Shown in pieces: positions 1-48,609 of a stretch of DNA of 48,609 nucleotides. The position numbers and the translations under genes are program-made. Position 1 is the first letter of the stretch. Every line of letters begins with the position of its first letter. The stretch covers positions 1 to 48,609 of the forward strand of contig JAGAQG010000011.1 in the NCBI GenBank assembly GCA_017622875.1, read 5' to 3'. The notes beneath the pieces were generated by a model. It was not told the origin of the DNA. It saw only the letters and a list, made by a program, of their open reading frames with translations, and did no database searches. The DNA is from Lachnospiraceae bacterium (GTDB lineage: Bacteria; Bacillota; Clostridia; Lachnospirales; Lachnospiraceae).

Positions 1-40
1 AAAAAATTGAAAATTCAGAAATTTAAGCGAGGATTGAAAA

Positions 41-628
41 ATGACAAGATTGGAACAACAAATAGCATTTATTCTAGAAATCGATAAAGTAAAAAACATT
101 TTTCGTCAGACCCCTCTCTCAGACGGAAATCGAAAGGAAAATGATGCAGAGCATTCCTGGCATATTGCGTTAATGGCGATTTTGCTGAAGGAACATGCAG
201 AGGATGAAGTAGATGTATCAAAAGTGATGACTATGGTGCTTCTCCACGATTTGGTGGAAATTGATGCGGGAGATACATATGCTTATGACTCAGTCGGGAT
301 GCAGAGCAAGCGGGAAAGAGAAGTAAAGGCCGCTGACCGTATATTTGGATTATTACCAGAAGATCAGGGCGCTTATTTTCGAGCCCTCTGGGATGAATTT
401 GAAGCGTATGAGACAGCGGATGCAAAATATGCGCATTTGTTAGACAATTTCCAACCAATGCTGCTCAACGATGCTTCGGACGGTGTTAGCTGGAGAGAGC
501 ATGAAGTGAAAAAGTCTCAGATTTATAAGCGCAACGAAAGAATTGAGGAAACTTCCAAAGTGATTTGGGAGAAGATGCAGGAAGTTGTGGCCAAAAACAT
601 TGCCCTTGGTAATGTAAGGGAGGGATAA
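41..628 (+). CDS. HD-domain hydrolase (YfbR/HDDC2-like, probable 5'-deoxynucleotidase)
   Basis: This 195-residue protein belongs to the HD phosphohydrolase superfamily, in the YfbR/HDDC2-type group that removes phosphate from deoxynucleoside monophosphates. Visible metal-binding elements are EHSWH at residues 37-41 and the HD pair at 69-70 inside LLHDLVEIDAGD, with a further Asp near residue 134 (LLDNFQP). The start ATG follows GCGAGGATTG, a usable ribosome site, and the length is normal for the family. It sits alone at the window edge, directly upstream of the CarD-like gene, which has its own promoter. Family assignment is secure; the substrate is inferred and could be another small phosphoester. 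Confidence 0.8.
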   Translation: MTRLEQQIAFILEIDKVKNIFRQTPLSDGNRKENDAEHSWHIALMAILLKEHAEDEVDVSKVMTMVLLHDLVEIDAGDTYAYDSVGMQSKREREVKAADRIFGLLPEDQGAYFRALWDEFEAYETADAKYAHLLDNFQPMLLNDASDGVSWREHEVKKSQIYKRNERIEETSKVIWEKMQEVVAKNIALGNVREG

Positions 629-657
629 AAATCCTCTTACATTTGAACTTTAAATTG

Positions 658-666
658 TGTTATAAT
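658..666 (+). promoter_or_regulatory. Extended -10 promoter of the CarD-like gene
   Basis: TGTTATAAT is an extended -10 element. A weak -35 (CTTACA, 636-641) lies 19 bases upstream. Predicted transcription start is near 673, so an in-frame upstream start codon at 643 cannot be used and the ATG at 745 is the likely start. Confidence 0.6.
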
Positions 667-744
667 TACCCTAGAAACGTGCTGTTTGCTTTGCAAAACG
701 TAAGACCAGTTTTTGTTTTTTATTCTAAGAAAGACGGTGAAAAA

Positions 745-1260
745 ATGTTTGAAGTGAACGATACAATCATGTATGGAACACAGGGAATTTGTAAAATAGT
801 AGAGATTACAGAAAAAGATTTCATGGGTACAAAAAAAGAGTATTATGTATTAAAACCAATCAGTGATGAAGGGGCTACTCTTTTTGCACCAGTGAATAAT
901 GAAAAAATCGAATCGAAAATGCGCCGTATTTTATCCGAAGAGGAGATTTACGAGTTGATCGAGACGATGCCTTACGAAGAAGGAAACTGGATCCACAATG
1001 AGAATGAGCGTAAGGAGCAATATAAAAAGATTATTGCAGGCGGTGACCGCACAGAATTAATTAGAATGATAAAAGCACTCTATTTCCACAAAAAGGAGCG
1101 AGAGGCAGACGGAAAACATTTGTATCTGTCGGATGAACGCTTTTTTAAAGAAGCAGAGCGTATTTTGTACGACGAGTACCAATATGTATTAAAGATTCGA
1201 AGAGAGGAACTTATGGAGTTCATTTTCAATCGAATTGAAAGTGCGTCGGGAAGCAAATAG
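745..1260 (+). CDS. CarD/CdnL-like transcription regulator
   Basis: The 171-residue protein starts with the CarD/TRCF RNA-polymerase-interacting fold: MFEVNDTIMYGTQGICKIVEI resembles the usual opening of CarD-like proteins, with beta-rich residues 1-60 and a helical C-terminal half rich in charged residues. CarD-family proteins bind the polymerase beta subunit and modulate open-complex stability, often at rRNA and growth-linked promoters. The reading frame extends upstream to 643, but that part overlaps the promoter, so ATG 745 is preferred; its ribosome site (GACGGTGA) is weak. Ends 160 bases before leuS, with a separate promoter and terminator between them. Confidence 0.8.
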   Translation: MFEVNDTIMYGTQGICKIVEITEKDFMGTKKEYYVLKPISDEGATLFAPVNNEKIESKMRRILSEEEIYELIETMPYEEGNWIHNENERKEQYKKIIAGGDRTELIRMIKALYFHKKEREADGKHLYLSDERFFKEAERILYDEYQYVLKIRREELMEFIFNRIESASGSK

Positions 1261-1297
1261 AATGAACAGGAAATATTCGAGGAAAGATAAGGAATTC

Positions 1298-1325
1298 TTG
1301 ACAAATCGGTACGATATGTTACAAT
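1298..1325 (+). promoter_or_regulatory. Sigma-A promoter upstream of leuS
   Basis: TTGACA (1298-1303), 16-base spacer, TACAAT (1320-1325) preceded by TG, giving an extended -10. Predicted start is near 1332. It lies upstream of, not downstream of, the terminator-like hairpin at 1353-1390. Confidence 0.75.
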
Positions 1326-1352
1326 AACAAGAGGTCATTTACGAAGAGTACT

Positions 1353-1390
1353 AAAAACCTTTCGTCTCTTTCGAGACTGAAAGGTTTTTT
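1353..1390 (+). terminator. Intrinsic terminator or attenuator in the leuS leader
   Basis: AAAAACCTTTC plus GTCTC (1353-1368) pairs with GAGAC, a one-base bulge and GAAAGGTTTTT (1373-1389), loop TTTC, followed by T. It could end CarD transcription in both directions. Because a strong promoter starts only about 20 bases upstream, it may also attenuate leuS or end a very short RNA. Confidence 0.7.
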
Positions 1391-1423
1391 CTATTTAATA
1401 AAGCATAAAAGGAGAAATGAGTC

Positions 1424-3850
1424 ATGGCAACAACACCTTACAATCATAAGGCAATTGAAAAAAAATGGCGTGAAAACTGGGAAAAGAATCCAGTCAACGT
1501 CAAAGAAGATGAAAATGGAAAAAGACAAAAATACTACTGCTTGGACATGTTCCCATACCCATCAGGAAATGGTCTCCATGTAGGACATTGGAGAGGTTAC
1601 GTAATCTCTGATGTATGGAGCAGATACAAATTATTACAAAAATACTATATCATTCATCCAATGGGATGGGATGCAATTGGTCTTCCGGCAGAAAACTATG
1701 CGATCAAAATGGGTGTACACCCAGCGATCACAACAGCATCTAACGTTGCGAATATTAAAAAACAGATCAATGAGATTGCAGCTCTTTATGACTGGGATAT
1801 GGAAGTAAACACAACAGATCCTGAATTCTACAAATGGACTCAGTGGATCTTTGTTCAGATGTTCAAGAAAGGTCTTGCATATGAAAAAGAATTCCCAATC
1901 AACTGGTGTCCATCCTGTAAGACAGGTCTTGCAAACGAAGAAGTAGTAAACGGATGCTGCGAACGCTGCGGTTCTACAGTTACTAAGAAAAATCTTCGTC
2001 AGTGGATGTTAAAGATCACAGCTTATGCAGAACGTTTATTAAACGACCTTGATAAGCTTGACTGGCCGGAAAAGGTTAAGAAGATGCAGTCTGACTGGAT
2101 CGGAAAATCTTACGGTGCAGAAGTTGACTTCCCAGTAGAAGGCAGAGAAGAAAAAATCACTGTTTACACAACACGTCCTGATACACTTCATGGCGCTACA
2201 TTCATGGTACTTGCTCCGGAACATCCGATGGCAGCTTCCCTGGCAACAGACGAAACAAGAGAAGCAGTTGAAAAATACATTTTCGATTCTTCCATGAAAT
2301 CCAATGTAGACCGTCTTCAGGACAAAGAAAAAACAGGTGTATTCACAGGAAGCTACGCAATCAACCCATTAAACGGTGCTAAAACACCAATCTGGTTAGC
2401 TGATTACGTACTTGCTGATTATGGTACAGGTGCAATCATGTGTGTACCTGCACATGACGACCGTGACTTTGAATTTGCAAAAAAATTTGATATTCCAATC
2501 ATTCAGGTTATCGCTAAAGACGGCGTAGAAATCGAAAACATGGAAGAAGCTTACACAGACGCATCTGGTACAATGATCAATTCCGGTGACTGGAATGGCA
2601 TGGAATCAGCAGTTCTGAAAAAAGAAGCTCCTGAAATGATCGAAAAAATGGGCTTTGGTAAGAAAAAAGTAAACTACAAGTTACGTGACTGGGTATTCTC
2701 CCGTCAGCGTTACTGGGGTGAACCAATTCCAATCATCCACTGTCCAAACTGCGGTAATGTACCGGTTCCAGAAGATCAGCTTCCACTGAGACTTCCGGAA
2801 GTAGAAAACTACCAGCCAACAGGTACTGGAGAATCTCCACTTGCAGGCATCGAAGAATGGGTAAATACAACATGTCCATGCTGTGGAGCACCTGCAAAAC
2901 GTGAAACAAACACCATGCCACAGTGGGCAGGTTCCTCCTGGTATTTCTTAAGATATGTAGATAACAAGAACTCTGAAGAATTAGTTTCTAAGGAAAAAGC
3001 ACACAAATACTTACCAGTAGATATGTACATTGGTGGTGTTGAACATGCGGTTCTTCATTTATTATATTCTCGTTTCTACACAAAATTCTTATATGATATC
3101 GGAGTTGTAGACTTCGAAGAACCATTCACAAAGCTGTTTAATCAGGGTATGATCACAGGTAAGAATGGTATTAAGATGAGTAAGTCTAAAGGAAACGTTG
3201 TATCTCCTGACGATTTAGTAAGAGATTACGGATGTGACGCTTTAAGACTTTACGAACTTTTCGTTGGACCACCAGAACTGGATGCAGAATGGGATGACAG
3301 AGGTATCGACGGTGTATATCGTTTCCTCAACCGTTTCTGGAACCTGGTTATGGACAACAAAGATAAGAACACAGCAGAAACAAAAGAATCTGTAAAACTT
3401 CGTCATAAGATGATCTTCGAAATCTCTCAGAGATTCCAGAACTTCAGCTTAAATACCGTAGTTTCCGGTTTCATGGAATACAACAATAAGATGATCGATA
3501 TGGCAAAACGTGAAGGCGGTATCGACAAAGCTACTTTAGAAGCAGCAGTTCTCATGCTCGCTCCATTTGCTCCACATATCAGTGAAGAGCTCTGGGAAGC
3601 ATTAGGTCATGATACAAGTGTATTTGCACATGGCTGGCCGGAGCATGACGAAGAAGCTATGAAAGACGATGAAGTTGAAATCGCTGTTCAGATCAATGGT
3701 AAGACAAAAGCAGTTCTTTCTATCCCGGCTGATATGTCTAAAGAAGATGCCATTGCAGCAGGTAAAGAACTCATTGCGTCTAAGATCAACGGAACGATCG
3801 TGAAGGAAATCTATGTTCCAAAACGTATTGTTAACATCGTTGTGAAATAG
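1424..3850 (+). CDS. leuS: Leucyl-tRNA synthetase
   Basis: This class I aminoacyl-tRNA synthetase charges tRNA-Leu. The HIGH-type motif is HVGH at residues 52-55, and KMSKS is at 584-588. A Zn-knuckle pair CPSC/CERC lies near residues 165-185 and a second CPNC/CPCC set lies after residue 440; the CP1 editing domain lies between (TTRPDTLHGATF, DYGTGAIMCVPAHDDRD). The 808 residues match the bacterial family. ATG 1424 has AGGAG at 1409-1413. Codon use is strongly biased to A-ending and favoured codons, as in highly expressed genes. No T-box leader is present, although many Firmicute leuS genes have one; only the short hairpin leader is seen. Confidence 0.97.
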   Translation: MATTPYNHKAIEKKWRENWEKNPVNVKEDENGKRQKYYCLDMFPYPSGNGLHVGHWRGYVISDVWSRYKLLQKYYIIHPMGWDAIGLPAENYAIKMGVHPAITTASNVANIKKQINEIAALYDWDMEVNTTDPEFYKWTQWIFVQMFKKGLAYEKEFPINWCPSCKTGLANEEVVNGCCERCGSTVTKKNLRQWMLKITAYAERLLNDLDKLDWPEKVKKMQSDWIGKSYGAEVDFPVEGREEKITVYTTRPDTLHGATFMVLAPEHPMAASLATDETREAVEKYIFDSSMKSNVDRLQDKEKTGVFTGSYAINPLNGAKTPIWLADYVLADYGTGAIMCVPAHDDRDFEFAKKFDIPIIQVIAKDGVEIENMEEAYTDASGTMINSGDWNGMESAVLKKEAPEMIEKMGFGKKKVNYKLRDWVFSRQRYWGEPIPIIHCPNCGNVPVPEDQLPLRLPEVENYQPTGTGESPLAGIEEWVNTTCPCCGAPAKRETNTMPQWAGSSWYFLRYVDNKNSEELVSKEKAHKYLPVDMYIGGVEHAVLHLLYSRFYTKFLYDIGVVDFEEPFTKLFNQGMITGKNGIKMSKSKGNVVSPDDLVRDYGCDALRLYELFVGPPELDAEWDDRGIDGVYRFLNRFWNLVMDNKDKNTAETKESVKLRHKMIFEISQRFQNFSLNTVVSGFMEYNNKMIDMAKREGGIDKATLEAAVLMLAPFAPHISEELWEALGHDTSVFAHGWPEHDEEAMKDDEVEIAVQINGKTKAVLSIPADMSKEDAIAAGKELIASKINGTIVKEIYVPKRIVNIVVK

Positions 3851-3873
3851 TTTTTGCTGGACAGAAGAAAAAT

Positions 3874-5127
3874 ATGAATCATATGAAAGAAATAATCAGA
3901 CTCTCCCTCGGGAGAGTCTTGATTTTGGTTAAGTGGATAGTATTTGCAGGAGTCACAGGAGTTGCATTGGGAGTAGTAGGTGCTTATTTTGCAAGAAGCA
4001 TCAGCTTTGTTACAGAGCTTCGTGCCAATCATCCGTGGATCCTTTATTTATTGCCGTTCCTTGGACTGCTCATTGTTTTTATCTATCAGTTTGAAAAACA
4101 GGGCGGCGGAACGAACCTCGTATTGGAATCTGTAAGAGAGGGAAAACGTATTCCATTCAGAATGGCACCGATGATCTTCATTTCCACAGTATTGACCCAT
4201 CTGGGCGGCGGTTCTGCAGGCCGTGAAGGTGCAGCGCTGCAGCTTGGCGGAAGTATTGCAGTGAAGATCGGAGAAATATTCCGTATTTCTGAGGAAAAGA
4301 AGAAAATCATGATCATGTGCGGTATGGCAGCCGGGTTTTCAGCACTTTTTGGAACACCGCTGGCAGCTACCGTTTTTGCCATTGAAGTGGTAACGGTTGG
4401 TGTTGTACAGTATTCGGCGCTGGTTCCGTGTACCATTGCCTCACTGACAGCATTTGAAGTTGCAAAGCTTTGCGGCGGCCATGCGGAGAGTTTTCTGGTA
4501 ACAGGAATTCCGGAATTTACTCTTGGAAGCGCGTTAAAGATTGCTCTGCTTGCATTTTTATGTGCGGCACTGAGTATTTTGTTCTGCAAAACTCTTCATA
4601 GCGCAGAACATTTGTATAAGAAATACATAAAAAATCCATACCTTCGCATTTTTGTGGGTGGTGTTCTGGTTATTTTACTGGCTAAGATTCTTGGAACCAC
4701 GGACTATCTGGGCGGCGGTATGAATATCGTAGAAAGAGCTGTGGAAGGTGAAGTTGCTCCAGCGGCATTTGTCCTAAAACTGATCTTTACAGCGCTTACG
4801 TTAGGCGCTGGATTTAAAGGCGGAGAGATTGTACCTACTTTATTCGTGGGTTCCACATTCGGATGTCTGTTTGGACAGATTATTGGATTTTCGCCGTCGT
4901 TATGTGCGGCTTGCGGCATGATCGCGTTGTTTAGTGCAGTGACGAACAGCCCGTTGGCATCTTTAGTACTCGGGTTTGAATTATTTGGATTTGAAGGTAT
5001 GGCATTTTATCTGATTGCTATTTCCGTAGGATACATGGAATCAGGATACTATGGACTGTATCATAGCCAGACTGTGAAATATTCTAAGACTGAACCGGAG
5101 AAGATTAATCAGAAAGTAAAAGAATAG
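3874..5127 (+). CDS. ClC-family chloride channel or H+/Cl- exchanger
   Basis: A 417-residue integral membrane protein of the voltage-gated chloride channel family, with about ten hydrophobic segments. The selectivity-filter motif is GGGSAGREG (residues 111-119), whose Glu118 matches the gating glutamate of the E. coli exchanger, and a second filter motif is GFKGGEIVP (313-321). The gating Glu is kept; whether it is channel or antiporter cannot be decided by eye, and fluoride export is unlikely because CLC-F motifs differ. The start ATG has only a weak ribosome site and may be translationally linked to leuS, 23 bases upstream. A GC-rich inverted repeat lies inside its first codons (see findings). 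Confidence 0.9.
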   Translation: MNHMKEIIRLSLGRVLILVKWIVFAGVTGVALGVVGAYFARSISFVTELRANHPWILYLLPFLGLLIVFIYQFEKQGGGTNLVLESVREGKRIPFRMAPMIFISTVLTHLGGGSAGREGAALQLGGSIAVKIGEIFRISEEKKKIMIMCGMAAGFSALFGTPLAATVFAIEVVTVGVVQYSALVPCTIASLTAFEVAKLCGGHAESFLVTGIPEFTLGSALKIALLAFLCAALSILFCKTLHSAEHLYKKYIKNPYLRIFVGGVLVILLAKILGTTDYLGGGMNIVERAVEGEVAPAAFVLKLIFTALTLGAGFKGGEIVPTLFVGSTFGCLFGQIIGFSPSLCAACGMIALFSAVTNSPLASLVLGFELFGFEGMAFYLIAISVGYMESGYYGLYHSQTVKYSKTEPEKINQKVKE

Positions 5128-5139
5128 TATGAAAAAAAT

Positions 5140-5164
5140 GGGGTTCCGAATTTTTCGGAACCCC
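5140..5164. terminator. Bidirectional terminator between ClC and the antiporter
   Basis: GGGGTTCCGAA (5140-5150), loop TTT, TTCGGAACCCC (5154-5164). There is a T-rich tract on the right and an A tract on the left, so the hairpin serves both convergent genes. Confidence 0.85.
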
Positions 5165-5181
5165 ACAAGTTTTTATGTGAG

Positions 5182-6477
5182 TTATTTATCGTTTTTTCCT
5201 GCAGCAGCAAGTTTGTTCTGACGACGATTTTTAACATGCTCTGGCATTGGAACAATTTCTCCGGCTTTCATAAGAGCATTTCTTGTGAGCAATGGTCCTA
5301 CAAGCTCGTAAATCAATACTGCGAAGAGTGTAATATTACGAATCAGATTTCCCTGATCACCAAGCTGCATTGCTGTAGCACACATACCCAAAGCAACACC
5401 AGCCTGTGGGAAAAGTGTAATACCTAAGTATTTGCAAATCTGAGGTGCGCAGTGTGTAGCTTTCGCACTGAGACGTGCACCATAGTATTTTCCGAGGCAG
5501 CGGAAAATGATATAAATGATACCGATAAATACGATTGCAGCATCTTTGAATACAGAAAGCTGAAGTTCTGCACCGCTGATTACGAAGAATAATGCAAGCA
5601 GTGGAGAAGACCATTTATCGGATCTTTCCATAATATCTTCAGATAATGGACAGATATTACAAAATACTGTACCGAGCATCATACATACAAGTAATGATGA
5701 AAAGCTGATGTGGAATGGTCCAACATGGAAATCCATCATGGAAAGGGATGCAGCTAAAAATACGAGTGCGATTGTCATGTTCAGACGGTTTGTATTTGAG
5801 TTGAACATTTTTTCCAACTGTGTTAAGAGCCATCCTAAAACTGCACCGAGTACTAAGGATGCAGCGATTTCCAGCAGCGGATTTACAATGATGGAAATAA
5901 GATCAACGCTTCCGCTTACCAGTGATTTTGCAATACCAAAGGATACCGCGAATACAATCAGACCTACAGCATCATCCAATGCAACGATTGGAAGAAGGAG
6001 TCTGGTCAGTGGTCCATCTGCTTTATACTGGCGAACAACCATTAATGTAGCGGCCGGAGCTGTTGCGGTTGCGATAGCACCTAATGTGATCAACTGAGCT
6101 ACAGAAAGCTTGTCCGGCATGATCAGATGCACAACAAAGAGTGCAGCATCTACTAAAATAGTAGCGACCAGTGCCTGAAAAATACCGATAACAAATGCCT
6201 GTTTACCGGTTTTCTTGAGTTCTTCCAGACGGAATTCGCTTCCGATGGAGAAGGCAATAAATGCCAAAGCGACTTCGGAAATCAAAGATAATTTGGAAGC
6301 GGCCTCTTCCGAAACGATGCCGAGTCCGTTTATGTGTAATGCACCGAGAAAATAAGGTCCGATTAAAACACCTGCGATCAGATAAGCTGTTACTGAAGGA
6401 AGTTTAAAAGGCTTAAATACTCGGGTCATGAGCAGTCCTGCGAGAACTGCAATTGATACAGATAATAATACTGTCAT
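5182..6477 (-). CDS. CPA2-family monovalent cation:proton antiporter
   Basis: The membrane protein (431 residues from the chosen start) has the Na+/H+ exchanger fold: an early PSVTAYLIAGVLIGP helix, GSEFRLEEL after the fifth segment, and an ATAPAATLMVVRQY plus ALDDAVGLIVF stretch carrying the acidic residues typical of KefB/NhaS-like antiporters. No C-terminal RCK/TrkA-N domain is present; the tail is short and basic (KNRRQNKL), so this is the minimal form. The sigma-A promoter at 6519-6547 would start RNA near 6512, so the upstream in-frame Met at 6519 is excluded. AGGAGG at 6490-6495 serves ATG 6477 (spacing 12) or ATG 6486 (spacing 3). Ion specificity is unknown. Confidence 0.85.
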   Translation of the reverse strand: MTVLLSVSIAVLAGLLMTRVFKPFKLPSVTAYLIAGVLIGPYFLGALHINGLGIVSEEAASKLSLISEVALAFIAFSIGSEFRLEELKKTGKQAFVIGIFQALVATILVDAALFVVHLIMPDKLSVAQLITLGAIATATAPAATLMVVRQYKADGPLTRLLLPIVALDDAVGLIVFAVSFGIAKSLVSGSVDLISIIVNPLLEIAASLVLGAVLGWLLTQLEKMFNSNTNRLNMTIALVFLAASLSMMDFHVGPFHISFSSLLVCMMLGTVFCNICPLSEDIMERSDKWSSPLLALFFVISGAELQLSVFKDAAIVFIGIIYIIFRCLGKYYGARLSAKATHCAPQICKYLGITLFPQAGVALGMCATAMQLGDQGNLIRNITLFAVLIYELVGPLLTRNALMKAGEIVPMPEHVKNRRQNKLAAAGKNDK

Positions 6478-6518
6478 TCTTATCATAATCCTCCTATCAT
6501 ATAACTTTGCCATCCGCA

Positions 6519-6547
6519 ATTATAGCCCTCAGTTTTTTGAATTTCAA
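6519..6547 (-). promoter_or_regulatory. Sigma-A promoter of the antiporter gene
   Basis: On the minus strand: TTGAAA (6542-6547), 17-base spacer, TATAAT (6519-6524). Start predicted near 6512. Confidence 0.75.
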
Positions 6548-6684
6548 TAGAAATTTATAAATTTTACTAAAATTTAATTTGACAATCAAAATAATTTTAC
6601 TTTTTGCATTGAAGTCCATACGAAAAGTCTTTAGATAATTTGTTGGTTTTGTTTGGATTTGTGTGGGAAAATGTCTGAAATCGG

Positions 6685-6713
6685 TTGACTTATATAGGAG
6701 AATTTACTATAAT
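6685..6713 (+). promoter_or_regulatory. Sigma-A promoter of the PduO-like gene
   Basis: TTGACT (6685-6690), 17-base spacer, TATAAT (6708-6713). The predicted start near 6720 leaves a leader of about 30 bases, too short for a cobalamin riboswitch. Confidence 0.8.
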
Positions 6714-6750
6714 ATTTATAGTTATGAACACTATGAGAAGGGAGTCCGGC

Positions 6751-7803
6751 ATGGAAATGTTCACAGGCAGCGGAGACCGCGGTATGACCAGTTTAAAACG
6801 TGATAGAAATGTATCTAAAGCTGATGATCGTATCCAGGCAATCGGTGAGATTGAAGATCTGATTACTCATATCGGTATGATCAAGCTTCATGCGGATGAT
6901 TCATCCCTGAAGGCAGATTTGGAAAAGATTCAGAGAAACCTTCTCATTTGTATCGAAGGTATCAATGATCCTTATCATAAAGACTATAAGATCAGTGAAG
7001 AAGACGTAAAGATTCTGGCAGAGAAAACAGCTGCATTAAAGGAATCTTATCCGGTGACTGCTTACGAACCGCTTCCAGGCGGTTGTGAAGCATCTCTTCG
7101 CATTGATATGGCAAGAAGTGTAGCTAGACGCGCGGAACGCTGGCTTACTTCTTCTGATAAAAAGTATGGCGGACAGCCTGCGAGAAAGCAGTATATGAAT
7201 CTGCTTGGAGACTATTTGTATGCGCTTGCAAGATACACAGATTATGTGGATGCCAAAAAGCCAACACAACCTGTGACAGTGCAGCCAGCTGTATCTACAT
7301 CAGTAAGACCGGTTAATGAAAAGGTTCCAGTGATGGAATTGACAAAAGAAATTGTGGTACAGGAAGTATTAAAGAGAATTCAGACGATGGACAGAGTAAC
7401 TCTTGAGATTGCAAAAAAACTGATTGAGAAAATCGAAGGATATGCCACTAGCGTTGGCAAGAAAGCAGTCATTGCAGTATGTGGGCCAGATGGCAATCCG
7501 ATTGCGGTACATGTGATGGATGGAGCCTTTTTAGTAAGCTTTGACGTGGCTGTAAAGAAAGCTTATACAGCGGTTTCTGTAAAGATGTCTACCATGGAGC
7601 TTGGAAAGCTTGTTCAGCCGGGACAGACTTTTGCAGGACTGGAACAGATCGAAAAAGATAAGTTGGTATTCTTTGGCGGCGGTGTTCCATTATTTGCGGG
7701 AGACAAACTTGTCGGTGGACTTGGTGTCAGCGGTGGTACAGGTGAAGAAGATGATGATATTGCACAGTATGCACTGAGTGTATTTGAGGAATGTTGTAAG
7801 TAA
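6751..7803 (+). CDS. PduO-like two-domain protein (adenosyltransferase-like plus heme-binding/GlcG-type domain)
   Basis: The 350-residue protein resembles PduO. Residues about 1-185 follow the ATP:cob(I)alamin adenosyltransferase fold: the P-loop-like FTGSGDRGMTSL near the N-terminus, the helix motif ARSVARRAERWL, and YMNLLGDYLYALARY near the domain end. Residues about 220-350 form the PduO C-terminal/GlcG-type domain, which binds heme in PduO (DGNPIAVHVMDGA, VKKAYTAVSVKMSTMELG, GGGVPLFAGDKLVGGLGVSGG). Two usually conserved adenosyltransferase blocks are altered: GEIEDL replaces the usual GTVDEL, and NLLGD replaces NRLSD, so activity is doubtful. ATG 6751 has AAGGGAG (6738-6744) at a spacing of 6; the longer frame upstream runs through the promoter. 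No pdu or eut genes are nearby. Confidence 0.75.
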   Translation: MEMFTGSGDRGMTSLKRDRNVSKADDRIQAIGEIEDLITHIGMIKLHADDSSLKADLEKIQRNLLICIEGINDPYHKDYKISEEDVKILAEKTAALKESYPVTAYEPLPGGCEASLRIDMARSVARRAERWLTSSDKKYGGQPARKQYMNLLGDYLYALARYTDYVDAKKPTQPVTVQPAVSTSVRPVNEKVPVMELTKEIVVQEVLKRIQTMDRVTLEIAKKLIEKIEGYATSVGKKAVIAVCGPDGNPIAVHVMDGAFLVSFDVAVKKAYTAVSVKMSTMELGKLVQPGQTFAGLEQIEKDKLVFFGGGVPLFAGDKLVGGLGVSGGTGEEDDDIAQYALSVFEECCK

Positions 7804-7821
7804 TACATATTGAAATGATTT

Positions 7822-7850
7822 GAGGATATCCAAAAGGATATCCTCTTTTT
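7822..7850 (+). terminator. Terminator after the PduO-like gene
   Basis: GAGGATATCC (7822-7831), loop AAAA, GGATATCCTC (7836-7845), then TTTTT. Confidence 0.9.
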
Positions 7851-7876
7851 GCGTGTGAAAATGAAAAAGAAACTCG

Positions 7877-8167
7877 TTACATTTTGTTTCGGGATAAGAC
7901 GTTTCTGGCAAAATCAATGGTCTGATTCATCTGCTGGATTTCCTGTTCGCTTTTTCCTTCTTTTAAAATAGAAAATAAAATTTCAAATTCCGCAGGAGAA
8001 AAGGAAATATTCTGTTTTCTGGCACTGGTCATGGCTGCCATCAAAACAGGCATGATTTCCTGCTCGGATTTTCCTTCTATCTTTTCTGAAATTTTCGTAA
8101 GTAGAAATACTTTTTTAGGATCCATGCCGGCCAGCGCCGGATGGTTCTTCCACGTAGGTAAACTCAT
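7877..8167 (-). CDS. Hypothetical protein with repeated GKSEQEI helix motif
   Basis: Function not recognised. The 96-residue, mostly helical protein contains a motif twice: EGKSEQEIMPVL near residue 32 and EGKSEQEIQQMN near residue 72, in keeping with two similar helical units. It is the last gene of the minus-strand trio and overlaps the end of the preceding gene by 53 bases in another frame. The first ATG (8167) has AAGGAAG at long spacing. An internal ATG (8125), inside the last codons of the upstream gene, lacks a ribosome site, so translational coupling is likely either way. The sigma-K-like promoter of the trio suggests a role late in sporulation, which is inference. Confidence 0.6.
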   Translation of the reverse strand: MSLPTWKNHPALAGMDPKKVFLLTKISEKIEGKSEQEIMPVLMAAMTSARKQNISFSPAEFEILFSILKEGKSEQEIQQMNQTIDFARNVLSRNKM

Positions 8168-8555
8168 CGACTAAATCGCTTCCTTCCATCATTTTTTGCA
8201 TGGAGCTTATATCTGGCATGGAGAATCCGCTGCCGCCAAAAAGAGATGCCATGGAGGCAAGAGGATTTTGCGGGGCGGAGGATTGGGAGGCTCCGGAGGA
8301 GGGAGCTGCGCCAAAATCTTCAAACATTTTAAAGAGTGCCTGATATTCGTCCATGTGATTCATCATATTCTGAACCATCTCAAAAGTATGCATAAATTCC
8401 AGCAATTGAAGATACATGGAAATCAACCGCTGGATATGTAAAGGAAAATAGGGAAGAAATAATTTGAGGGTTTCTATGAGAGACGAGTTGCTTCCAAGGC
8501 AAGAAGGGCATCCGAAGATGCCCCCTAGACCATTCCCAAAAGGATTAGCAGCCAC
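8115..8555 (-). CDS. Hypothetical protein, helical core with Gly/Ser/Ala-rich C-terminal part
   Basis: Not recognised. From GTG 8555 it has 146 residues. It begins with a short Gly-rich NPFGNGLGGIFG segment and a CPSC pair, then an amphipathic helical core (LKLFLPYFPLHIQRLISMYL, then MVQNMMNHMDEY) and a low-complexity tail rich in Ser, Ala and Met. GTG 8555 is chosen because GGAG (8562-8565) lies six bases before it; the frame stays open to a GTG at 8603, but that one has no ribosome site. The start overlaps the last codons of the Cys/Gly-rich gene by 11 bases, and the end overlaps the next gene, so the three are probably co-translated. Start assignment is uncertain. Confidence 0.55.
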   Translation of the reverse strand: MAANPFGNGLGGIFGCPSCLGSNSSLIETLKLFLPYFPLHIQRLISMYLQLLEFMHTFEMVQNMMNHMDEYQALFKMFEDFGAAPSSGASQSSAPQNPLASMASLFGGSGFSMPDISSMQKMMEGSDLVDEFTYVEEPSGAGRHGS

Positions 8556-8844
8556 AGTTGTCTCCACAGCTGTTGTTCCATGTGTTTCCGCATCCGCATC
8601 CACAGCCGGAGTTAAATCCGAAACCGTTACCGCAGAAGAGAAGCAGTAAGATTAACCAGATACAGCTGTTGTTGCCGCAGCAGTCGTTGTCACATCCACA
8701 GCCATTGCCGCCGAAGAAGCCAAAGCCATTGTTTCCGCCGCAGAAAATGCTGAGCAGAAGGATGATCCAGATAATTGAGCAGCAATCATTGCCACAAGAC
8801 ATGCGTTCATGGCCACAGCCACAACCAGAAGATAAGTTTCCCAT
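8545..8844 (-). CDS. Cys/Gly-rich protein with two hydrophobic segments (chorion-like 'high-cysteine' type)
   Basis: A 99-residue protein with 18 Cys and 23 Gly. It is an internal duplication: residues about 19-43 and 53-77 each read N-D-C-C, a short Trp-containing hydrophobic stretch (WIILLLSIF and WLILLLLFC), then GGNNGFGF or GNGFGF. The ends are CGC repeats. Such proteins are annotated in clostridia as chorion-class high-cysteine proteins and are plausible disulfide-crosslinked spore-coat components; this role is not proven. ATG 8844 has GGAGG (8852-8856 on the plus strand as CCTCC) seven bases upstream, which excludes the longer upstream frame. A sigma-K-like promoter lies 31 bases upstream of the start codon. 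Confidence 0.7.
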   Translation of the reverse strand: MGNLSSGCGCGHERMSCGNDCCSIIWIILLLSIFCGGNNGFGFFGGNGCGCDNDCCGNNSCIWLILLLLFCGNGFGFNSGCGCGCGNTWNNSCGDNCGC

Positions 8845-8874
8845 AGGAGTACCTCCAAATTTTTCTTTACACCT

Positions 8875-8901
8875 TATCATATGTGTGGGGATAAAAAGTG
8901 T
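8875..8901 (-). promoter_or_regulatory. Sigma-K-like promoter of the Cys/Gly-rich gene
   Basis: On the minus strand: AC (8900-8901), 16-base spacer, CATATGATA (8875-8883), matching the B. subtilis sigma-K pattern AC-N16-CATANNNTA. Start predicted near 8868, giving a 24-base leader that contains GGAGG. Confidence 0.5.
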
Positions 8902-8947
8902 TACAGAAAAATATTGTGAAATCTTTATCATAATAAAGCAATAAAGC

Positions 8948-8976
8948 TTGACATCTAAATATACATTGTATACAAT
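8948..8976 (+). promoter_or_regulatory. Sigma-A promoter of the Re-citrate synthase operon
   Basis: TTGACA (8948-8953), 17-base spacer, TACAAT (8971-8976). The -10 is part of a perfect palindrome at 8965-8976. Predicted start is near 8983. Confidence 0.8.
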
Positions 8977-9001
8977 AATACAAGTTGCGGACGTATACAA
9001 T
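8965..9001 (+). promoter_or_regulatory. Candidate GntR/FCD operator pair
   Basis: ATTGTATACAAT (8965-8976) is a perfect 12-base palindrome covering the -10. A second, 9-of-12 copy (GACGTATACAAT, 8990-9001) lies 25 bases further on. TTGTATACAA-type palindromes are typical targets of FCD-subfamily GntR regulators, and one is encoded in the operon. Confidence 0.6.
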
Positions 9002-9033
9002 TAAGAGAAGATTGTCACCGCCGGAGGAAGATT

Positions 9034-10446
9034 ATGGAAAACAGAGAAGTGAAATTTAACAGTAAGACGAATTTGCTCCAGTTAGAAGAGCATATGTATC
9101 ATTTGGTGGAAAATCCAACAGCGAATGTATTTAGAAATCTGTTCCCTTATACGGAAGTTCCACGTATTGCGTTCAATGACCGAGTTGTACCACACTGTAT
9201 GCCTGAGGATATCTGGATCACAGATACCACATTTCGCGATGGACAGCAGTCCCGAGCGCCATATTCTACAGATCAGATTGTAACAATTTACGATTATCTT
9301 CATCGTTTGGGCGGGCCAAATGGAAAGATTCGTCAGAGTGAATTCTTTTTATACAGTAAAAAAGATCGTGATGCAGTATATAAATGTCTGGAAAAAGGCT
9401 ATGAATTCCCGGAGGTCACCTCATGGATTCGTGCCAGCAAAAAAGATTTCCAGTTAGTTAAGGATATTGGATTAAAGGAAACCGGTATTTTGGTAAGCTG
9501 CTCCGATTATCATATTTTTTATAAGATGAAAATGACAAGACGCGAGGTTATGGATCATTACCTAAGCATTATCCGTGACTGTCTGGAAATTGGTGTCAGA
9601 CCAAGATGTCATTTGGAAGATATTACAAGAGCGGATATTTACGGATATGTAATCCCATTCTGTCTGGAGCTTAAGAAGCTGATGGATGAGTACAAGATTC
9701 CGATCAAGGTTCGTGCCTGCGATACCATGGGATATGGTGTGAACTATCCGGGTGCTGTGATTCCGCGTTCTGTACCAGGTATCATTTACGGTATTATGAC
9801 TCATGCGGGGATTCCATCTGAGCTCATTGAATGGCATGGACATAATGACTTCTATAAAGCAGTCAGCAATTCTACCACAGCATGGCTTTATGGTGCATCA
9901 GGCGTAAACTGTTCTTTATTTGGTATCGGCGAACGTACAGGTAATACACCTCTGGAAGCAATGATTTTCGAATATGCACAGCTTCGCGGCACATTGGATG
10001 GTATGGATACTACAGTAATTACAGAGCTTGCGGAATACTATGAAAAAGAGATCGGCTATCAGATTCCGCCTCGTACACCGTTTGTTGGAAAGAATTTCAA
10101 TGTAACAAGAGCGGGAATCCATGCAGATGGACTTTTGAAAAATGAAGAAATTTATAACATTTTTGATACAGAGAAATTCCTGAACAGACCGGTACTGGTT
10201 GCTATTTCCAATACTTCTGGTCTTGCTGGCATCGCACATTGGATCAATACTTACTTCAAACTGAAGGGGGATGAGCAGATTCAAAAGACACATCCAATGG
10301 TGGCAGACATTAAAGGCTGGGTAGACAGAGAATACGAAGAAGGACGTATCACTGTTCTGACAGATGACGAGATCTTAAATGCAATAGATATTGCATGCAA
10401 GCGTCTTGGCATTGAATTTCACGGATATGGAGTAACAGAATCATGA
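9034..10446 (+). CDS. Probable Re-type citrate synthase (homocitrate/isopropylmalate synthase family)
   Basis: The 470-residue protein has the HMGL/DRE-TIM fold: DTTFRDGQQ at residues 64-72 (Arg68, Asp69 catalytic and metal) and HGHND at 268-272 (metal-binding His268, His270). It lacks the long C-terminal LeuA allosteric domain of true 2-isopropylmalate synthases. Clostridia lacking the usual Si-citrate synthase use a Re-citrate synthase of this family to condense oxaloacetate with acetyl-CoA. Placement in one operon with NADP isocitrate dehydrogenase supports that role (2-oxoglutarate and glutamate supply). Homocitrate or isopropylmalate synthase is the alternative. ATG 9034 follows GGAGGAAG. 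Its TGA overlaps the next gene's ATG. Confidence 0.75.
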   Translation: MENREVKFNSKTNLLQLEEHMYHLVENPTANVFRNLFPYTEVPRIAFNDRVVPHCMPEDIWITDTTFRDGQQSRAPYSTDQIVTIYDYLHRLGGPNGKIRQSEFFLYSKKDRDAVYKCLEKGYEFPEVTSWIRASKKDFQLVKDIGLKETGILVSCSDYHIFYKMKMTRREVMDHYLSIIRDCLEIGVRPRCHLEDITRADIYGYVIPFCLELKKLMDEYKIPIKVRACDTMGYGVNYPGAVIPRSVPGIIYGIMTHAGIPSELIEWHGHNDFYKAVSNSTTAWLYGASGVNCSLFGIGERTGNTPLEAMIFEYAQLRGTLDGMDTTVITELAEYYEKEIGYQIPPRTPFVGKNFNVTRAGIHADGLLKNEEIYNIFDTEKFLNRPVLVAISNTSGLAGIAHWINTYFKLKGDEQIQKTHPMVADIKGWVDREYEEGRITVLTDDEILNAIDIACKRLGIEFHGYGVTES

Positions 10447-11108
10447 AAGGTAAAGACACAAAGGAAACCGGCGATAAATATTCCCTCAGGGGAAAAGTTT
10501 ACGACCGAATTCGTGAAGATATTTTAAATGGTGTATACAAAGAACACGAGGAATTAAAGGAAGCTACGCTGGGAGAAAAAATGGGTGTTTCCCGTACACC
10601 GGTTAGAGAAGCGCTTCGCCAATTGGAGCTGGAAGGTCTGGTGGAAATCATTCCGAATAAGGGAGCCAGAGTTACGGGAATCACAAAGAAGGATATTGAT
10701 GATATTTACCAGATTCGATATCTGCTGGAAGGCTTAAGTGCCAGATGGGCAACAGAGCATGTGACAGAAGAACAGCTTGAAAAAATGGAGGAAACATTAT
10801 ATCTGACAGAGTTTCATGCGAAAAAGGGAAATTTTGCACAGGTTTATGAGCTTGACAGTCAGTTTCACGAGCTGATGTATGAAGCATCCGGCAGTAAGAT
10901 GTTAAATCACATTCTTTCTGATTTTCATATGTATGTAACGAGGATCCGAAAGACATCACTGGCGACGGATAACCGTTCCAAGAATTCCACAGAAGAGCAT
11001 CGTGCGATTCTGGAAGCAATTAAGGAACGAAATGCAGATAAGGCAGAAGAATGTGCTCACAATCATGTGATGAGCACCATTAAAAATAACCATGAGCATG
11101 GATTATAG
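10443..11108 (+). CDS. GntR-family transcriptional regulator, FCD subfamily
   Basis: The 221-residue regulator has an N-terminal winged helix (residues about 15-80, with ATLGEKMGVSRTPVREALRQ and the wing IIPNKGARV) and a C-terminal all-helical FCD ligand-binding domain (about 90-215). Candidate metal ligands are Asp/His in DSQFHELM, EHRAI and AHNHV. FCD regulators usually sense carboxylates such as citrate, which would fit an operon making and using citrate-pathway acids. The start overlaps the upstream stop as ATGA, so it is translationally coupled. It probably binds the palindrome at 8965-8976 and controls its own operon; this is inference. Confidence 0.9.
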   Translation: MKGKDTKETGDKYSLRGKVYDRIREDILNGVYKEHEELKEATLGEKMGVSRTPVREALRQLELEGLVEIIPNKGARVTGITKKDIDDIYQIRYLLEGLSARWATEHVTEEQLEKMEETLYLTEFHAKKGNFAQVYELDSQFHELMYEASGSKMLNHILSDFHMYVTRIRKTSLATDNRSKNSTEEHRAILEAIKERNADKAEECAHNHVMSTIKNNHEHGL

Positions 11109-11126
11109 GTTTGAGGAGTAAAGGCT

Positions 11127-12332
11127 ATGGAAAAGATTAAAATGACAACCCCATTGGTCGAAATGGACGGGGACGAAATGACCAGAATTCTCTGGAAAAT
11201 GATCAAAGAAGAATTGTTGGAGCCATTTGTTGACCTGAAAACAGAATATTATGACCTTGGTCTGGAACACAGAAATGAAACAAATGATCAGGTAACCGTA
11301 GATGCTTCCAATGCGACGAAAAAATATGGTGTTGCTGTAAAATGTGCGACGATTACACCAAATGCAGCCCGTGTCAAAGAATATGATTTAAAGGAAATGT
11401 GGAAGAGCCCGAATGGAACAATCCGTGCAATCTTAGATGGAACAGTATTCCGTGCGCCAATCATCGTAAAAGGCATTGAACCATATGTAAAAACATGGAA
11501 GAAACCAATCACACTTGCACGTCATGCATATGGAGATGTGTATAAAGCAACAGAAATGCAGATTCCAGGTCCTGGAAAATGTGAACTCGTGTACACAGCA
11601 GAAGATGGAACAGAGACAAGAGCACTGGTACATAATTTCAAAGGTGCTGGTGTTGTTCAGGGACAGCATAACCTGGATGATTCCATTGAAAGCTTTGCAA
11701 AGAGCTGTTTCCAGTATGCTTTAGACACAAAGCAGGATTTATGGTTTGCTACAAAGGATACTATTTCCAAAAAATATGACCACCATTTCAAAGATGTCTT
11801 TGCAGACATGTACGAAAATGAATATAAGGAAAAGTTTGAAGAAGCAGGCATCACATATTTCTACACATTGATTGATGATGCAGTAGCGCGTGTTGTAAAA
11901 TCTGAAGGAGGATTTATCTGGGCTTGTAAGAACTACGATGGCGATGTTATGAGCGACCTTGTAGCCACAGCTTTCGGTTCTCTTGCAATGATGACTTCTG
12001 TACTGGTATCTCCTCATGGATACTGGGAATATGAAGCAGCTCATGGAACCGTTCAGAGACACTATTACAAACACTTAAAAGGTGAAGAAACATCTACAAA
12101 CTCTATGGCGACAATTTTTGCATGGAGCGGTGCGCTTCGAAAACGCGGTGAATTAGATAATCTTCCTGAATTAGCAGCATTTGCAGATAAACTGGAAAAA
12201 GCGTCTATTCAGACAATTGAAGATGGAAAGATGACAAAGGACCTGGCCCTGATCACATCTTTAGAAAACGTAGAAGTATTATCTTCTTTAGATTTTATCA
12301 AAGCAGTCAGAGCAACCTTAGAAGCAATGTAA
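11127..12332 (+). CDS. icd: NADP-dependent isocitrate dehydrogenase
   Basis: The 401-residue enzyme oxidatively decarboxylates isocitrate to 2-oxoglutarate. It is of the eukaryote-like homodimeric subfamily: the substrate loop [19 protein letters not shown], then [16 protein letters not shown] near residue 130, the metal-binding Asp region [17 protein letters not shown], and the cofactor region [11 protein letters not shown] with [14 protein letters not shown]. This subfamily is NADP-specific. GAGGAG precedes the ATG by eight bases, and the gene follows the GntR gene by 18 bases. With the citrate synthase homologue it covers two of the three steps from oxaloacetate to 2-oxoglutarate; no aconitase is in the window. 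Confidence 0.95.
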
Positions 12333-12335
12333 AAT

Positions 12336-12373
12336 AAAAAGACTTATCATCAGTTAAGATGCTAAGTCTTTTT
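12336..12373. terminator. Bidirectional terminator between icd and the ABC-F gene
   Basis: AAAAAGACTTA (12336-12346) pairs with TAAGTCTTTTT (12363-12373), with an inner CATC/GATG stem. A and T tracts flank both sides, so it suits the two convergent genes. Confidence 0.85.
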
Positions 12374-12376
12374 TAT

Positions 12377-14293
12377 TTATTCAGCTAAAATTTCCCACTG
12401 TTCATATAGGTCTTCAAGTTCCTGCATGATTGCATTTTTTTCTTTAGAAAGCTCCTGACATTTGAATACACTTGTGAATACCTCGGGATTTTCCATCTCC
12501 TGGTCGATTTCCTTATCACGTTTTTCGAGTTCAGCGATTCTTGCTTCCACTTTCTTTAAATCATTTTGGCGTTTGCGTTCGATAGCCTGTGCCTCTTTCT
12601 GTGCTTTCCAGTCAAGTTTTGTTTCAGTTTCAACTTTGACAGCAGAAGAAGAAGCCTGTGCAGCTTTTGGAGCGTAAATGGCGGTCAGCTCATCTTTCTT
12701 CTCAAGATAGTAGTCGTAATTTCCAATATAATTAACCAATGTTTCTCCAGTTAAGTCAAGAATTCTGGTAGCAGTTGTATTAATGAAATAACGGTCATGA
12801 GATACATATAAAACAGTACCCGTATAACTGTTCAATGCCTGCTCTAAAATTTCTTTGGACTGAATATCTAAATGGTTGGTCGGTTCGTCAAGGATTAGAA
12901 AGTTTGCGTTGGAAAGCATCAGCTTTGCTAAGGATACACGTCCTCGCTCTCCACCGCTTAAGTCACCGATCCGTTTGAAAACATCATCATTTGTGAACAG
13001 GAATGCAGCAAGTACATTTCTGATCTCTGTATTGGTAAGATAAGGGTAACCATCAGAAATTTCTTCAAAAATAGTCTTTTCCATATGAAGTACATGGTGT
13101 TCCTGATCATAGTAGCCGATGGAAACCTTGCTTCCAAGGGCAATCTTACCTGCATCTGCGTCCAGGACCTGATTAATGATTTTCAAAATTGTGGTTTTTC
13201 CGGTTCCATTATTGCCAATGATAGCTACGCGTTCGCCGCGTTTAATATCGAAATTCAAATCAGAGAAAAGATGCAGGCTGCCAAAGGATTTAGAGAGCCC
13301 TTCAACTGTCAACACATCATTTCCTGACAGGACCTTTGGTTCAATAGAAAAACGCATTTCTGCATTGGCTTCAGTCGGCTTTTCAATCACATCTATTTTT
13401 GCCAGCATTTTTTCGCGGCTTTCAGCGCGCTTGATAGATTTTTCACGGTTAAAGGATTTTAATTTTGCGATCACTTCTTCCTGATGTTTGATCTCACGCT
13501 GCTGATTTAAGTATTCTTTGAGACGAGTCTCGCGCATCTGAGCCTTTTTCTTTGCATATTCGGAATAATTGCCGAGAAAAGTATGTACCTCGCCCTGGTC
13601 GATTTCAATGACTTTGGTAACGACTCTGTTTAAGAAATATCGGTCATGTGCAACAATGATGACTGCTCCCTGGTAGTTCATCAGGTAAGTTTCCAGCCAT
13701 GCAATGGAATTTAAGTCCAAATGGTTCGTCGGTTCGTCCAGAAGAATAATATCCGGTTTTGTAAGCAATAATTTACCTAAAGAAACACGGGTCTTCTGGC
13801 CGCCGGAAAGGGTAGTGATCCGTTTGTCAAATTCGGACTCTTCAAAGCCAAGACCTTTTAAGATTCCAATAACCTCGCTTTTGTATGCGTAACCGTTCTG
13901 GAGCTCAAAGTCATGACTGATATTTGCATAAGATTTCATTTTTTCTTCCAGTGCATCACCGGATGCAAATTTCATTTCCTGTTCCAGGATACGCATGCGG
14001 CGCTCCATGGAAAGAAGCTCCTTGCGAACCTGAAAAAGTTCATCAAAAATTGTATTTTCCCCCATTAAATCCTGATGCTGTGCCAGATAGCCGATCGTCT
14101 TGCCTTTTGCAATGACAACTTCGCCGGAATCTGCGTCGATTTCTTTGATAATGATCTTCAAAAGCGTGGATTTTCCTACACCGTTAATTCCTACAATGGC
14201 AGCTTTTTCACGGTCTTCAATGTGAAAAGAAGCATTTTTGAGAAGGTCTCTGGAACCGAATGTTTTACATATATTCTGGCATGCCAGTATCAT
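12377..14293 (-). CDS. ABC-F family ATPase (YdiF/Uup-like)
   Basis: A 638-residue soluble protein with two ABC ATPase domains and no membrane segments. Walker A motifs are GINGVGKST (near residue 36) and GNNGTGKTT (near residue 358). Signature motifs are LSGGQKTRVS and LSGGERGRVS, each followed by ILLDEPTNHLD or LILDEPTNHLD. A charged linker lies between the domains (around 245-300), and a Lys/Glu-rich coiled coil forms the C-terminus (about 555-638). ABC-F proteins act on the ribosome as translation factors; this looks like the housekeeping YdiF/Uup type rather than an antibiotic-resistance type. AGGAGG lies seven bases before the ATG. It is divergent from rex and shares the intergenic region with it. 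Confidence 0.93.
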   Translation of the reverse strand: MILACQNICKTFGSRDLLKNASFHIEDREKAAIVGINGVGKSTLLKIIIKEIDADSGEVVIAKGKTIGYLAQHQDLMGENTIFDELFQVRKELLSMERRMRILEQEMKFASGDALEEKMKSYANISHDFELQNGYAYKSEVIGILKGLGFEESEFDKRITTLSGGQKTRVSLGKLLLTKPDIILLDEPTNHLDLNSIAWLETYLMNYQGAVIIVAHDRYFLNRVVTKVIEIDQGEVHTFLGNYSEYAKKKAQMRETRLKEYLNQQREIKHQEEVIAKLKSFNREKSIKRAESREKMLAKIDVIEKPTEANAEMRFSIEPKVLSGNDVLTVEGLSKSFGSLHLFSDLNFDIKRGERVAIIGNNGTGKTTILKIINQVLDADAGKIALGSKVSIGYYDQEHHVLHMEKTIFEEISDGYPYLTNTEIRNVLAAFLFTNDDVFKRIGDLSGGERGRVSLAKLMLSNANFLILDEPTNHLDIQSKEILEQALNSYTGTVLYVSHDRYFINTTATRILDLTGETLVNYIGNYDYYLEKKDELTAIYAPKAAQASSSAVKVETETKLDWKAQKEAQAIERKRQNDLKKVEARIAELEKRDKEIDQEMENPEVFTSVFKCQELSKEKNAIMQELEDLYEQWEILAE

Positions 14294-14323
14294 AGAAGTT
14301 CCTCCTGTTATGTTAATAAATAT

Positions 14324-14352
14324 TTGACATCAATTTAACAAACAATTATAAT
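14324..14352 (+). promoter_or_regulatory. Sigma-A promoter of rex with Rex-like operator
   Basis: TTGACA (14324-14329), 17-base spacer, TATAAT (14347-14352). The stretch 14324-14341 reads TTGACA-N6-TAACAA, matching 10 of 12 fixed positions of the Rex site TTGTTA-N6-TAACAA, so Rex probably autoregulates. Confidence 0.75.
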
Positions 14353-14384
14353 AAAAAATATACTGGAAATCAAGGAGGAATAGC

Positions 14385-15020
14385 ATGGAAGAACGACAGA
14401 TTTCCAAAGCGGTTATCAAAAGATTGCCGAGATACTATCGATATTTGGGGGAGATACTCGATAGCGGGATGGAAAGAATCTCATCAGGAGAGCTCAGCAG
14501 TCGCATGAAGGTCACCGCATCACAGATTCGTCAGGACTTAAATCATTTTGGCGGATTTGGACAGCAGGGATATGGATATAATGTAAAATATCTTCACGAT
14601 GAAATTGGGAAAATTTTGGGAATTGATCAGAGCCATAATATGGTCGTGATTGGCGGCGGTAATATGGGACAGGCGTTATCAAAGTACGCATCTTTTGAAA
14701 AGAACGGTTTTAAAATCAAAGGGATTTTTGATGTGAATCCTGACCTGATTGGCAAAAAAATTGGAAATATTCAGATTTATCCGACAAGTGATCTTCGCGA
14801 ATTTGTAAAGAGAGAAAAAATTGAAATTGCAGTATTGACTCTGCCAAAATCAGCAGCATCCGAGATGGCTGATATTCTGGTTTCCTGCGGAATCAAGGCA
14901 ATTTGGAATTTTGCGCACACAGATTTAAATGTGCCAAAGGATGTTGTAGTTGAAAATGTTCATCTGTTTGACAGTTTACTGAGACTTTCCTACAACTTAT
15001 CCAGCTACGAAAAAGAGTAA
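14385..15020 (+). CDS. rex: Redox-sensing transcriptional repressor Rex
   Basis: The 211-residue protein has the Rex layout: an N-terminal winged helix (residues 1-80, with ISKAVIKRLPRYYRYL and the recognition segment VTASQIRQDLNHFGGFG) and a Rossmann NAD(H) domain with VVIGGGNMGQAL near residues 87-98. The C-terminal domain-swap helix is SLLRLSYNLSSYEKE. Rex senses the NADH/NAD+ ratio and represses fermentation and redox genes when NADH is low. A consensus Rex site lies on the nfnAB promoter in this window. AAGGAGG precedes the ATG. It is the first gene of an operon with nnr eight bases downstream. Confidence 0.96.
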   Translation: MEERQISKAVIKRLPRYYRYLGEILDSGMERISSGELSSRMKVTASQIRQDLNHFGGFGQQGYGYNVKYLHDEIGKILGIDQSHNMVVIGGGNMGQALSKYASFEKNGFKIKGIFDVNPDLIGKKIGNIQIYPTSDLREFVKREKIEIAVLTLPKSAASEMADILVSCGIKAIWNFAHTDLNVPKDVVVENVHLFDSLLRLSYNLSSYEKE

Positions 15021-15028
15021 CGGGAAAA

Positions 15029-16510
15029 ATGAAATATTTGATAAGTGGAAAAGAAATGAAAAACTGGGAGAAGCAAGCGATGGAAAACTATAAAGTTCCA
15101 TCGCTTCTTCTGATGGAAAGAGCTGCTTTATCAGTAGTAGAAGAGCTTGCAAATGGTTCTTATGATCTGAAAAAAATTCTTATTGCCTGCGGAACTGGCA
15201 ATAATGGAGGAGACGGTCTTGCAATCGCAAGACTTATGAAAGAAAAAGGCTATGATGTGGATGTGTGCATTGTCGGTGCATTGGATCGATTTTCGGCAGA
15301 TGCAAAGCAGCAATTTGAAATGTACAAGGCAGTTTCTGGAAATTTTGTTACCGCACCTGTTTATGATGAATATACTGTCATTGTAGATGCAGTTTTTGGT
15401 ATTGGATGTAACCGGGACATTATAGGGCTTGCAGCAGAAGTGATTGATGCCATCAATCGTGCAGATGCACCGGTGGTTGCAGTGGATGTACCGTCAGGTG
15501 TTTCTTCTGATACAGGAAAAATATGTGGGATTGCGGTGAAAGCCAGCAAAACAATTACTTTCTTTACGGAAAAACTGGGTATGATTCTTTATCCGGGAAG
15601 GGAATGCTGCGGTGAAATTATAGTTGCTGATCTTGGAATTCCTTTTAGAGAATGTAAAGAGTGCAAAGTAATTACCTATACAGAAGAGGATATGAAGAAG
15701 CTTCCGAAGCGTAAGGAAAATTCTCACAAGGGAACCTATGGAAAGGTACTGGTGATCGCGGGTTCTCCGAAAATCAGTGGTGCAGCCTATCTTTGTGCAG
15801 CAGGAGCTTACCGCATGGGTGCGGGGCTGGTAAAAATTTATACACCAAAAGAAAATCAGCTCGCGATGCAGATATTGCTTCCGGAGGCACTTTTGGAGGT
15901 TTATGACAGGAACAGACCGTCTGTGAAACAGCTAAAGGAATGTATGGAATGGGCAGATGTCATCGTAATCGGGCCAGGTTTTGGTACAGAACGTGCAGCA
16001 GAAAAAATTTTGAACTATGTAATCACAAAAAGTGCAGTGCCAGTCGTTGTGGATGCAGATGGAATTAATATTTTAGCAAAGAGCAAAACCTGCCTTATGG
16101 ATAAAAAAGTGCCGGTAGTCCTGACACCGCATATTCAGGAAATGGCAAGGCTTACAGGAAAAACAAAGGAAACAATTGTGAATCATCCGATGGGGGAGGC
16201 AAAGAATTTTACGGAAGACTACGATGTGACATTGGTCTTAAAAGATGCCAGAACTATCGTGGCGAAAGAAAATGAATTTGCGTTTATTAATACAAGCGGA
16301 AATTCCGGCATGGCAACCGGCGGCAGCGGAGATGTGCTGGCGGGAATGATTGGCGGACTGATCGCACAGAGAATGGAGGTCCATGAGGCGGCCAGACTGG
16401 GCGTGTATTTACATGGAAAAGCGGGAGATGCTGCTGCGGCGGCAAAAGGTGCTTATAGTATGACTGCTACAGATATTTTAGATGGTATTTCAGAGGTGAC
16501 AAGAGCGTGA
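15029..16510 (+). CDS. nnr: Bifunctional NAD(P)H-hydrate epimerase/dehydratase
   Basis: The 493-residue protein repairs damaged hydrated NAD(P)H. Residues about 1-210 form the YjeF-N epimerase domain (GTGNNGGDGLAIARLM, and the Asp-containing DAVFGIG). Residues about 225-490 form the ribokinase-like ADP/ATP-dependent dehydratase domain (KGTYGKVLVIAGS, VIGPGFG, VVDADGIN, LTPHIQEMARL, and the loop SGMATGGSGDVLAGMIGG with the catalytic Asp). Length is normal for the fused form. The start is eight bases after rex, with a weak GGGA ribosome site suggesting coupling. The downstream alr start overlaps its stop (GTGA). Pairing with rex makes sense, since both deal with nicotinamide cofactors. Confidence 0.95.
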   Translation: MKYLISGKEMKNWEKQAMENYKVPSLLLMERAALSVVEELANGSYDLKKILIACGTGNNGGDGLAIARLMKEKGYDVDVCIVGALDRFSADAKQQFEMYKAVSGNFVTAPVYDEYTVIVDAVFGIGCNRDIIGLAAEVIDAINRADAPVVAVDVPSGVSSDTGKICGIAVKASKTITFFTEKLGMILYPGRECCGEIIVADLGIPFRECKECKVITYTEEDMKKLPKRKENSHKGTYGKVLVIAGSPKISGAAYLCAAGAYRMGAGLVKIYTPKENQLAMQILLPEALLEVYDRNRPSVKQLKECMEWADVIVIGPGFGTERAAEKILNYVITKSAVPVVVDADGINILAKSKTCLMDKKVPVVLTPHIQEMARLTGKTKETIVNHPMGEAKNFTEDYDVTLVLKDARTIVAKENEFAFINTSGNSGMATGGSGDVLAGMIGGLIAQRMEVHEAARLGVYLHGKAGDAAAAAKGAYSMTATDILDGISEVTRA

Positions 16511-17679
16511 AAAAGTACAGGAGAGTACATGCAGATATTGATTTAGATGCAGTGCTGTTCAATTTTGAGCAGATGAGCAAAAATATTCCGGACGGAACAA
16601 AGATTATGGCAGTGGTAAAAACGGATGCTTATGGGCATGGAGCTGTACCGTTGGCAGAGCTGTTAGAACCATTAGATGATCTTTGGGGCTATGCAACTGC
16701 AACCGTGGATGAAGCGGTAGAGCTTAGAAAATCAGGAATTAAGAAACCAATTTTGATTTTAGGCTATACATTTCCGGAATGCTATGAAGAAATTGTAAGA
16801 TATGATATTCGACAAACGGTTTTCCAGTTAGATATGGCAAAAGCATTATCAGAAGAAGCTGTGCGGCAGAATAGAAAAGCTTATATCCATATGAAAATGG
16901 ATACAGGAATGGGACGTATTGGCTATCAGACTGCAAAGGAAGCGGCAGAGGATGCAGTAAAGATAAAAGAACTTCCGATGTTGGAAATGGAAGGCGTATT
17001 TACGCATTTTGCAAATGCGGATACAGAAAATCCAGAATTTACATTAAAGCAGATAGAAAAATTTAATGAAATGATCAAAGCGATGGAAGCGGAAGGTGTT
17101 ACATTTGCCTTAAAACATTGTGCAAACAGTGCCGGAATCATTGAATTTGCGGACGATAAATTTAACTTGGTCCGTTCGGGAATCATTTCTTACGGATTGT
17201 GGCCTTCTGACGAAGTGAAAAGAGATGTGGTTCAGTTAAAGCCCATTCTTTCACTGAAAAGTCATGTGGTATATGTAAAAGAGGTAGAGCCTGGGACAAC
17301 AGTCAGCTATGGAAGCACCTGGATTGCAGATAAAAAGAGAAAGATTGCTACAGTACCTATTGGCTATGGAGACGGCTATCCAAGAAGCTTATCAAACAAA
17401 GGTTATGTATTGATCAAGGGGTACAAAGTACCAATCGTAGGGCGTGTCTGTATGGATCAGCTGATGGTAGATGTAACCGAGATTCCGGAAGAAGTAAAAA
17501 CAGGAGACCGTGTGACGCTGATCGGTCAGGATGGAAATTTGAGTATTACAGCAGAGGAGCTTGGGGATTTAAGCGGACGCTTTAACTATGAGCTTGTCTG
17601 TGATTTGGGAAACCGAATTCCCCGAATTTATTATAAAGACGGAGAAATTAAAGAAATCAGAGATTATTTTGAAAAATAA
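16507..17679 (+). CDS. alr: Alanine racemase
   Basis: The 390-residue PLP enzyme interconverts L- and D-alanine for peptidoglycan. The PLP lysine is Lys38 in VVKTDAYGHG. The second-subunit catalytic Tyr is in TVSYGSTW near residue 268. Other motifs are MKMDTGMGRIG, CANSAG and IGYGDGYPR. It starts with GTG at 16507, overlapping the nnr stop by four bases. It is part of the rex-nnr-alr-mazF string; in B. subtilis alr likewise precedes the mazEF genes. Confidence 0.96.
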   Translation: MKKYRRVHADIDLDAVLFNFEQMSKNIPDGTKIMAVVKTDAYGHGAVPLAELLEPLDDLWGYATATVDEAVELRKSGIKKPILILGYTFPECYEEIVRYDIRQTVFQLDMAKALSEEAVRQNRKAYIHMKMDTGMGRIGYQTAKEAAEDAVKIKELPMLEMEGVFTHFANADTENPEFTLKQIEKFNEMIKAMEAEGVTFALKHCANSAGIIEFADDKFNLVRSGIISYGLWPSDEVKRDVVQLKPILSLKSHVVYVKEVEPGTTVSYGSTWIADKKRKIATVPIGYGDGYPRSLSNKGYVLIKGYKVPIVGRVCMDQLMVDVTEIPEEVKTGDRVTLIGQDGNLSITAEELGDLSGRFNYELVCDLGNRIPRIYYKDGEIKEIRDYFEK

Positions 17680-17715
17680 TGGGAATACTTACGCTAAAGG
17701 AGCGTGAGAATAGAA

Positions 17716-18063
17716 GTGATTATCAGACGGGGAGATGTCTTTTATGCAGACTTACGACCAGTGGTAGGTTCCGAGCAGGGCGGTATCCGCCCGGTACTCA
17801 TCATTCAGAATGATGTAGGAAACCGACACAGCCCAACGGTCATCTGTGCTGCCATTACCTCAAGAATGAATAAGGCAAAACTTCCGACCCATATTGCCAT
17901 TGATGCCAATCAGTATCATATGGTCAAGGATTCGGTAATTTTGCTGGAACAGCTTCGAACCATTGATAAATCCAGATTGAAAGATAAAATCTGCCATCTG
18001 GATGATAAAATTTTATTAAAAATTGACGAGGCATTGAAAATCAGTCTGCAGTTAAATACATAG
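17716..18063 (+). CDS. mazF: MazF/PemK-family mRNA interferase toxin
   Basis: The 115-residue product from GTG 17716 aligns with B. subtilis NdoA/Maz[20 protein letters not shown], then [12 protein letters not shown], with Arg25 and Thr48 at the catalytic positions known for that enzyme. AAGGAG at 17697-17702 is 13 bases before this GTG. The GTG at 17704 is only one base from it, so the later start is preferred and gives the canonical N-terminus. MazF cleaves single-stranded RNA at short sites. No antitoxin frame exists in the 36 bases between alr and this gene, unlike the usual alr-mazE-mazF order. Confidence 0.9.
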
Positions 18064-18077
18064 GACTGAAAAAAATC

Positions 18078-18106
18078 TTGTCACAGACTATAAAAGATAG
18101 TATAAT
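18078..18106 (+). promoter_or_regulatory. Sigma-A promoter of yebC
   Basis: TTGTCA (18078-18083), 17-base spacer, TATAAT (18101-18106). Start predicted near 18113, followed by a small leader hairpin TTTCCGA/TCGGAAA (18120-18140). This rules out an upstream TTG start at 18078. Confidence 0.8.
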
Positions 18107-18179
18107 ATTTGCCGATATATTTCCGAAACTCAGTCGGAAATCTGGAGAGAAAAACGAAGGAAAAGAAAGGACGAATGAC

Positions 18180-18908
18180 ATGTCAGGACATTCAAAATTT
18201 GCCAATATTAAGCATAAGAAAGAAAAAAATGATGCTGCAAAGGGTAAAATCTTTACAGTAATCGGTAGAGAACTTGCGGTAGCCGTAAAAGAAGGCGGTC
18301 CGGATCCTGCAAACAACAGCAAACTGCGTGATATCATCGCAAAAGCAAAAGCAAACAATATGCCAAATGATACAATTGACCGTGGTATCAAAAAAGCAGC
18401 TGGTGATGCAAACTCTGTAAACTACGAACAGGTAACTTACGAAGGATATGGCCCAAGCGGTATCGCAATCATTGTTGAAGCATTAACAGATAACAAAAAC
18501 AGAACAGCATCCAACGTAAGAAGTGCCTTCACAAAAGGTAATGGAAACATGGGGAACTCAGGCTGTGTATCTTACATGTTCGACAAAAAAGGTCAGATTA
18601 TCATTGATAAAGAAGAATGCGAAATGGATGCAGACGATCTTATGATGATCGCTCTTGATGCAGGTGCAGAAGACTTCGCTGAAGAAGAAGACAGCTTTGA
18701 AATCTTAACTGATCCTGACGATTTCAGTGTGGTTCGTGAAGCACTGGAAAAAGAAAGTATTGCAATGGTATCTGCAGAAGTTACGATGATTCCTCAGAAT
18801 TACGTGACATTAACAGATGAAAATGACATTAAATTCCTGAACAGAACATTAGATCTTTTAGACGATGACGATGATGTTCAGGCTGTATATCATAACTGGG
18901 ACGAATAA
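18180..18908 (+). CDS. YebC/PmpR-family protein (translation or transcription factor)
   Basis: The 242-residue protein opens with the family signature [22 protein letters not shown] and has the three-domain YebC layout: [42 protein letters not shown] near residue 80, and an acidic C-terminus. Members have been described as DNA-binding regulators and, more recently, as factors that help ribosomes through proline stretches; which applies here is unknown. GAAAGGA lies eight bases before the ATG, and the gene has its own promoter. Confidence 0.93.
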
Positions 18909-18911
18909 GGA

Positions 18912-19934
18912 ATGAACAGAGGGAGAGAGGTTCGTTATGATGTGATCCGCATGATCGCTATGATGTTTGTTATAGCGGTCCATGTGAATCCGAAACCATT
19001 TAATTCCTTTTCATGGTTTAAAGATGTATTTGACTACATAATTTATACTTGTAATGGTATGTTCTTCATGTTGAGTGGACATTTCAATATGAAGAGAGAA
19101 TTCCACACAAAAGAAGATTATTGGCTGTACTATAAGAAAAAGATCATTTCTATTTTACTGCCATATGTTTTGATGACATTTGTGCTGCATGGATATGATT
19201 ATTACTGGTCCGGAAGGTCATTTGAGCTTCGCCTATTTGTAGAGGAAACCATTAATCAGCTTACTTCCCTGAACATTGAACATCATTTGTGGTTTATGTA
19301 TTCCCTGATCGGACTTGTTATGAGTGCCCCGTTTTTTAGTAAAATGTTTCATGCGATGTCGGATTGGGAAATAAAATTACTGTTCTGGTTAAGTATTGGG
19401 TGGAATGCGGTGAGCATTTATCTGATCAATGATATGGGTTGGAATTTTCATTACGGAAAATGGCTGATGGCATCCTGGACAATTTATTTTTTCCTGGGAT
19501 ATTTCCATTGCCGGATTATTAATGAAACGAATAAAAAATTCTGGTATCTTTGTGGAAGTATTGGTTTCTTAATTACGATTCTTTGGAAGTATCTGTTACC
19601 AGTGGAGAATTACAGTGATAAGGATTTTGCTCCGGCTTATACTTTTTTTGTAATTGCTGTATATACATTACTTCTAAATGAAGTACATATAAACTGGGAG
19701 CCGACGAAAAAAATAATCAGTTTTATTGCAAAACATTCTTTTTCAGTATATATGATACATTATCTGATCATTCAGTTGATTGGAGATCGGTTTTACGTGG
19801 GACATTCCGCGAAAGTGGGATTTTTACTGACCTATCTGCTTACCTTTGTATTGTCGATGGCAGCAGCAGTGATGTTTGACCTTTTAGTGGAAATTTTAAT
19901 ACAGAAACCATTAAAGAAAATTTTAAAAATATAA
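18912..19934 (+). CDS. Membrane acyltransferase (acyltransferase-3 family)
   Basis: A 340-residue multi-pass membrane protein with about ten hydrophobic segments. The N-terminus REVRYDVIRMIAMMFVIAVH matches the acyltransferase-3 opening, with the expected first-helix His. FFMLSGHFNM and HHLWFMYSLIGL follow, with HSFSVYMIHYLI near the end. Members O-acetylate surface glycans, peptidoglycan or lipids. It begins three bases after the yebC stop without a well-spaced ribosome site (AAGGA is too close), so translation probably depends on coupling. The substrate cannot be inferred from these neighbours. Confidence 0.85.
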   Translation: MNRGREVRYDVIRMIAMMFVIAVHVNPKPFNSFSWFKDVFDYIIYTCNGMFFMLSGHFNMKREFHTKEDYWLYYKKKIISILLPYVLMTFVLHGYDYYWSGRSFELRLFVEETINQLTSLNIEHHLWFMYSLIGLVMSAPFFSKMFHAMSDWEIKLLFWLSIGWNAVSIYLINDMGWNFHYGKWLMASWTIYFFLGYFHCRIINETNKKFWYLCGSIGFLITILWKYLLPVENYSDKDFAPAYTFFVIAVYTLLLNEVHINWEPTKKIISFIAKHSFSVYMIHYLIIQLIGDRFYVGHSAKVGFLLTYLLTFVLSMAAAVMFDLLVEILIQKPLKKILKI

Positions 19935-19956
19935 TATTGTACATAAGGAGAACACC

Positions 19957-20442
19957 ATGGATTTAATGCAGTATGGACAGCTTTATAACGAAGCAATGAG
20001 TGGAATGGATATGCTTTTTGACGAAATGAAATATTCTTTAAAGAATTTCAGCAAAAAAAATTATCCGGTAGTTTTTGAAGGCATGATGAAAAAATACGGA
20101 AAAGTATTGTTATGCGTAGAAGAAATTTACAATTACGAAGAAGATAAAGAAGCATGGTTAAATAAACTGTCTGAAAGATTCGTTGGATATGCAAAAGAAC
20201 TGATTGAGTCAAAAAAATGGAAATTCCAGCGAGAAGGCTTACAGATTGACTGCAATATGTTCGTGGTATCTTATGTCATTCCTTTGATTGTTGAATATAA
20301 AGGGAAAATGTCAGAACCATTTGCGCAGGCAATTGCAGACTGTTGGAATAAAACATTCGGAACAAAGATGGAATGTGGAAGCTACGACAGAATTGCCGAC
20401 GGTTTCAAAACGAGTATTTTAGGAATTCCAATTGGAAAGTAG
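19957..20442 (+). CDS. Conserved-looking hypothetical protein, 161 residues
   Basis: Not recognised. The protein is soluble and helical, with no signal peptide or membrane segment. Met- and Lys-rich helices (MDMLFDEMKYSLKNF, MMKKYGKVLLCVEEIYNYEED) are followed by a segment with three scattered Cys and the tail FKTSILGIPIGK. It has AAGGAG and good spacing before its ATG, and codon use like its neighbours. It ends 10 bases before the metY start, so it is probably co-transcribed with the sulfhydrylase. Confidence 0.6.
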   Translation: MDLMQYGQLYNEAMSGMDMLFDEMKYSLKNFSKKNYPVVFEGMMKKYGKVLLCVEEIYNYEEDKEAWLNKLSERFVGYAKELIESKKWKFQREGLQIDCNMFVVSYVIPLIVEYKGKMSEPFAQAIADCWNKTFGTKMECGSYDRIADGFKTSILGIPIGK

Positions 20443-20452
20443 AGGTATACAT

Positions 20453-21736
20453 ATGAGCAAAAAATTAAATTTGGATACAATCTGTGTTCAGGGCGGCTGG
20501 AAACCTGCCAAAGGAGAACCAAGAGTTCTTCCAATTTATCAGAGTACAACTTTCAAATATGACACTACAGAAGAAATGGGTCGTCTTTTTGATTTGGAAG
20601 ATTCCGGATATTTTTATACAAGACTTGCAAACCCGACAAACGATGCAGTTGCTCAGAAAATTGCTGAATTAGAAGGCGGTGTAGCAGCAATTCTGACATC
20701 CTCAGGTCAGGCTGCCAACTTCTATGCAGTTACTAATATCTGTCAGGCTGGAGATCATGTGGTATGTTCTGCAAAAGTGTATGGAGGAACCTTTAACCTT
20801 TGTGCAGCTACTATTAAAAAGCTTGGTATTGACTGTACATTTGTAGACCCGGATGCTTCTGAAGAAGAAATTGATGCAGCGTTCCAGGCAAACACAAAAT
20901 GTCTTCTTGGGGAAACGATTGCAAATCCTGCACTTGTAGTTCTTGATATTGAAAAAATGGCAAACATTGCTCATAAGCATGGTGTACCATTGATCATTGA
21001 CAATACATTTGCAACACCGATCAATTGTCGTCCATTTGAATGGGGAGCAGATATTGTTACGCATTCTACAACAAAATATATGGATGGACATGCTATGGCA
21101 GTCGGAGGAGCAGTCATCGACAGCGGTAACTTTGACTGGGATGCTCATGCAGATAAATTCCCAGGCCTGACAACTCCGGATGAAACCTATCATGGAATTG
21201 TTTATACAGAAAAATTCGGCAAGGCTGCTTATATTACCAAAATGACAGCACAGCTCATGCGTGACCTTGGAAGTATTCCTTCACCAATGAACTGCTTCCT
21301 GTTAAATGTAGGGCTTGAAACATTGCCGCTTCGTGTAGAAAAACATTGCAGCAATGCGAAAAAGGTTGCAGAATTCTTAAATGCACATGAAAAAGTAGAA
21401 TTCGTAAACTTTGCCGGACTTCCGGGAGACAAATACTATGAACTGGCACAGAAATACATGCCAAACGGTACTTGCGGCGTAATTTCCTTTAGCTTAAAGG
21501 GAACAAAAGAAGATGCTGCAAGATTTATGGACAGCTTAAAATTAGCTGCAATCGTTACTCATGTAGCAGATGCAAGAACCTGCGTGCTTCATCCGGCAAG
21601 TCATACACATCGCCAGATGAACGATGAACAGTTGAAAGAAGCAGGTGTTACACCAGGTCTTATCAGATTATCTGTTGGTATTGAAAACCCGGATGATATT
21701 ATTGAAGATTTAGCACAGGCTTTAGAACAGGTATAA
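20453..21736 (+). CDS. metY: O-acetylhomoserine sulfhydrylase (aminocarboxypropyltransferase)
   Basis: The 427-residue Cys/Met-metabolism PLP enzyme makes homocysteine from O-acetylhomoserine and sulfide. The PLP lysine is Lys208 in HSTTKYMDGH. Other hallmarks are QSTTFKYDT, YTRLANPT, LTSSGQAANFYAV and LIRLSVGIENPDDII. The O-acetylhomoserine type is suggested by length and by GGWKPAKGEPRVLPIY at the start. ATG 20453 has AGAGGT upstream; a longer frame begins with TTG at 20432 without a ribosome site. A hairpin follows that also reaches into the next gene's leader. Confidence 0.93.
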   Translation: MSKKLNLDTICVQGGWKPAKGEPRVLPIYQSTTFKYDTTEEMGRLFDLEDSGYFYTRLANPTNDAVAQKIAELEGGVAAILTSSGQAANFYAVTNICQAGDHVVCSAKVYGGTFNLCAATIKKLGIDCTFVDPDASEEEIDAAFQANTKCLLGETIANPALVVLDIEKMANIAHKHGVPLIIDNTFATPINCRPFEWGADIVTHSTTKYMDGHAMAVGGAVIDSGNFDWDAHADKFPGLTTPDETYHGIVYTEKFGKAAYITKMTAQLMRDLGSIPSPMNCFLLNVGLETLPLRVEKHCSNAKKVAEFLNAHEKVEFVNFAGLPGDKYYELAQKYMPNGTCGVISFSLKGTKEDAARFMDSLKLAAIVTHVADARTCVLHPASHTHRQMNDEQLKEAGVTPGLIRLSVGIENPDDIIEDLAQALEQV

Positions 21737-21743
21737 AATTTAG

Positions 21744-21773
21744 GAATATTTACCCTGCCTTGGAGAGATACTA
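21744..21773 (+). promoter_or_regulatory. Candidate forespore-type (sigma-G-like) promoter of the TepA-like gene
   Basis: GAATA (21744-21748), 18-base spacer, GATACTA (21767-21773), one mismatch from the sigma-G pattern GHATR-N18-CATNNTA. Start predicted near 21780, inside the loop of the hairpin at 21751-21801. A weak sigma-A alternative also exists. Confidence 0.3.
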
Positions 21774-21806
21774 AAGTTAAGTAAACAAAAAAGGCAGGGT
21801 ATTTTT
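21751..21806 (+). terminator. Hairpin after metY that sequesters the TepA-like ribosome site
   Basis: TACCCTGCCTT (21751-21761) pairs perfectly with AAGGCAGGGTA (21791-21801), 29-base loop, then TTTTT directly before ATG 21807. The right arm contains the only ribosome site (GGCAGGG), so read-through RNA would be terminated or untranslated. Confidence 0.75.
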
Positions 21807-22505
21807 ATGTCGAAAAACAGCAGCAATAAAGAAAAAAATAAAGAAGATATGAAAGAATTCGGACAGATGACTTTGGAGGATTCAAAAAGAAACTCTAAGA
21901 TTCATCTGCTGTCTATCATCGGAGAGATCGAAGGCCATGAAGTATTATCAGGCAGCAGCAAGACTACAAAATATGAGCATGTGATCCCCAGTCTTGCAGC
22001 AATAGAAGACGATGCAGAGATTGAAGGGCTTTTGATTCTGATCAATACCATTGGCGGGGATGTGGAATCGGGTCTTGCGATTGCAGAGATGATCGCATCT
22101 TTAAGCAAGCCTACAGTATCACTGGTGCTTGGAGGAAGCCATTCCATCGGTGTACCATTGGCTGTTGCATCGGATTATTCTTTTATTGTTCCTACCGGAA
22201 CCATGCTCATTCATCCGGTGAGAATGTCCGGAATGGTTATTGGGGCAAGACAGACCTATGAATATTTCCAGAGAATGCAGGATCGAATCACTGGTTTTAT
22301 TGCTGAACACAGTCAGGCGGATCAGGAAGATGTTGAGGAAATGATGATGGATACCGGATATATGACAAAGGATTTGGGAACGATTCTTGTAGGAAAAGAA
22401 GCAGTAGATGCCGGCATTATTGATGAAGTGGGAGGAATCAGAGAAGCATTTAGAAAGCTTTATCATATGATCAGGAAGGCGAACAAAGATTCGAAGAAAA
22501 ATTAG
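21807..22505 (+). CDS. ClpP-fold serine protease, TepA/YmfB-like
   Basis: The 232-residue protein has the ClpP/crotonase fold, with likely catalytic Ser113 in SHSIG and His136 in TMLIHPVR; INTIGGDVESGLAIAEMI matches the ClpP oxyanion region. It resembles B. subtilis TepA (translocation-enhancing protein, YmfB), which lies just upstream of spoIIIE there as here. It is not ClpP itself: the N-terminus is a long Lys/Asn-rich region and the IGF-loop residues of ClpP are missing. Cytosolic; target unknown. Confidence 0.85.
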   Translation: MSKNSSNKEKNKEDMKEFGQMTLEDSKRNSKIHLLSIIGEIEGHEVLSGSSKTTKYEHVIPSLAAIEDDAEIEGLLILINTIGGDVESGLAIAEMIASLSKPTVSLVLGGSHSIGVPLAVASDYSFIVPTGTMLIHPVRMSGMVIGARQTYEYFQRMQDRITGFIAEHSQADQEDVEEMMMDTGYMTKDLGTILVGKEAVDAGIIDEVGGIREAFRKLYHMIRKANKDSKKN

Positions 22506-22531
22506 ACAAACCTAAAAGAATGTGTTAAGAT
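22503..22531 (+). promoter_or_regulatory. Candidate sigma-A promoter of ftsK/spoIIIE
   Basis: TAGACA (22503-22508), 17-base spacer, TAAGAT (22526-22531) with TG one base upstream (extended -10). The leader of about 35 bases contains GAGG. Confidence 0.45.
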
Positions 22532-22571
22532 ATTCGGCGTAAGAAAGAATGAGTGAAAGAGGTTTGATGCT

Positions 22572-25088
22572 ATGGCGCAGACAAAAAGAGGTAAAAGTAC
22601 TTCTTCTAAAAATAAAAAAACAAATACCAAGGGGCGTTCTGCAAAGGGAAAACAGGCAGTTTCGGAAACCAATCCGGAAGTGATGAATGAAGTCATTGTA
22701 ATCTTGTTTTTTGTTCTTTGTGCACTGATGCTGCTTAGCTGCTTTGGTGTGTGCGGAAAATTTGGCAGTGCAGTCAGCAATCTGCTGTTTGGTCTGTTCG
22801 GATATCTTGCATATCTGGTACCGATTGCATTGTTTATTGGTGTTAGTTTTTTTGTGGCAAACAGAGAAAATGCAGTGGCAGTAGTAAAAGTTGCTGCCGG
22901 AGTGTTGGCGGTACTCTTGCTTAACGGATTCCTTCATGGAATTCTTGGAAATAAGGAGCTGGATTCCATAGGTGCAGCTTATGAATATTGTGCACTTCAT
23001 CATGACGGTGGTGGGATTATCGGCGCAGCAGTTTACGGTCTTCTGGCAGGGGCTTTTGGCACTGTGGGAGCGTTTATTTTGTTGATTGCCTTGTTTATCG
23101 TGGCTGCAGTCATCATTAGCGAAAAGTCTTTTGTAAAAAGTGTAAAAAAAGGCGGGCAGAAAGTATATGATACTGCCAGAGAAGAAAATGTTCGCAGAAA
23201 AGAGCGGGCGGAAGAAAGACGGGAACGTCGTCTGGAAAGAAAAGCATCTGGTGTGAGTATGGACGTAAAACTCTCAGCGGATGCAGTACATAAAGAAAAT
23301 ATGACAGAGCTTACAGGACTTGAAGAAACTGCAAGAGAGGAGATTTTCTTAAGTCCTGAAATGACAGAAATCCCTGTACAAAAATCTGTATCAAACGTTG
23401 AACAGATGTCGGTAAAAGAAGAAATTCATGAAATTCCGGTCAGAATTGCAGCAGAACCTGTAATTACCCAAGAGCCGGAAATAGTTTCAGGAGTACAGGA
23501 GGAGTCTGTGACATTACAGACAGATAGAACTGTATCAAGACGCAGAAAGAAGGAAACTGCAGAAGCTGTAATTCCGGAAATTACAGAGCCTGTCACGGAG
23601 CAAAAGCAGTATCAGTTTCCGCCGCTTCGTCTGCTGACACCGCCAAAAGCAGGAGCAAAAAAAAATTCAGCAGGCCAGCTTCGTGAGACAGCAGCTAAAT
23701 TACAGCAGATTTTAAAAGATTTTGGTGTAAATGTAACAGTGACGGATGTAAGCTGCGGTCCTACTGTTACAAGATATGAGCTTCAGCCGGACCATGGAGT
23801 GAAGGTAAGTAAGATCTTAGCCCTTGCTGATGATATCAAGTTGAATCTTGCGGTAGCAGATATTCGTATTGAAGCACCGATTCCGGGAAAAGCAGCAATC
23901 GGTATTGAAGTGCCAAATAAAGAAAATTCTACTGTAACTCTTCGGGAACTGCTGGCATCAGAGGAGTTTGACAATCATTCCTCTAATCTTGCATTTGCGG
24001 TTGGAAAGGATATTGGCGGGAAAACGATCATTACAGATATTGCAAAAATGCCACACCTTCTGATTGCTGGTGCTACAGGTTCCGGTAAATCAGTATGTAT
24101 TAATACACTCATAATGAGCCTTTTATATAAAGCGTCGCCAGAAGATGTAAAACTGATTATGGTGGATCCGAAGGTAGTTGAGCTTAGTACATATAATGGA
24201 ATTCCACATTTATTGATTCCGGTTGTAACTGATCCGAAAAAAGCAGCCGGAGCCTTAAACTGGGCAGTTGCAGAAATGACCAGACGTTACCAGCTTTTTG
24301 CAGAATACCAGGTACGTAATTTACAGGGATACAATGAGAAAGTCAAAAGCATTGAAATGCTGGAAGATGAAGATAAACCACAGAAGCTTCCACAGATCGT
24401 CATTATTGTAGATGAGCTTGCAGACCTTATGATGGTAGCTCCTGGTGATGTAGAGGATGCTATCTGCCGTCTGGCTCAGCTTGCCAGAGCAGCAGGAATC
24501 CATCTGATCATTGCCACACAGAGACCATCAGTCAATGTTATTACAGGTCTGATCAAAGCAAATATGCCGTCCAGACTTGCCTTTGCCGTATCTTCAGGTG
24601 TGGATTCCCGTACGATTCTGGATATGAATGGTGCAGAGAAACTGCTTGGAAAGGGTGATATGCTCTTTTATCCATATGGTTATCCAAAGCCTGTGCGTAT
24701 TCAGGGGGCTTTTGTATCTGATGATGAGGTAAATGCGGTTGTAGAATTTTTAAAAGCGCACAATGATGCAGCAGCCGCAAATACAGAGATCGAAGAACAT
24801 ATGAAAAAGCAGCAGACTGCTGGTGCCGCTACAGGCAAATCAGGAGCTGATGACTCCGCAGGGGGCAATGACCCGTTATTTGCAGAGGCTGGAAAATTCA
24901 TTATCGAAAAAGAAAAAGCTTCCATTGGAATGCTCCAGAGGTGGTTCAAAATTGGCTTTAACAGAGCTGCAAGAATCATGGATCAGCTGGCAGAAGCAGG
25001 AGTAGTCGGTGAAGAGCAGGGAACAAAGCCTAGGGAAATCCTAATGTCAGCGGAGCAGTTTGAGCAGTATATTGACGAATATTTATAA
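22572..25088 (+). CDS. DNA translocase FtsK/SpoIIIE
   Basis: The 838-residue protein pumps chromosomal DNA through the division or sporulation septum. It has a basic N-terminus; four membrane segments within about residues 38-185; a charged, low-complexity linker (about 190-350); the FtsK alpha/beta motor with Walker A GATGSGKS near residue 500 and the Walker B region [11 protein letters not shown]; and a C-terminal gamma winged helix (about 770-838) that reads FtsK-orienting DNA sites. The 838-residue length fits the SpoIIIE/SftA size class, and four membrane segments fit SpoIIIE. The TepA-like gene directly upstream repeats the B. subtilis order. Confidence 0.95.
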
Positions 25089-25101
25089 AGGACAGATTAC
25101 T

Positions 25102-25983
25102 ATGCAATGTAAAAAATGTGGTACGGAGATTAAAGAGGGATGTCTGTTTTGCCACAATTGTGGGGAAGCAGTCCAGATAGTGCCGGATTATGAGCCGGAG
25201 ATGGATGAACTTCAAATCAGAATTGCCAGTGCCCAGACAAAACTTCCGAATAAACCGACGGTAAGACAACTGGAGGAAAAGACGGAAGAAAGCATTGAGG
25301 TGTTAAAAAAGGTCAATTGGAAGATGGTAGGGATTCTTTTTGTCGTCATTTTGGGAATATGCGCTTTTGCATTTGCCTATGGATCCGTTTTAAAGAATCA
25401 GGAACCGACAGCACTGCAGCAGCAGCCTGAGATTTCAAATGTAAAAGAGCAGAGTGCCTACATTCCAAAGCCGGAATTCAGCTATCCGGCTGGTGGCTAT
25501 TCATTTTATATTTCTATAGAATTACATTCAGAGGTTGAGGGAACGATTTATTACACGTTAGACGGATCCATACCAAATGAATCTTCCTATAAATACACAG
25601 TACCAATCGAACTGCCCAAAGGCACCACAGTTGTTCGTGCCTTTGTAATGGATTCTAATGGAAACAGCAGTGACATTGCATCGGAGGTGTATGATATAGA
25701 ATTTGGGGCGCCGGATCCGCCGACGATCATTCCTGAGTCAGGCGAGTATGTAGGAGAACATTATGTGCGTATTCTAGTGCCGGACAATTGTGTGGCATAT
25801 TATACACTGGATGGAAGCAGGCCAAATGAATCTTCTGAAATTTATACTGGAGAATTTCTGATGCCTGAGGGAACGACAACGGTCCATGCGTTTGTGGAAG
25901 ATGAATACGGTATTATGTCAGAAATTAGTACAGTGACTTATCAGTGTACGAATCCAATGACCGGAAGTACAGAAACAGAATAG
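25102..25983 (+). CDS. Zinc-ribbon membrane protein with two chitobiase-type C-terminal (CHB_HEX_C) repeats
   Basis: The 293-residue protein has an N-terminal zinc ribbon with two CxxC pairs (CKKCGTEI and CHNCGE, residues 3-20). A cytoplasmic linker follows, then one membrane segment (about residues 74-94, VGILFVVILGICAFAFAYG). Two external repeats of about 70-75 residues follow, each with YYTLDGS-PNESS and a V-AFV-D-G core, as in the beta-sandwich domain of chitobiase C-termini. Such repeats probably bind surface glycan or protein; no enzyme domain is present. ATG 25102 has AAGGACAG, 14 bases after the translocase stop, so the pair may be co-transcribed. Confidence 0.7.
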   Translation: MQCKKCGTEIKEGCLFCHNCGEAVQIVPDYEPEMDELQIRIASAQTKLPNKPTVRQLEEKTEESIEVLKKVNWKMVGILFVVILGICAFAFAYGSVLKNQEPTALQQQPEISNVKEQSAYIPKPEFSYPAGGYSFYISIELHSEVEGTIYYTLDGSIPNESSYKYTVPIELPKGTTVVRAFVMDSNGNSSDIASEVYDIEFGAPDPPTIIPESGEYVGEHYVRILVPDNCVAYYTLDGSRPNESSEIYTGEFLMPEGTTTVHAFVEDEYGIMSEISTVTYQCTNPMTGSTETE

Positions 25984-26002
25984 AACTAGCAGAATCTTAC
26001 GG

Positions 26003-26038
26003 AAAAGATGATTTTTTTATTGAAAAGTCATCTTTTTT
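26003..26038 (+). terminator. Terminator after the zinc-ribbon gene
   Basis: AAAAGATGA (26003-26011) pairs with TCATCTTTT (26028-26036), extended inward by T/A pairs, then a T run. It overlaps the -35 of the nfnAB promoter. Confidence 0.85.
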
Positions 26039-26048
26039 GTTATATGAT
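26020..26048 (+). promoter_or_regulatory. Sigma-A promoter of nfnAB
   Basis: TTGAAA (26020-26025), 17-base spacer, TATGAT (26043-26048). The -35 is in the upstream terminator and the -10 is inside the Rex operator. Confidence 0.65.
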
Positions 26049-26054
26049 TAACAA
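26037..26054 (+). promoter_or_regulatory. Rex operator on the nfnAB promoter
   Basis: TTGTTATATGATTAACAA matches all 12 fixed positions of the Rex consensus TTGTTA-N6-TAACAA and covers the -10. Rex is encoded at 14385-15020. Confidence 0.8.
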
Positions 26055-26119
26055 TAGTGTAGTGTGGTTAAAGATTGCAAAAATGCAGAGAAAGCTCCAC
26101 ATTACCCAGGAGGCAGATT

Positions 26120-27007
26120 ATGTTTAAAATTACAAAAGCAGAACAGTTAACATCCAATATCTATTTAATGGATGTAGTAGCTCCAAGAGTTGCGAAATCA
26201 TGTAAACCTGGCCAGTTCATCATCGTCAGATTAAATGAAACAGCAGAACGTATTCCGCTGACAATCTGTGACTATGATGCAGAAGCAGGTACAGTAACAA
26301 TTGTATTCCAGCCAGTAGGTGCATCTACACATAAAATGACATCTTTAAAAGCTGGTGATTCCTTTGCAGACTTCGTAGGTCCTTTAGGATGTCCATCAGA
26401 ACTCTGCGATGAAGATATTGAAGAATTAAAGAAGAAAAAAATCCTTTTCGTAGCAGGTGGTGTTGGTACAGCTCCTGTATACCCACAGGTAAAATGGCTC
26501 CATGAACACGGCGTAGCAGCTGATGTTATCGTTGGTGCAAAAACAAAAGATCTTTTAATTCTTGAAAAAGAAATGGAAGCAGTTGCAGGAAATCTTTATG
26601 TGACAACAGATGATGGTTCTTACGGACGTCATGGTATGGTTACAGCTGTTATTGATGAATTAGTTGCAGCCGGAAATCAGTATGACCTCTGTGTTGCAAT
26701 CGGCCCAATGATCATGATGAAATTCTGCTGCTTAACAACAAAGAAATACGGCATCAAGACTATCGTAAGCATGAACCCGATCATGGTTGATGGTACAGGT
26801 ATGTGTGGTGCATGTCGTCTCGTTGTAGGTGATGAAGTTAAATTCGCATGTGTAGACGGACCTGAATTTGACGGCCATTTAGTTGACTTTGATCAGGCGA
26901 TGAAACGTCAGCAGATGTACAAGACTCAGGAAGGCAGAGCAATGCTGAAATTACAGGAAGGTGACACACATCACGGCGGATGTGGAAACTGCGGAGGTGA
27001 CGAATAA
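26120..27007 (+). CDS. nfnA: NfnA, FAD/iron-sulfur subunit of NADH-dependent ferredoxin:NADP+ oxidoreductase
   Basis: The 295-residue protein is of the ferredoxin-NADP reductase-like group (also annotated as sulfide dehydrogenase/GltA subunit). It has an FAD-binding beta-barrel (GQFIIVRLNETAERIPLTICDY), a nucleotide-binding part (VAGGVGTAPVYPQVKWL) and a C-terminal [2Fe-2S] cysteine cluster in GMCGACRL and FACVDGPEF. With NfnB it forms the electron-bifurcating transhydrogenase that couples NADH and reduced ferredoxin oxidation to NADPH formation. ATG 26120 is preceded by AGGAGG; the frame extends further upstream but overlaps the leader. Codon use suggests high expression. The stop overlaps the nfnB start by one base (TAATG). 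Confidence 0.9.
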   Translation: MFKITKAEQLTSNIYLMDVVAPRVAKSCKPGQFIIVRLNETAERIPLTICDYDAEAGTVTIVFQPVGASTHKMTSLKAGDSFADFVGPLGCPSELCDEDIEELKKKKILFVAGGVGTAPVYPQVKWLHEHGVAADVIVGAKTKDLLILEKEMEAVAGNLYVTTDDGSYGRHGMVTAVIDELVAAGNQYDLCVAIGPMIMMKFCCLTTKKYGIKTIVSMNPIMVDGTGMCGACRLVVGDEVKFACVDGPEFDGHLVDFDQAMKRQQMYKTQEGRAMLKLQEGDTHHGGCGNCGGDE

Positions 27008-28395
27008 TGGCAGACGTATTAAAGAGAGTACCTGTAAGAGAACAGGAACCACAGGTTCGTGCAAAAAACTTTGATGAAGTATGTCTTGGATACAATGCTG
27101 AAGAAGCTGTAGAAGAAGCTCAGAGATGTATCGGATGTAAAAATGCAAAATGTGTACAGGGATGTCCTGTATCTATCAACATTCCAGGATTTATCGCTCA
27201 CGTAAAAGAAGGAAACTTCGAAGAAGCATATAAAGTAATCGGTGAATCCAGTGCCCTTCCGGCAATCTGCGGACGTGTTTGTCCACAGGAAAGCCAGTGC
27301 GAAGGTCAGTGTATCCGTGGTAAAAAAGGTGATCCTGTTTCTATCGGTAAACTGGAAAGATTCGTAGCTGACTGGGCGAGAGAAAACAATATCAAACCAG
27401 TTGGAGCAGAAGAAAAGAACGGCAAAAAAGTTGCTGTCATTGGTTCTGGCCCAGCAGGTCTTACATGTGCAGGTGACCTTGCAAAATTAGGTTACGATGT
27501 TACAATTTTTGAAGCACTCCACAAAGCAGGTGGTGTACTTGTTTATGGTATCCCTGAATTCCGTTTACCAAAAGACGGTGTTGTTCAGCCGGAAATCGAA
27601 AACGTAAAAGCACTTGGTGTTAAGATTGAAACTGATGTAGTAATCGGTAAATCTGTTACAATCGATGAATTAATGGAAGAAGAAGGCTTTGATGCTGTAT
27701 TTATCGGATCTGGTGCAGGTCTTCCTAAGTTCATGGGTATCCCAGGAGAACAGGCAAATGGCGTATTCTCTGCAAACGAATACTTAACACGTAACAACTT
27801 AATGAAAGCATTTGATGAAAGTTATGATACACAAATCGCTGCAGGTACAAAGGTAGCTGTTGTCGGCGGCGGTAACGTAGCAATGGATGCTGCAAGAACA
27901 GCTCTTCGTCTTGGCGCAGAAGTACATATTATCTACAGACGCAGCGAAGAAGAACTTCCAGCTCGAGTTGAAGAAGTTCATCATGCAAAAGAAGAAGGAA
28001 TCATTTTCGACCTTCTTACAAATCCTACAGAAATCCTTGCTGACGAAAATGGCTGGGTTAAAGGTATCAAATGTGTGAAGATGGAACTTGGCGAACCGGA
28101 TGCTTCCGGCAGACGTCGTCCAGTTGAAGTCGCAGGCAGCGAATTCGAAATTGAAGTAGATACAGTGATCATGTCCCTTGGTACATCTCCAAACCCATTG
28201 ATTTCCTCTACTACAAAGGGCCTTGAAATCAATAAGAGAAAATGTATCGTAGCAAGTGAAGAATGCGGTGCAACTTCAAAAGAAGGTGTTTACGCAGGCG
28301 GTGACGCAGTTACAGGAGCTGCAACTGTAATCCTTGCAATGGGTGCTGGTAAAGCTGCTGCCAAAGGTATTCACGAATACCTTTTAAATAAATAA
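27007..28395 (+). CDS. nfnB: NfnB, NADPH-binding subunit of the Nfn complex (GltD/GltA-like)
   Basis: The 462-residue flavoprotein has an N-terminal double [4Fe-4S] domain (CIGCKNAKCVQGCP and CGRVCPQESQCEGQC), an FAD site GSGPAGLTCAGDLAKLGYDV near residue 147, and a second Rossmann site VVGGGNVAMDAARTALRLGA near residue 286 for NADPH. It resembles the small subunit of glutamate synthase, and such proteins are often called GltA, but there is no large glutamate synthase partner and the one-base overlap with nfnA identifies the Nfn pair. Confidence 0.92.
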   Translation: MADVLKRVPVREQEPQVRAKNFDEVCLGYNAEEAVEEAQRCIGCKNAKCVQGCPVSINIPGFIAHVKEGNFEEAYKVIGESSALPAICGRVCPQESQCEGQCIRGKKGDPVSIGKLERFVADWARENNIKPVGAEEKNGKKVAVIGSGPAGLTCAGDLAKLGYDVTIFEALHKAGGVLVYGIPEFRLPKDGVVQPEIENVKALGVKIETDVVIGKSVTIDELMEEEGFDAVFIGSGAGLPKFMGIPGEQANGVFSANEYLTRNNLMKAFDESYDTQIAAGTKVAVVGGGNVAMDAARTALRLGAEVHIIYRRSEEELPARVEEVHHAKEEGIIFDLLTNPTEILADENGWVKGIKCVKMELGEPDASGRRRPVEVAGSEFEIEVDTVIMSLGTSPNPLISSTTKGLEINKRKCIVASEECGATSKEGVYAGGDAVTGAATVILAMGAGKAAAKGIHEYLLNK

Positions 28396-28421
28396 TTTTT
28401 AGCTAAAAAGGAAAGAAACTG

Positions 28422-29534
28422 ATGAAAAGAAGATTATTAATGCTCCTCGCTTCTGTAGCAATGGTTGCAGCATTGACAGCTTGCGGCGGTAAAGAAGAAG
28501 CAGTTGAAGAAGTAACTGTGGAAATCGAAGAAGAAGCAGCAGAAGTAGAAGAAGTGGTTGAAGAGGAAGAACCGGTAGTTGAAGATGTAATTCCGGAAGG
28601 ATACTACCGCAGTGAATTAACAAATGAGATTATCTCTGAAGAATTAAAAAATCAGAGACCAATTGCTGTTATGGTTGATAATGAAAAAACTGCGTTACCA
28701 CATTACGGTTTAACTCAGGCAGATGTTGTTTATGAACTTATGAACAGTACAAAGAACGATGAAATTACTCGTTTTATGGCACTTGTAAAAGACTGGGATG
28801 CAATTGAACAGTTCGGAAGTATTCGTTCTTTACGTCCTACAAACGTTCTGCTTGCAAATGAATGGAATGCAATCATCTGTCATGATGGTGGCCCTTTCTA
28901 TATCAATGATTACCTTGCATTACCTGCAAGTGATCACATTTCCGGATACTTCGGACGTGTAAATAATGGTAAAGCAAGAGAATTTACAGAGTATATTTTA
29001 ACAGGTGAAATCGAAAAATATACAAGCAGATTAGGCATTGGAACAGAATACAATGAATACTATGAAGGTTCTCACTATCAGTTCGCTACAGAAGCAAATC
29101 CAGTGTTATTAGAAGAAGTTTATGAAGATTTTGCAAAAGAAGCAACATTTATCGATCTTCCATTCAAACACAACGGATCTGAACTGACATATAATGCAGA
29201 AGACGGATTATATTACTATTCTGAATATGGCAGCGCGCATGTTGACCCACAGAATGGCAACAAACAGTTATCATTTAAGAATGTAATCATCCAGAGAGTT
29301 ACATACAGTCAGTTAGATGAAAATGGATATTTAATCTTCAACTGTATCGGTGAAGGACAGGAAGCAATTTACATCACAAACGGTAAGAGAATCAATGTGA
29401 CATGGACAAAGAGAAGTGATACAGAACCTACACGTTACTATGACGGAATGGGTGATGAAATCACAATCAACACAGGTAAAACATATGTTGCATTTGTAGC
29501 TGACCAGAGATGGGATGAGCTTGTAATCAAATAA
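28422..29534 (+). CDS. Lipoprotein with DUF3048 (YerB-like) domains
   Basis: The 370-residue exported lipoprotein has an N-terminal signal (KRRLLMLLASVAMVAALTAC) with lipobox LTAC (lipid Cys21), then an extremely Glu/Val-rich acidic linker (about residues 25-60), then a DUF3048 region with RPIAVMVDNEKTALPHYGL, QFGSIRSLRPTN and ICHDGGP, and the C-terminal part ending GKTYVAFVADQRWDELVIK. This family is common in spore-formers; its biochemical role is not established. It is 26 bases after nfnB and may be co-transcribed. Confidence 0.85.
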   Translation: MKRRLLMLLASVAMVAALTACGGKEEAVEEVTVEIEEEAAEVEEVVEEEEPVVEDVIPEGYYRSELTNEIISEELKNQRPIAVMVDNEKTALPHYGLTQADVVYELMNSTKNDEITRFMALVKDWDAIEQFGSIRSLRPTNVLLANEWNAIICHDGGPFYINDYLALPASDHISGYFGRVNNGKAREFTEYILTGEIEKYTSRLGIGTEYNEYYEGSHYQFATEANPVLLEEVYEDFAKEATFIDLPFKHNGSELTYNAEDGLYYYSEYGSAHVDPQNGNKQLSFKNVIIQRVTYSQLDENGYLIFNCIGEGQEAIYITNGKRINVTWTKRSDTEPTRYYDGMGDEITINTGKTYVAFVADQRWDELVIK

Positions 29535-29558
29535 GTCAGTTCCTATTTAAAGCATCAT

Positions 29559-29587
29559 GAATAATTAAAACCTCTGATTCATAGATT
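29559..29587 (+). promoter_or_regulatory. Sigma-E-like promoter of spoIVA
   Basis: GAATAAT (29559-29565), 14-base spacer, CATAGATT (29580-29587): one mismatch each from the B. subtilis sigma-E elements KMATATT and CATACANT, at the correct spacing. Start predicted near 29594, in the loop of the hairpin below. spoIVA is a sigma-E gene in B. subtilis. Confidence 0.65.
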
Positions 29588-29622
29588 GTAAAAACAATAA
29601 TCGATGAATCGGAGGTTTTTTT
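29567..29622 (+). terminator. Hairpin/terminator that sequesters the spoIVA ribosome site
   Basis: 29567-29582 (AAAACCTCTGATTCAT) pairs with 29604-29619 through one T-G wobble, with an inner ATTGT/ACAAT stem, then a T run up to ATG 29623. The right arm contains GGAGG (29611-29615), the only ribosome site of spoIVA. Confidence 0.8.
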
Positions 29623-31110
29623 ATGGACAATGTTGCAAACAAAGAGTTTGATTTATACAAGGACATTCAAATGCGTACCGGAGGAGAAATTTATATCGGT
29701 GTCATTGGTCCTGTAAGAACTGGAAAATCAACCTTGATAAAGAGAATCATGGATCTTCTGGTACTTCCAAATCTTCCGGAGAGTCCGGAGAAGACAAGAA
29801 TTATGGATGAACTGCCACAAAGCGGTTCCGGGAAAACGATTACGACAACGGAGCCAAAGTTTTTACCTAAAGAAGCATTTGAGCTAAACCTGTCAGAGGA
29901 TGTACGGCTTAAAGTACGGCTCATTGACTGCGTTGGATATATGGTGACTGGTGCTGCGGGACATATGGAGGATGATCAGCCTCGTCTTGTGAAAACACCC
30001 TGGTCAGAAGAAAAGATTCCGTTTGTCAAGGCAGCAGAGCTTGGAACCAGAAAGGTAATGCAGGAGCATTCTACGATTGGGATTGTGGTGACCTGTGATG
30101 GATCTTTCTCGGACCTCCCAAGGGAGAATTACATAGAAGCAGAAAATCGGACCATAGCAGAGATGAAAAAACTCGGCAAGCCATTTATTGTGATTTTAAA
30201 TACCAGCCGCCCATATGCGGAGGCAACAGGGCAATTGGCAGAAGAGCTTGAAACTCAGTATCAGGTTCCAGTTCTGCCGTTCAATTGTGAACAGCTTCGA
30301 AAAGAAGATATCTTTAAAATGTTTGAGAATATTTTGAAGGAATTTCCGATTACCGATGTGGAGTTTTATATACCAAAATGGGTGGAAATGCTTTCCGATG
30401 ATTCTGAGATTAAAAAGGATTTACTGGAACAGATAAAATTGCTTATGGGGAGAATTAACCGTGTGCAGGATATTGTACCTGAAAACATGCAGATGGAGTC
30501 TCCATATGTCAGCAAGGTAAAAATAGAGAATCTGAATTTATCCAATGGAAAAGTCAGAGTGATCCTGGAGATTGATGAACAGTATTATTATGATATTTTA
30601 AGTAAAATGACTGGGGAAAACATTGCGGGGGAGTACGAACTGATGAAAATGATACGGGAGCTTGCGGCAATGAAAAAAGAATATGCCAAAGTTCAGTATG
30701 CTATCGATGCGGTAAGGCAAAAAGGATACGGTGTGGTTATGCCAATCAAAGAAGAAATCACATTGGAAGAGCCTGCAATCGTCAAACAGGGCAGCAAATA
30801 CGGTGTCAAAATCAGGGCAACGGCTCCTTCTATCCATCTGATTCGTGCAAATATCGAAACAGAAATCTCTCCGCTGGTGGGAAATGAAAGTCAGGCTACA
30901 GATTTGATCAGATACATTGGGCAGAATGTGAAGGAAGATGGAAGTATCTGGGAAACCAATATCTTTGGGAAATCTATTGAAGAGCTTGTGGAGGATGGAA
31001 TTAAATCAAAGGTATATCAGATTGGGGAAGAGAGTCAGGTAAAATTACAGGAAACGATGCAGAAGATTGTAAATGATTCTAATGGCGGAATGGTCTGCAT
31101 TATTATATAG
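29623..31110 (+). CDS. spoIVA: Stage IV sporulation protein A
   Basis: This 495-residue ATPase polymerises on the forespore surface and forms the base layer of the spore coat. The N-terminal TRAFAC-like domain has Walker A GPVRTGKST (Lys35) and LIDCVGYMV; the middle and C-terminal domains are typical, and the protein ends GGMVCIII, matching the conserved hydrophobic C-terminus. Length is equal to B. subtilis SpoIVA (492). It shows the organism forms endospores. The ribosome site GGAGG lies in a hairpin arm, seven bases before the ATG. Confidence 0.97.
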   Translation: MDNVANKEFDLYKDIQMRTGGEIYIGVIGPVRTGKSTLIKRIMDLLVLPNLPESPEKTRIMDELPQSGSGKTITTTEPKFLPKEAFELNLSEDVRLKVRLIDCVGYMVTGAAGHMEDDQPRLVKTPWSEEKIPFVKAAELGTRKVMQEHSTIGIVVTCDGSFSDLPRENYIEAENRTIAEMKKLGKPFIVILNTSRPYAEATGQLAEELETQYQVPVLPFNCEQLRKEDIFKMFENILKEFPITDVEFYIPKWVEMLSDDSEIKKDLLEQIKLLMGRINRVQDIVPENMQMESPYVSKVKIENLNLSNGKVRVILEIDEQYYYDILSKMTGENIAGEYELMKMIRELAAMKKEYAKVQYAIDAVRQKGYGVVMPIKEEITLEEPAIVKQGSKYGVKIRATAPSIHLIRANIETEISPLVGNESQATDLIRYIGQNVKEDGSIWETNIFGKSIEELVEDGIKSKVYQIGEESQVKLQETMQKIVNDSNGGMVCIII

Positions 31111-31159
31111 AAATATTAGGAAAACTTATAGAATTTATAAAATTTATAAAAATCTTATA

Positions 31160-31189
31160 TTAGAATAATGATTTGAAATCTGTTATGCT
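31160..31189 (+). promoter_or_regulatory. Candidate promoter of the purine permease gene
   Basis: Extended -10 TGTTATGCT (31181-31189) with a weak -35 TTAGAA (31160-31165) 18 bases away. The leader of about 50 bases contains AGGAGG; no purine riboswitch fits in it. Confidence 0.4.
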
Positions 31190-31243
31190 ATCTATGTCTT
31201 TTTTATCCATTAGGGAATTATGAGATTTAGGAGGGTCTAACAG

Positions 31244-32611
31244 ATGTTAGAAAAATTATTCAAATTAAAGGAGAATGGGACGGATGTAAAAACTGAAGTG
31301 TTAGCCGGCGTTACAACATTCATGACAATGGCTTATATCTTGGCGGTTAACCCATCGATCCTTGGAGATGCAGGAATGAACACAAACGCAGTTCTTCTTG
31401 CAACAGCAATTTCATCTTTTATCGGATGTATCTGCATGGCATTTATGGCAAATTATCCATTTGCACTTGCGCCTGGTATGGGCTTAAATGCATACTTTAC
31501 ATATACGGTATGTATCGGTATGGGTGTTTCATGGCAGACAGCTTTACTTGCCGTATTTGCAGAAGGTATTATTTTCATCATACTTTCTTTAACAAATGTT
31601 CGAGAGGCGATCTTTAATGCAATTCCGCTGACTTTAAAAACAGCTGTTTCTGCTGGCATTGGTCTTTTTATTGCATTTATCGGTCTTCAGAATGCTAAAA
31701 TTGTTGTGAACAGCGATGCAACCCTTGTAACTTATCAGCCTTTCAGAGCAAATTTCTCAACAGAAGGTATTACGGCATTACTTGCAATTATTGGTGTTAT
31801 TATTACAGCATATCTTGTAATTAAGAAAGTAAAAGGTGATATCTTTATTGGTATTATTGTTACATGGGCACTGGGAATGATCTGCCAGGCAATTGGTATC
31901 TATGTGCCAAATCCTGAAGCAGGCTGGTATTCTTTATATCCAAACTTTTCAGCAGGCTGGGATTTTGCTTCTTTAGGAGAAACTTTTGGTGCAGTATTTA
32001 AAGCAGATTTTTCTGAAATTGGTATTGCAAATTTTATTGTAGTAATGTTTGCATTCCTGTTTGTAGATGTTTTTGATACACTTGGAACATTGATCGGTGT
32101 TGCTTCTAAAGCAGATATGCTTGATAAAGATGGAAAACTTCCAAGAATCAAAGGCGCGTTAATGGCGGATGCGGTAGCGACAACATCTGGCGCAGTACTT
32201 GGTACATCTACAGTAACTACATTCGTAGAAAGTGCTTCTGGTGTAGCAGCAGGCGGCAGAACAGGTCTTACAGCAATCGTAACAGGTCTTTTATTCCTGT
32301 TATCGATCGTATTTAGCCCACTGTTCTTATCCATTCCATCTTTTGCAACAGCTCCAGCACTGATCATTGTAGGTTTCTACATGATGTGCAATGTTGTGAA
32401 GATTAACTTTAATGATTACATTGAGGCAATTCCAGCATATTTGACAATTTTATTTATGCCAATTATGTACAGTATTTCAGAAGGTATTGTAATCGGTGTT
32501 ATTTCTTACACAGTTCTTGTACTTATAACAGGAAAAGCAAAAGAAAAGAAACTGAGTCCATTAATGTATGTGTTATCAATTCTTTTTATTTGCAAATATA
32601 TTTTCCTGTAA
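31244..32611 (+). CDS. AzgA/PbuG-type guanine-hypoxanthine permease (NCS2 group)
   Basis: A 455-residue membrane protein with about 12-14 hydrophobic segments. The N-terminus ENGTDVKTEVLAGVTTFMTMAYILAVNP is diagnostic of the AzgA-like group. Other motifs are APGMGLNAYFTYTV, AGIGLFIAFIGLQNAKIV, DVFDTLGTLIGV, and GTSTVTTFVESASGVAAGGRTGL with the substrate-binding Glu. Members take up guanine, hypoxanthine or adenine by proton symport. A strong terminator follows. Confidence 0.92.
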   Translation: MLEKLFKLKENGTDVKTEVLAGVTTFMTMAYILAVNPSILGDAGMNTNAVLLATAISSFIGCICMAFMANYPFALAPGMGLNAYFTYTVCIGMGVSWQTALLAVFAEGIIFIILSLTNVREAIFNAIPLTLKTAVSAGIGLFIAFIGLQNAKIVVNSDATLVTYQPFRANFSTEGITALLAIIGVIITAYLVIKKVKGDIFIGIIVTWALGMICQAIGIYVPNPEAGWYSLYPNFSAGWDFASLGETFGAVFKADFSEIGIANFIVVMFAFLFVDVFDTLGTLIGVASKADMLDKDGKLPRIKGALMADAVATTSGAVLGTSTVTTFVESASGVAAGGRTGLTAIVTGLLFLLSIVFSPLFLSIPSFATAPALIIVGFYMMCNVVKINFNDYIEAIPAYLTILFMPIMYSISEGIVIGVISYTVLVLITGKAKEKKLSPLMYVLSILFICKYIFL

Positions 32612-32633
32612 AATAGAAAAATGTGGTAAAATT

Positions 32634-32665
32634 AACGGCACTTCCTGTCAGAGGTGCCGTTTTTG
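32634..32665 (+). terminator. Terminator after the purine permease
   Basis: AACGGCACTTC (32634-32644), loop CTGTCA, GAGGTGCCGTT (32651-32661), T run. Confidence 0.9.
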
Positions 32666-32688
32666 TGTTCTTTTCTTGGATAAAAGTA

Positions 32689-32717
32689 TTGTAAAATCTG
32701 TTGGTTTCGGATAGAAT
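32689..32717 (+). promoter_or_regulatory. Promoter of rnhA
   Basis: TTGTAA (32689-32694), 17-base spacer, TAGAAT (32712-32717). Predicted start near 32724, leaving a 31-base leader with AGGAGG. Confidence 0.6.
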
Positions 32718-32754
32718 AGAACAATGGTGGGAGCACCGATAAACAGGAGGTAAT

Positions 32755-33240
32755 ATGTTAGTTAAAATTTACACTGACGGTGCAGCAAGAGGAAATCCTG
32801 ACGGGCCGGGAGGCTACGGGACCATTTTATCCTATACGGATAATACCGGAACTGAGCATATCCGTGAATTCAGTCAGGGATTTGTAAGAACAACCAACAA
32901 CCGTATGGAGCTGATGGCAGCTATCGTAGGGTTGGAGGCACTGATCAAACCATGTGAAGTAGAATTGTATTCCGATTCGAAATATGTGGTTGATGCATTT
33001 AATCAGAACTGGATTGTCAGCTGGCTTCGCAATGACTGGAAGAACAGTGCCAAAAAACCGGTCAAAAACAAGGAACTGTGGCAGCGTCTTTTAAAAGCCA
33101 TGGAACCTCATAAAGTAACCTACATTTGGGTAAAGGGCCATGATGGACATGCCCAGAACGAACGCTGTGATAAACTTGCAACGAGCGCAGCAGACGGTGA
33201 GAATCTCATCCACGATGAGGTATTTGAGAAAGAGAGGTAA
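32755..33240 (+). CDS. rnhA: Ribonuclease HI
   Basis: The 161-residue enzyme degrades RNA in RNA-DNA hybrids. The catalytic carboxylates are visible: Asp8 ([10 protein letters not shown]), Glu52 (NNRMELMA), Asp74 (YSDSKYV) and Asp139 (ERCDKLA), plus His129 (KGHDGH). Length and order match E. coli RNase HI. CAGGAGG precedes the ATG, and the next small ORF begins three bases after the stop. Confidence 0.96.
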
Positions 33241-33243
33241 AAG

Positions 33244-33372
33244 ATGTTCTTAACTACATTGGTACAGACTTTATTCAAAATGGTGATTCTGATGGCAGTA
33301 TGTGTATGCGGCATTCTGGCCGGAAAGAAGTTACGCGACAGAAAAGACGCGAAATCTGAAAAGGAAGCGTAA
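33244..33372 (+). CDS. Small membrane protein, 42 residues
   Basis: A short frame with a good ribosome site (AGAGG, 33233-33237, spacing about 6) between rnhA and alaS. It has one hydrophobic helix (about residues 9-27, ending CGILAG) followed by a strongly basic/acidic tail KKLRDRKDAKSEKEA. It lies in the same transcript as its neighbours, with no gap for a promoter. I recall similar short proteins ending GKKLRDRKDAK-like in related clostridia, without known function; that is memory, not a search result. Confidence 0.6.
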   Translation: MFLTTLVQTLFKMVILMAVCVCGILAGKKLRDRKDAKSEKEA

Positions 33373-33390
33373 AAATTGGAGGAGACAAAA

Positions 33391-36030
33391 GTGAAACAGT
33401 ACGGCGTAAACGAATTACGAAAAATGTTCTTGGAATTTTTCGAAAGCAAGGGACATCTGGCTATGAAGAGCTTTTCCCTTGTTCCAGTCAATGACAAGAG
33501 CTTATTACTTATCAATTCAGGTATGGCACCATTAAAGCCATACTTTACAGGTGCGGAAATTCCGCCAAGACGAAGAGTGACAACATGCCAGAAATGTATC
33601 CGTACAGGCGATATCGAAAACGTAGGTAAAACAGCACGTCATGGTACATTCTTTGAAATGCTCGGTAACTTCTCATTTGGTGATTACTTCAAAACAGAAG
33701 CAATTCACTGGTCATGGGAATTCTTGACAGAAGTAGTAGGTCTTGATCCAGAAAGACTCTATCCATCTGTTTACTTAGAGGATGATGAAGCATTTGATAT
33801 CTGGAATAAAGAAATCGGCATTGCACCAGAGAGAATTTTCCGTTTTGGAAAAGCAGATAACTTCTGGGAACACGGTGCTGGTCCATGTGGTCCATGTTCA
33901 GAAATCTATTATGACCGAGGAGAAAAATATGGCTGTGGAAAACCAGACTGTACAGTAGGCTGTGAATGTGACAGATACATTGAAGTTTGGAACAACGTAT
34001 TTACACAGTTTGATAATGATGGACATAATAACTATACAGAATTAGTTCAGAAAAACATCGATACAGGTATGGGGTTAGAGCGACTCGCAGTAGTTGTTCA
34101 GGATGTAGATTCTATTTTCGATGTAGATACAATCAGAAGTCTTCGTGATAAGGTTTGTGAAATCGCAAACTGTGAATATTACAAAGATGCTGATAAGGAC
34201 GTATCTATCCGTCTGATCACGGACCATATCCGTTCCGCTACATTTATGATCTCTGACGGTATCATGCCTACAAATGAAGGACGTGGATACGTACTTCGCC
34301 GTCTCATCAGACGTGCAGCACGTCACGGACGTTTACTCGGTGTGGATGGAAAATTCCTTGCAGATTTAAGTGCTGTAGTTATTGAAGGAAGCAAAGATGG
34401 ATATCCTGAATTAGAAGAGAAGAAAGAATTTATCTTTAAAGTATTAACTCAGGAAGAAGATCAGTTCAACAAAACAATCGATACAGGCCTTAAGATCTTA
34501 GGCGAAATGGAAGATGCATTGACAGCAGAAGGAAAGAAAACTTTAGCTGGTGCAGATGCATTCAAATTATATGATACTTATGGATTCCCTCTGGATTTAA
34601 CAAAAGAAATCCTTGAAGAAAAAGGATTCGATGTTGATGAAGCCGGATTCAAGGCATATATGGAAGAACAGAGAGTTCAGGCCCGTAATGCACGTAAGAC
34701 AACAAACTACATGGGTGCAGATGCAACTGTTTATGATGAAATTGATGCAGCTGTTACTACAGAATTTGTTGGTTATGATAAATTGACTGCTGATTCCAAA
34801 GTGACTGTTCTTACTACAGAAACAGAGCTTGTAGAAGCTATCACAGCTGGTGAAAACGCTACAGTATTCGTAGAAGAAACACCATTCTATGCTACTATGG
34901 GTGGTCAGGAAGGCGATAAAGGTATTATCACAGTAAATGATGCTGTATTCGAAGTATCTGAAACAATCAAACTCCGTGGCGGAAAAGTTGGTCATGTTGG
35001 TAAATTAACAAAAGGCATGATCAAAGTTGGTGATGTTGTTACATTAAGCGTTTGTACAGATGGCAGAAATGCAACATGTAAGAACCACAGTGCAACACAC
35101 CTTCTTCAGAAAGCATTAAAGACTGTATTAGGAAACCATGTAGAACAGAAGGGTTCTCTGGTAGCTCCGGACAGACTTCGTTTTGACTTTGCTCATTTCC
35201 AGGCTATGACAGCGGAAGAAATCGCAAAAGTAGAAGAATTAGTAAATAAAGAAATTCAGGCAGCACTTCCAGTCGTAACAGAAATTATGAACATTGAAGA
35301 TGCTAAGAAAACAGGTGCAATGGCTCTCTTCGGTGAAAAATATGCAGAAGATGTACGTGTTGTATCTATGGGTGATTTCTCTAAAGAACTCTGTGGTGGT
35401 ACTCACGTAGCAAATACAAGTGTGATCGGTTCCTTCAAGATCGTATCTGAAGCTGGTGTAGCTGCAGGCGTACGTCGTATTGAAGCTTTAACAGGCGAAG
35501 GTGTATTTGCATATTACAAGGAAATCGAAAGCAAACTTGCAGAAGTTGCAAAACTCGTAAAAGGAACTCCTGCAACAGCTGTTGAAAAAGTTGAACATTT
35601 ACTGGCTGAAGTAAAAGCACTTCAGAGTGAAAATGAATCCTTAAAGAGCAAAGCGGCAAAAGATGCTCTTGGTGATGTTATGAATCAGGTAGAAGAAGTA
35701 AATGGCATGAAAGTGCTTGCTACAAAGGTAGAAGGCGTAGACATGAACGGACTTCGTGAACTTGGTGACCAGTTAAAAGAAAAAATCGGCGAAGGTATTG
35801 TAGTGATTGCTTCCAACGTAGATGGCAAAGTAAATTTAATGGCTACTGCAACAGACGGCGCTATGAAAGCAGGTGCTCATGCAGGTAACCTGATTAAAGA
35901 AATCGCAAAACTTGTAGGCGGTGGCGGCGGCGGTCGTCCAAACATGGCTCAGGCCGGCGGTAAGAACCCTGCAGGTATCGATGATGCTATTGCAAAAGCA
36001 AAAGAAGTGGCTGCAGTTCAGCTCTCTTAA
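33391..36030 (+). CDS. alaS: Alanyl-tRNA synthetase
   Basis: The 879-residue class II synthetase charges tRNA-Ala. Visible are motif regions LINSGMAPLKPYF, RVTTCQKCIRTGDI and FFEMLGNFSFGDYF, the G-rich helix TDHIRSATFMISDG, and the editing domain with HSATH and CGGTHV metal ligands. The C-terminal C-Ala domain ends in a Gly run and GIDDAIAKAKE. GTG 33391 is the probable start: GGAGGA lies seven bases before it. The frame reaches back to a TTG at 33376, which overlaps that ribosome site. It has no T-box and appears to be co-transcribed from the rnhA promoter. Confidence 0.97.
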   Translation: MKQYGVNELRKMFLEFFESKGHLAMKSFSLVPVNDKSLLLINSGMAPLKPYFTGAEIPPRRRVTTCQKCIRTGDIENVGKTARHGTFFEMLGNFSFGDYFKTEAIHWSWEFLTEVVGLDPERLYPSVYLEDDEAFDIWNKEIGIAPERIFRFGKADNFWEHGAGPCGPCSEIYYDRGEKYGCGKPDCTVGCECDRYIEVWNNVFTQFDNDGHNNYTELVQKNIDTGMGLERLAVVVQDVDSIFDVDTIRSLRDKVCEIANCEYYKDADKDVSIRLITDHIRSATFMISDGIMPTNEGRGYVLRRLIRRAARHGRLLGVDGKFLADLSAVVIEGSKDGYPELEEKKEFIFKVLTQEEDQFNKTIDTGLKILGEMEDALTAEGKKTLAGADAFKLYDTYGFPLDLTKEILEEKGFDVDEAGFKAYMEEQRVQARNARKTTNYMGADATVYDEIDAAVTTEFVGYDKLTADSKVTVLTTETELVEAITAGENATVFVEETPFYATMGGQEGDKGIITVNDAVFEVSETIKLRGGKVGHVGKLTKGMIKVGDVVTLSVCTDGRNATCKNHSATHLLQKALKTVLGNHVEQKGSLVAPDRLRFDFAHFQAMTAEEIAKVEELVNKEIQAALPVVTEIMNIEDAKKTGAMALFGEKYAEDVRVVSMGDFSKELCGGTHVANTSVIGSFKIVSEAGVAAGVRRIEALTGEGVFAYYKEIESKLAEVAKLVKGTPATAVEKVEHLLAEVKALQSENESLKSKAAKDALGDVMNQVEEVNGMKVLATKVEGVDMNGLRELGDQLKEKIGEGIVVIASNVDGKVNLMATATDGAMKAGAHAGNLIKEIAKLVGGGGGGRPNMAQAGGKNPAGIDDAIAKAKEVAAVQLS

Positions 36031-36062
36031 GAAAATTTCTGCGGAAATTTGTGGAAAATCAC

Positions 36063-36091
36063 TTGACAAGAGAAAGGTCGTACCATATAAT
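36063..36091 (+). promoter_or_regulatory. Sigma-A promoter of rpsU
   Basis: TTGACA (36063-36068), 17-base spacer, TATAAT (36086-36091): two perfect elements. Start near 36098. Confidence 0.9.
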
Positions 36092-36118
36092 AACGAGAGT
36101 GCAATAAAAATACCCATA

Positions 36119-36146
36119 CAGTTGTATTATGCACAATACACAACTG
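36119..36146 (+). promoter_or_regulatory. Stem-loop in the rpsU leader
   Basis: CAGTTG TATT (36119-36128), loop ATGCAC, AATA, a two-base bulge, CAACTG (36141-36146). It lies directly before the purine-rich ribosome-site region and about 20 bases after the predicted start. Confidence 0.5.
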
Positions 36147-36168
36147 GAGGGAGGTTAGGTGTGATTCT

Positions 36169-36345
36169 ATGTCAAATGTAATCGTAAAAGAAAACGAGAC
36201 TTTAGATAGCGCTTTACGCAGATTCAAGAGAAACTGTGCAAAAGCAGGTATTCAGCAGGAAATTCGTAAGAGAGAACATTACGAAAAACCAAGCGTAAGA
36301 CGTAAGAAAAAATCTGAAGCAGCTAGAAAACGTAAATACAATTAA
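36169..36345 (+). CDS. rpsU: 30S ribosomal protein S21
   Basis: A 58-residue basic protein starting [19 protein letters not shown], with the conserved [20 protein letters not shown] stretch and the basic tail [15 protein letters not shown]. This is the standard bS21 sequence for clostridia, where it contacts the 16S 3' end near the anti-Shine-Dalgarno. The frame is short but unmistakable. It has its own strong promoter and terminator, so it is a single-gene unit. ATG 36169 has AGGTG upstream within a longer purine-rich region. Confidence 0.95.
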
Positions 36346-36354
36346 TTTTGTGCA

Positions 36355-36386
36355 AAAAGGGACTGGAAAAAATTTCAGTCCCTTTT
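36355..36386 (+). terminator. Terminator after rpsU
   Basis: AAAAGGGACTG (36355-36365) pairs with CAGTCCCTTTT (36376-36386); A and T tracts lie on both sides. Confidence 0.9.
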
Positions 36387-36461
36387 CTAAATTACATGAG
36401 TGTATGAAGTTTTTGTAAAGAAACTTTAAGACAGGGTAAGAAAACAAAAGAGGGATTTTTC

Positions 36462-36950
36462 ATGGATTTATTGAATGAATTACTTTCTAATCGTGTTCTG
36501 GCAGCCGGTATTTGCGGTTGGGCATCGGCACAGGTTATCAAAGCAATTTTATATACGATTCTGCACAGGGAATTTTCTCTGGAACGTCTGTTTGGCGATG
36601 GGGGAATGCCGAGCGGACATTCCGCGACTGTCAGTGCCATGGCAATGATGTCGCTGCTTCACTATGGGGTTGGATCCTTTGAATTTGCAATCAGCGCGAT
36701 GCTTGCGATTATCGTCATGCATGACGCCATGGGTGTACGTCTGGAGACTGGAAAGCAGGCTGAAGTTATTAATGAATTAACTACTCTGATTGAAGAGATT
36801 GTGGATGATTTTAACAATGAGGAGACCTGGGAAAAGAAGTTCCAAAAGGTATTTTCAGAGGATAAATTGAAAGAATATGTAGGCCATACACCGTTACAGG
36901 TGGCAGCAGGCGGTGCATTAGGACTGCTGATCGGATGGTTGATGCATTAA
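36462..36950 (+). CDS. Divergent PAP2-family membrane protein (YuiD/DUF212)
   Basis: The 162-residue membrane protein has GWASAQVIKAILY, then the GDGGMPSGHSATVSAMA motif that corresponds to the phosphatase motif of PAP2 enzymes, and AIIVMHDAMGVRLETGKQAEVIN. It has three to four membrane helices, with a last one ending GGALGLLIGWLMH. The family is annotated as divergent phosphatidic acid phosphatase; activity is unproven. AGAGGG precedes the ATG. Confidence 0.88.
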   Translation: MDLLNELLSNRVLAAGICGWASAQVIKAILYTILHREFSLERLFGDGGMPSGHSATVSAMAMMSLLHYGVGSFEFAISAMLAIIVMHDAMGVRLETGKQAEVINELTTLIEEIVDDFNNEETWEKKFQKVFSEDKLKEYVGHTPLQVAAGGALGLLIGWLMH

Positions 36951-36968
36951 TGAAATAGTAGTTCTTTT

Positions 36969-36997
36969 TTGAAAAAACTCCTACTAAACTGTACAAA
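36969..36997 (+). promoter_or_regulatory. Candidate sigma-A promoter of the first DD-carboxypeptidase
   Basis: TTGAAA (36969-36974), 17-base spacer, TACAAA (36992-36997). Start predicted near 37004, just before the right arm of the hairpin at 36972-37018. Confidence 0.45.
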
Positions 36998-37018
36998 GGT
37001 TTATATGGGAGTTTTTTT
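36972..37018 (+). terminator. Hairpin/terminator that sequesters the DD-carboxypeptidase ribosome site
   Basis: AAAAAACTCC (36972-36981) pairs with GGAGTTTTTT (37008-37017), 26-base loop, T run up to GTG 37019. The right arm contains GGGAG (37007-37011), the ribosome site. Confidence 0.7.
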
Positions 37019-38227
37019 GTGAGAAAAAATATCATTTGGATTTTAGTAATGACCATGCTGTTGTCGATTTTTTATCCATTTACAGTATGGGCGGCGGAGG
37101 ATGTGTCTGAAAGCAATGTGGAGGAAAATGCTGAAGGAGCAGCCATTGGCATTGCAGCGCCGCATGCGGTTTTAATGGAAGCGTCTACAGGGACGGTTCT
37201 TTATGAAAAGGATGCTCATACCGCAGTGCCGCCGGCAAGTGTGACGAAGATCATGACGATGCTTCTTATTTTTGAGGCATTGGAGGAGAACAAGATTAAA
37301 CTGGAGGATACAGTCGTTGTATCTGAAAAAGCAGCATCTATGGGCGGTTCGCAGGTTTATTTGGAACCCAATGAACAGCAGACTGTGGATACCATGTTAA
37401 AATGTATTGCCATTGCAAGTGCGAACGATGCCTATGTGGCAATGGCAGAATTTGTTTCCGGAAGTGAAGAGGCCTTTGTAAATAAAATGAATGAGCGTGC
37501 CAAAGAACTTGGTATGGAAAATACACATTTTATGAACTGCAATGGATTGGATGTAGATGGCCATGAAATCAGCGCTTATGACGTGGCATTAATGTCCAGA
37601 GAACTGCTGATAAATCATCCGCAGGTACATAATTACTGTACAGTCTGGATGGATACGATCATACATAATACAGCCAAAGGAAGTCAGGAATTTGGGCTGA
37701 ATAATACAAATAAATTAATCAGACAATATGAATATAGTACGGGTTTAAAAACCGGTTCTACCAGCAAAGCGGGATTCTGTGTTTCTGCGACTGCGAAAAA
37801 GGCAGATATGGAGCTGATCGCTGTCATTATGAATGGAGAGACCAGTAAATCCAGATTTTTAGATGCAACGACACTTTTAAATTATGGCTATGCAAATTAT
37901 CAGATTTATCGTGATACCGATGCAGAAAGAGAAAAGTTATATGAAATTCCAGTAAAAGCAGGAGTAGAGACCAGTATTGTGCCTGTGTATGAAAAAGAAT
38001 TTGTTTTTCTATTAATGAATGGAGAAAGTCTGACATCTATTGAAAAAAGGCTGGAAATCCCGGAAGAGCTGCAGGCACCGATCGAAGAAAATCAGGTACT
38101 GGGGACATTGAGCTATTATCACGGGAATGAAAAACTGGGAGAAATAAATATTCTCGCAGACAAAGCAATTGCAGCGGCAAAATATTCGGATTATGTGAAA
38201 AGAGTGTGGCTTGCATGGATGATGTAA
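37019..38227 (+). CDS. D-alanyl-D-alanine carboxypeptidase (DacF/PBP5-type)
   Basis: The 402-residue exported protein trims D-Ala from peptidoglycan side chains. A signal peptide (residues 1-26, ending VWAA) precedes the penicillin-binding core with Ser74-x-x-Lys77 (SVTK), Ser134-Ala-Asn136 and Lys244-Thr-Gly (KTG). A PBP5-type C-terminal beta domain (about 290-370) and a hydrophobic end helix (VKRVWLAWMM) follow, as expected for a membrane anchor. It starts with GTG seven bases after GGGAG. A second homologue lies at 40478. A role in sporulation or vegetative wall trimming cannot be decided. Confidence 0.93.
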   Translation: MRKNIIWILVMTMLLSIFYPFTVWAAEDVSESNVEENAEGAAIGIAAPHAVLMEASTGTVLYEKDAHTAVPPASVTKIMTMLLIFEALEENKIKLEDTVVVSEKAASMGGSQVYLEPNEQQTVDTMLKCIAIASANDAYVAMAEFVSGSEEAFVNKMNERAKELGMENTHFMNCNGLDVDGHEISAYDVALMSRELLINHPQVHNYCTVWMDTIIHNTAKGSQEFGLNNTNKLIRQYEYSTGLKTGSTSKAGFCVSATAKKADMELIAVIMNGETSKSRFLDATTLLNYGYANYQIYRDTDAEREKLYEIPVKAGVETSIVPVYEKEFVFLLMNGESLTSIEKRLEIPEELQAPIEENQVLGTLSYYHGNEKLGEINILADKAIAAAKYSDYVKRVWLAWMM

Positions 38228-38258
38228 CTTATGGTAAGATGGTGTGCGGAGGCGCGTT

Positions 38259-39050
38259 ATGTTCGAGACAGTACATTATCAGATTCAATCAAAGAAAATA
38301 AAATCTCCTGTAACAATTGTGATGCTTGCAGATCTGCACAATCACACTTATGGAGAGAATAATAAGATTCTATTAGGAGAAATTGAAAAGAATTCTCCGG
38401 ATTTTGTATGTCTTGCGGGTGATATGCTTATTGGACATTCACAGATTCCTTATGAAATTGGGCAAAAGGCAGTGATGGAGCTTGCGAAAAAATATCCCGT
38501 ATTCTATGGACTTGGAAATCATGAAGCCCGCATGAGACAGGACGTGGAAATTTACGGTACGCGTTATGAAGAATATATGAAGCCGTTAAAAGCTCTTGGA
38601 GTAAAGGTGCTTGTGAATGAACAGGCAGACTTCGCAGTGGGAGAAAATAAATTTCGAATTTATGGATATGATCTTCCACCAAAATATTTTAAAAAATTTA
38701 ACCGATATGTGTTTGGAGAAGCACAGGTAGAAGGGGAACTTGGAAAATGTGAGACTTCGGAGGAAATCTACCACATTCTTCTGGCGCATAATCCGGTCTA
38801 TTTTAAACAATATGCTGCATGGGGAGCTGACCTGACTTTATCAGGGCATCTGCATGGAGGGATTATCAGGCTGCCGCTGATTGGAGGAATTATCACCCCT
38901 CAGGCAAAACTGTTCCCGCGATACAGCGCAGGAAACTATAGGATTGGCGAGAAACAGATGATTGTTTCAAGGGGACTTGGAACCCACACAATACCGATTC
39001 GTTTTAACAATAAGCCGGAATTATCAGTTATTCATTTAAGTCCGGTATAG
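38259..39050 (+). CDS. Metallophosphoesterase (YkuE/YaeI-like)
   Basis: The 263-residue calcineurin-like phosphoesterase has metal-binding motifs in order: LADLHNHTYG, CLAGDMLIG, GLGNHEAR, LLAHNPVYF and LSGHLHGGIIRLP. There is no clear signal peptide. GGAGG lies six bases before ATG 38259, so the GTG at 38244 is not used. Related proteins hydrolyse lipid headgroups or cyclic phosphates; the substrate is unknown. It is 31 bases after the carboxypeptidase and 23 bases before scpA. Confidence 0.88.
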   Translation: MFETVHYQIQSKKIKSPVTIVMLADLHNHTYGENNKILLGEIEKNSPDFVCLAGDMLIGHSQIPYEIGQKAVMELAKKYPVFYGLGNHEARMRQDVEIYGTRYEEYMKPLKALGVKVLVNEQADFAVGENKFRIYGYDLPPKYFKKFNRYVFGEAQVEGELGKCETSEEIYHILLAHNPVYFKQYAAWGADLTLSGHLHGGIIRLPLIGGIITPQAKLFPRYSAGNYRIGEKQMIVSRGLGTHTIPIRFNNKPELSVIHLSPV

Positions 39051-39073
39051 ATTTACAGAGAAATGGAAAAATA

Positions 39074-39835
39074 ATGGCATTACCAGTAAAGATAGAAAAT
39101 TTTGAGGGTCCCTTAGACCTGCTGCTGCATCTGATTGATGTAAATAAATTTAATATTTTTGATATTCCAATCGTGGAAATTACAGAGCAGTATCTGGAAT
39201 ATGTTCGCAATATGGAGACAAAGGACTTAAATGTCATGAGTGAATTTCTTGTCATGGCAGCAACACTTCTGGAAGTCAAAGCAAAAATGCTCCTGCCGGC
39301 AGAAGTTAATGAAGAGGGGGAAGAAATTGACCCTCGTGAAGAACTTGTTCAAAAGCTTTTAGAATATAAGATGTATAAATATATGTCTTATGAGCTGAAA
39401 GACCGTATGCAGGATGCTGCGAAAGCGATGTACAAAGAGCCGACGATTCCGGAAGAAGTAGAAAGTTATATAGAGCCGGTGGATATGGAAAAGCTGCTGG
39501 GAGACCTTACATTAAAAAAACTCAATGACATTTTTCAGTCGATTATGAAACGACAGAATGATAAAGTTGACCCGATTCGAAGCAAGTTCGGAAAGATAGA
39601 AAAAGAAGAGGTATCTTTGGAGGAAAAGCTGGATTTTGTGGAAAATTATGCGATTGAGCACGGAACTTTTTCTTTTAAGAAGATGTTGGAGGGACAAAAG
39701 AGTAAGATGCAGGTGGTGGTAACTTTCCTTGCAATCCTGGAACTTATGAAAACGGGGAAAATTGTGATTCGACAAGAAGAAACATTTGGAGATATTATCA
39801 TTACATCCGCAAAGTTTTATAAAAAAGAAGCGTAA
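39074..39835 (+). CDS. scpA: Segregation and condensation protein A
   Basis: The 253-residue kleisin links the SMC heads. It starts with the family motif LPVKIENFEGPLDLLLHLID, then ITEQYLEYV and FLVMAATLLEVKAKMLLP, and ends with the winged-helix segment VVVTFLAILELMKTGKIVI-Q. Length is standard. It is followed 18 bases later by scpB, as is usual. Confidence 0.96.
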   Translation: MALPVKIENFEGPLDLLLHLIDVNKFNIFDIPIVEITEQYLEYVRNMETKDLNVMSEFLVMAATLLEVKAKMLLPAEVNEEGEEIDPREELVQKLLEYKMYKYMSYELKDRMQDAAKAMYKEPTIPEEVESYIEPVDMEKLLGDLTLKKLNDIFQSIMKRQNDKVDPIRSKFGKIEKEEVSLEEKLDFVENYAIEHGTFSFKKMLEGQKSKMQVVVTFLAILELMKTGKIVIRQEETFGDIIITSAKFYKKEA

Positions 39836-39853
39836 GAGATATCCGGAGGAACT

Positions 39854-40423
39854 ATGGAATTACAGAAAATTGAGGCGGCAATCGAGGCCATTCTCTTTAC
39901 TATGGGAGAAGCGGTGGAGGTAGAAAAGATTGCCATTGCCATTGAACATGATAAAGATACAACGAGAAAGATCATCCGAAATATGATGGATAAATATAAT
40001 GCAGAAGATCGGGGAATCCGTGTCATCGAGCTGGAGGATTCTTTTCAGCTCTGCTCGAAAACAGAATATTATGATGTGCTGATTAAAGTCGCGAAGCAGC
40101 CAAAGAAGTATTCGTTGACGGATGTACAGCTGGAGGTTCTTTCCATAACTGCCTATAAGCAGCCGATTACGAGAGCAGAGATTGAAAAAATTCGTGGTGT
40201 AAATTCGGATCATGCCATCAATAAGCTGGTAGAATACGGACTGATTAAAGAAGTAGGCCGTTTAAATGCACCGGGCCGTCCAATGCTGTTTGGAACCACA
40301 GAGGATTTCCTTCGCAACTTTGGCGTCACTTCTCTTGAAGATTTACCATCTCTTTCAGCAACAGAGATTGCAGACTTTGAGGCAGAAGCGGAAGAAGAAG
40401 TTCAGATTCGTCTGGGTGTCTAA
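39854..40423 (+). CDS. scpB: Segregation and condensation protein B
   Basis: The 189-residue partner of ScpA in the SMC complex has two winged helices: IEAAIEAILFTMGEAVEVEKIA at the start, then LEVLSITAYKQPITRAEIEKIRGV and LINEVGR-like LIKEVGRLNAPGRPMLFGTT. GGAGG precedes the ATG. Gene order scpA-scpB-dacB is common in Firmicutes. Confidence 0.96.
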   Translation: MELQKIEAAIEAILFTMGEAVEVEKIAIAIEHDKDTTRKIIRNMMDKYNAEDRGIRVIELEDSFQLCSKTEYYDVLIKVAKQPKKYSLTDVQLEVLSITAYKQPITRAEIEKIRGVNSDHAINKLVEYGLIKEVGRLNAPGRPMLFGTTEDFLRNFGVTSLEDLPSLSATEIADFEAEAEEEVQIRLGV

Positions 40424-40451
40424 CATATAAACAAACATTTCCTCATAAACT
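40423..40451 (+). promoter_or_regulatory. Sigma-E-like promoter of the second DD-carboxypeptidase
   Basis: ACATATA (40423-40429), 14-base spacer, CATAAACT (40444-40451), 7 of 8 to the sigma-E -10 CATACANT; the -35 matches 5 of 7. Start predicted near 40458, in the loop of the hairpin at 40439-40472. Confidence 0.5.
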
Positions 40452-40472
40452 CTATAAAAAGTTTTTGAGGAA
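40439..40472 (+). promoter_or_regulatory. Stem-loop that sequesters the dacB ribosome site
   Basis: TTCCTCA-T-AAACT (40439-40451) pairs with AGTTT-T-TGAGGAA (40460-40472), one T-T mismatch, eight-base loop. The right arm holds GAGG, seven bases before ATG 40478. There is no T run, so it would block translation rather than transcription. Confidence 0.7.
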
Positions 40473-40477
40473 TATCT

Positions 40478-41692
40478 ATGAATAGATTGAGAAAACTTTC
40501 AAAACAGGTCATAGCAGGAATCCTTTGTATGGTTCTGATGCAATGTCCTGTTTTTTTGCTGCGGGCAAATGGAGCGGAGACACCAGAAAGTCTATATTCC
40601 ATGGGAGCAGTTCTGATGGATGCTGATTCCGGAAGAGTTTTGTTTTCGAAGAATGCCAGAGAATCTTATGCTATGGCAAGCACTACAAAAATCATGACCT
40701 GTATTCTTGCGTTAGAGCTTGGAGAGGATGATCAGATTGTAACATTTTCTGATACAGCAGCAGCGCAGCCGGATGTACAGATGAATGCGAAGGCGGGGGA
40801 ACAGTACTATTTAAAAGATCTGCTGTATTCAGTTATGCTGGAATCCCACAATGACAGTGCAGTGGCAGTTGCAGAGGCAATTGGAGGTGATGTAGAATCT
40901 TTTGTAAAACTTATGGACAAAAAGGCAGAGGCAATTGGCTGCACAAAAACCAATTTTGTAACACCCAATGGTCTGGATGGCACAGATGAAAGCGGTGATC
41001 ATTGTACCACTGCTGAAGAACTGGCAATGATATTAAGATACTGCATTACAATTTCTTCAAAGGCTGAAGAATTTATAAACATTACAGGAACTTCTTCGTA
41101 TGAATTTCAGGAGCTGAATGGAAAACGTTATGTCAGCTGCAATAATCATAATGCGCTTTTGAATTCCTATGAAGGCGCATTTACGGGAAAGACCGGATTT
41201 ACAGGAAAGGCAGGATATTGTTATACCGGTGCAGTTAAAAAAGGGGAAAAGACGATGATTATTGCCCTTTTAGGAGCTGGATGGTATCCTCATAAGACAT
41301 GCAAATGGAAAGATGCAAAAAAACTTCTGGATTATGGGTTTGAAAACTATGACTATCAGACGATTGGAACGCAGAACTGGGAATTTCCGAATATCCCGGT
41401 AGAGGGTGGAATGGAAGAAACGGTAGCTGTCGCAACTGACGCTGGAACATTCTCGTATTTGCTGGGAAAAGATGAGACTGCCAGATGTAAGGTGGAGTAT
41501 GCAAAAGTGCTGCAGGCGCCTGTGGCGAAGAATACAGTGATAGGAACGATTACCTATGAACTGGAAGGAAAAATTATAGAGCAATTTAAGATATATACAG
41601 TAGAAGAAAATGAAAAATCTACATTTTGGAATGTGGTAAAGAAATGGCTAAGAATAATACAAGATTTTGTGCTAAACTTGATAAATAAATAA
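40478..41692 (+). CDS. D-alanyl-D-alanine carboxypeptidase (DacB/DacF-type)
   Basis: The 404-residue exported penicillin-binding protein has a signal peptide (1-33), Ser68-x-x-Lys71 in ASTTKIM, S-H-N in MLESHNDSAVAV and KTG in FTGKTGFTGKAG. A C-terminal beta domain and an amphipathic anchor (VVKKWLRIIQDFVLNLINK) follow. In B. subtilis dacB lies near scpAB and acts in spore cortex synthesis under sigma-E; the sigma-E-like promoter here agrees. It shares domain order with the protein at 37019, suggesting an old duplication around scpAB. Confidence 0.92.
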   Translation: MNRLRKLSKQVIAGILCMVLMQCPVFLLRANGAETPESLYSMGAVLMDADSGRVLFSKNARESYAMASTTKIMTCILALELGEDDQIVTFSDTAAAQPDVQMNAKAGEQYYLKDLLYSVMLESHNDSAVAVAEAIGGDVESFVKLMDKKAEAIGCTKTNFVTPNGLDGTDESGDHCTTAEELAMILRYCITISSKAEEFINITGTSSYEFQELNGKRYVSCNNHNALLNSYEGAFTGKTGFTGKAGYCYTGAVKKGEKTMIIALLGAGWYPHKTCKWKDAKKLLDYGFENYDYQTIGTQNWEFPNIPVEGGMEETVAVATDAGTFSYLLGKDETARCKVEYAKVLQAPVAKNTVIGTITYELEGKIIEQFKIYTVEENEKSTFWNVVKKWLRIIQDFVLNLINK

Positions 41693-41700
41693 CAAAATGC

Positions 41701-41729
41701 TTGCTTTTCGAATGTGATTTTGTTATGAT
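41701..41729 (+). promoter_or_regulatory. Candidate promoter of the carboxyltransferase operon
   Basis: TTGCTT (41701-41706), 17-base spacer, TATGAT (41724-41729). The -10 overlaps the right arm of an inverted repeat TAACAAAAT/ATTTTGTTA (41690-41698, 41717-41725), whose left arm contains the upstream stop codon. Confidence 0.5.
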
Positions 41730-41788
41730 GGTAAGCGGCAGAAAATGGTATTATTTTTTATACAATACATAAAGATGGAGGAGTAAAA

Positions 41789-43225
41789 ATGAGTAACACA
41801 GCACAGAGCTTGGCAAGCAAAAGAATCGCTTCTTTACTTGACGAGAACAGTTTTGTTGAAATCGGCGGAATGGTAACAGCCAGAAGCACAGATTTTAACA
41901 TGCAGACAAAAGAAACTCCAGCTGACGGTTGCGTAACCGGATACGGAGTAATTGATGGAAATCTTGTGTATGTATACAGCCAGGATGCAGGCGTTTTAAA
42001 CGGTTCTGTAGGCGAAATGCATGCAAAGAAAATCGCAAACCTTTATGATTTGGCATTAAAGACAGGAGCTCCGGTTATCGGACTCATCGACAGCGCAGGT
42101 TTAAGACTTCAGGAAGCTACAGATGCTCTGAATGCTTTCGGTGAAATCTATATGAAACAGACAAACGCTTCAGGTGTAATTCCACAGATCACAGCAATCT
42201 TTGGAAACTGTGGCGGCGGTCTTGCAATGATTCCAACATTAACAGACTTTACTTTCATGGAAGCTGCTAAAGCAAAATTATTTGTAAACTCTCCAAATGC
42301 CATTGCAGGCAATGAAGTTTCAAAATGCGACACAGCATCTGCCAAATTCCAGATGGAAGAAGTTGGTATTGTTGACGTAGTTGCAGAAGAAGCAGAACTT
42401 ATGCAGCAGATTCGTGAATTAGTATGCTTACTTCCAGCAAACAACGAAGATGACGGTGCATTTGATGAATGTACAGACGACTTAAACAGAGTATGCGCAG
42501 ATCTTGAAAATGCAGCTGCTGACCCAGCAATCGTATTATCTAACATTTCTGATGATGCAGTATTCTTTGAAACAAAGAAAGATTACGCAAAAGAAATGGT
42601 AACAGGCTTCATCAAATTAAACGGCACAACTGTTGGTGCAGTAGCTAACAGAACTGTTGCATATGATGAAGAAGGAAACAAGGCAGAAGAATTTGCAGCT
42701 GAATTAACAGCACGCGGATGCCTTAAAGCAGCAGAATTTGTAAACTTCTGTGATGCTTTCAATATTCCGGTACTTACATTAACAAACGTTAACGGCTTCA
42801 AAGCTACAATGTGTTCAGAAAGAAACATCGCAGCTGCAGCAGCTAAATTAACATATGCGTTCGGTAATGCTACAGTTCCAAAGGTAAACGTAATCACAGG
42901 CAAAGCTTTCGGTAACGCTTACAACGTAATGAACTCTAAAGCAATCGGCTGCGATATGGTTTATGCTTGGCCAAAAGCTGAAATCGGTATGATGGATGCT
43001 ACATTAGCAGCAAAAGTTATGTATGGTGACACAGATGCAGCAACTGTAAAAGAAAAAGCAGCAGAATATGCAGCTCTTCAGAATAACGTAGTTTCTGCAG
43101 CTAGAAGAGGATACGTTGACACAATCATCGAAGCACAGGATACAAGAAAATATGTGATCGGTGCATTCGAAATGCTGTTCACAAAGAGAGATGACCGTCC
43201 AGCAAAAAAACACGGTACAGTTTAA
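41789..43225 (+). CDS. mmdA: Biotin-dependent acyl-CoA carboxyltransferase (MmdA-like, 12S type)
   Basis: The 478-residue carboxyltransferase moves CO2 between biotin and an acyl-CoA. Paired crotonase-like halves are visible: VYVYSQDAGVLNGSVGEMHAKKI, IGLIDSAGLRLQEATDAL and GNCGGGLAMIP in the first; TLTNVNGFKATMCSERNIAAAAAKLTYAFGNATVPKV-type and AEIGMMDATLAAKVMYGD in the second. It is shorter than typical propionyl-CoA enzymes (about 510). The substrate (methylmalonyl-, malonyl- or glutaconyl-CoA) cannot be decided. It is the first gene of a five-gene operon with the Na+ pump subunits. Codon bias indicates strong expression. Confidence 0.85.
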   Translation: MSNTAQSLASKRIASLLDENSFVEIGGMVTARSTDFNMQTKETPADGCVTGYGVIDGNLVYVYSQDAGVLNGSVGEMHAKKIANLYDLALKTGAPVIGLIDSAGLRLQEATDALNAFGEIYMKQTNASGVIPQITAIFGNCGGGLAMIPTLTDFTFMEAAKAKLFVNSPNAIAGNEVSKCDTASAKFQMEEVGIVDVVAEEAELMQQIRELVCLLPANNEDDGAFDECTDDLNRVCADLENAAADPAIVLSNISDDAVFFETKKDYAKEMVTGFIKLNGTTVGAVANRTVAYDEEGNKAEEFAAELTARGCLKAAEFVNFCDAFNIPVLTLTNVNGFKATMCSERNIAAAAAKLTYAFGNATVPKVNVITGKAFGNAYNVMNSKAIGCDMVYAWPKAEIGMMDATLAAKVMYGDTDAATVKEKAAEYAALQNNVVSAARRGYVDTIIEAQDTRKYVIGAFEMLFTKRDDRPAKKHGTV

Positions 43226-43243
43226 TTTAGAGAGGTGAACAGG

Positions 43244-44041
43244 ATGAAAAAGAACATGAAAAAATTAGCTTCACTCCTTTTTATGGCAATGCTTGTTCTT
43301 GGTCTGACTGCTTGCGGCGGTTCTGAGGAACCAGTTGAAACCGTTGTAGATTCTGCTTATGCACAGCAGGTTTCTGATTTCCTTGTAGCTAATATTACTG
43401 GCATGTCTGCAGAAGAAATGCAGTATTATGTGACTATGGATGCAGAAGACCTTCAGGTGATTCTTGATCAGTCAGGAATTCCAATGATGGCAGAAGCTTT
43501 CCAGGGTGTATTTAACGGATATTCAAGTGATGTTGAAATGTTTGGAGAATACGTATCTACAGACAGCTATGAATTAAAAGGCGATGATGAGGAAGCTACA
43601 CATACAACAAGCCTGACATTTACAGGTCATCCGGCAACATTGATGTTAGTATTTGATGAAGACGGTGTTGTAACTTCAGGAACACTTGATCCGGTATTAT
43701 CTACAGGTGAAATTCTTGAAAAAGCAGGTTTGAATACTGTTATCGGTATGGGTACTGTATTCGTAGTTTTGATCTTTATCAGCTGTATTATTGCTCTGCT
43801 TCCAAAATTAACAGGTTTAATTACAAACATTGGTAAAAAGAAAGAAGAACCTGTAAAAGAAGCACCAAAGGCAGCTCCTGCAGTAGCAGCAACTCCTGCA
43901 GTTGAAGAAGAATTAGTTGATGATCTGGAACTGGTAGCAGTTATTTCCGCAGCAATCGCTGCATATACAGGAACATCTTCAGATGGATTTGTTGTTCGTT
44001 CTATCAAACGTTCAGACAGAAACAAATGGAAGAAAGCATAA
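43244..44041 (+). CDS. Lipoprotein fused to an OadG-type gamma subunit
   Basis: The 265-residue protein is unusual. Its N-terminus is a lipoprotein signal with lipobox LTAC (Cys24). It has an external acidic domain of about 140 residues, one membrane helix (about 165-187, VFVVLIFISCIIALL), a Pro/Ala-rich linker, and a C-terminal OadG-like tail (LELVAVISAAIAAYTG, GFVVRSIKRS, NKWKKA). OadG/MmdD subunits anchor the carboxyltransferase to the beta pump. A lipidated external domain is an addition to the usual one-helix gamma. ATG 43244 has AGAGG upstream; a GTG at 43235 sits directly on that site. Confidence 0.8.
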   Translation: MKKNMKKLASLLFMAMLVLGLTACGGSEEPVETVVDSAYAQQVSDFLVANITGMSAEEMQYYVTMDAEDLQVILDQSGIPMMAEAFQGVFNGYSSDVEMFGEYVSTDSYELKGDDEEATHTTSLTFTGHPATLMLVFDEDGVVTSGTLDPVLSTGEILEKAGLNTVIGMGTVFVVLIFISCIIALLPKLTGLITNIGKKKEEPVKEAPKAAPAVAATPAVEEELVDDLELVAVISAAIAAYTGTSSDGFVVRSIKRSDRNKWKKA

Positions 44042-44059
44042 GAACAGGAGGAAATTAAG

Positions 44060-44431
44060 ATGAAAAATTATACAATCACAGTAAACGGTACAGTTTATGA
44101 TGTTACAGTAGAAGAAGGCGGCGCAGGAAGCGCTCCAGTTAGAGCAGCAGCTCCTAAAGCAGCTCCAAAGGCAGCTCCAGCTGCAGCAGCACCAGCAGCT
44201 CCAGCAGCAGGTGCAGGTTCTATCGAAGTAAAAGCTTCTGTACCAGGTAAAGTATTCAAAGTAGAAGCAGCAGCAGGCCAGGCAGTAAAAGCTGGTGATG
44301 CAATCGTAATTCTTGAAGCTATGAAGATGGAAATCCCAGTTGTTGCTCCACAGGATGGTACAGTTGCAAGCATCAACGTATCTGTTGGTGATGCAATCGA
44401 AAACGGTGATGTTTTAGCTACAATGAACTAA
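44060..44431 (+). CDS. mmdC: Biotin carboxyl carrier protein (MmdC-like)
   Basis: The 123-residue carrier has an N-terminal beta segment (MKNYTITVNGTVYDVTVEE), a flexible Ala/Pro-rich linker (about residues 25-55) and a biotinyl domain with EAMKMEIP; Lys89 is the biotin site. It shuttles carboxyl groups between the two carboxyltransferases and the membrane pump of this operon. AGGAGG precedes the ATG. Confidence 0.92.
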   Translation: MKNYTITVNGTVYDVTVEEGGAGSAPVRAAAPKAAPKAAPAAAAPAAPAAGAGSIEVKASVPGKVFKVEAAAGQAVKAGDAIVILEAMKMEIPVVAPQDGTVASINVSVGDAIENGDVLATMN

Positions 44432-44473
44432 TTCATGAAGCGAATTAGATGAATTGAAACAGGAGGTTAAAAC

Positions 44474-45601
44474 ATGAGTTACATCATAGAAACAATGGAA
44501 AACCTCGCATTGCAGTCAGCATTCTTTAACCTTGAATGGGGTAACTATGTAATGATTGCAGTTGCCTGTGTGTTCCTTTACTTAGCAATCGCTAAGGGAT
44601 ATGAACCATTACTTCTGGTTCCAATCTCTTTCGGTATGCTTCTTGTAAATATCTATCCACCAATCATGGAAGAAGGCGGATTACTTCATTTCTTCTTCCT
44701 ACTTGATGAATGGGCAATCCTGCCATCCCTCATCTTCCTTGGTGTAGGTGCGCAGACAGACTTCGGTCCACTGATTGCCAACCCGAAGAGCTTCCTTCTT
44801 GGTGCAGCAGCACAGTTTGGTATCTTCGCAGCATATCTTGGTGCGATGGCACTCGGATTCAGTGACAAAGCAGCAGCAGCTATTTCTATCATCGGTGGTG
44901 CTGATGGTCCTACTTCCATCTTCCTTGCTGGTAAATTAGGACAGACAGCCATCATGGGACCAATCGCTGTAGCAGCGTACTCTTATATGTCACTGGTACC
45001 GGTTATTCAGCCACCAATTATGAAACTTTTAACAACAGAGGAAGAAAGAAAAATCAAAATGGAACAGCTTCGTCCTGTATCCAAACTTGAAAAAATCTTA
45101 TTCCCTGTTATCGTTACAATTATTGTATGTCTGATTCTTCCAACAACAGCTCCACTGGTTGGTATGCTGATGCTTGGTAACTTATTTAAAGAATCAGGTG
45201 TTGTTCGTCAGTTAACAGAAACAGCATCCAACGCAATGATGTACATCGTAGTTATCTTACTTGGTACATCTGTAGGTGCTACAACAAGTGCAGAAGCATT
45301 CTTAAACTGGGATACAATTAAAATCGTAGTTTTAGGTCTTATTGCATTTGCATTTGGTACAGCAGCCGGTGTACTTTTCGGTAAACTGATGTGCAAGATG
45401 ACTGGCGGTAAAATTAACCCACTCATTGGTTCCGCAGGTGTATCTGCCGTACCAATGGCAGCTCGTGTATCCCAGAAAGTTGGTGCAGAAGCAGATCCTA
45501 CAAACTTCCTGCTCATGCACGCTATGGGACCTAACGTTGCAGGTGTTATCGGTACAGCCGTAGCAGCTGGTGCGTTCATGGCTATGTTCGGTGTATTCTA
45601 A
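44474..45601 (+). CDS. Na+-translocating decarboxylase beta subunit (OadB/MmdB/GcdB)
   Basis: The 375-residue membrane protein decarboxylates carboxybiotin and exports Na+. Family motifs are FLGVGAQTDFGPLIANPK, IIGGADGPTSIFLAGKL (with the Na+-site Asp), GSAGVSAVPMAARVSQK and NFLLMHAMGPNVAGVIGTAVAAG. It has about nine to eleven membrane segments. It is 42 bases after the biotin carrier with a strong AGGAGG. OadB, MmdB and GcdB cannot be told apart by sequence alone, so no symbol is given. Confidence 0.95.
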   Translation: MSYIIETMENLALQSAFFNLEWGNYVMIAVACVFLYLAIAKGYEPLLLVPISFGMLLVNIYPPIMEEGGLLHFFFLLDEWAILPSLIFLGVGAQTDFGPLIANPKSFLLGAAAQFGIFAAYLGAMALGFSDKAAAAISIIGGADGPTSIFLAGKLGQTAIMGPIAVAAYSYMSLVPVIQPPIMKLLTTEEERKIKMEQLRPVSKLEKILFPVIVTIIVCLILPTTAPLVGMLMLGNLFKESGVVRQLTETASNAMMYIVVILLGTSVGATTSAEAFLNWDTIKIVVLGLIAFAFGTAAGVLFGKLMCKMTGGKINPLIGSAGVSAVPMAARVSQKVGAEADPTNFLLMHAMGPNVAGVIGTAVAAGAFMAMFGVF

Positions 45602-45648
45602 GCCGATGGATTTGGAATACCGTTTTAAAATACTAGGAGGAAAATAAA

Positions 45649-47061
45649 ATGGCAGATGTAAAGAAACCGGTAAAGATTACCGAAACAATATTACGTGATG
45701 CTCATCAGTCTCTGATCGCAACAAGAATGCCGACCGAAGAAATGCTTCCAATCGTGGAAAAAATGGATAAAGTTGGCTACCATGCAGTAGAGTGCTGGGG
45801 TGGAGCTACATTCGATGCTTCCCTTCGTTTCTTAAAAGAAGATCCATGGGAAAGACTTCGTAAATTAAGAGATGGATTCAAAAACACAAAATTACAGATG
45901 TTATTCAGAGGTCAGAACATCCTCGGATACCGTCACTATGCAGATGATGTAGTAGAATACTTCGTACAGAAATCTATCGCTAACGGTATCGATATCATCC
46001 GTATTTTCGACTGTTTAAATGATATCCGTAACCTTGAAACAGCAGTAAAAGCAACAAAGAAAGAAGGCGGACATGCTCAGATCGCTCTTTCTTACACATT
46101 AGGTGATGCTTATACATTAGATTACTGGAAAGAAACAGCGAAAAAAGTAGAAGATATGGGTGCTGATTCCTTATGTATTAAGGATATGGCAGGTCTTTTA
46201 GTTCCATACAAAGCAACTGAACTCGTTCAGGCTTTAAAAGAAGGAACAAGCCTTCCAATCGAACTTCATACACATTACACATCAGGTGTAGGCGGAATGA
46301 CATACTTAAAAGCTGTTGAAGCTGGTTGTGATATCATCGATACAGCAATGTCTCCATTAGCTATGGGTACATCTCAGCCTGCAACAGAAGTTATGGTTGA
46401 AACATTCAGAGGTACAGAATTTGATACAGGTCTTGACCAGAATCTTCTTGCAGAAATCGCTGATTACTTCAGACCATACCAGGAAGAATGCCTTGCAAAC
46501 GGCCTCTTAAATCCAAAGGTAATGGGCGTAAACATCAAAACATTATTATACCAGGTACCAGGTGGTATGTTATCAAACATGGTATCTCAGTTAAAAGAAC
46601 AGCACGCTGAAGATAAATATTATGAAGTATTAGAAGAAATCCCACGTGTTCGTAAAGACCTTGGTGAACCACCATTGGTAACACCATCATCTCAGATCGT
46701 AGGTACACAGGCTGTATTTAACGTTCTTATGGGCGAAAGATACAAGATGATGACAAAAGAAACAAAAGCTGTTTTACGTGGTGAATACGGTCAGACAGTT
46801 AAACCTTTCAATCCAGAAGTTCAGAAATTAGCTCTTGCTGAAGGCGAAGAACCTATCACATGCCGTCCAGCTGACTTAATTCCTAACGAACTTGAAAAGA
46901 TTGAAGCTGAAATGGCTCAGTACAAAGAACAGGATGAAGACGTATTATCTTACGCTTTATTCCCACAGGTTGCTATGGACTTCTTCAAATACAGAGAAGC
47001 TCAGAAAACTAAAGTTGATGCTAAAGTAGCTGATACAGAAAACGGAGCATATCCAGTTTAA
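45649..47061 (+). CDS. Oxaloacetate decarboxylase alpha / pyruvate carboxylase subunit B type carboxyltransferase (5S type)
   Basis: The 470-residue TIM-barrel carboxyltransferase interconverts pyruvate and oxaloacetate on biotin. It has ETILRDAHQSLIATRM at the start, VECWGGATFDA, RGQNILGYRHY, IRIFDCLNDI, the lysine that is carbamylated in SLCIKDMAGLL, and HTHYTSGVGGMTYL. The PYC_OADA domain lies at about 330-450. The C-terminal biotin domain of full-length OadA is missing; the operon's separate carrier would serve. It ends the five-gene operon and is followed by a strong terminator. Confidence 0.93.
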   Translation: MADVKKPVKITETILRDAHQSLIATRMPTEEMLPIVEKMDKVGYHAVECWGGATFDASLRFLKEDPWERLRKLRDGFKNTKLQMLFRGQNILGYRHYADDVVEYFVQKSIANGIDIIRIFDCLNDIRNLETAVKATKKEGGHAQIALSYTLGDAYTLDYWKETAKKVEDMGADSLCIKDMAGLLVPYKATELVQALKEGTSLPIELHTHYTSGVGGMTYLKAVEAGCDIIDTAMSPLAMGTSQPATEVMVETFRGTEFDTGLDQNLLAEIADYFRPYQEECLANGLLNPKVMGVNIKTLLYQVPGGMLSNMVSQLKEQHAEDKYYEVLEEIPRVRKDLGEPPLVTPSSQIVGTQAVFNVLMGERYKMMTKETKAVLRGEYGQTVKPFNPEVQKLALAEGEEPITCRPADLIPNELEKIEAEMAQYKEQDEDVLSYALFPQVAMDFFKYREAQKTKVDAKVADTENGAYPV

Positions 47062-47077
47062 TTATAGGTAAAATTTT

Positions 47078-47108
47078 AGGGACATCGATTTTTCGATGTC
47101 CCTTTTTT
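47078..47108 (+). terminator. Terminator of the carboxyltransferase operon
   Basis: AGGGACATCGA (47078-47088), loop TTTT, TCGATGTCCCT (47093-47103), then a T run. Confidence 0.93.
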
Positions 47109-47195
47109 ACGTTATGCTTGAATCATTTTGAGCGGCTGCTTATTGGCAATTTCTGTAAAATTTTTAACTGGAAAAGGACGTGAAACGATATCTGA

Positions 47196-47204
47196 TGATA
47201 TAAT
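47196..47204 (+). promoter_or_regulatory. Extended -10 promoter of the truncated XRE gene
   Basis: TGATATAAT, without a recognisable -35. Start predicted near 47211. It is followed by a perfect hairpin TAGACA-GGAG-TGTCTA (47221-47236). Confidence 0.45.
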
Positions 47205-47319
47205 TATATTGTAAAAGTGATAGACAGGAGTGTCTAGTCTGCAACATATGGCATTTTCTCGCTTGGTGTCGTGTGAAAAATGGATGATAAGAATTACGCT
47301 GTCTGTGAAAGGAGAAAAT

Positions 47320-47457
47320 ATGAACCAACAAAAAATTGGAGGATTTCTAAAAGAGCTTCGAAAGGAAAGAAAACTTACCCAGGAACAGCTTGCAGAAAAG
47401 TTAAATGTATCTGGCAGAACAGTGTCACGGTGGGAAACTGGGGTTTCCCAAACTTAA
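47320..47457 (+). pseudogene. Truncated XRE-family HTH regulator
   Basis: A good start (AAAGGAG, 47308-47314) leads into a complete Cro/C1-type HTH: IGGFLKELRKERKLTQEQLA, then EKLNVSGRTVSRWETG. The frame stops after 45 residues, just past the recognition helix. Such regulators in this family normally run on (WETG, then a PDL-type helix and often a C-terminal domain). A break lies around 47443-47455, at an inverted repeat TGGGAAAC-TGGG-GTTTCCCA (47431-47450). A remnant of a longer regulator cut by a rearrangement or frameshift is the simplest reading; a functional mini-HTH is the alternative. Confidence 0.6.
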
Positions 47458-47521
47458 AGATACCACACTAAAACCCACGCTTACATTACTTCCAAACAAT
47501 ACAATTTTGGAGGTAAACCCT

Positions 47522-47767
47522 ATGAAAAAGCTGATTTCCTGCGAATATAACTTTGATAACTGCTGTGTGAAACTGAAATTCACCGATGGTAGTATGATTG
47601 CGATTGATACTATCGCCGTGGAGAACGAGGTCGCAGACAATATGTATCAGAGGTCGGAACTGGATTATCTGATCTACAATGACCCGATAGCATATGCTGA
47701 TCTGATACTGAACGGCGATCCGGCAATATATTTGAAAACAGTAACTGAATATAAATCTCTTGATTAA
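47522..47767 (+). CDS. Small hypothetical protein (DUF6061-like)
   Basis: An 81-residue acidic protein with GGAGG eight bases before its ATG. Recognisable features are CVKLKFTDGSMIAID, VADNMYQRSELDYLIYNDP and LKTVTEYKSLD. It resembles a small family I know as DUF6061, often seen in clostridial integrative elements; this is from memory and unverified. Function is unknown. It has its own terminator and lies just past the truncated XRE gene, in DNA with codon use different from the operon before it. Confidence 0.6.
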   Translation: MKKLISCEYNFDNCCVKLKFTDGSMIAIDTIAVENEVADNMYQRSELDYLIYNDPIAYADLILNGDPAIYLKTVTEYKSLD

Positions 47768-47779
47768 TAGAGAGTGGTT

Positions 47780-47820
47780 AAGCCGCCTGTACAAGCACTG
47801 TGCTTGTGCAGGCGGCTTTC
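47780..47820 (+). terminator. Strong terminator after the DUF6061-like gene
   Basis: An 18-base stem (47780-47797 with 47801-47818, one T-G wobble) with a three-base loop, GC-rich base AAGCCGCC/GGCGGCTT, then TTTCTTTC. The rest of the stretch to 47923 shows no gene and no convincing promoter. Confidence 0.9.
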
Positions 47821-47923
47821 TTTCGTCTTAATACAGATTTAATGCCAGTTTTTATACGCTAATACCCATTTCATGGATGAAGTGCGATAATAAATACAGA
47901 ATACTCCCAATGGAGGGATGGGC

Positions 47924-48609
47924 ATGATTACGATAAAAAAACGATTATCTTCATCACAAATTATTATTCTCGGGTTTGCCGGTGCTATTTTGTTTGGTAG
48001 CATTCTCCTGACGCTTCCTTTTTCTACTCGGGATGGGCATGGTGCTTTGTTTTCAGATGCTTTGTTTACCGCAACATCCGCTGTCTGTGTTACCGGACTG
48101 GTAGTACAGGATACGGCAACCTATTGGAGCACATTCGGGCAGGCAGTAATTATTGCGTTGATTCAAATTGGCGGTATGGGTGTTGTCACCGTTGCTATTG
48201 CCATTTCATCCTTCTCTGGAAAGCAAATCAGTCTGAAACAGCGCAGCACAATGCAGGAAGCTATATCTGCCCATAAAGTGGGCGGGATCGTCCGACTAAC
48301 CGGATTTATCATTAAGATGACGATTATCTTTGAACTTCTTGGTGCTGTCATCATGGCTCCGACATTCTGTAAGGAGTTCGGCGTGCTGAAAGGAATATGG
48401 TATGCCGTATTCCACTCCATTTCCGCATTTTGTAATGCCGGATTTGATTTGATGGGCGCAAAAACACCGTATTCCTCTCTTACATATTTTGTGGATAATC
48501 CGGTCATCAATTTTGTAATCATGTCGTTAATCATAATCGGCGGTATTGGATTCATGACGTGGGATGACATTAAGGTAAATAAGCACCATGTTCGAAAATA
48601 CAGGATGCA
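47924..48609 (+). CDS. TrkH/KtrB-type potassium transporter, 3' end outside the window
   Basis: A partial frame of 228 codons running off the end. The first membrane segment (IIILGFAGAILFGSILLTLP), the pore-filter region FTATSAVCVTGLVV and the second filter SISAFCNAGFDL fit the KtrB/TrkH K+-translocating subunit; IIIGGIGFMTWDD is also typical. GGAGGG (47912-47917) lies six bases before ATG 47924; an in-frame ATG at 47918 is too close to it. The partner RCK protein (KtrA/TrkA) would be expected just downstream. Codons are less A/T-skewed than in the preceding operon. Confidence 0.9.
   Translation, partial: MITIKKRLSSSQIIILGFAGAILFGSILLTLPFSTRDGHGALFSDALFTATSAVCVTGLVVQDTATYWSTFGQAVIIALIQIGGMGVVTVAIAISSFSGKQISLKQRSTMQEAISAHKVGGIVRLTGFIIKMTIIFELLGAVIMAPTFCKEFGVLKGIWYAVFHSISAFCNAGFDLMGAKTPYSSLTYFVDNPVINFVIMSLIIIGGIGFMTWDDIKVNKHHVRKYRM

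Follow-up and report, generated by a model that had tools for sequence, protein, structure and literature searches.

The window analysed here, a stretch of 48,609 nucleotides from a Lachnospiraceae bacterium, carries four forward-strand genes whose Shine-Dalgarno-like stretch lies within the 3' arm of an RNAfold-predicted hairpin (4/4): a TepA-like gene, spoIVA and two D-Ala-D-Ala carboxypeptidase genes, dac1 and dac2. The first (21807..22505) encodes a ClpP-like protease with ClpP-related NCBIfam matches below their cut-offs, the name TepA having been given in the preliminary description from the sequence alone. Its putative promoter, a candidate of sigma-G/F type by its resemblance to the consensus, combines a -35-like GAATA (21744..21748) with a -10-like GATACTA (21767..21773; predicted start 21780), and GAATA-N18-CATACTA was also present, by eye, in L103. 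The 5' arm (21751..21761), an anti-Shine-Dalgarno sequence, lies in the promoter spacer, and the 3' arm (21791..21801) is followed by a T-run and the ATG at 21807. The Shine-Dalgarno itself is poor (AAAGG/CAGGG), with a predicted unpaired probability of 0.01 in read-through RNA against 0.71 in the gene's own transcript. The spoIVA gene (29623..31110; TIGR02836, 632.6 bits, cut-off 459.9) is preceded by a -35-like ATAA (29561..29564), a 5' arm made of promoter spacer and the start of the -10 (29567..29585), a -10-like CATAGATT (29580..29587; predicted start 29594) and a 3' arm (29601..29619) with the Shine-Dalgarno GGAGG (29611-29615) and a T-run, the corresponding probabilities being 0.00 and 0.36. 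By its -35 and CATA -10 at a constant spacing, this promoter appears to be of sigma-E type, and the ATAN-N15-CATA spacing agrees, by our own count, with the 12 ± 1 between 8-nt and 10-nt elements given for sigma-E in the cited part of PMC517825.

Both carboxypeptidase genes have matches below equivalog cut-offs. At dac1 (37019..38227), a possible -35 TTCTT (36962..36966) and a possible -10 TACTAAACTG (36982..36991; predicted start 36998) form a candidate promoter of forespore sigma type, proposed solely from its likeness to the TTCTW-N15-TACTAWAYTG seen by eye in L113 and L116. The arms lie at 36971..36990 and 36998..37018, the latter with the Shine-Dalgarno GGGAG (37007-37011) and a T-run, and the predicted unpaired probability differs little, 0.22 in read-through RNA against 0.33 in the own transcript, a small and weak change. 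At dac2 (40478..41692), a -35-like ATAT (40425..40428), again at ATAN-N15-CATA spacing, and a -10-like CATAAACT (40444..40451; predicted start 40458) accompany a 5' arm at 40439..40451 and a 3' arm at 40460..40472, which includes GAGG (40467-40470) and has no T-run; here the probabilities were 0.13 and 0.77.

Comparison with shuffled leaders, as the preliminary description had proposed, was carried out across 712,618 bases of the same genome, on 674 ORFs that have a Shine-Dalgarno, using dinucleotide shuffles of the 48 nt upstream. All four hairpins stood out (spoIVA p = 0.0005, the floor of the test; tepA 0.0025; dac2 0.0035; dac1 0.0050), and 13 ORFs reached p ≤ 0.005 against 3.4 expected, confirming both that the window hairpins are real and the original observation of a Shine-Dalgarno in the 3' arm at four genes. 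The plain pattern CCTC-N-CATANANT-N-GAGG was not enriched in this genome, with two hits (one being spoIVA) against three for the reversed control. Such hairpins are also borne by non-sporulation genes. Predicted 5' ends, placed by geometry only at the seventh nucleotide after the -10-like element, fell in the loop at 21780, 29594 and 40458, whereas at dac1 the 3' arm begins with the predicted end, 36998.

Conservation was most extensive at spoIVA, for which the best 80 of 579 loci were taken, these being the nearest named relatives, mostly Lachnospiraceae and not independent of one another; 77 leaders were usable, with L029, L052 and L062 lacking a leader yet kept in denominators of 80. The preliminary description had made its idea depend on arm pairing being conserved in relatives, and among these best 80 at least four of the five Shine-Dalgarno nucleotides were paired in 72/77 leaders. 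Kineothrix alysoides (L074) is one of the relatives with the hairpin. The ATAN-N15-CATA arrangement was present in 71/77, and in 68 of those 71 all five nucleotides paired into the 15-nt promoter spacer, which thus itself encodes the anti-Shine-Dalgarno. Of the 71 leaders, 61 had their predicted start in the loop and the other 10 had it in the 3' arm. Spacer positions within the arm had lower entropy than other spacer positions, both in class 1 (0.37 against 1.50 bits, 33 distinct) and in class 2 (0.93 against 1.34 bits, 26 distinct). Stems were mostly -15 to -29 kcal/mol, and predicted Shine-Dalgarno exposure was greater in the own transcript than in read-through RNA in 72/73 of these relatives.

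Among relatives' leaders more widely, arm sequence differed between lineages and pairing was kept. A swap test, in which self-pairing was compared with pairing between swapped arms, gave p values of 2e-4 for spoIVA, 4e-4 for cwlD, 0.002 for sigG, 0.007 for dac1 and 0.010 for tepA, uncorrected for multiple testing across seven sets, with a mean rank of 0.493 for control ORFs, of whose pairs about 15% were computed. Pairing at E ≤ -14 was found in 70/80 spoIVA loci (best 80 of 579), 7/30 each for sigG (located by tblastn) and dac1, and 5/30 each for cwlD and tepA, against 16/348 neighbouring control ORFs, which are unannotated and may include false ORFs; the own gene is counted in the sets of 30 for tepA, dac1, dac2 and cwlD. 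At tepA, dac1, cwlD and sigG the strong hairpin is a feature of a minority of leaders only. The cwlD relatives are distant, the best being 45% identical, and probably include paralogous amidases. The co-variation anticipated in relatives extended to spoIVA, cwlD, sigG, dac1 and tepA but not to dac2, whose pairing was not conserved (E ≤ -14 in 2/30, one being its own leader; swap p = 0.17).

The spread of the arrangement is limited. Neither enrichment nor significant co-variation was observed for gpr, spoIIP or spoIIR, for which 0/21, 3/12 and 1/8 leaders respectively reached E ≤ -12, although these negatives are weak because many leaders were lost for want of a start with a usable Shine-Dalgarno (9/30, 18/30 and 14/22). 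Among the best 30 spoIVA leaders from beyond the family, four reached E ≤ -12 and one reached -14. When 800 kb from another member of the family, G035, was scanned without bias, in stretches evenly spaced except for a last block placed in the knowledge that sigG lay there, 6/696 ORFs reached p ≤ 0.001 against 0.7 expected; two of the six had a Pfam name, one of which, an M23 peptidase, might be a sporulation gene, and sigG was absent from the hits listed though the last block holds it. The suggestion of a general means of silencing sporulation genes is too broad, given the results for gpr, spoIIP, spoIIR and dac2, the scarcity at spoIVA outside the family and the occurrence at genes unrelated to sporulation.

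Genes upstream of the hairpins are mostly co-directional and close. With the family spoIVA excluded, devices were found behind 36/131 co-directional against 3/38 divergent genes (p = 0.015), and gpr, which lies behind a divergent ORF in 28/30 loci, had a device in 0/21. Five spoIVA devices were scored as divergent, but these are probably mis-calls, since at seven device loci the longest upstream ORF is antisense and a long co-directional ORF is also present.

The computed pairing, its conservation and co-variation, the promoter geometry and the neighbour orientation are best explained by a cis-acting read-through lock, to which we assign a probability of roughly 0.68. The spacer of a sporulation-sigma promoter, with part of its -10, would be the complement of the ribosome site of that same gene, which follows within a few dozen bases. 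Polymerase arriving from a co-directional upstream gene would then produce RNA with both arms, which would fold and often terminate at the T-run, the Shine-Dalgarno otherwise being hidden. A sporulation sigma factor initiating at the gene's own promoter would start within the loop or the 3' arm, so that its RNA would lack the 5' arm and have a leader of 20-29 nt with a more open ribosome site; the presumed benefit is silence in vegetative cells. The proposal that own RNA is open and read-through RNA masked appears well supported at spoIVA, where the nearest relatives show conserved pairing, co-varying arms and a matching promoter geometry. Support is moderate at tepA and dac1 and, outside the window, at cwlD and sigG; at dac2 the pairing is not conserved.

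An alternative, which we consider unlikely, is that these are ordinary intrinsic terminators of upstream genes squeezed onto the next start, the Shine-Dalgarno falling in the stem by chance and having no translational role. The tepA, spoIVA and dac1 hairpins do resemble terminators, because a T-run follows the stem (3/4 in the window), and their absence from the list of the built-in terminator scan is explained by its loop limit of 8; a run of at least five T within the 10 nt preceding the start was present in 50/77 spoIVA leaders (best 80 of 579), and the close co-directional neighbours also fit. However, 27/77 of the same leaders have at most four T in a row; L009, L011 and L012 belong to this group and still form stems of -19 to -22 kcal/mol. 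In addition, dac2 and 9/10 of the sigG leaders listed lack a T-run, and the stem incorporates both the -10 and the spacer with constant spacing.

A DNA dyad, such as an operator overlapping the -10, in place of an RNA structure seems very unlikely. In B. subtilis, spoIVA, cwlD and dacB are repressed by SpoIIID, according to the cited part of PMC517825. Part of the -10 is included in the dyad, L027 retains it though the chosen start lies further downstream, and wobble counts opposite the Shine-Dalgarno arm do not set RNA pairing apart from a dyad (class 1, 15 T facing G and 5 C facing A, similar rates; class 2, register slips). Yet the 3' arm is the Shine-Dalgarno itself, the variation in arm sequence across lineages and genes hardly fits a single operator protein, and in Parablautia (L019, L040) the 5' arm has decayed where another Shine-Dalgarno is used. 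The SpoIIID site is not known to be palindromic. Transcription from upstream of the 5' arm, with the hairpin always in the mRNA and damping or regulating translation as the small B. subtilis sigG RBS hairpin does (2-4-fold by mutational test, in the cited part of PMC5942855), is highly improbable, as stems so much stronger than the approximately -6 kcal/mol of that hairpin would nearly abolish translation and the fixed promoter spacing places the predicted start inside the hairpin.

The chances are about even that the read-through lock forms a Lachnospiraceae promoter grammar, in which the spacer carries the gene's own anti-Shine-Dalgarno, 50 nt serve as promoter, terminator and lock, and the arrangement has arisen repeatedly at genes unrelated to each other (spoIVA, sigG, cwlD, tepA and dacF-like) in every place where the upstream neighbour is a co-directional vegetative gene. 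If so, a crowded genome could silence stage-specific genes without separate terminators, conserved promoter spacers would be explained, true sporulation-gene starts would have a sequence signature in hard-to-sporulate bacteria, and RNA-seq may overstate expression of such genes through read-through RNA.

Comparable logic is described, in the cited part of PMC2988022, for homing endonucleases and late genes of phage T4. There the RBS of I-TevI is sequestered in RNA made from upstream promoters, whereas transcripts from a late promoter immediately before the gene are too short to fold, with similar arrangements at I-TevII, I-TevIII and segB and RBS sequestration at e and soc. The genes studied here share the RBS sequestration, the predicted hairpin being stable and holding the RBS in its 3' arm. 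Promoter geometry predicts that the own promoter would start inside it without the 5' arm, and the observed co-directional neighbours are candidate sources of read-through transcripts. T4 uses phage late promoters, whereas the present promoters are bacterial, chromosomal and of sporulation-sigma type, and their spacer holds the anti-Shine-Dalgarno. In B. subtilis spoIIIG (sigG), a large hairpin was proposed to block translation of spoIIGA-sigE read-through RNA and does not form in the sigG-promoter transcript (PMC5942855, part cited). That hairpin has 20+ pairs at one gene, whereas here a compact dyad covers the promoter together with the RBS; most of the near relatives examined have it at spoIVA, and so do some of the leaders of other genes. 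The small sigG hairpin in the same source likewise occludes the RBS in a sporulation leader but lies within the gene's own transcript, which is here predicted to lack the 5' arm. The masking logic has precedents, established in T4 late genes and suggested for spoIIIG of B. subtilis, and the version written into the promoter spacer is new.

The preliminary description had singled out four leaders, at the tepA-like gene (21807..22505), spoIVA (29623..31110), dac1 (37019..38227) and dac2 (40478..41692), all on the forward strand, and folding placed the ribosome site within a hairpin 3′ arm in all four. With the gene's own predicted start in the loop or 3′ arm, read-through RNA would carry both arms and own-start RNA would lack the 5′ arm. 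The window is contig C64 of the assembly (2.74 Mb, 69 contigs, 87.7% complete). Its spoIVA gene matched NCBIfam TIGR02836 above cut-off; the best NCBIfam matches of the others, two D-Ala-D-Ala carboxypeptidases and a ClpP-like protease, fell below cut-offs, and the names ‘dacF’, ‘dacB’ and ‘TepA’ therefore denote resemblances. Elsewhere in the window, an inverted repeat (36119-36146) preceded by a perfect TTGACA-N17-TATAAT promoter (36063-36091) lies directly 5′ of GGAGGGAGG of the gene starting at 36169, which we take to be ribosomal protein S21-like.

Across the window and 40 stretches of the same genome (712,618 bases, 674 ORFs with a Shine-Dalgarno), the duplex of the Shine-Dalgarno segment with the 48 nt upstream was scored against dinucleotide shuffles, yielding p ≤ 0.005 in 13 ORFs (3.4 expected); all four window genes were among these, confirming the four hairpins noted. 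As the window had been picked for having four, enrichment is to be judged outside it, where two of the nine ORFs were sporulation genes. The nine comprised spoVAE (L192:10703; TIGR02839 above cut-off), a CwlD-like amidase (L173:5222; TIGR02883 below cut-off), a PF06541 membrane protein (L211:4644), a phage-type repressor, an SbcD-like nuclease, two ORFs without a firm family (L186:1321, L183:19597) and two with no family assigned (L194:536, L176:2919). Upstream of spoVAE, at a distance of 114 nt, is a gene presumably encoding an anaerobic ribonucleotide reductase-like protein, and between the two genes is a 14-pair terminator-like hairpin (L192:10631-10702) with the spoVAE Shine-Dalgarno in its 3′ arm, at which no clear promoter was made out. 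A 14-pair masking hairpin (L211:4563-4643) with CATATAAT directly after its 5′ arm precedes the PF06541 (CmpB) gene, possibly an unrecognised sporulation gene. Shine-Dalgarno-pairing leaders also occurred at IS66 and IS21 transposase genes (L188:18696, L175:8636; p 0.010 and 0.0135), reminiscent of the known protection of transposases against read-through.

The scan of named genomes retained the best 80 of 579 spoIVA loci, 77 with a leader, and the spoIVA results thus describe the nearest relatives rather than the whole family. Titles of the closest named SpoIVA relatives were mostly Lachnospiraceae, and a quick protein tree placed the window SpoIVA, on a long branch and unsurely, as sister of all 80. 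Two main arm sequences were found, CCTCCTG.../...GCAGGAGG and CCCCTTC.../...GAAGGGG, and the structure was kept by both, by a third class and by the window's own version; judging by the quick tree, class 1 arms may have arisen within class 2. At least four of five Shine-Dalgarno nucleotides were paired in 72 of the 77 leaders from these best 80 loci; L019, L027, L031, L040 and L075 failed this test, and L024 passed with a weak fold of -6.3. ATAN, exactly 15 nt and CATA were present in 71/77, a spacing also read in the window leaders of spoIVA (29561-29587) and dac2 (40425-40451). Of these 71 leaders, 68 have all five Shine-Dalgarno nucleotides paired with the 15-nt spacer, and across the 71 the predicted start falls in the loop (61) or 3′ arm (10), for a predicted leader of 20-27 nt. 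Paired spacer positions had lower entropy (class 1, 0.37 bits; class 2, 0.93 bits) than unpaired ones (1.50 and 1.34). Median predicted Shine-Dalgarno exposure was 0.10 in read-through versus 0.50 in own-start RNA, with own-start RNA giving the higher value in 72 of 73 relatives; at dac1 the change was small (0.22 to 0.33). Judged from sequence, the spacer of the spoIVA promoter is a putative anti-Shine-Dalgarno. In Parablautia L019 and L040, the spoIVA leader is longer and contains a new Shine-Dalgarno and a different hairpin; of the old hairpin, the 3′ arm TATGGAAGGGG is still present but the 5′ arm has decayed.

When each 3′ arm was paired with its own upstream region and with those of the same gene's other leaders, own pairing was stronger for spoIVA (p 2e-4, n=76), cwlD (4e-4, n=26), sigG (0.002, n=29), dac1 (0.007, n=26) and tepA (0.010, n=28). 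The arm co-variation proposed as a check was thus borne out at these genes but not at dac2 (p 0.17, n=28); spoIVA outside the family was likewise not significant (p 0.063, n=28), and 327 neighbouring control ORFs showed no effect (mean rank 0.493). Strong pairing (duplex energy ≤ -14 kcal/mol) was found in 70/80 spoIVA leaders and, among the best-matching 30 of each other set (own gene included for tepA, dac1, dac2 and cwlD), in seven for sigG and dac1, five for cwlD and tepA, two for dac2 and one for spoIVA from elsewhere in the class, with 16/348 in control neighbouring ORFs. By eye, ATAN-N15-CATA spans the 5′ arm in the hairpin-bearing cwlD-like leaders L260, L268 and L271, and tepA leader L103 has GAATA-N18-CATACTA.

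A device guarding against read-through is expected behind co-directional genes. With related genomes treated as independent and upstream ORFs called by a simple script, it was present (≤ -12 kcal/mol) behind 100/201 co-directional versus 8/43 divergent ORFs in seven leader sets (Fisher 1.6e-4), and, excluding family spoIVA, behind 36/131 versus 3/38 (p 0.015). At gpr, where the upstream ORF was divergent in 28/30 loci, the device was found in 0/21, and small samples of spoIIP and spoIIR gave no significant effect. The proposed interpretation was right in kind, most strongly at spoIVA, but too wide in scope as a general silencing of sporulation genes. Outside the family, four of the best 30 spoIVA leaders reached -12 (L223, L225, L234, L236), L223 being from the same order (-16.3). 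A second family member, G035, gave p ≤ 0.001 for 6/696 ORFs over 800 kb (0.7 expected), Pfam naming an acyltransferase and an M23 peptidase and leaving four without a name; given these identities, masking hairpins are not peculiar to sporulation.

Overall, read-through masking of the ribosome-binding site, of known logic in a new variant and strongest at spoIVA, is the probable reading (about 0.68, kept below 0.70 since the spoIVA analysis covers the 80 nearest of 579 loci and not the whole family). No account of such an arrangement, whether at spoIVA or within promoter spacers, was recognised in the largely open-access literature searched, and the word spoIVA is absent from the main text of PMC9045289. 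B. subtilis spoIVA is controlled by sigma-E and SpoIIID (PMC517825), and at T4 I-TevI a late promoter leaves out the 5′ part of a masking structure (PMC2988022), the same logic as proposed here. For B. subtilis sigG, PMC5942855 proposes a large read-through hairpin and reports a separate small ribosome-site hairpin shown by mutation. In sigG leaders L283, L285 and L297 of the relatives, a -10-like CATCATT pairs, by eye, with AATGATG directly 5′ of CGGAGG, and L283 also has CCTCC in the promoter spacer; the arrangement in these leaders corresponds, in compact form, to the read-through hairpin that was proposed at B. subtilis spoIIIG.
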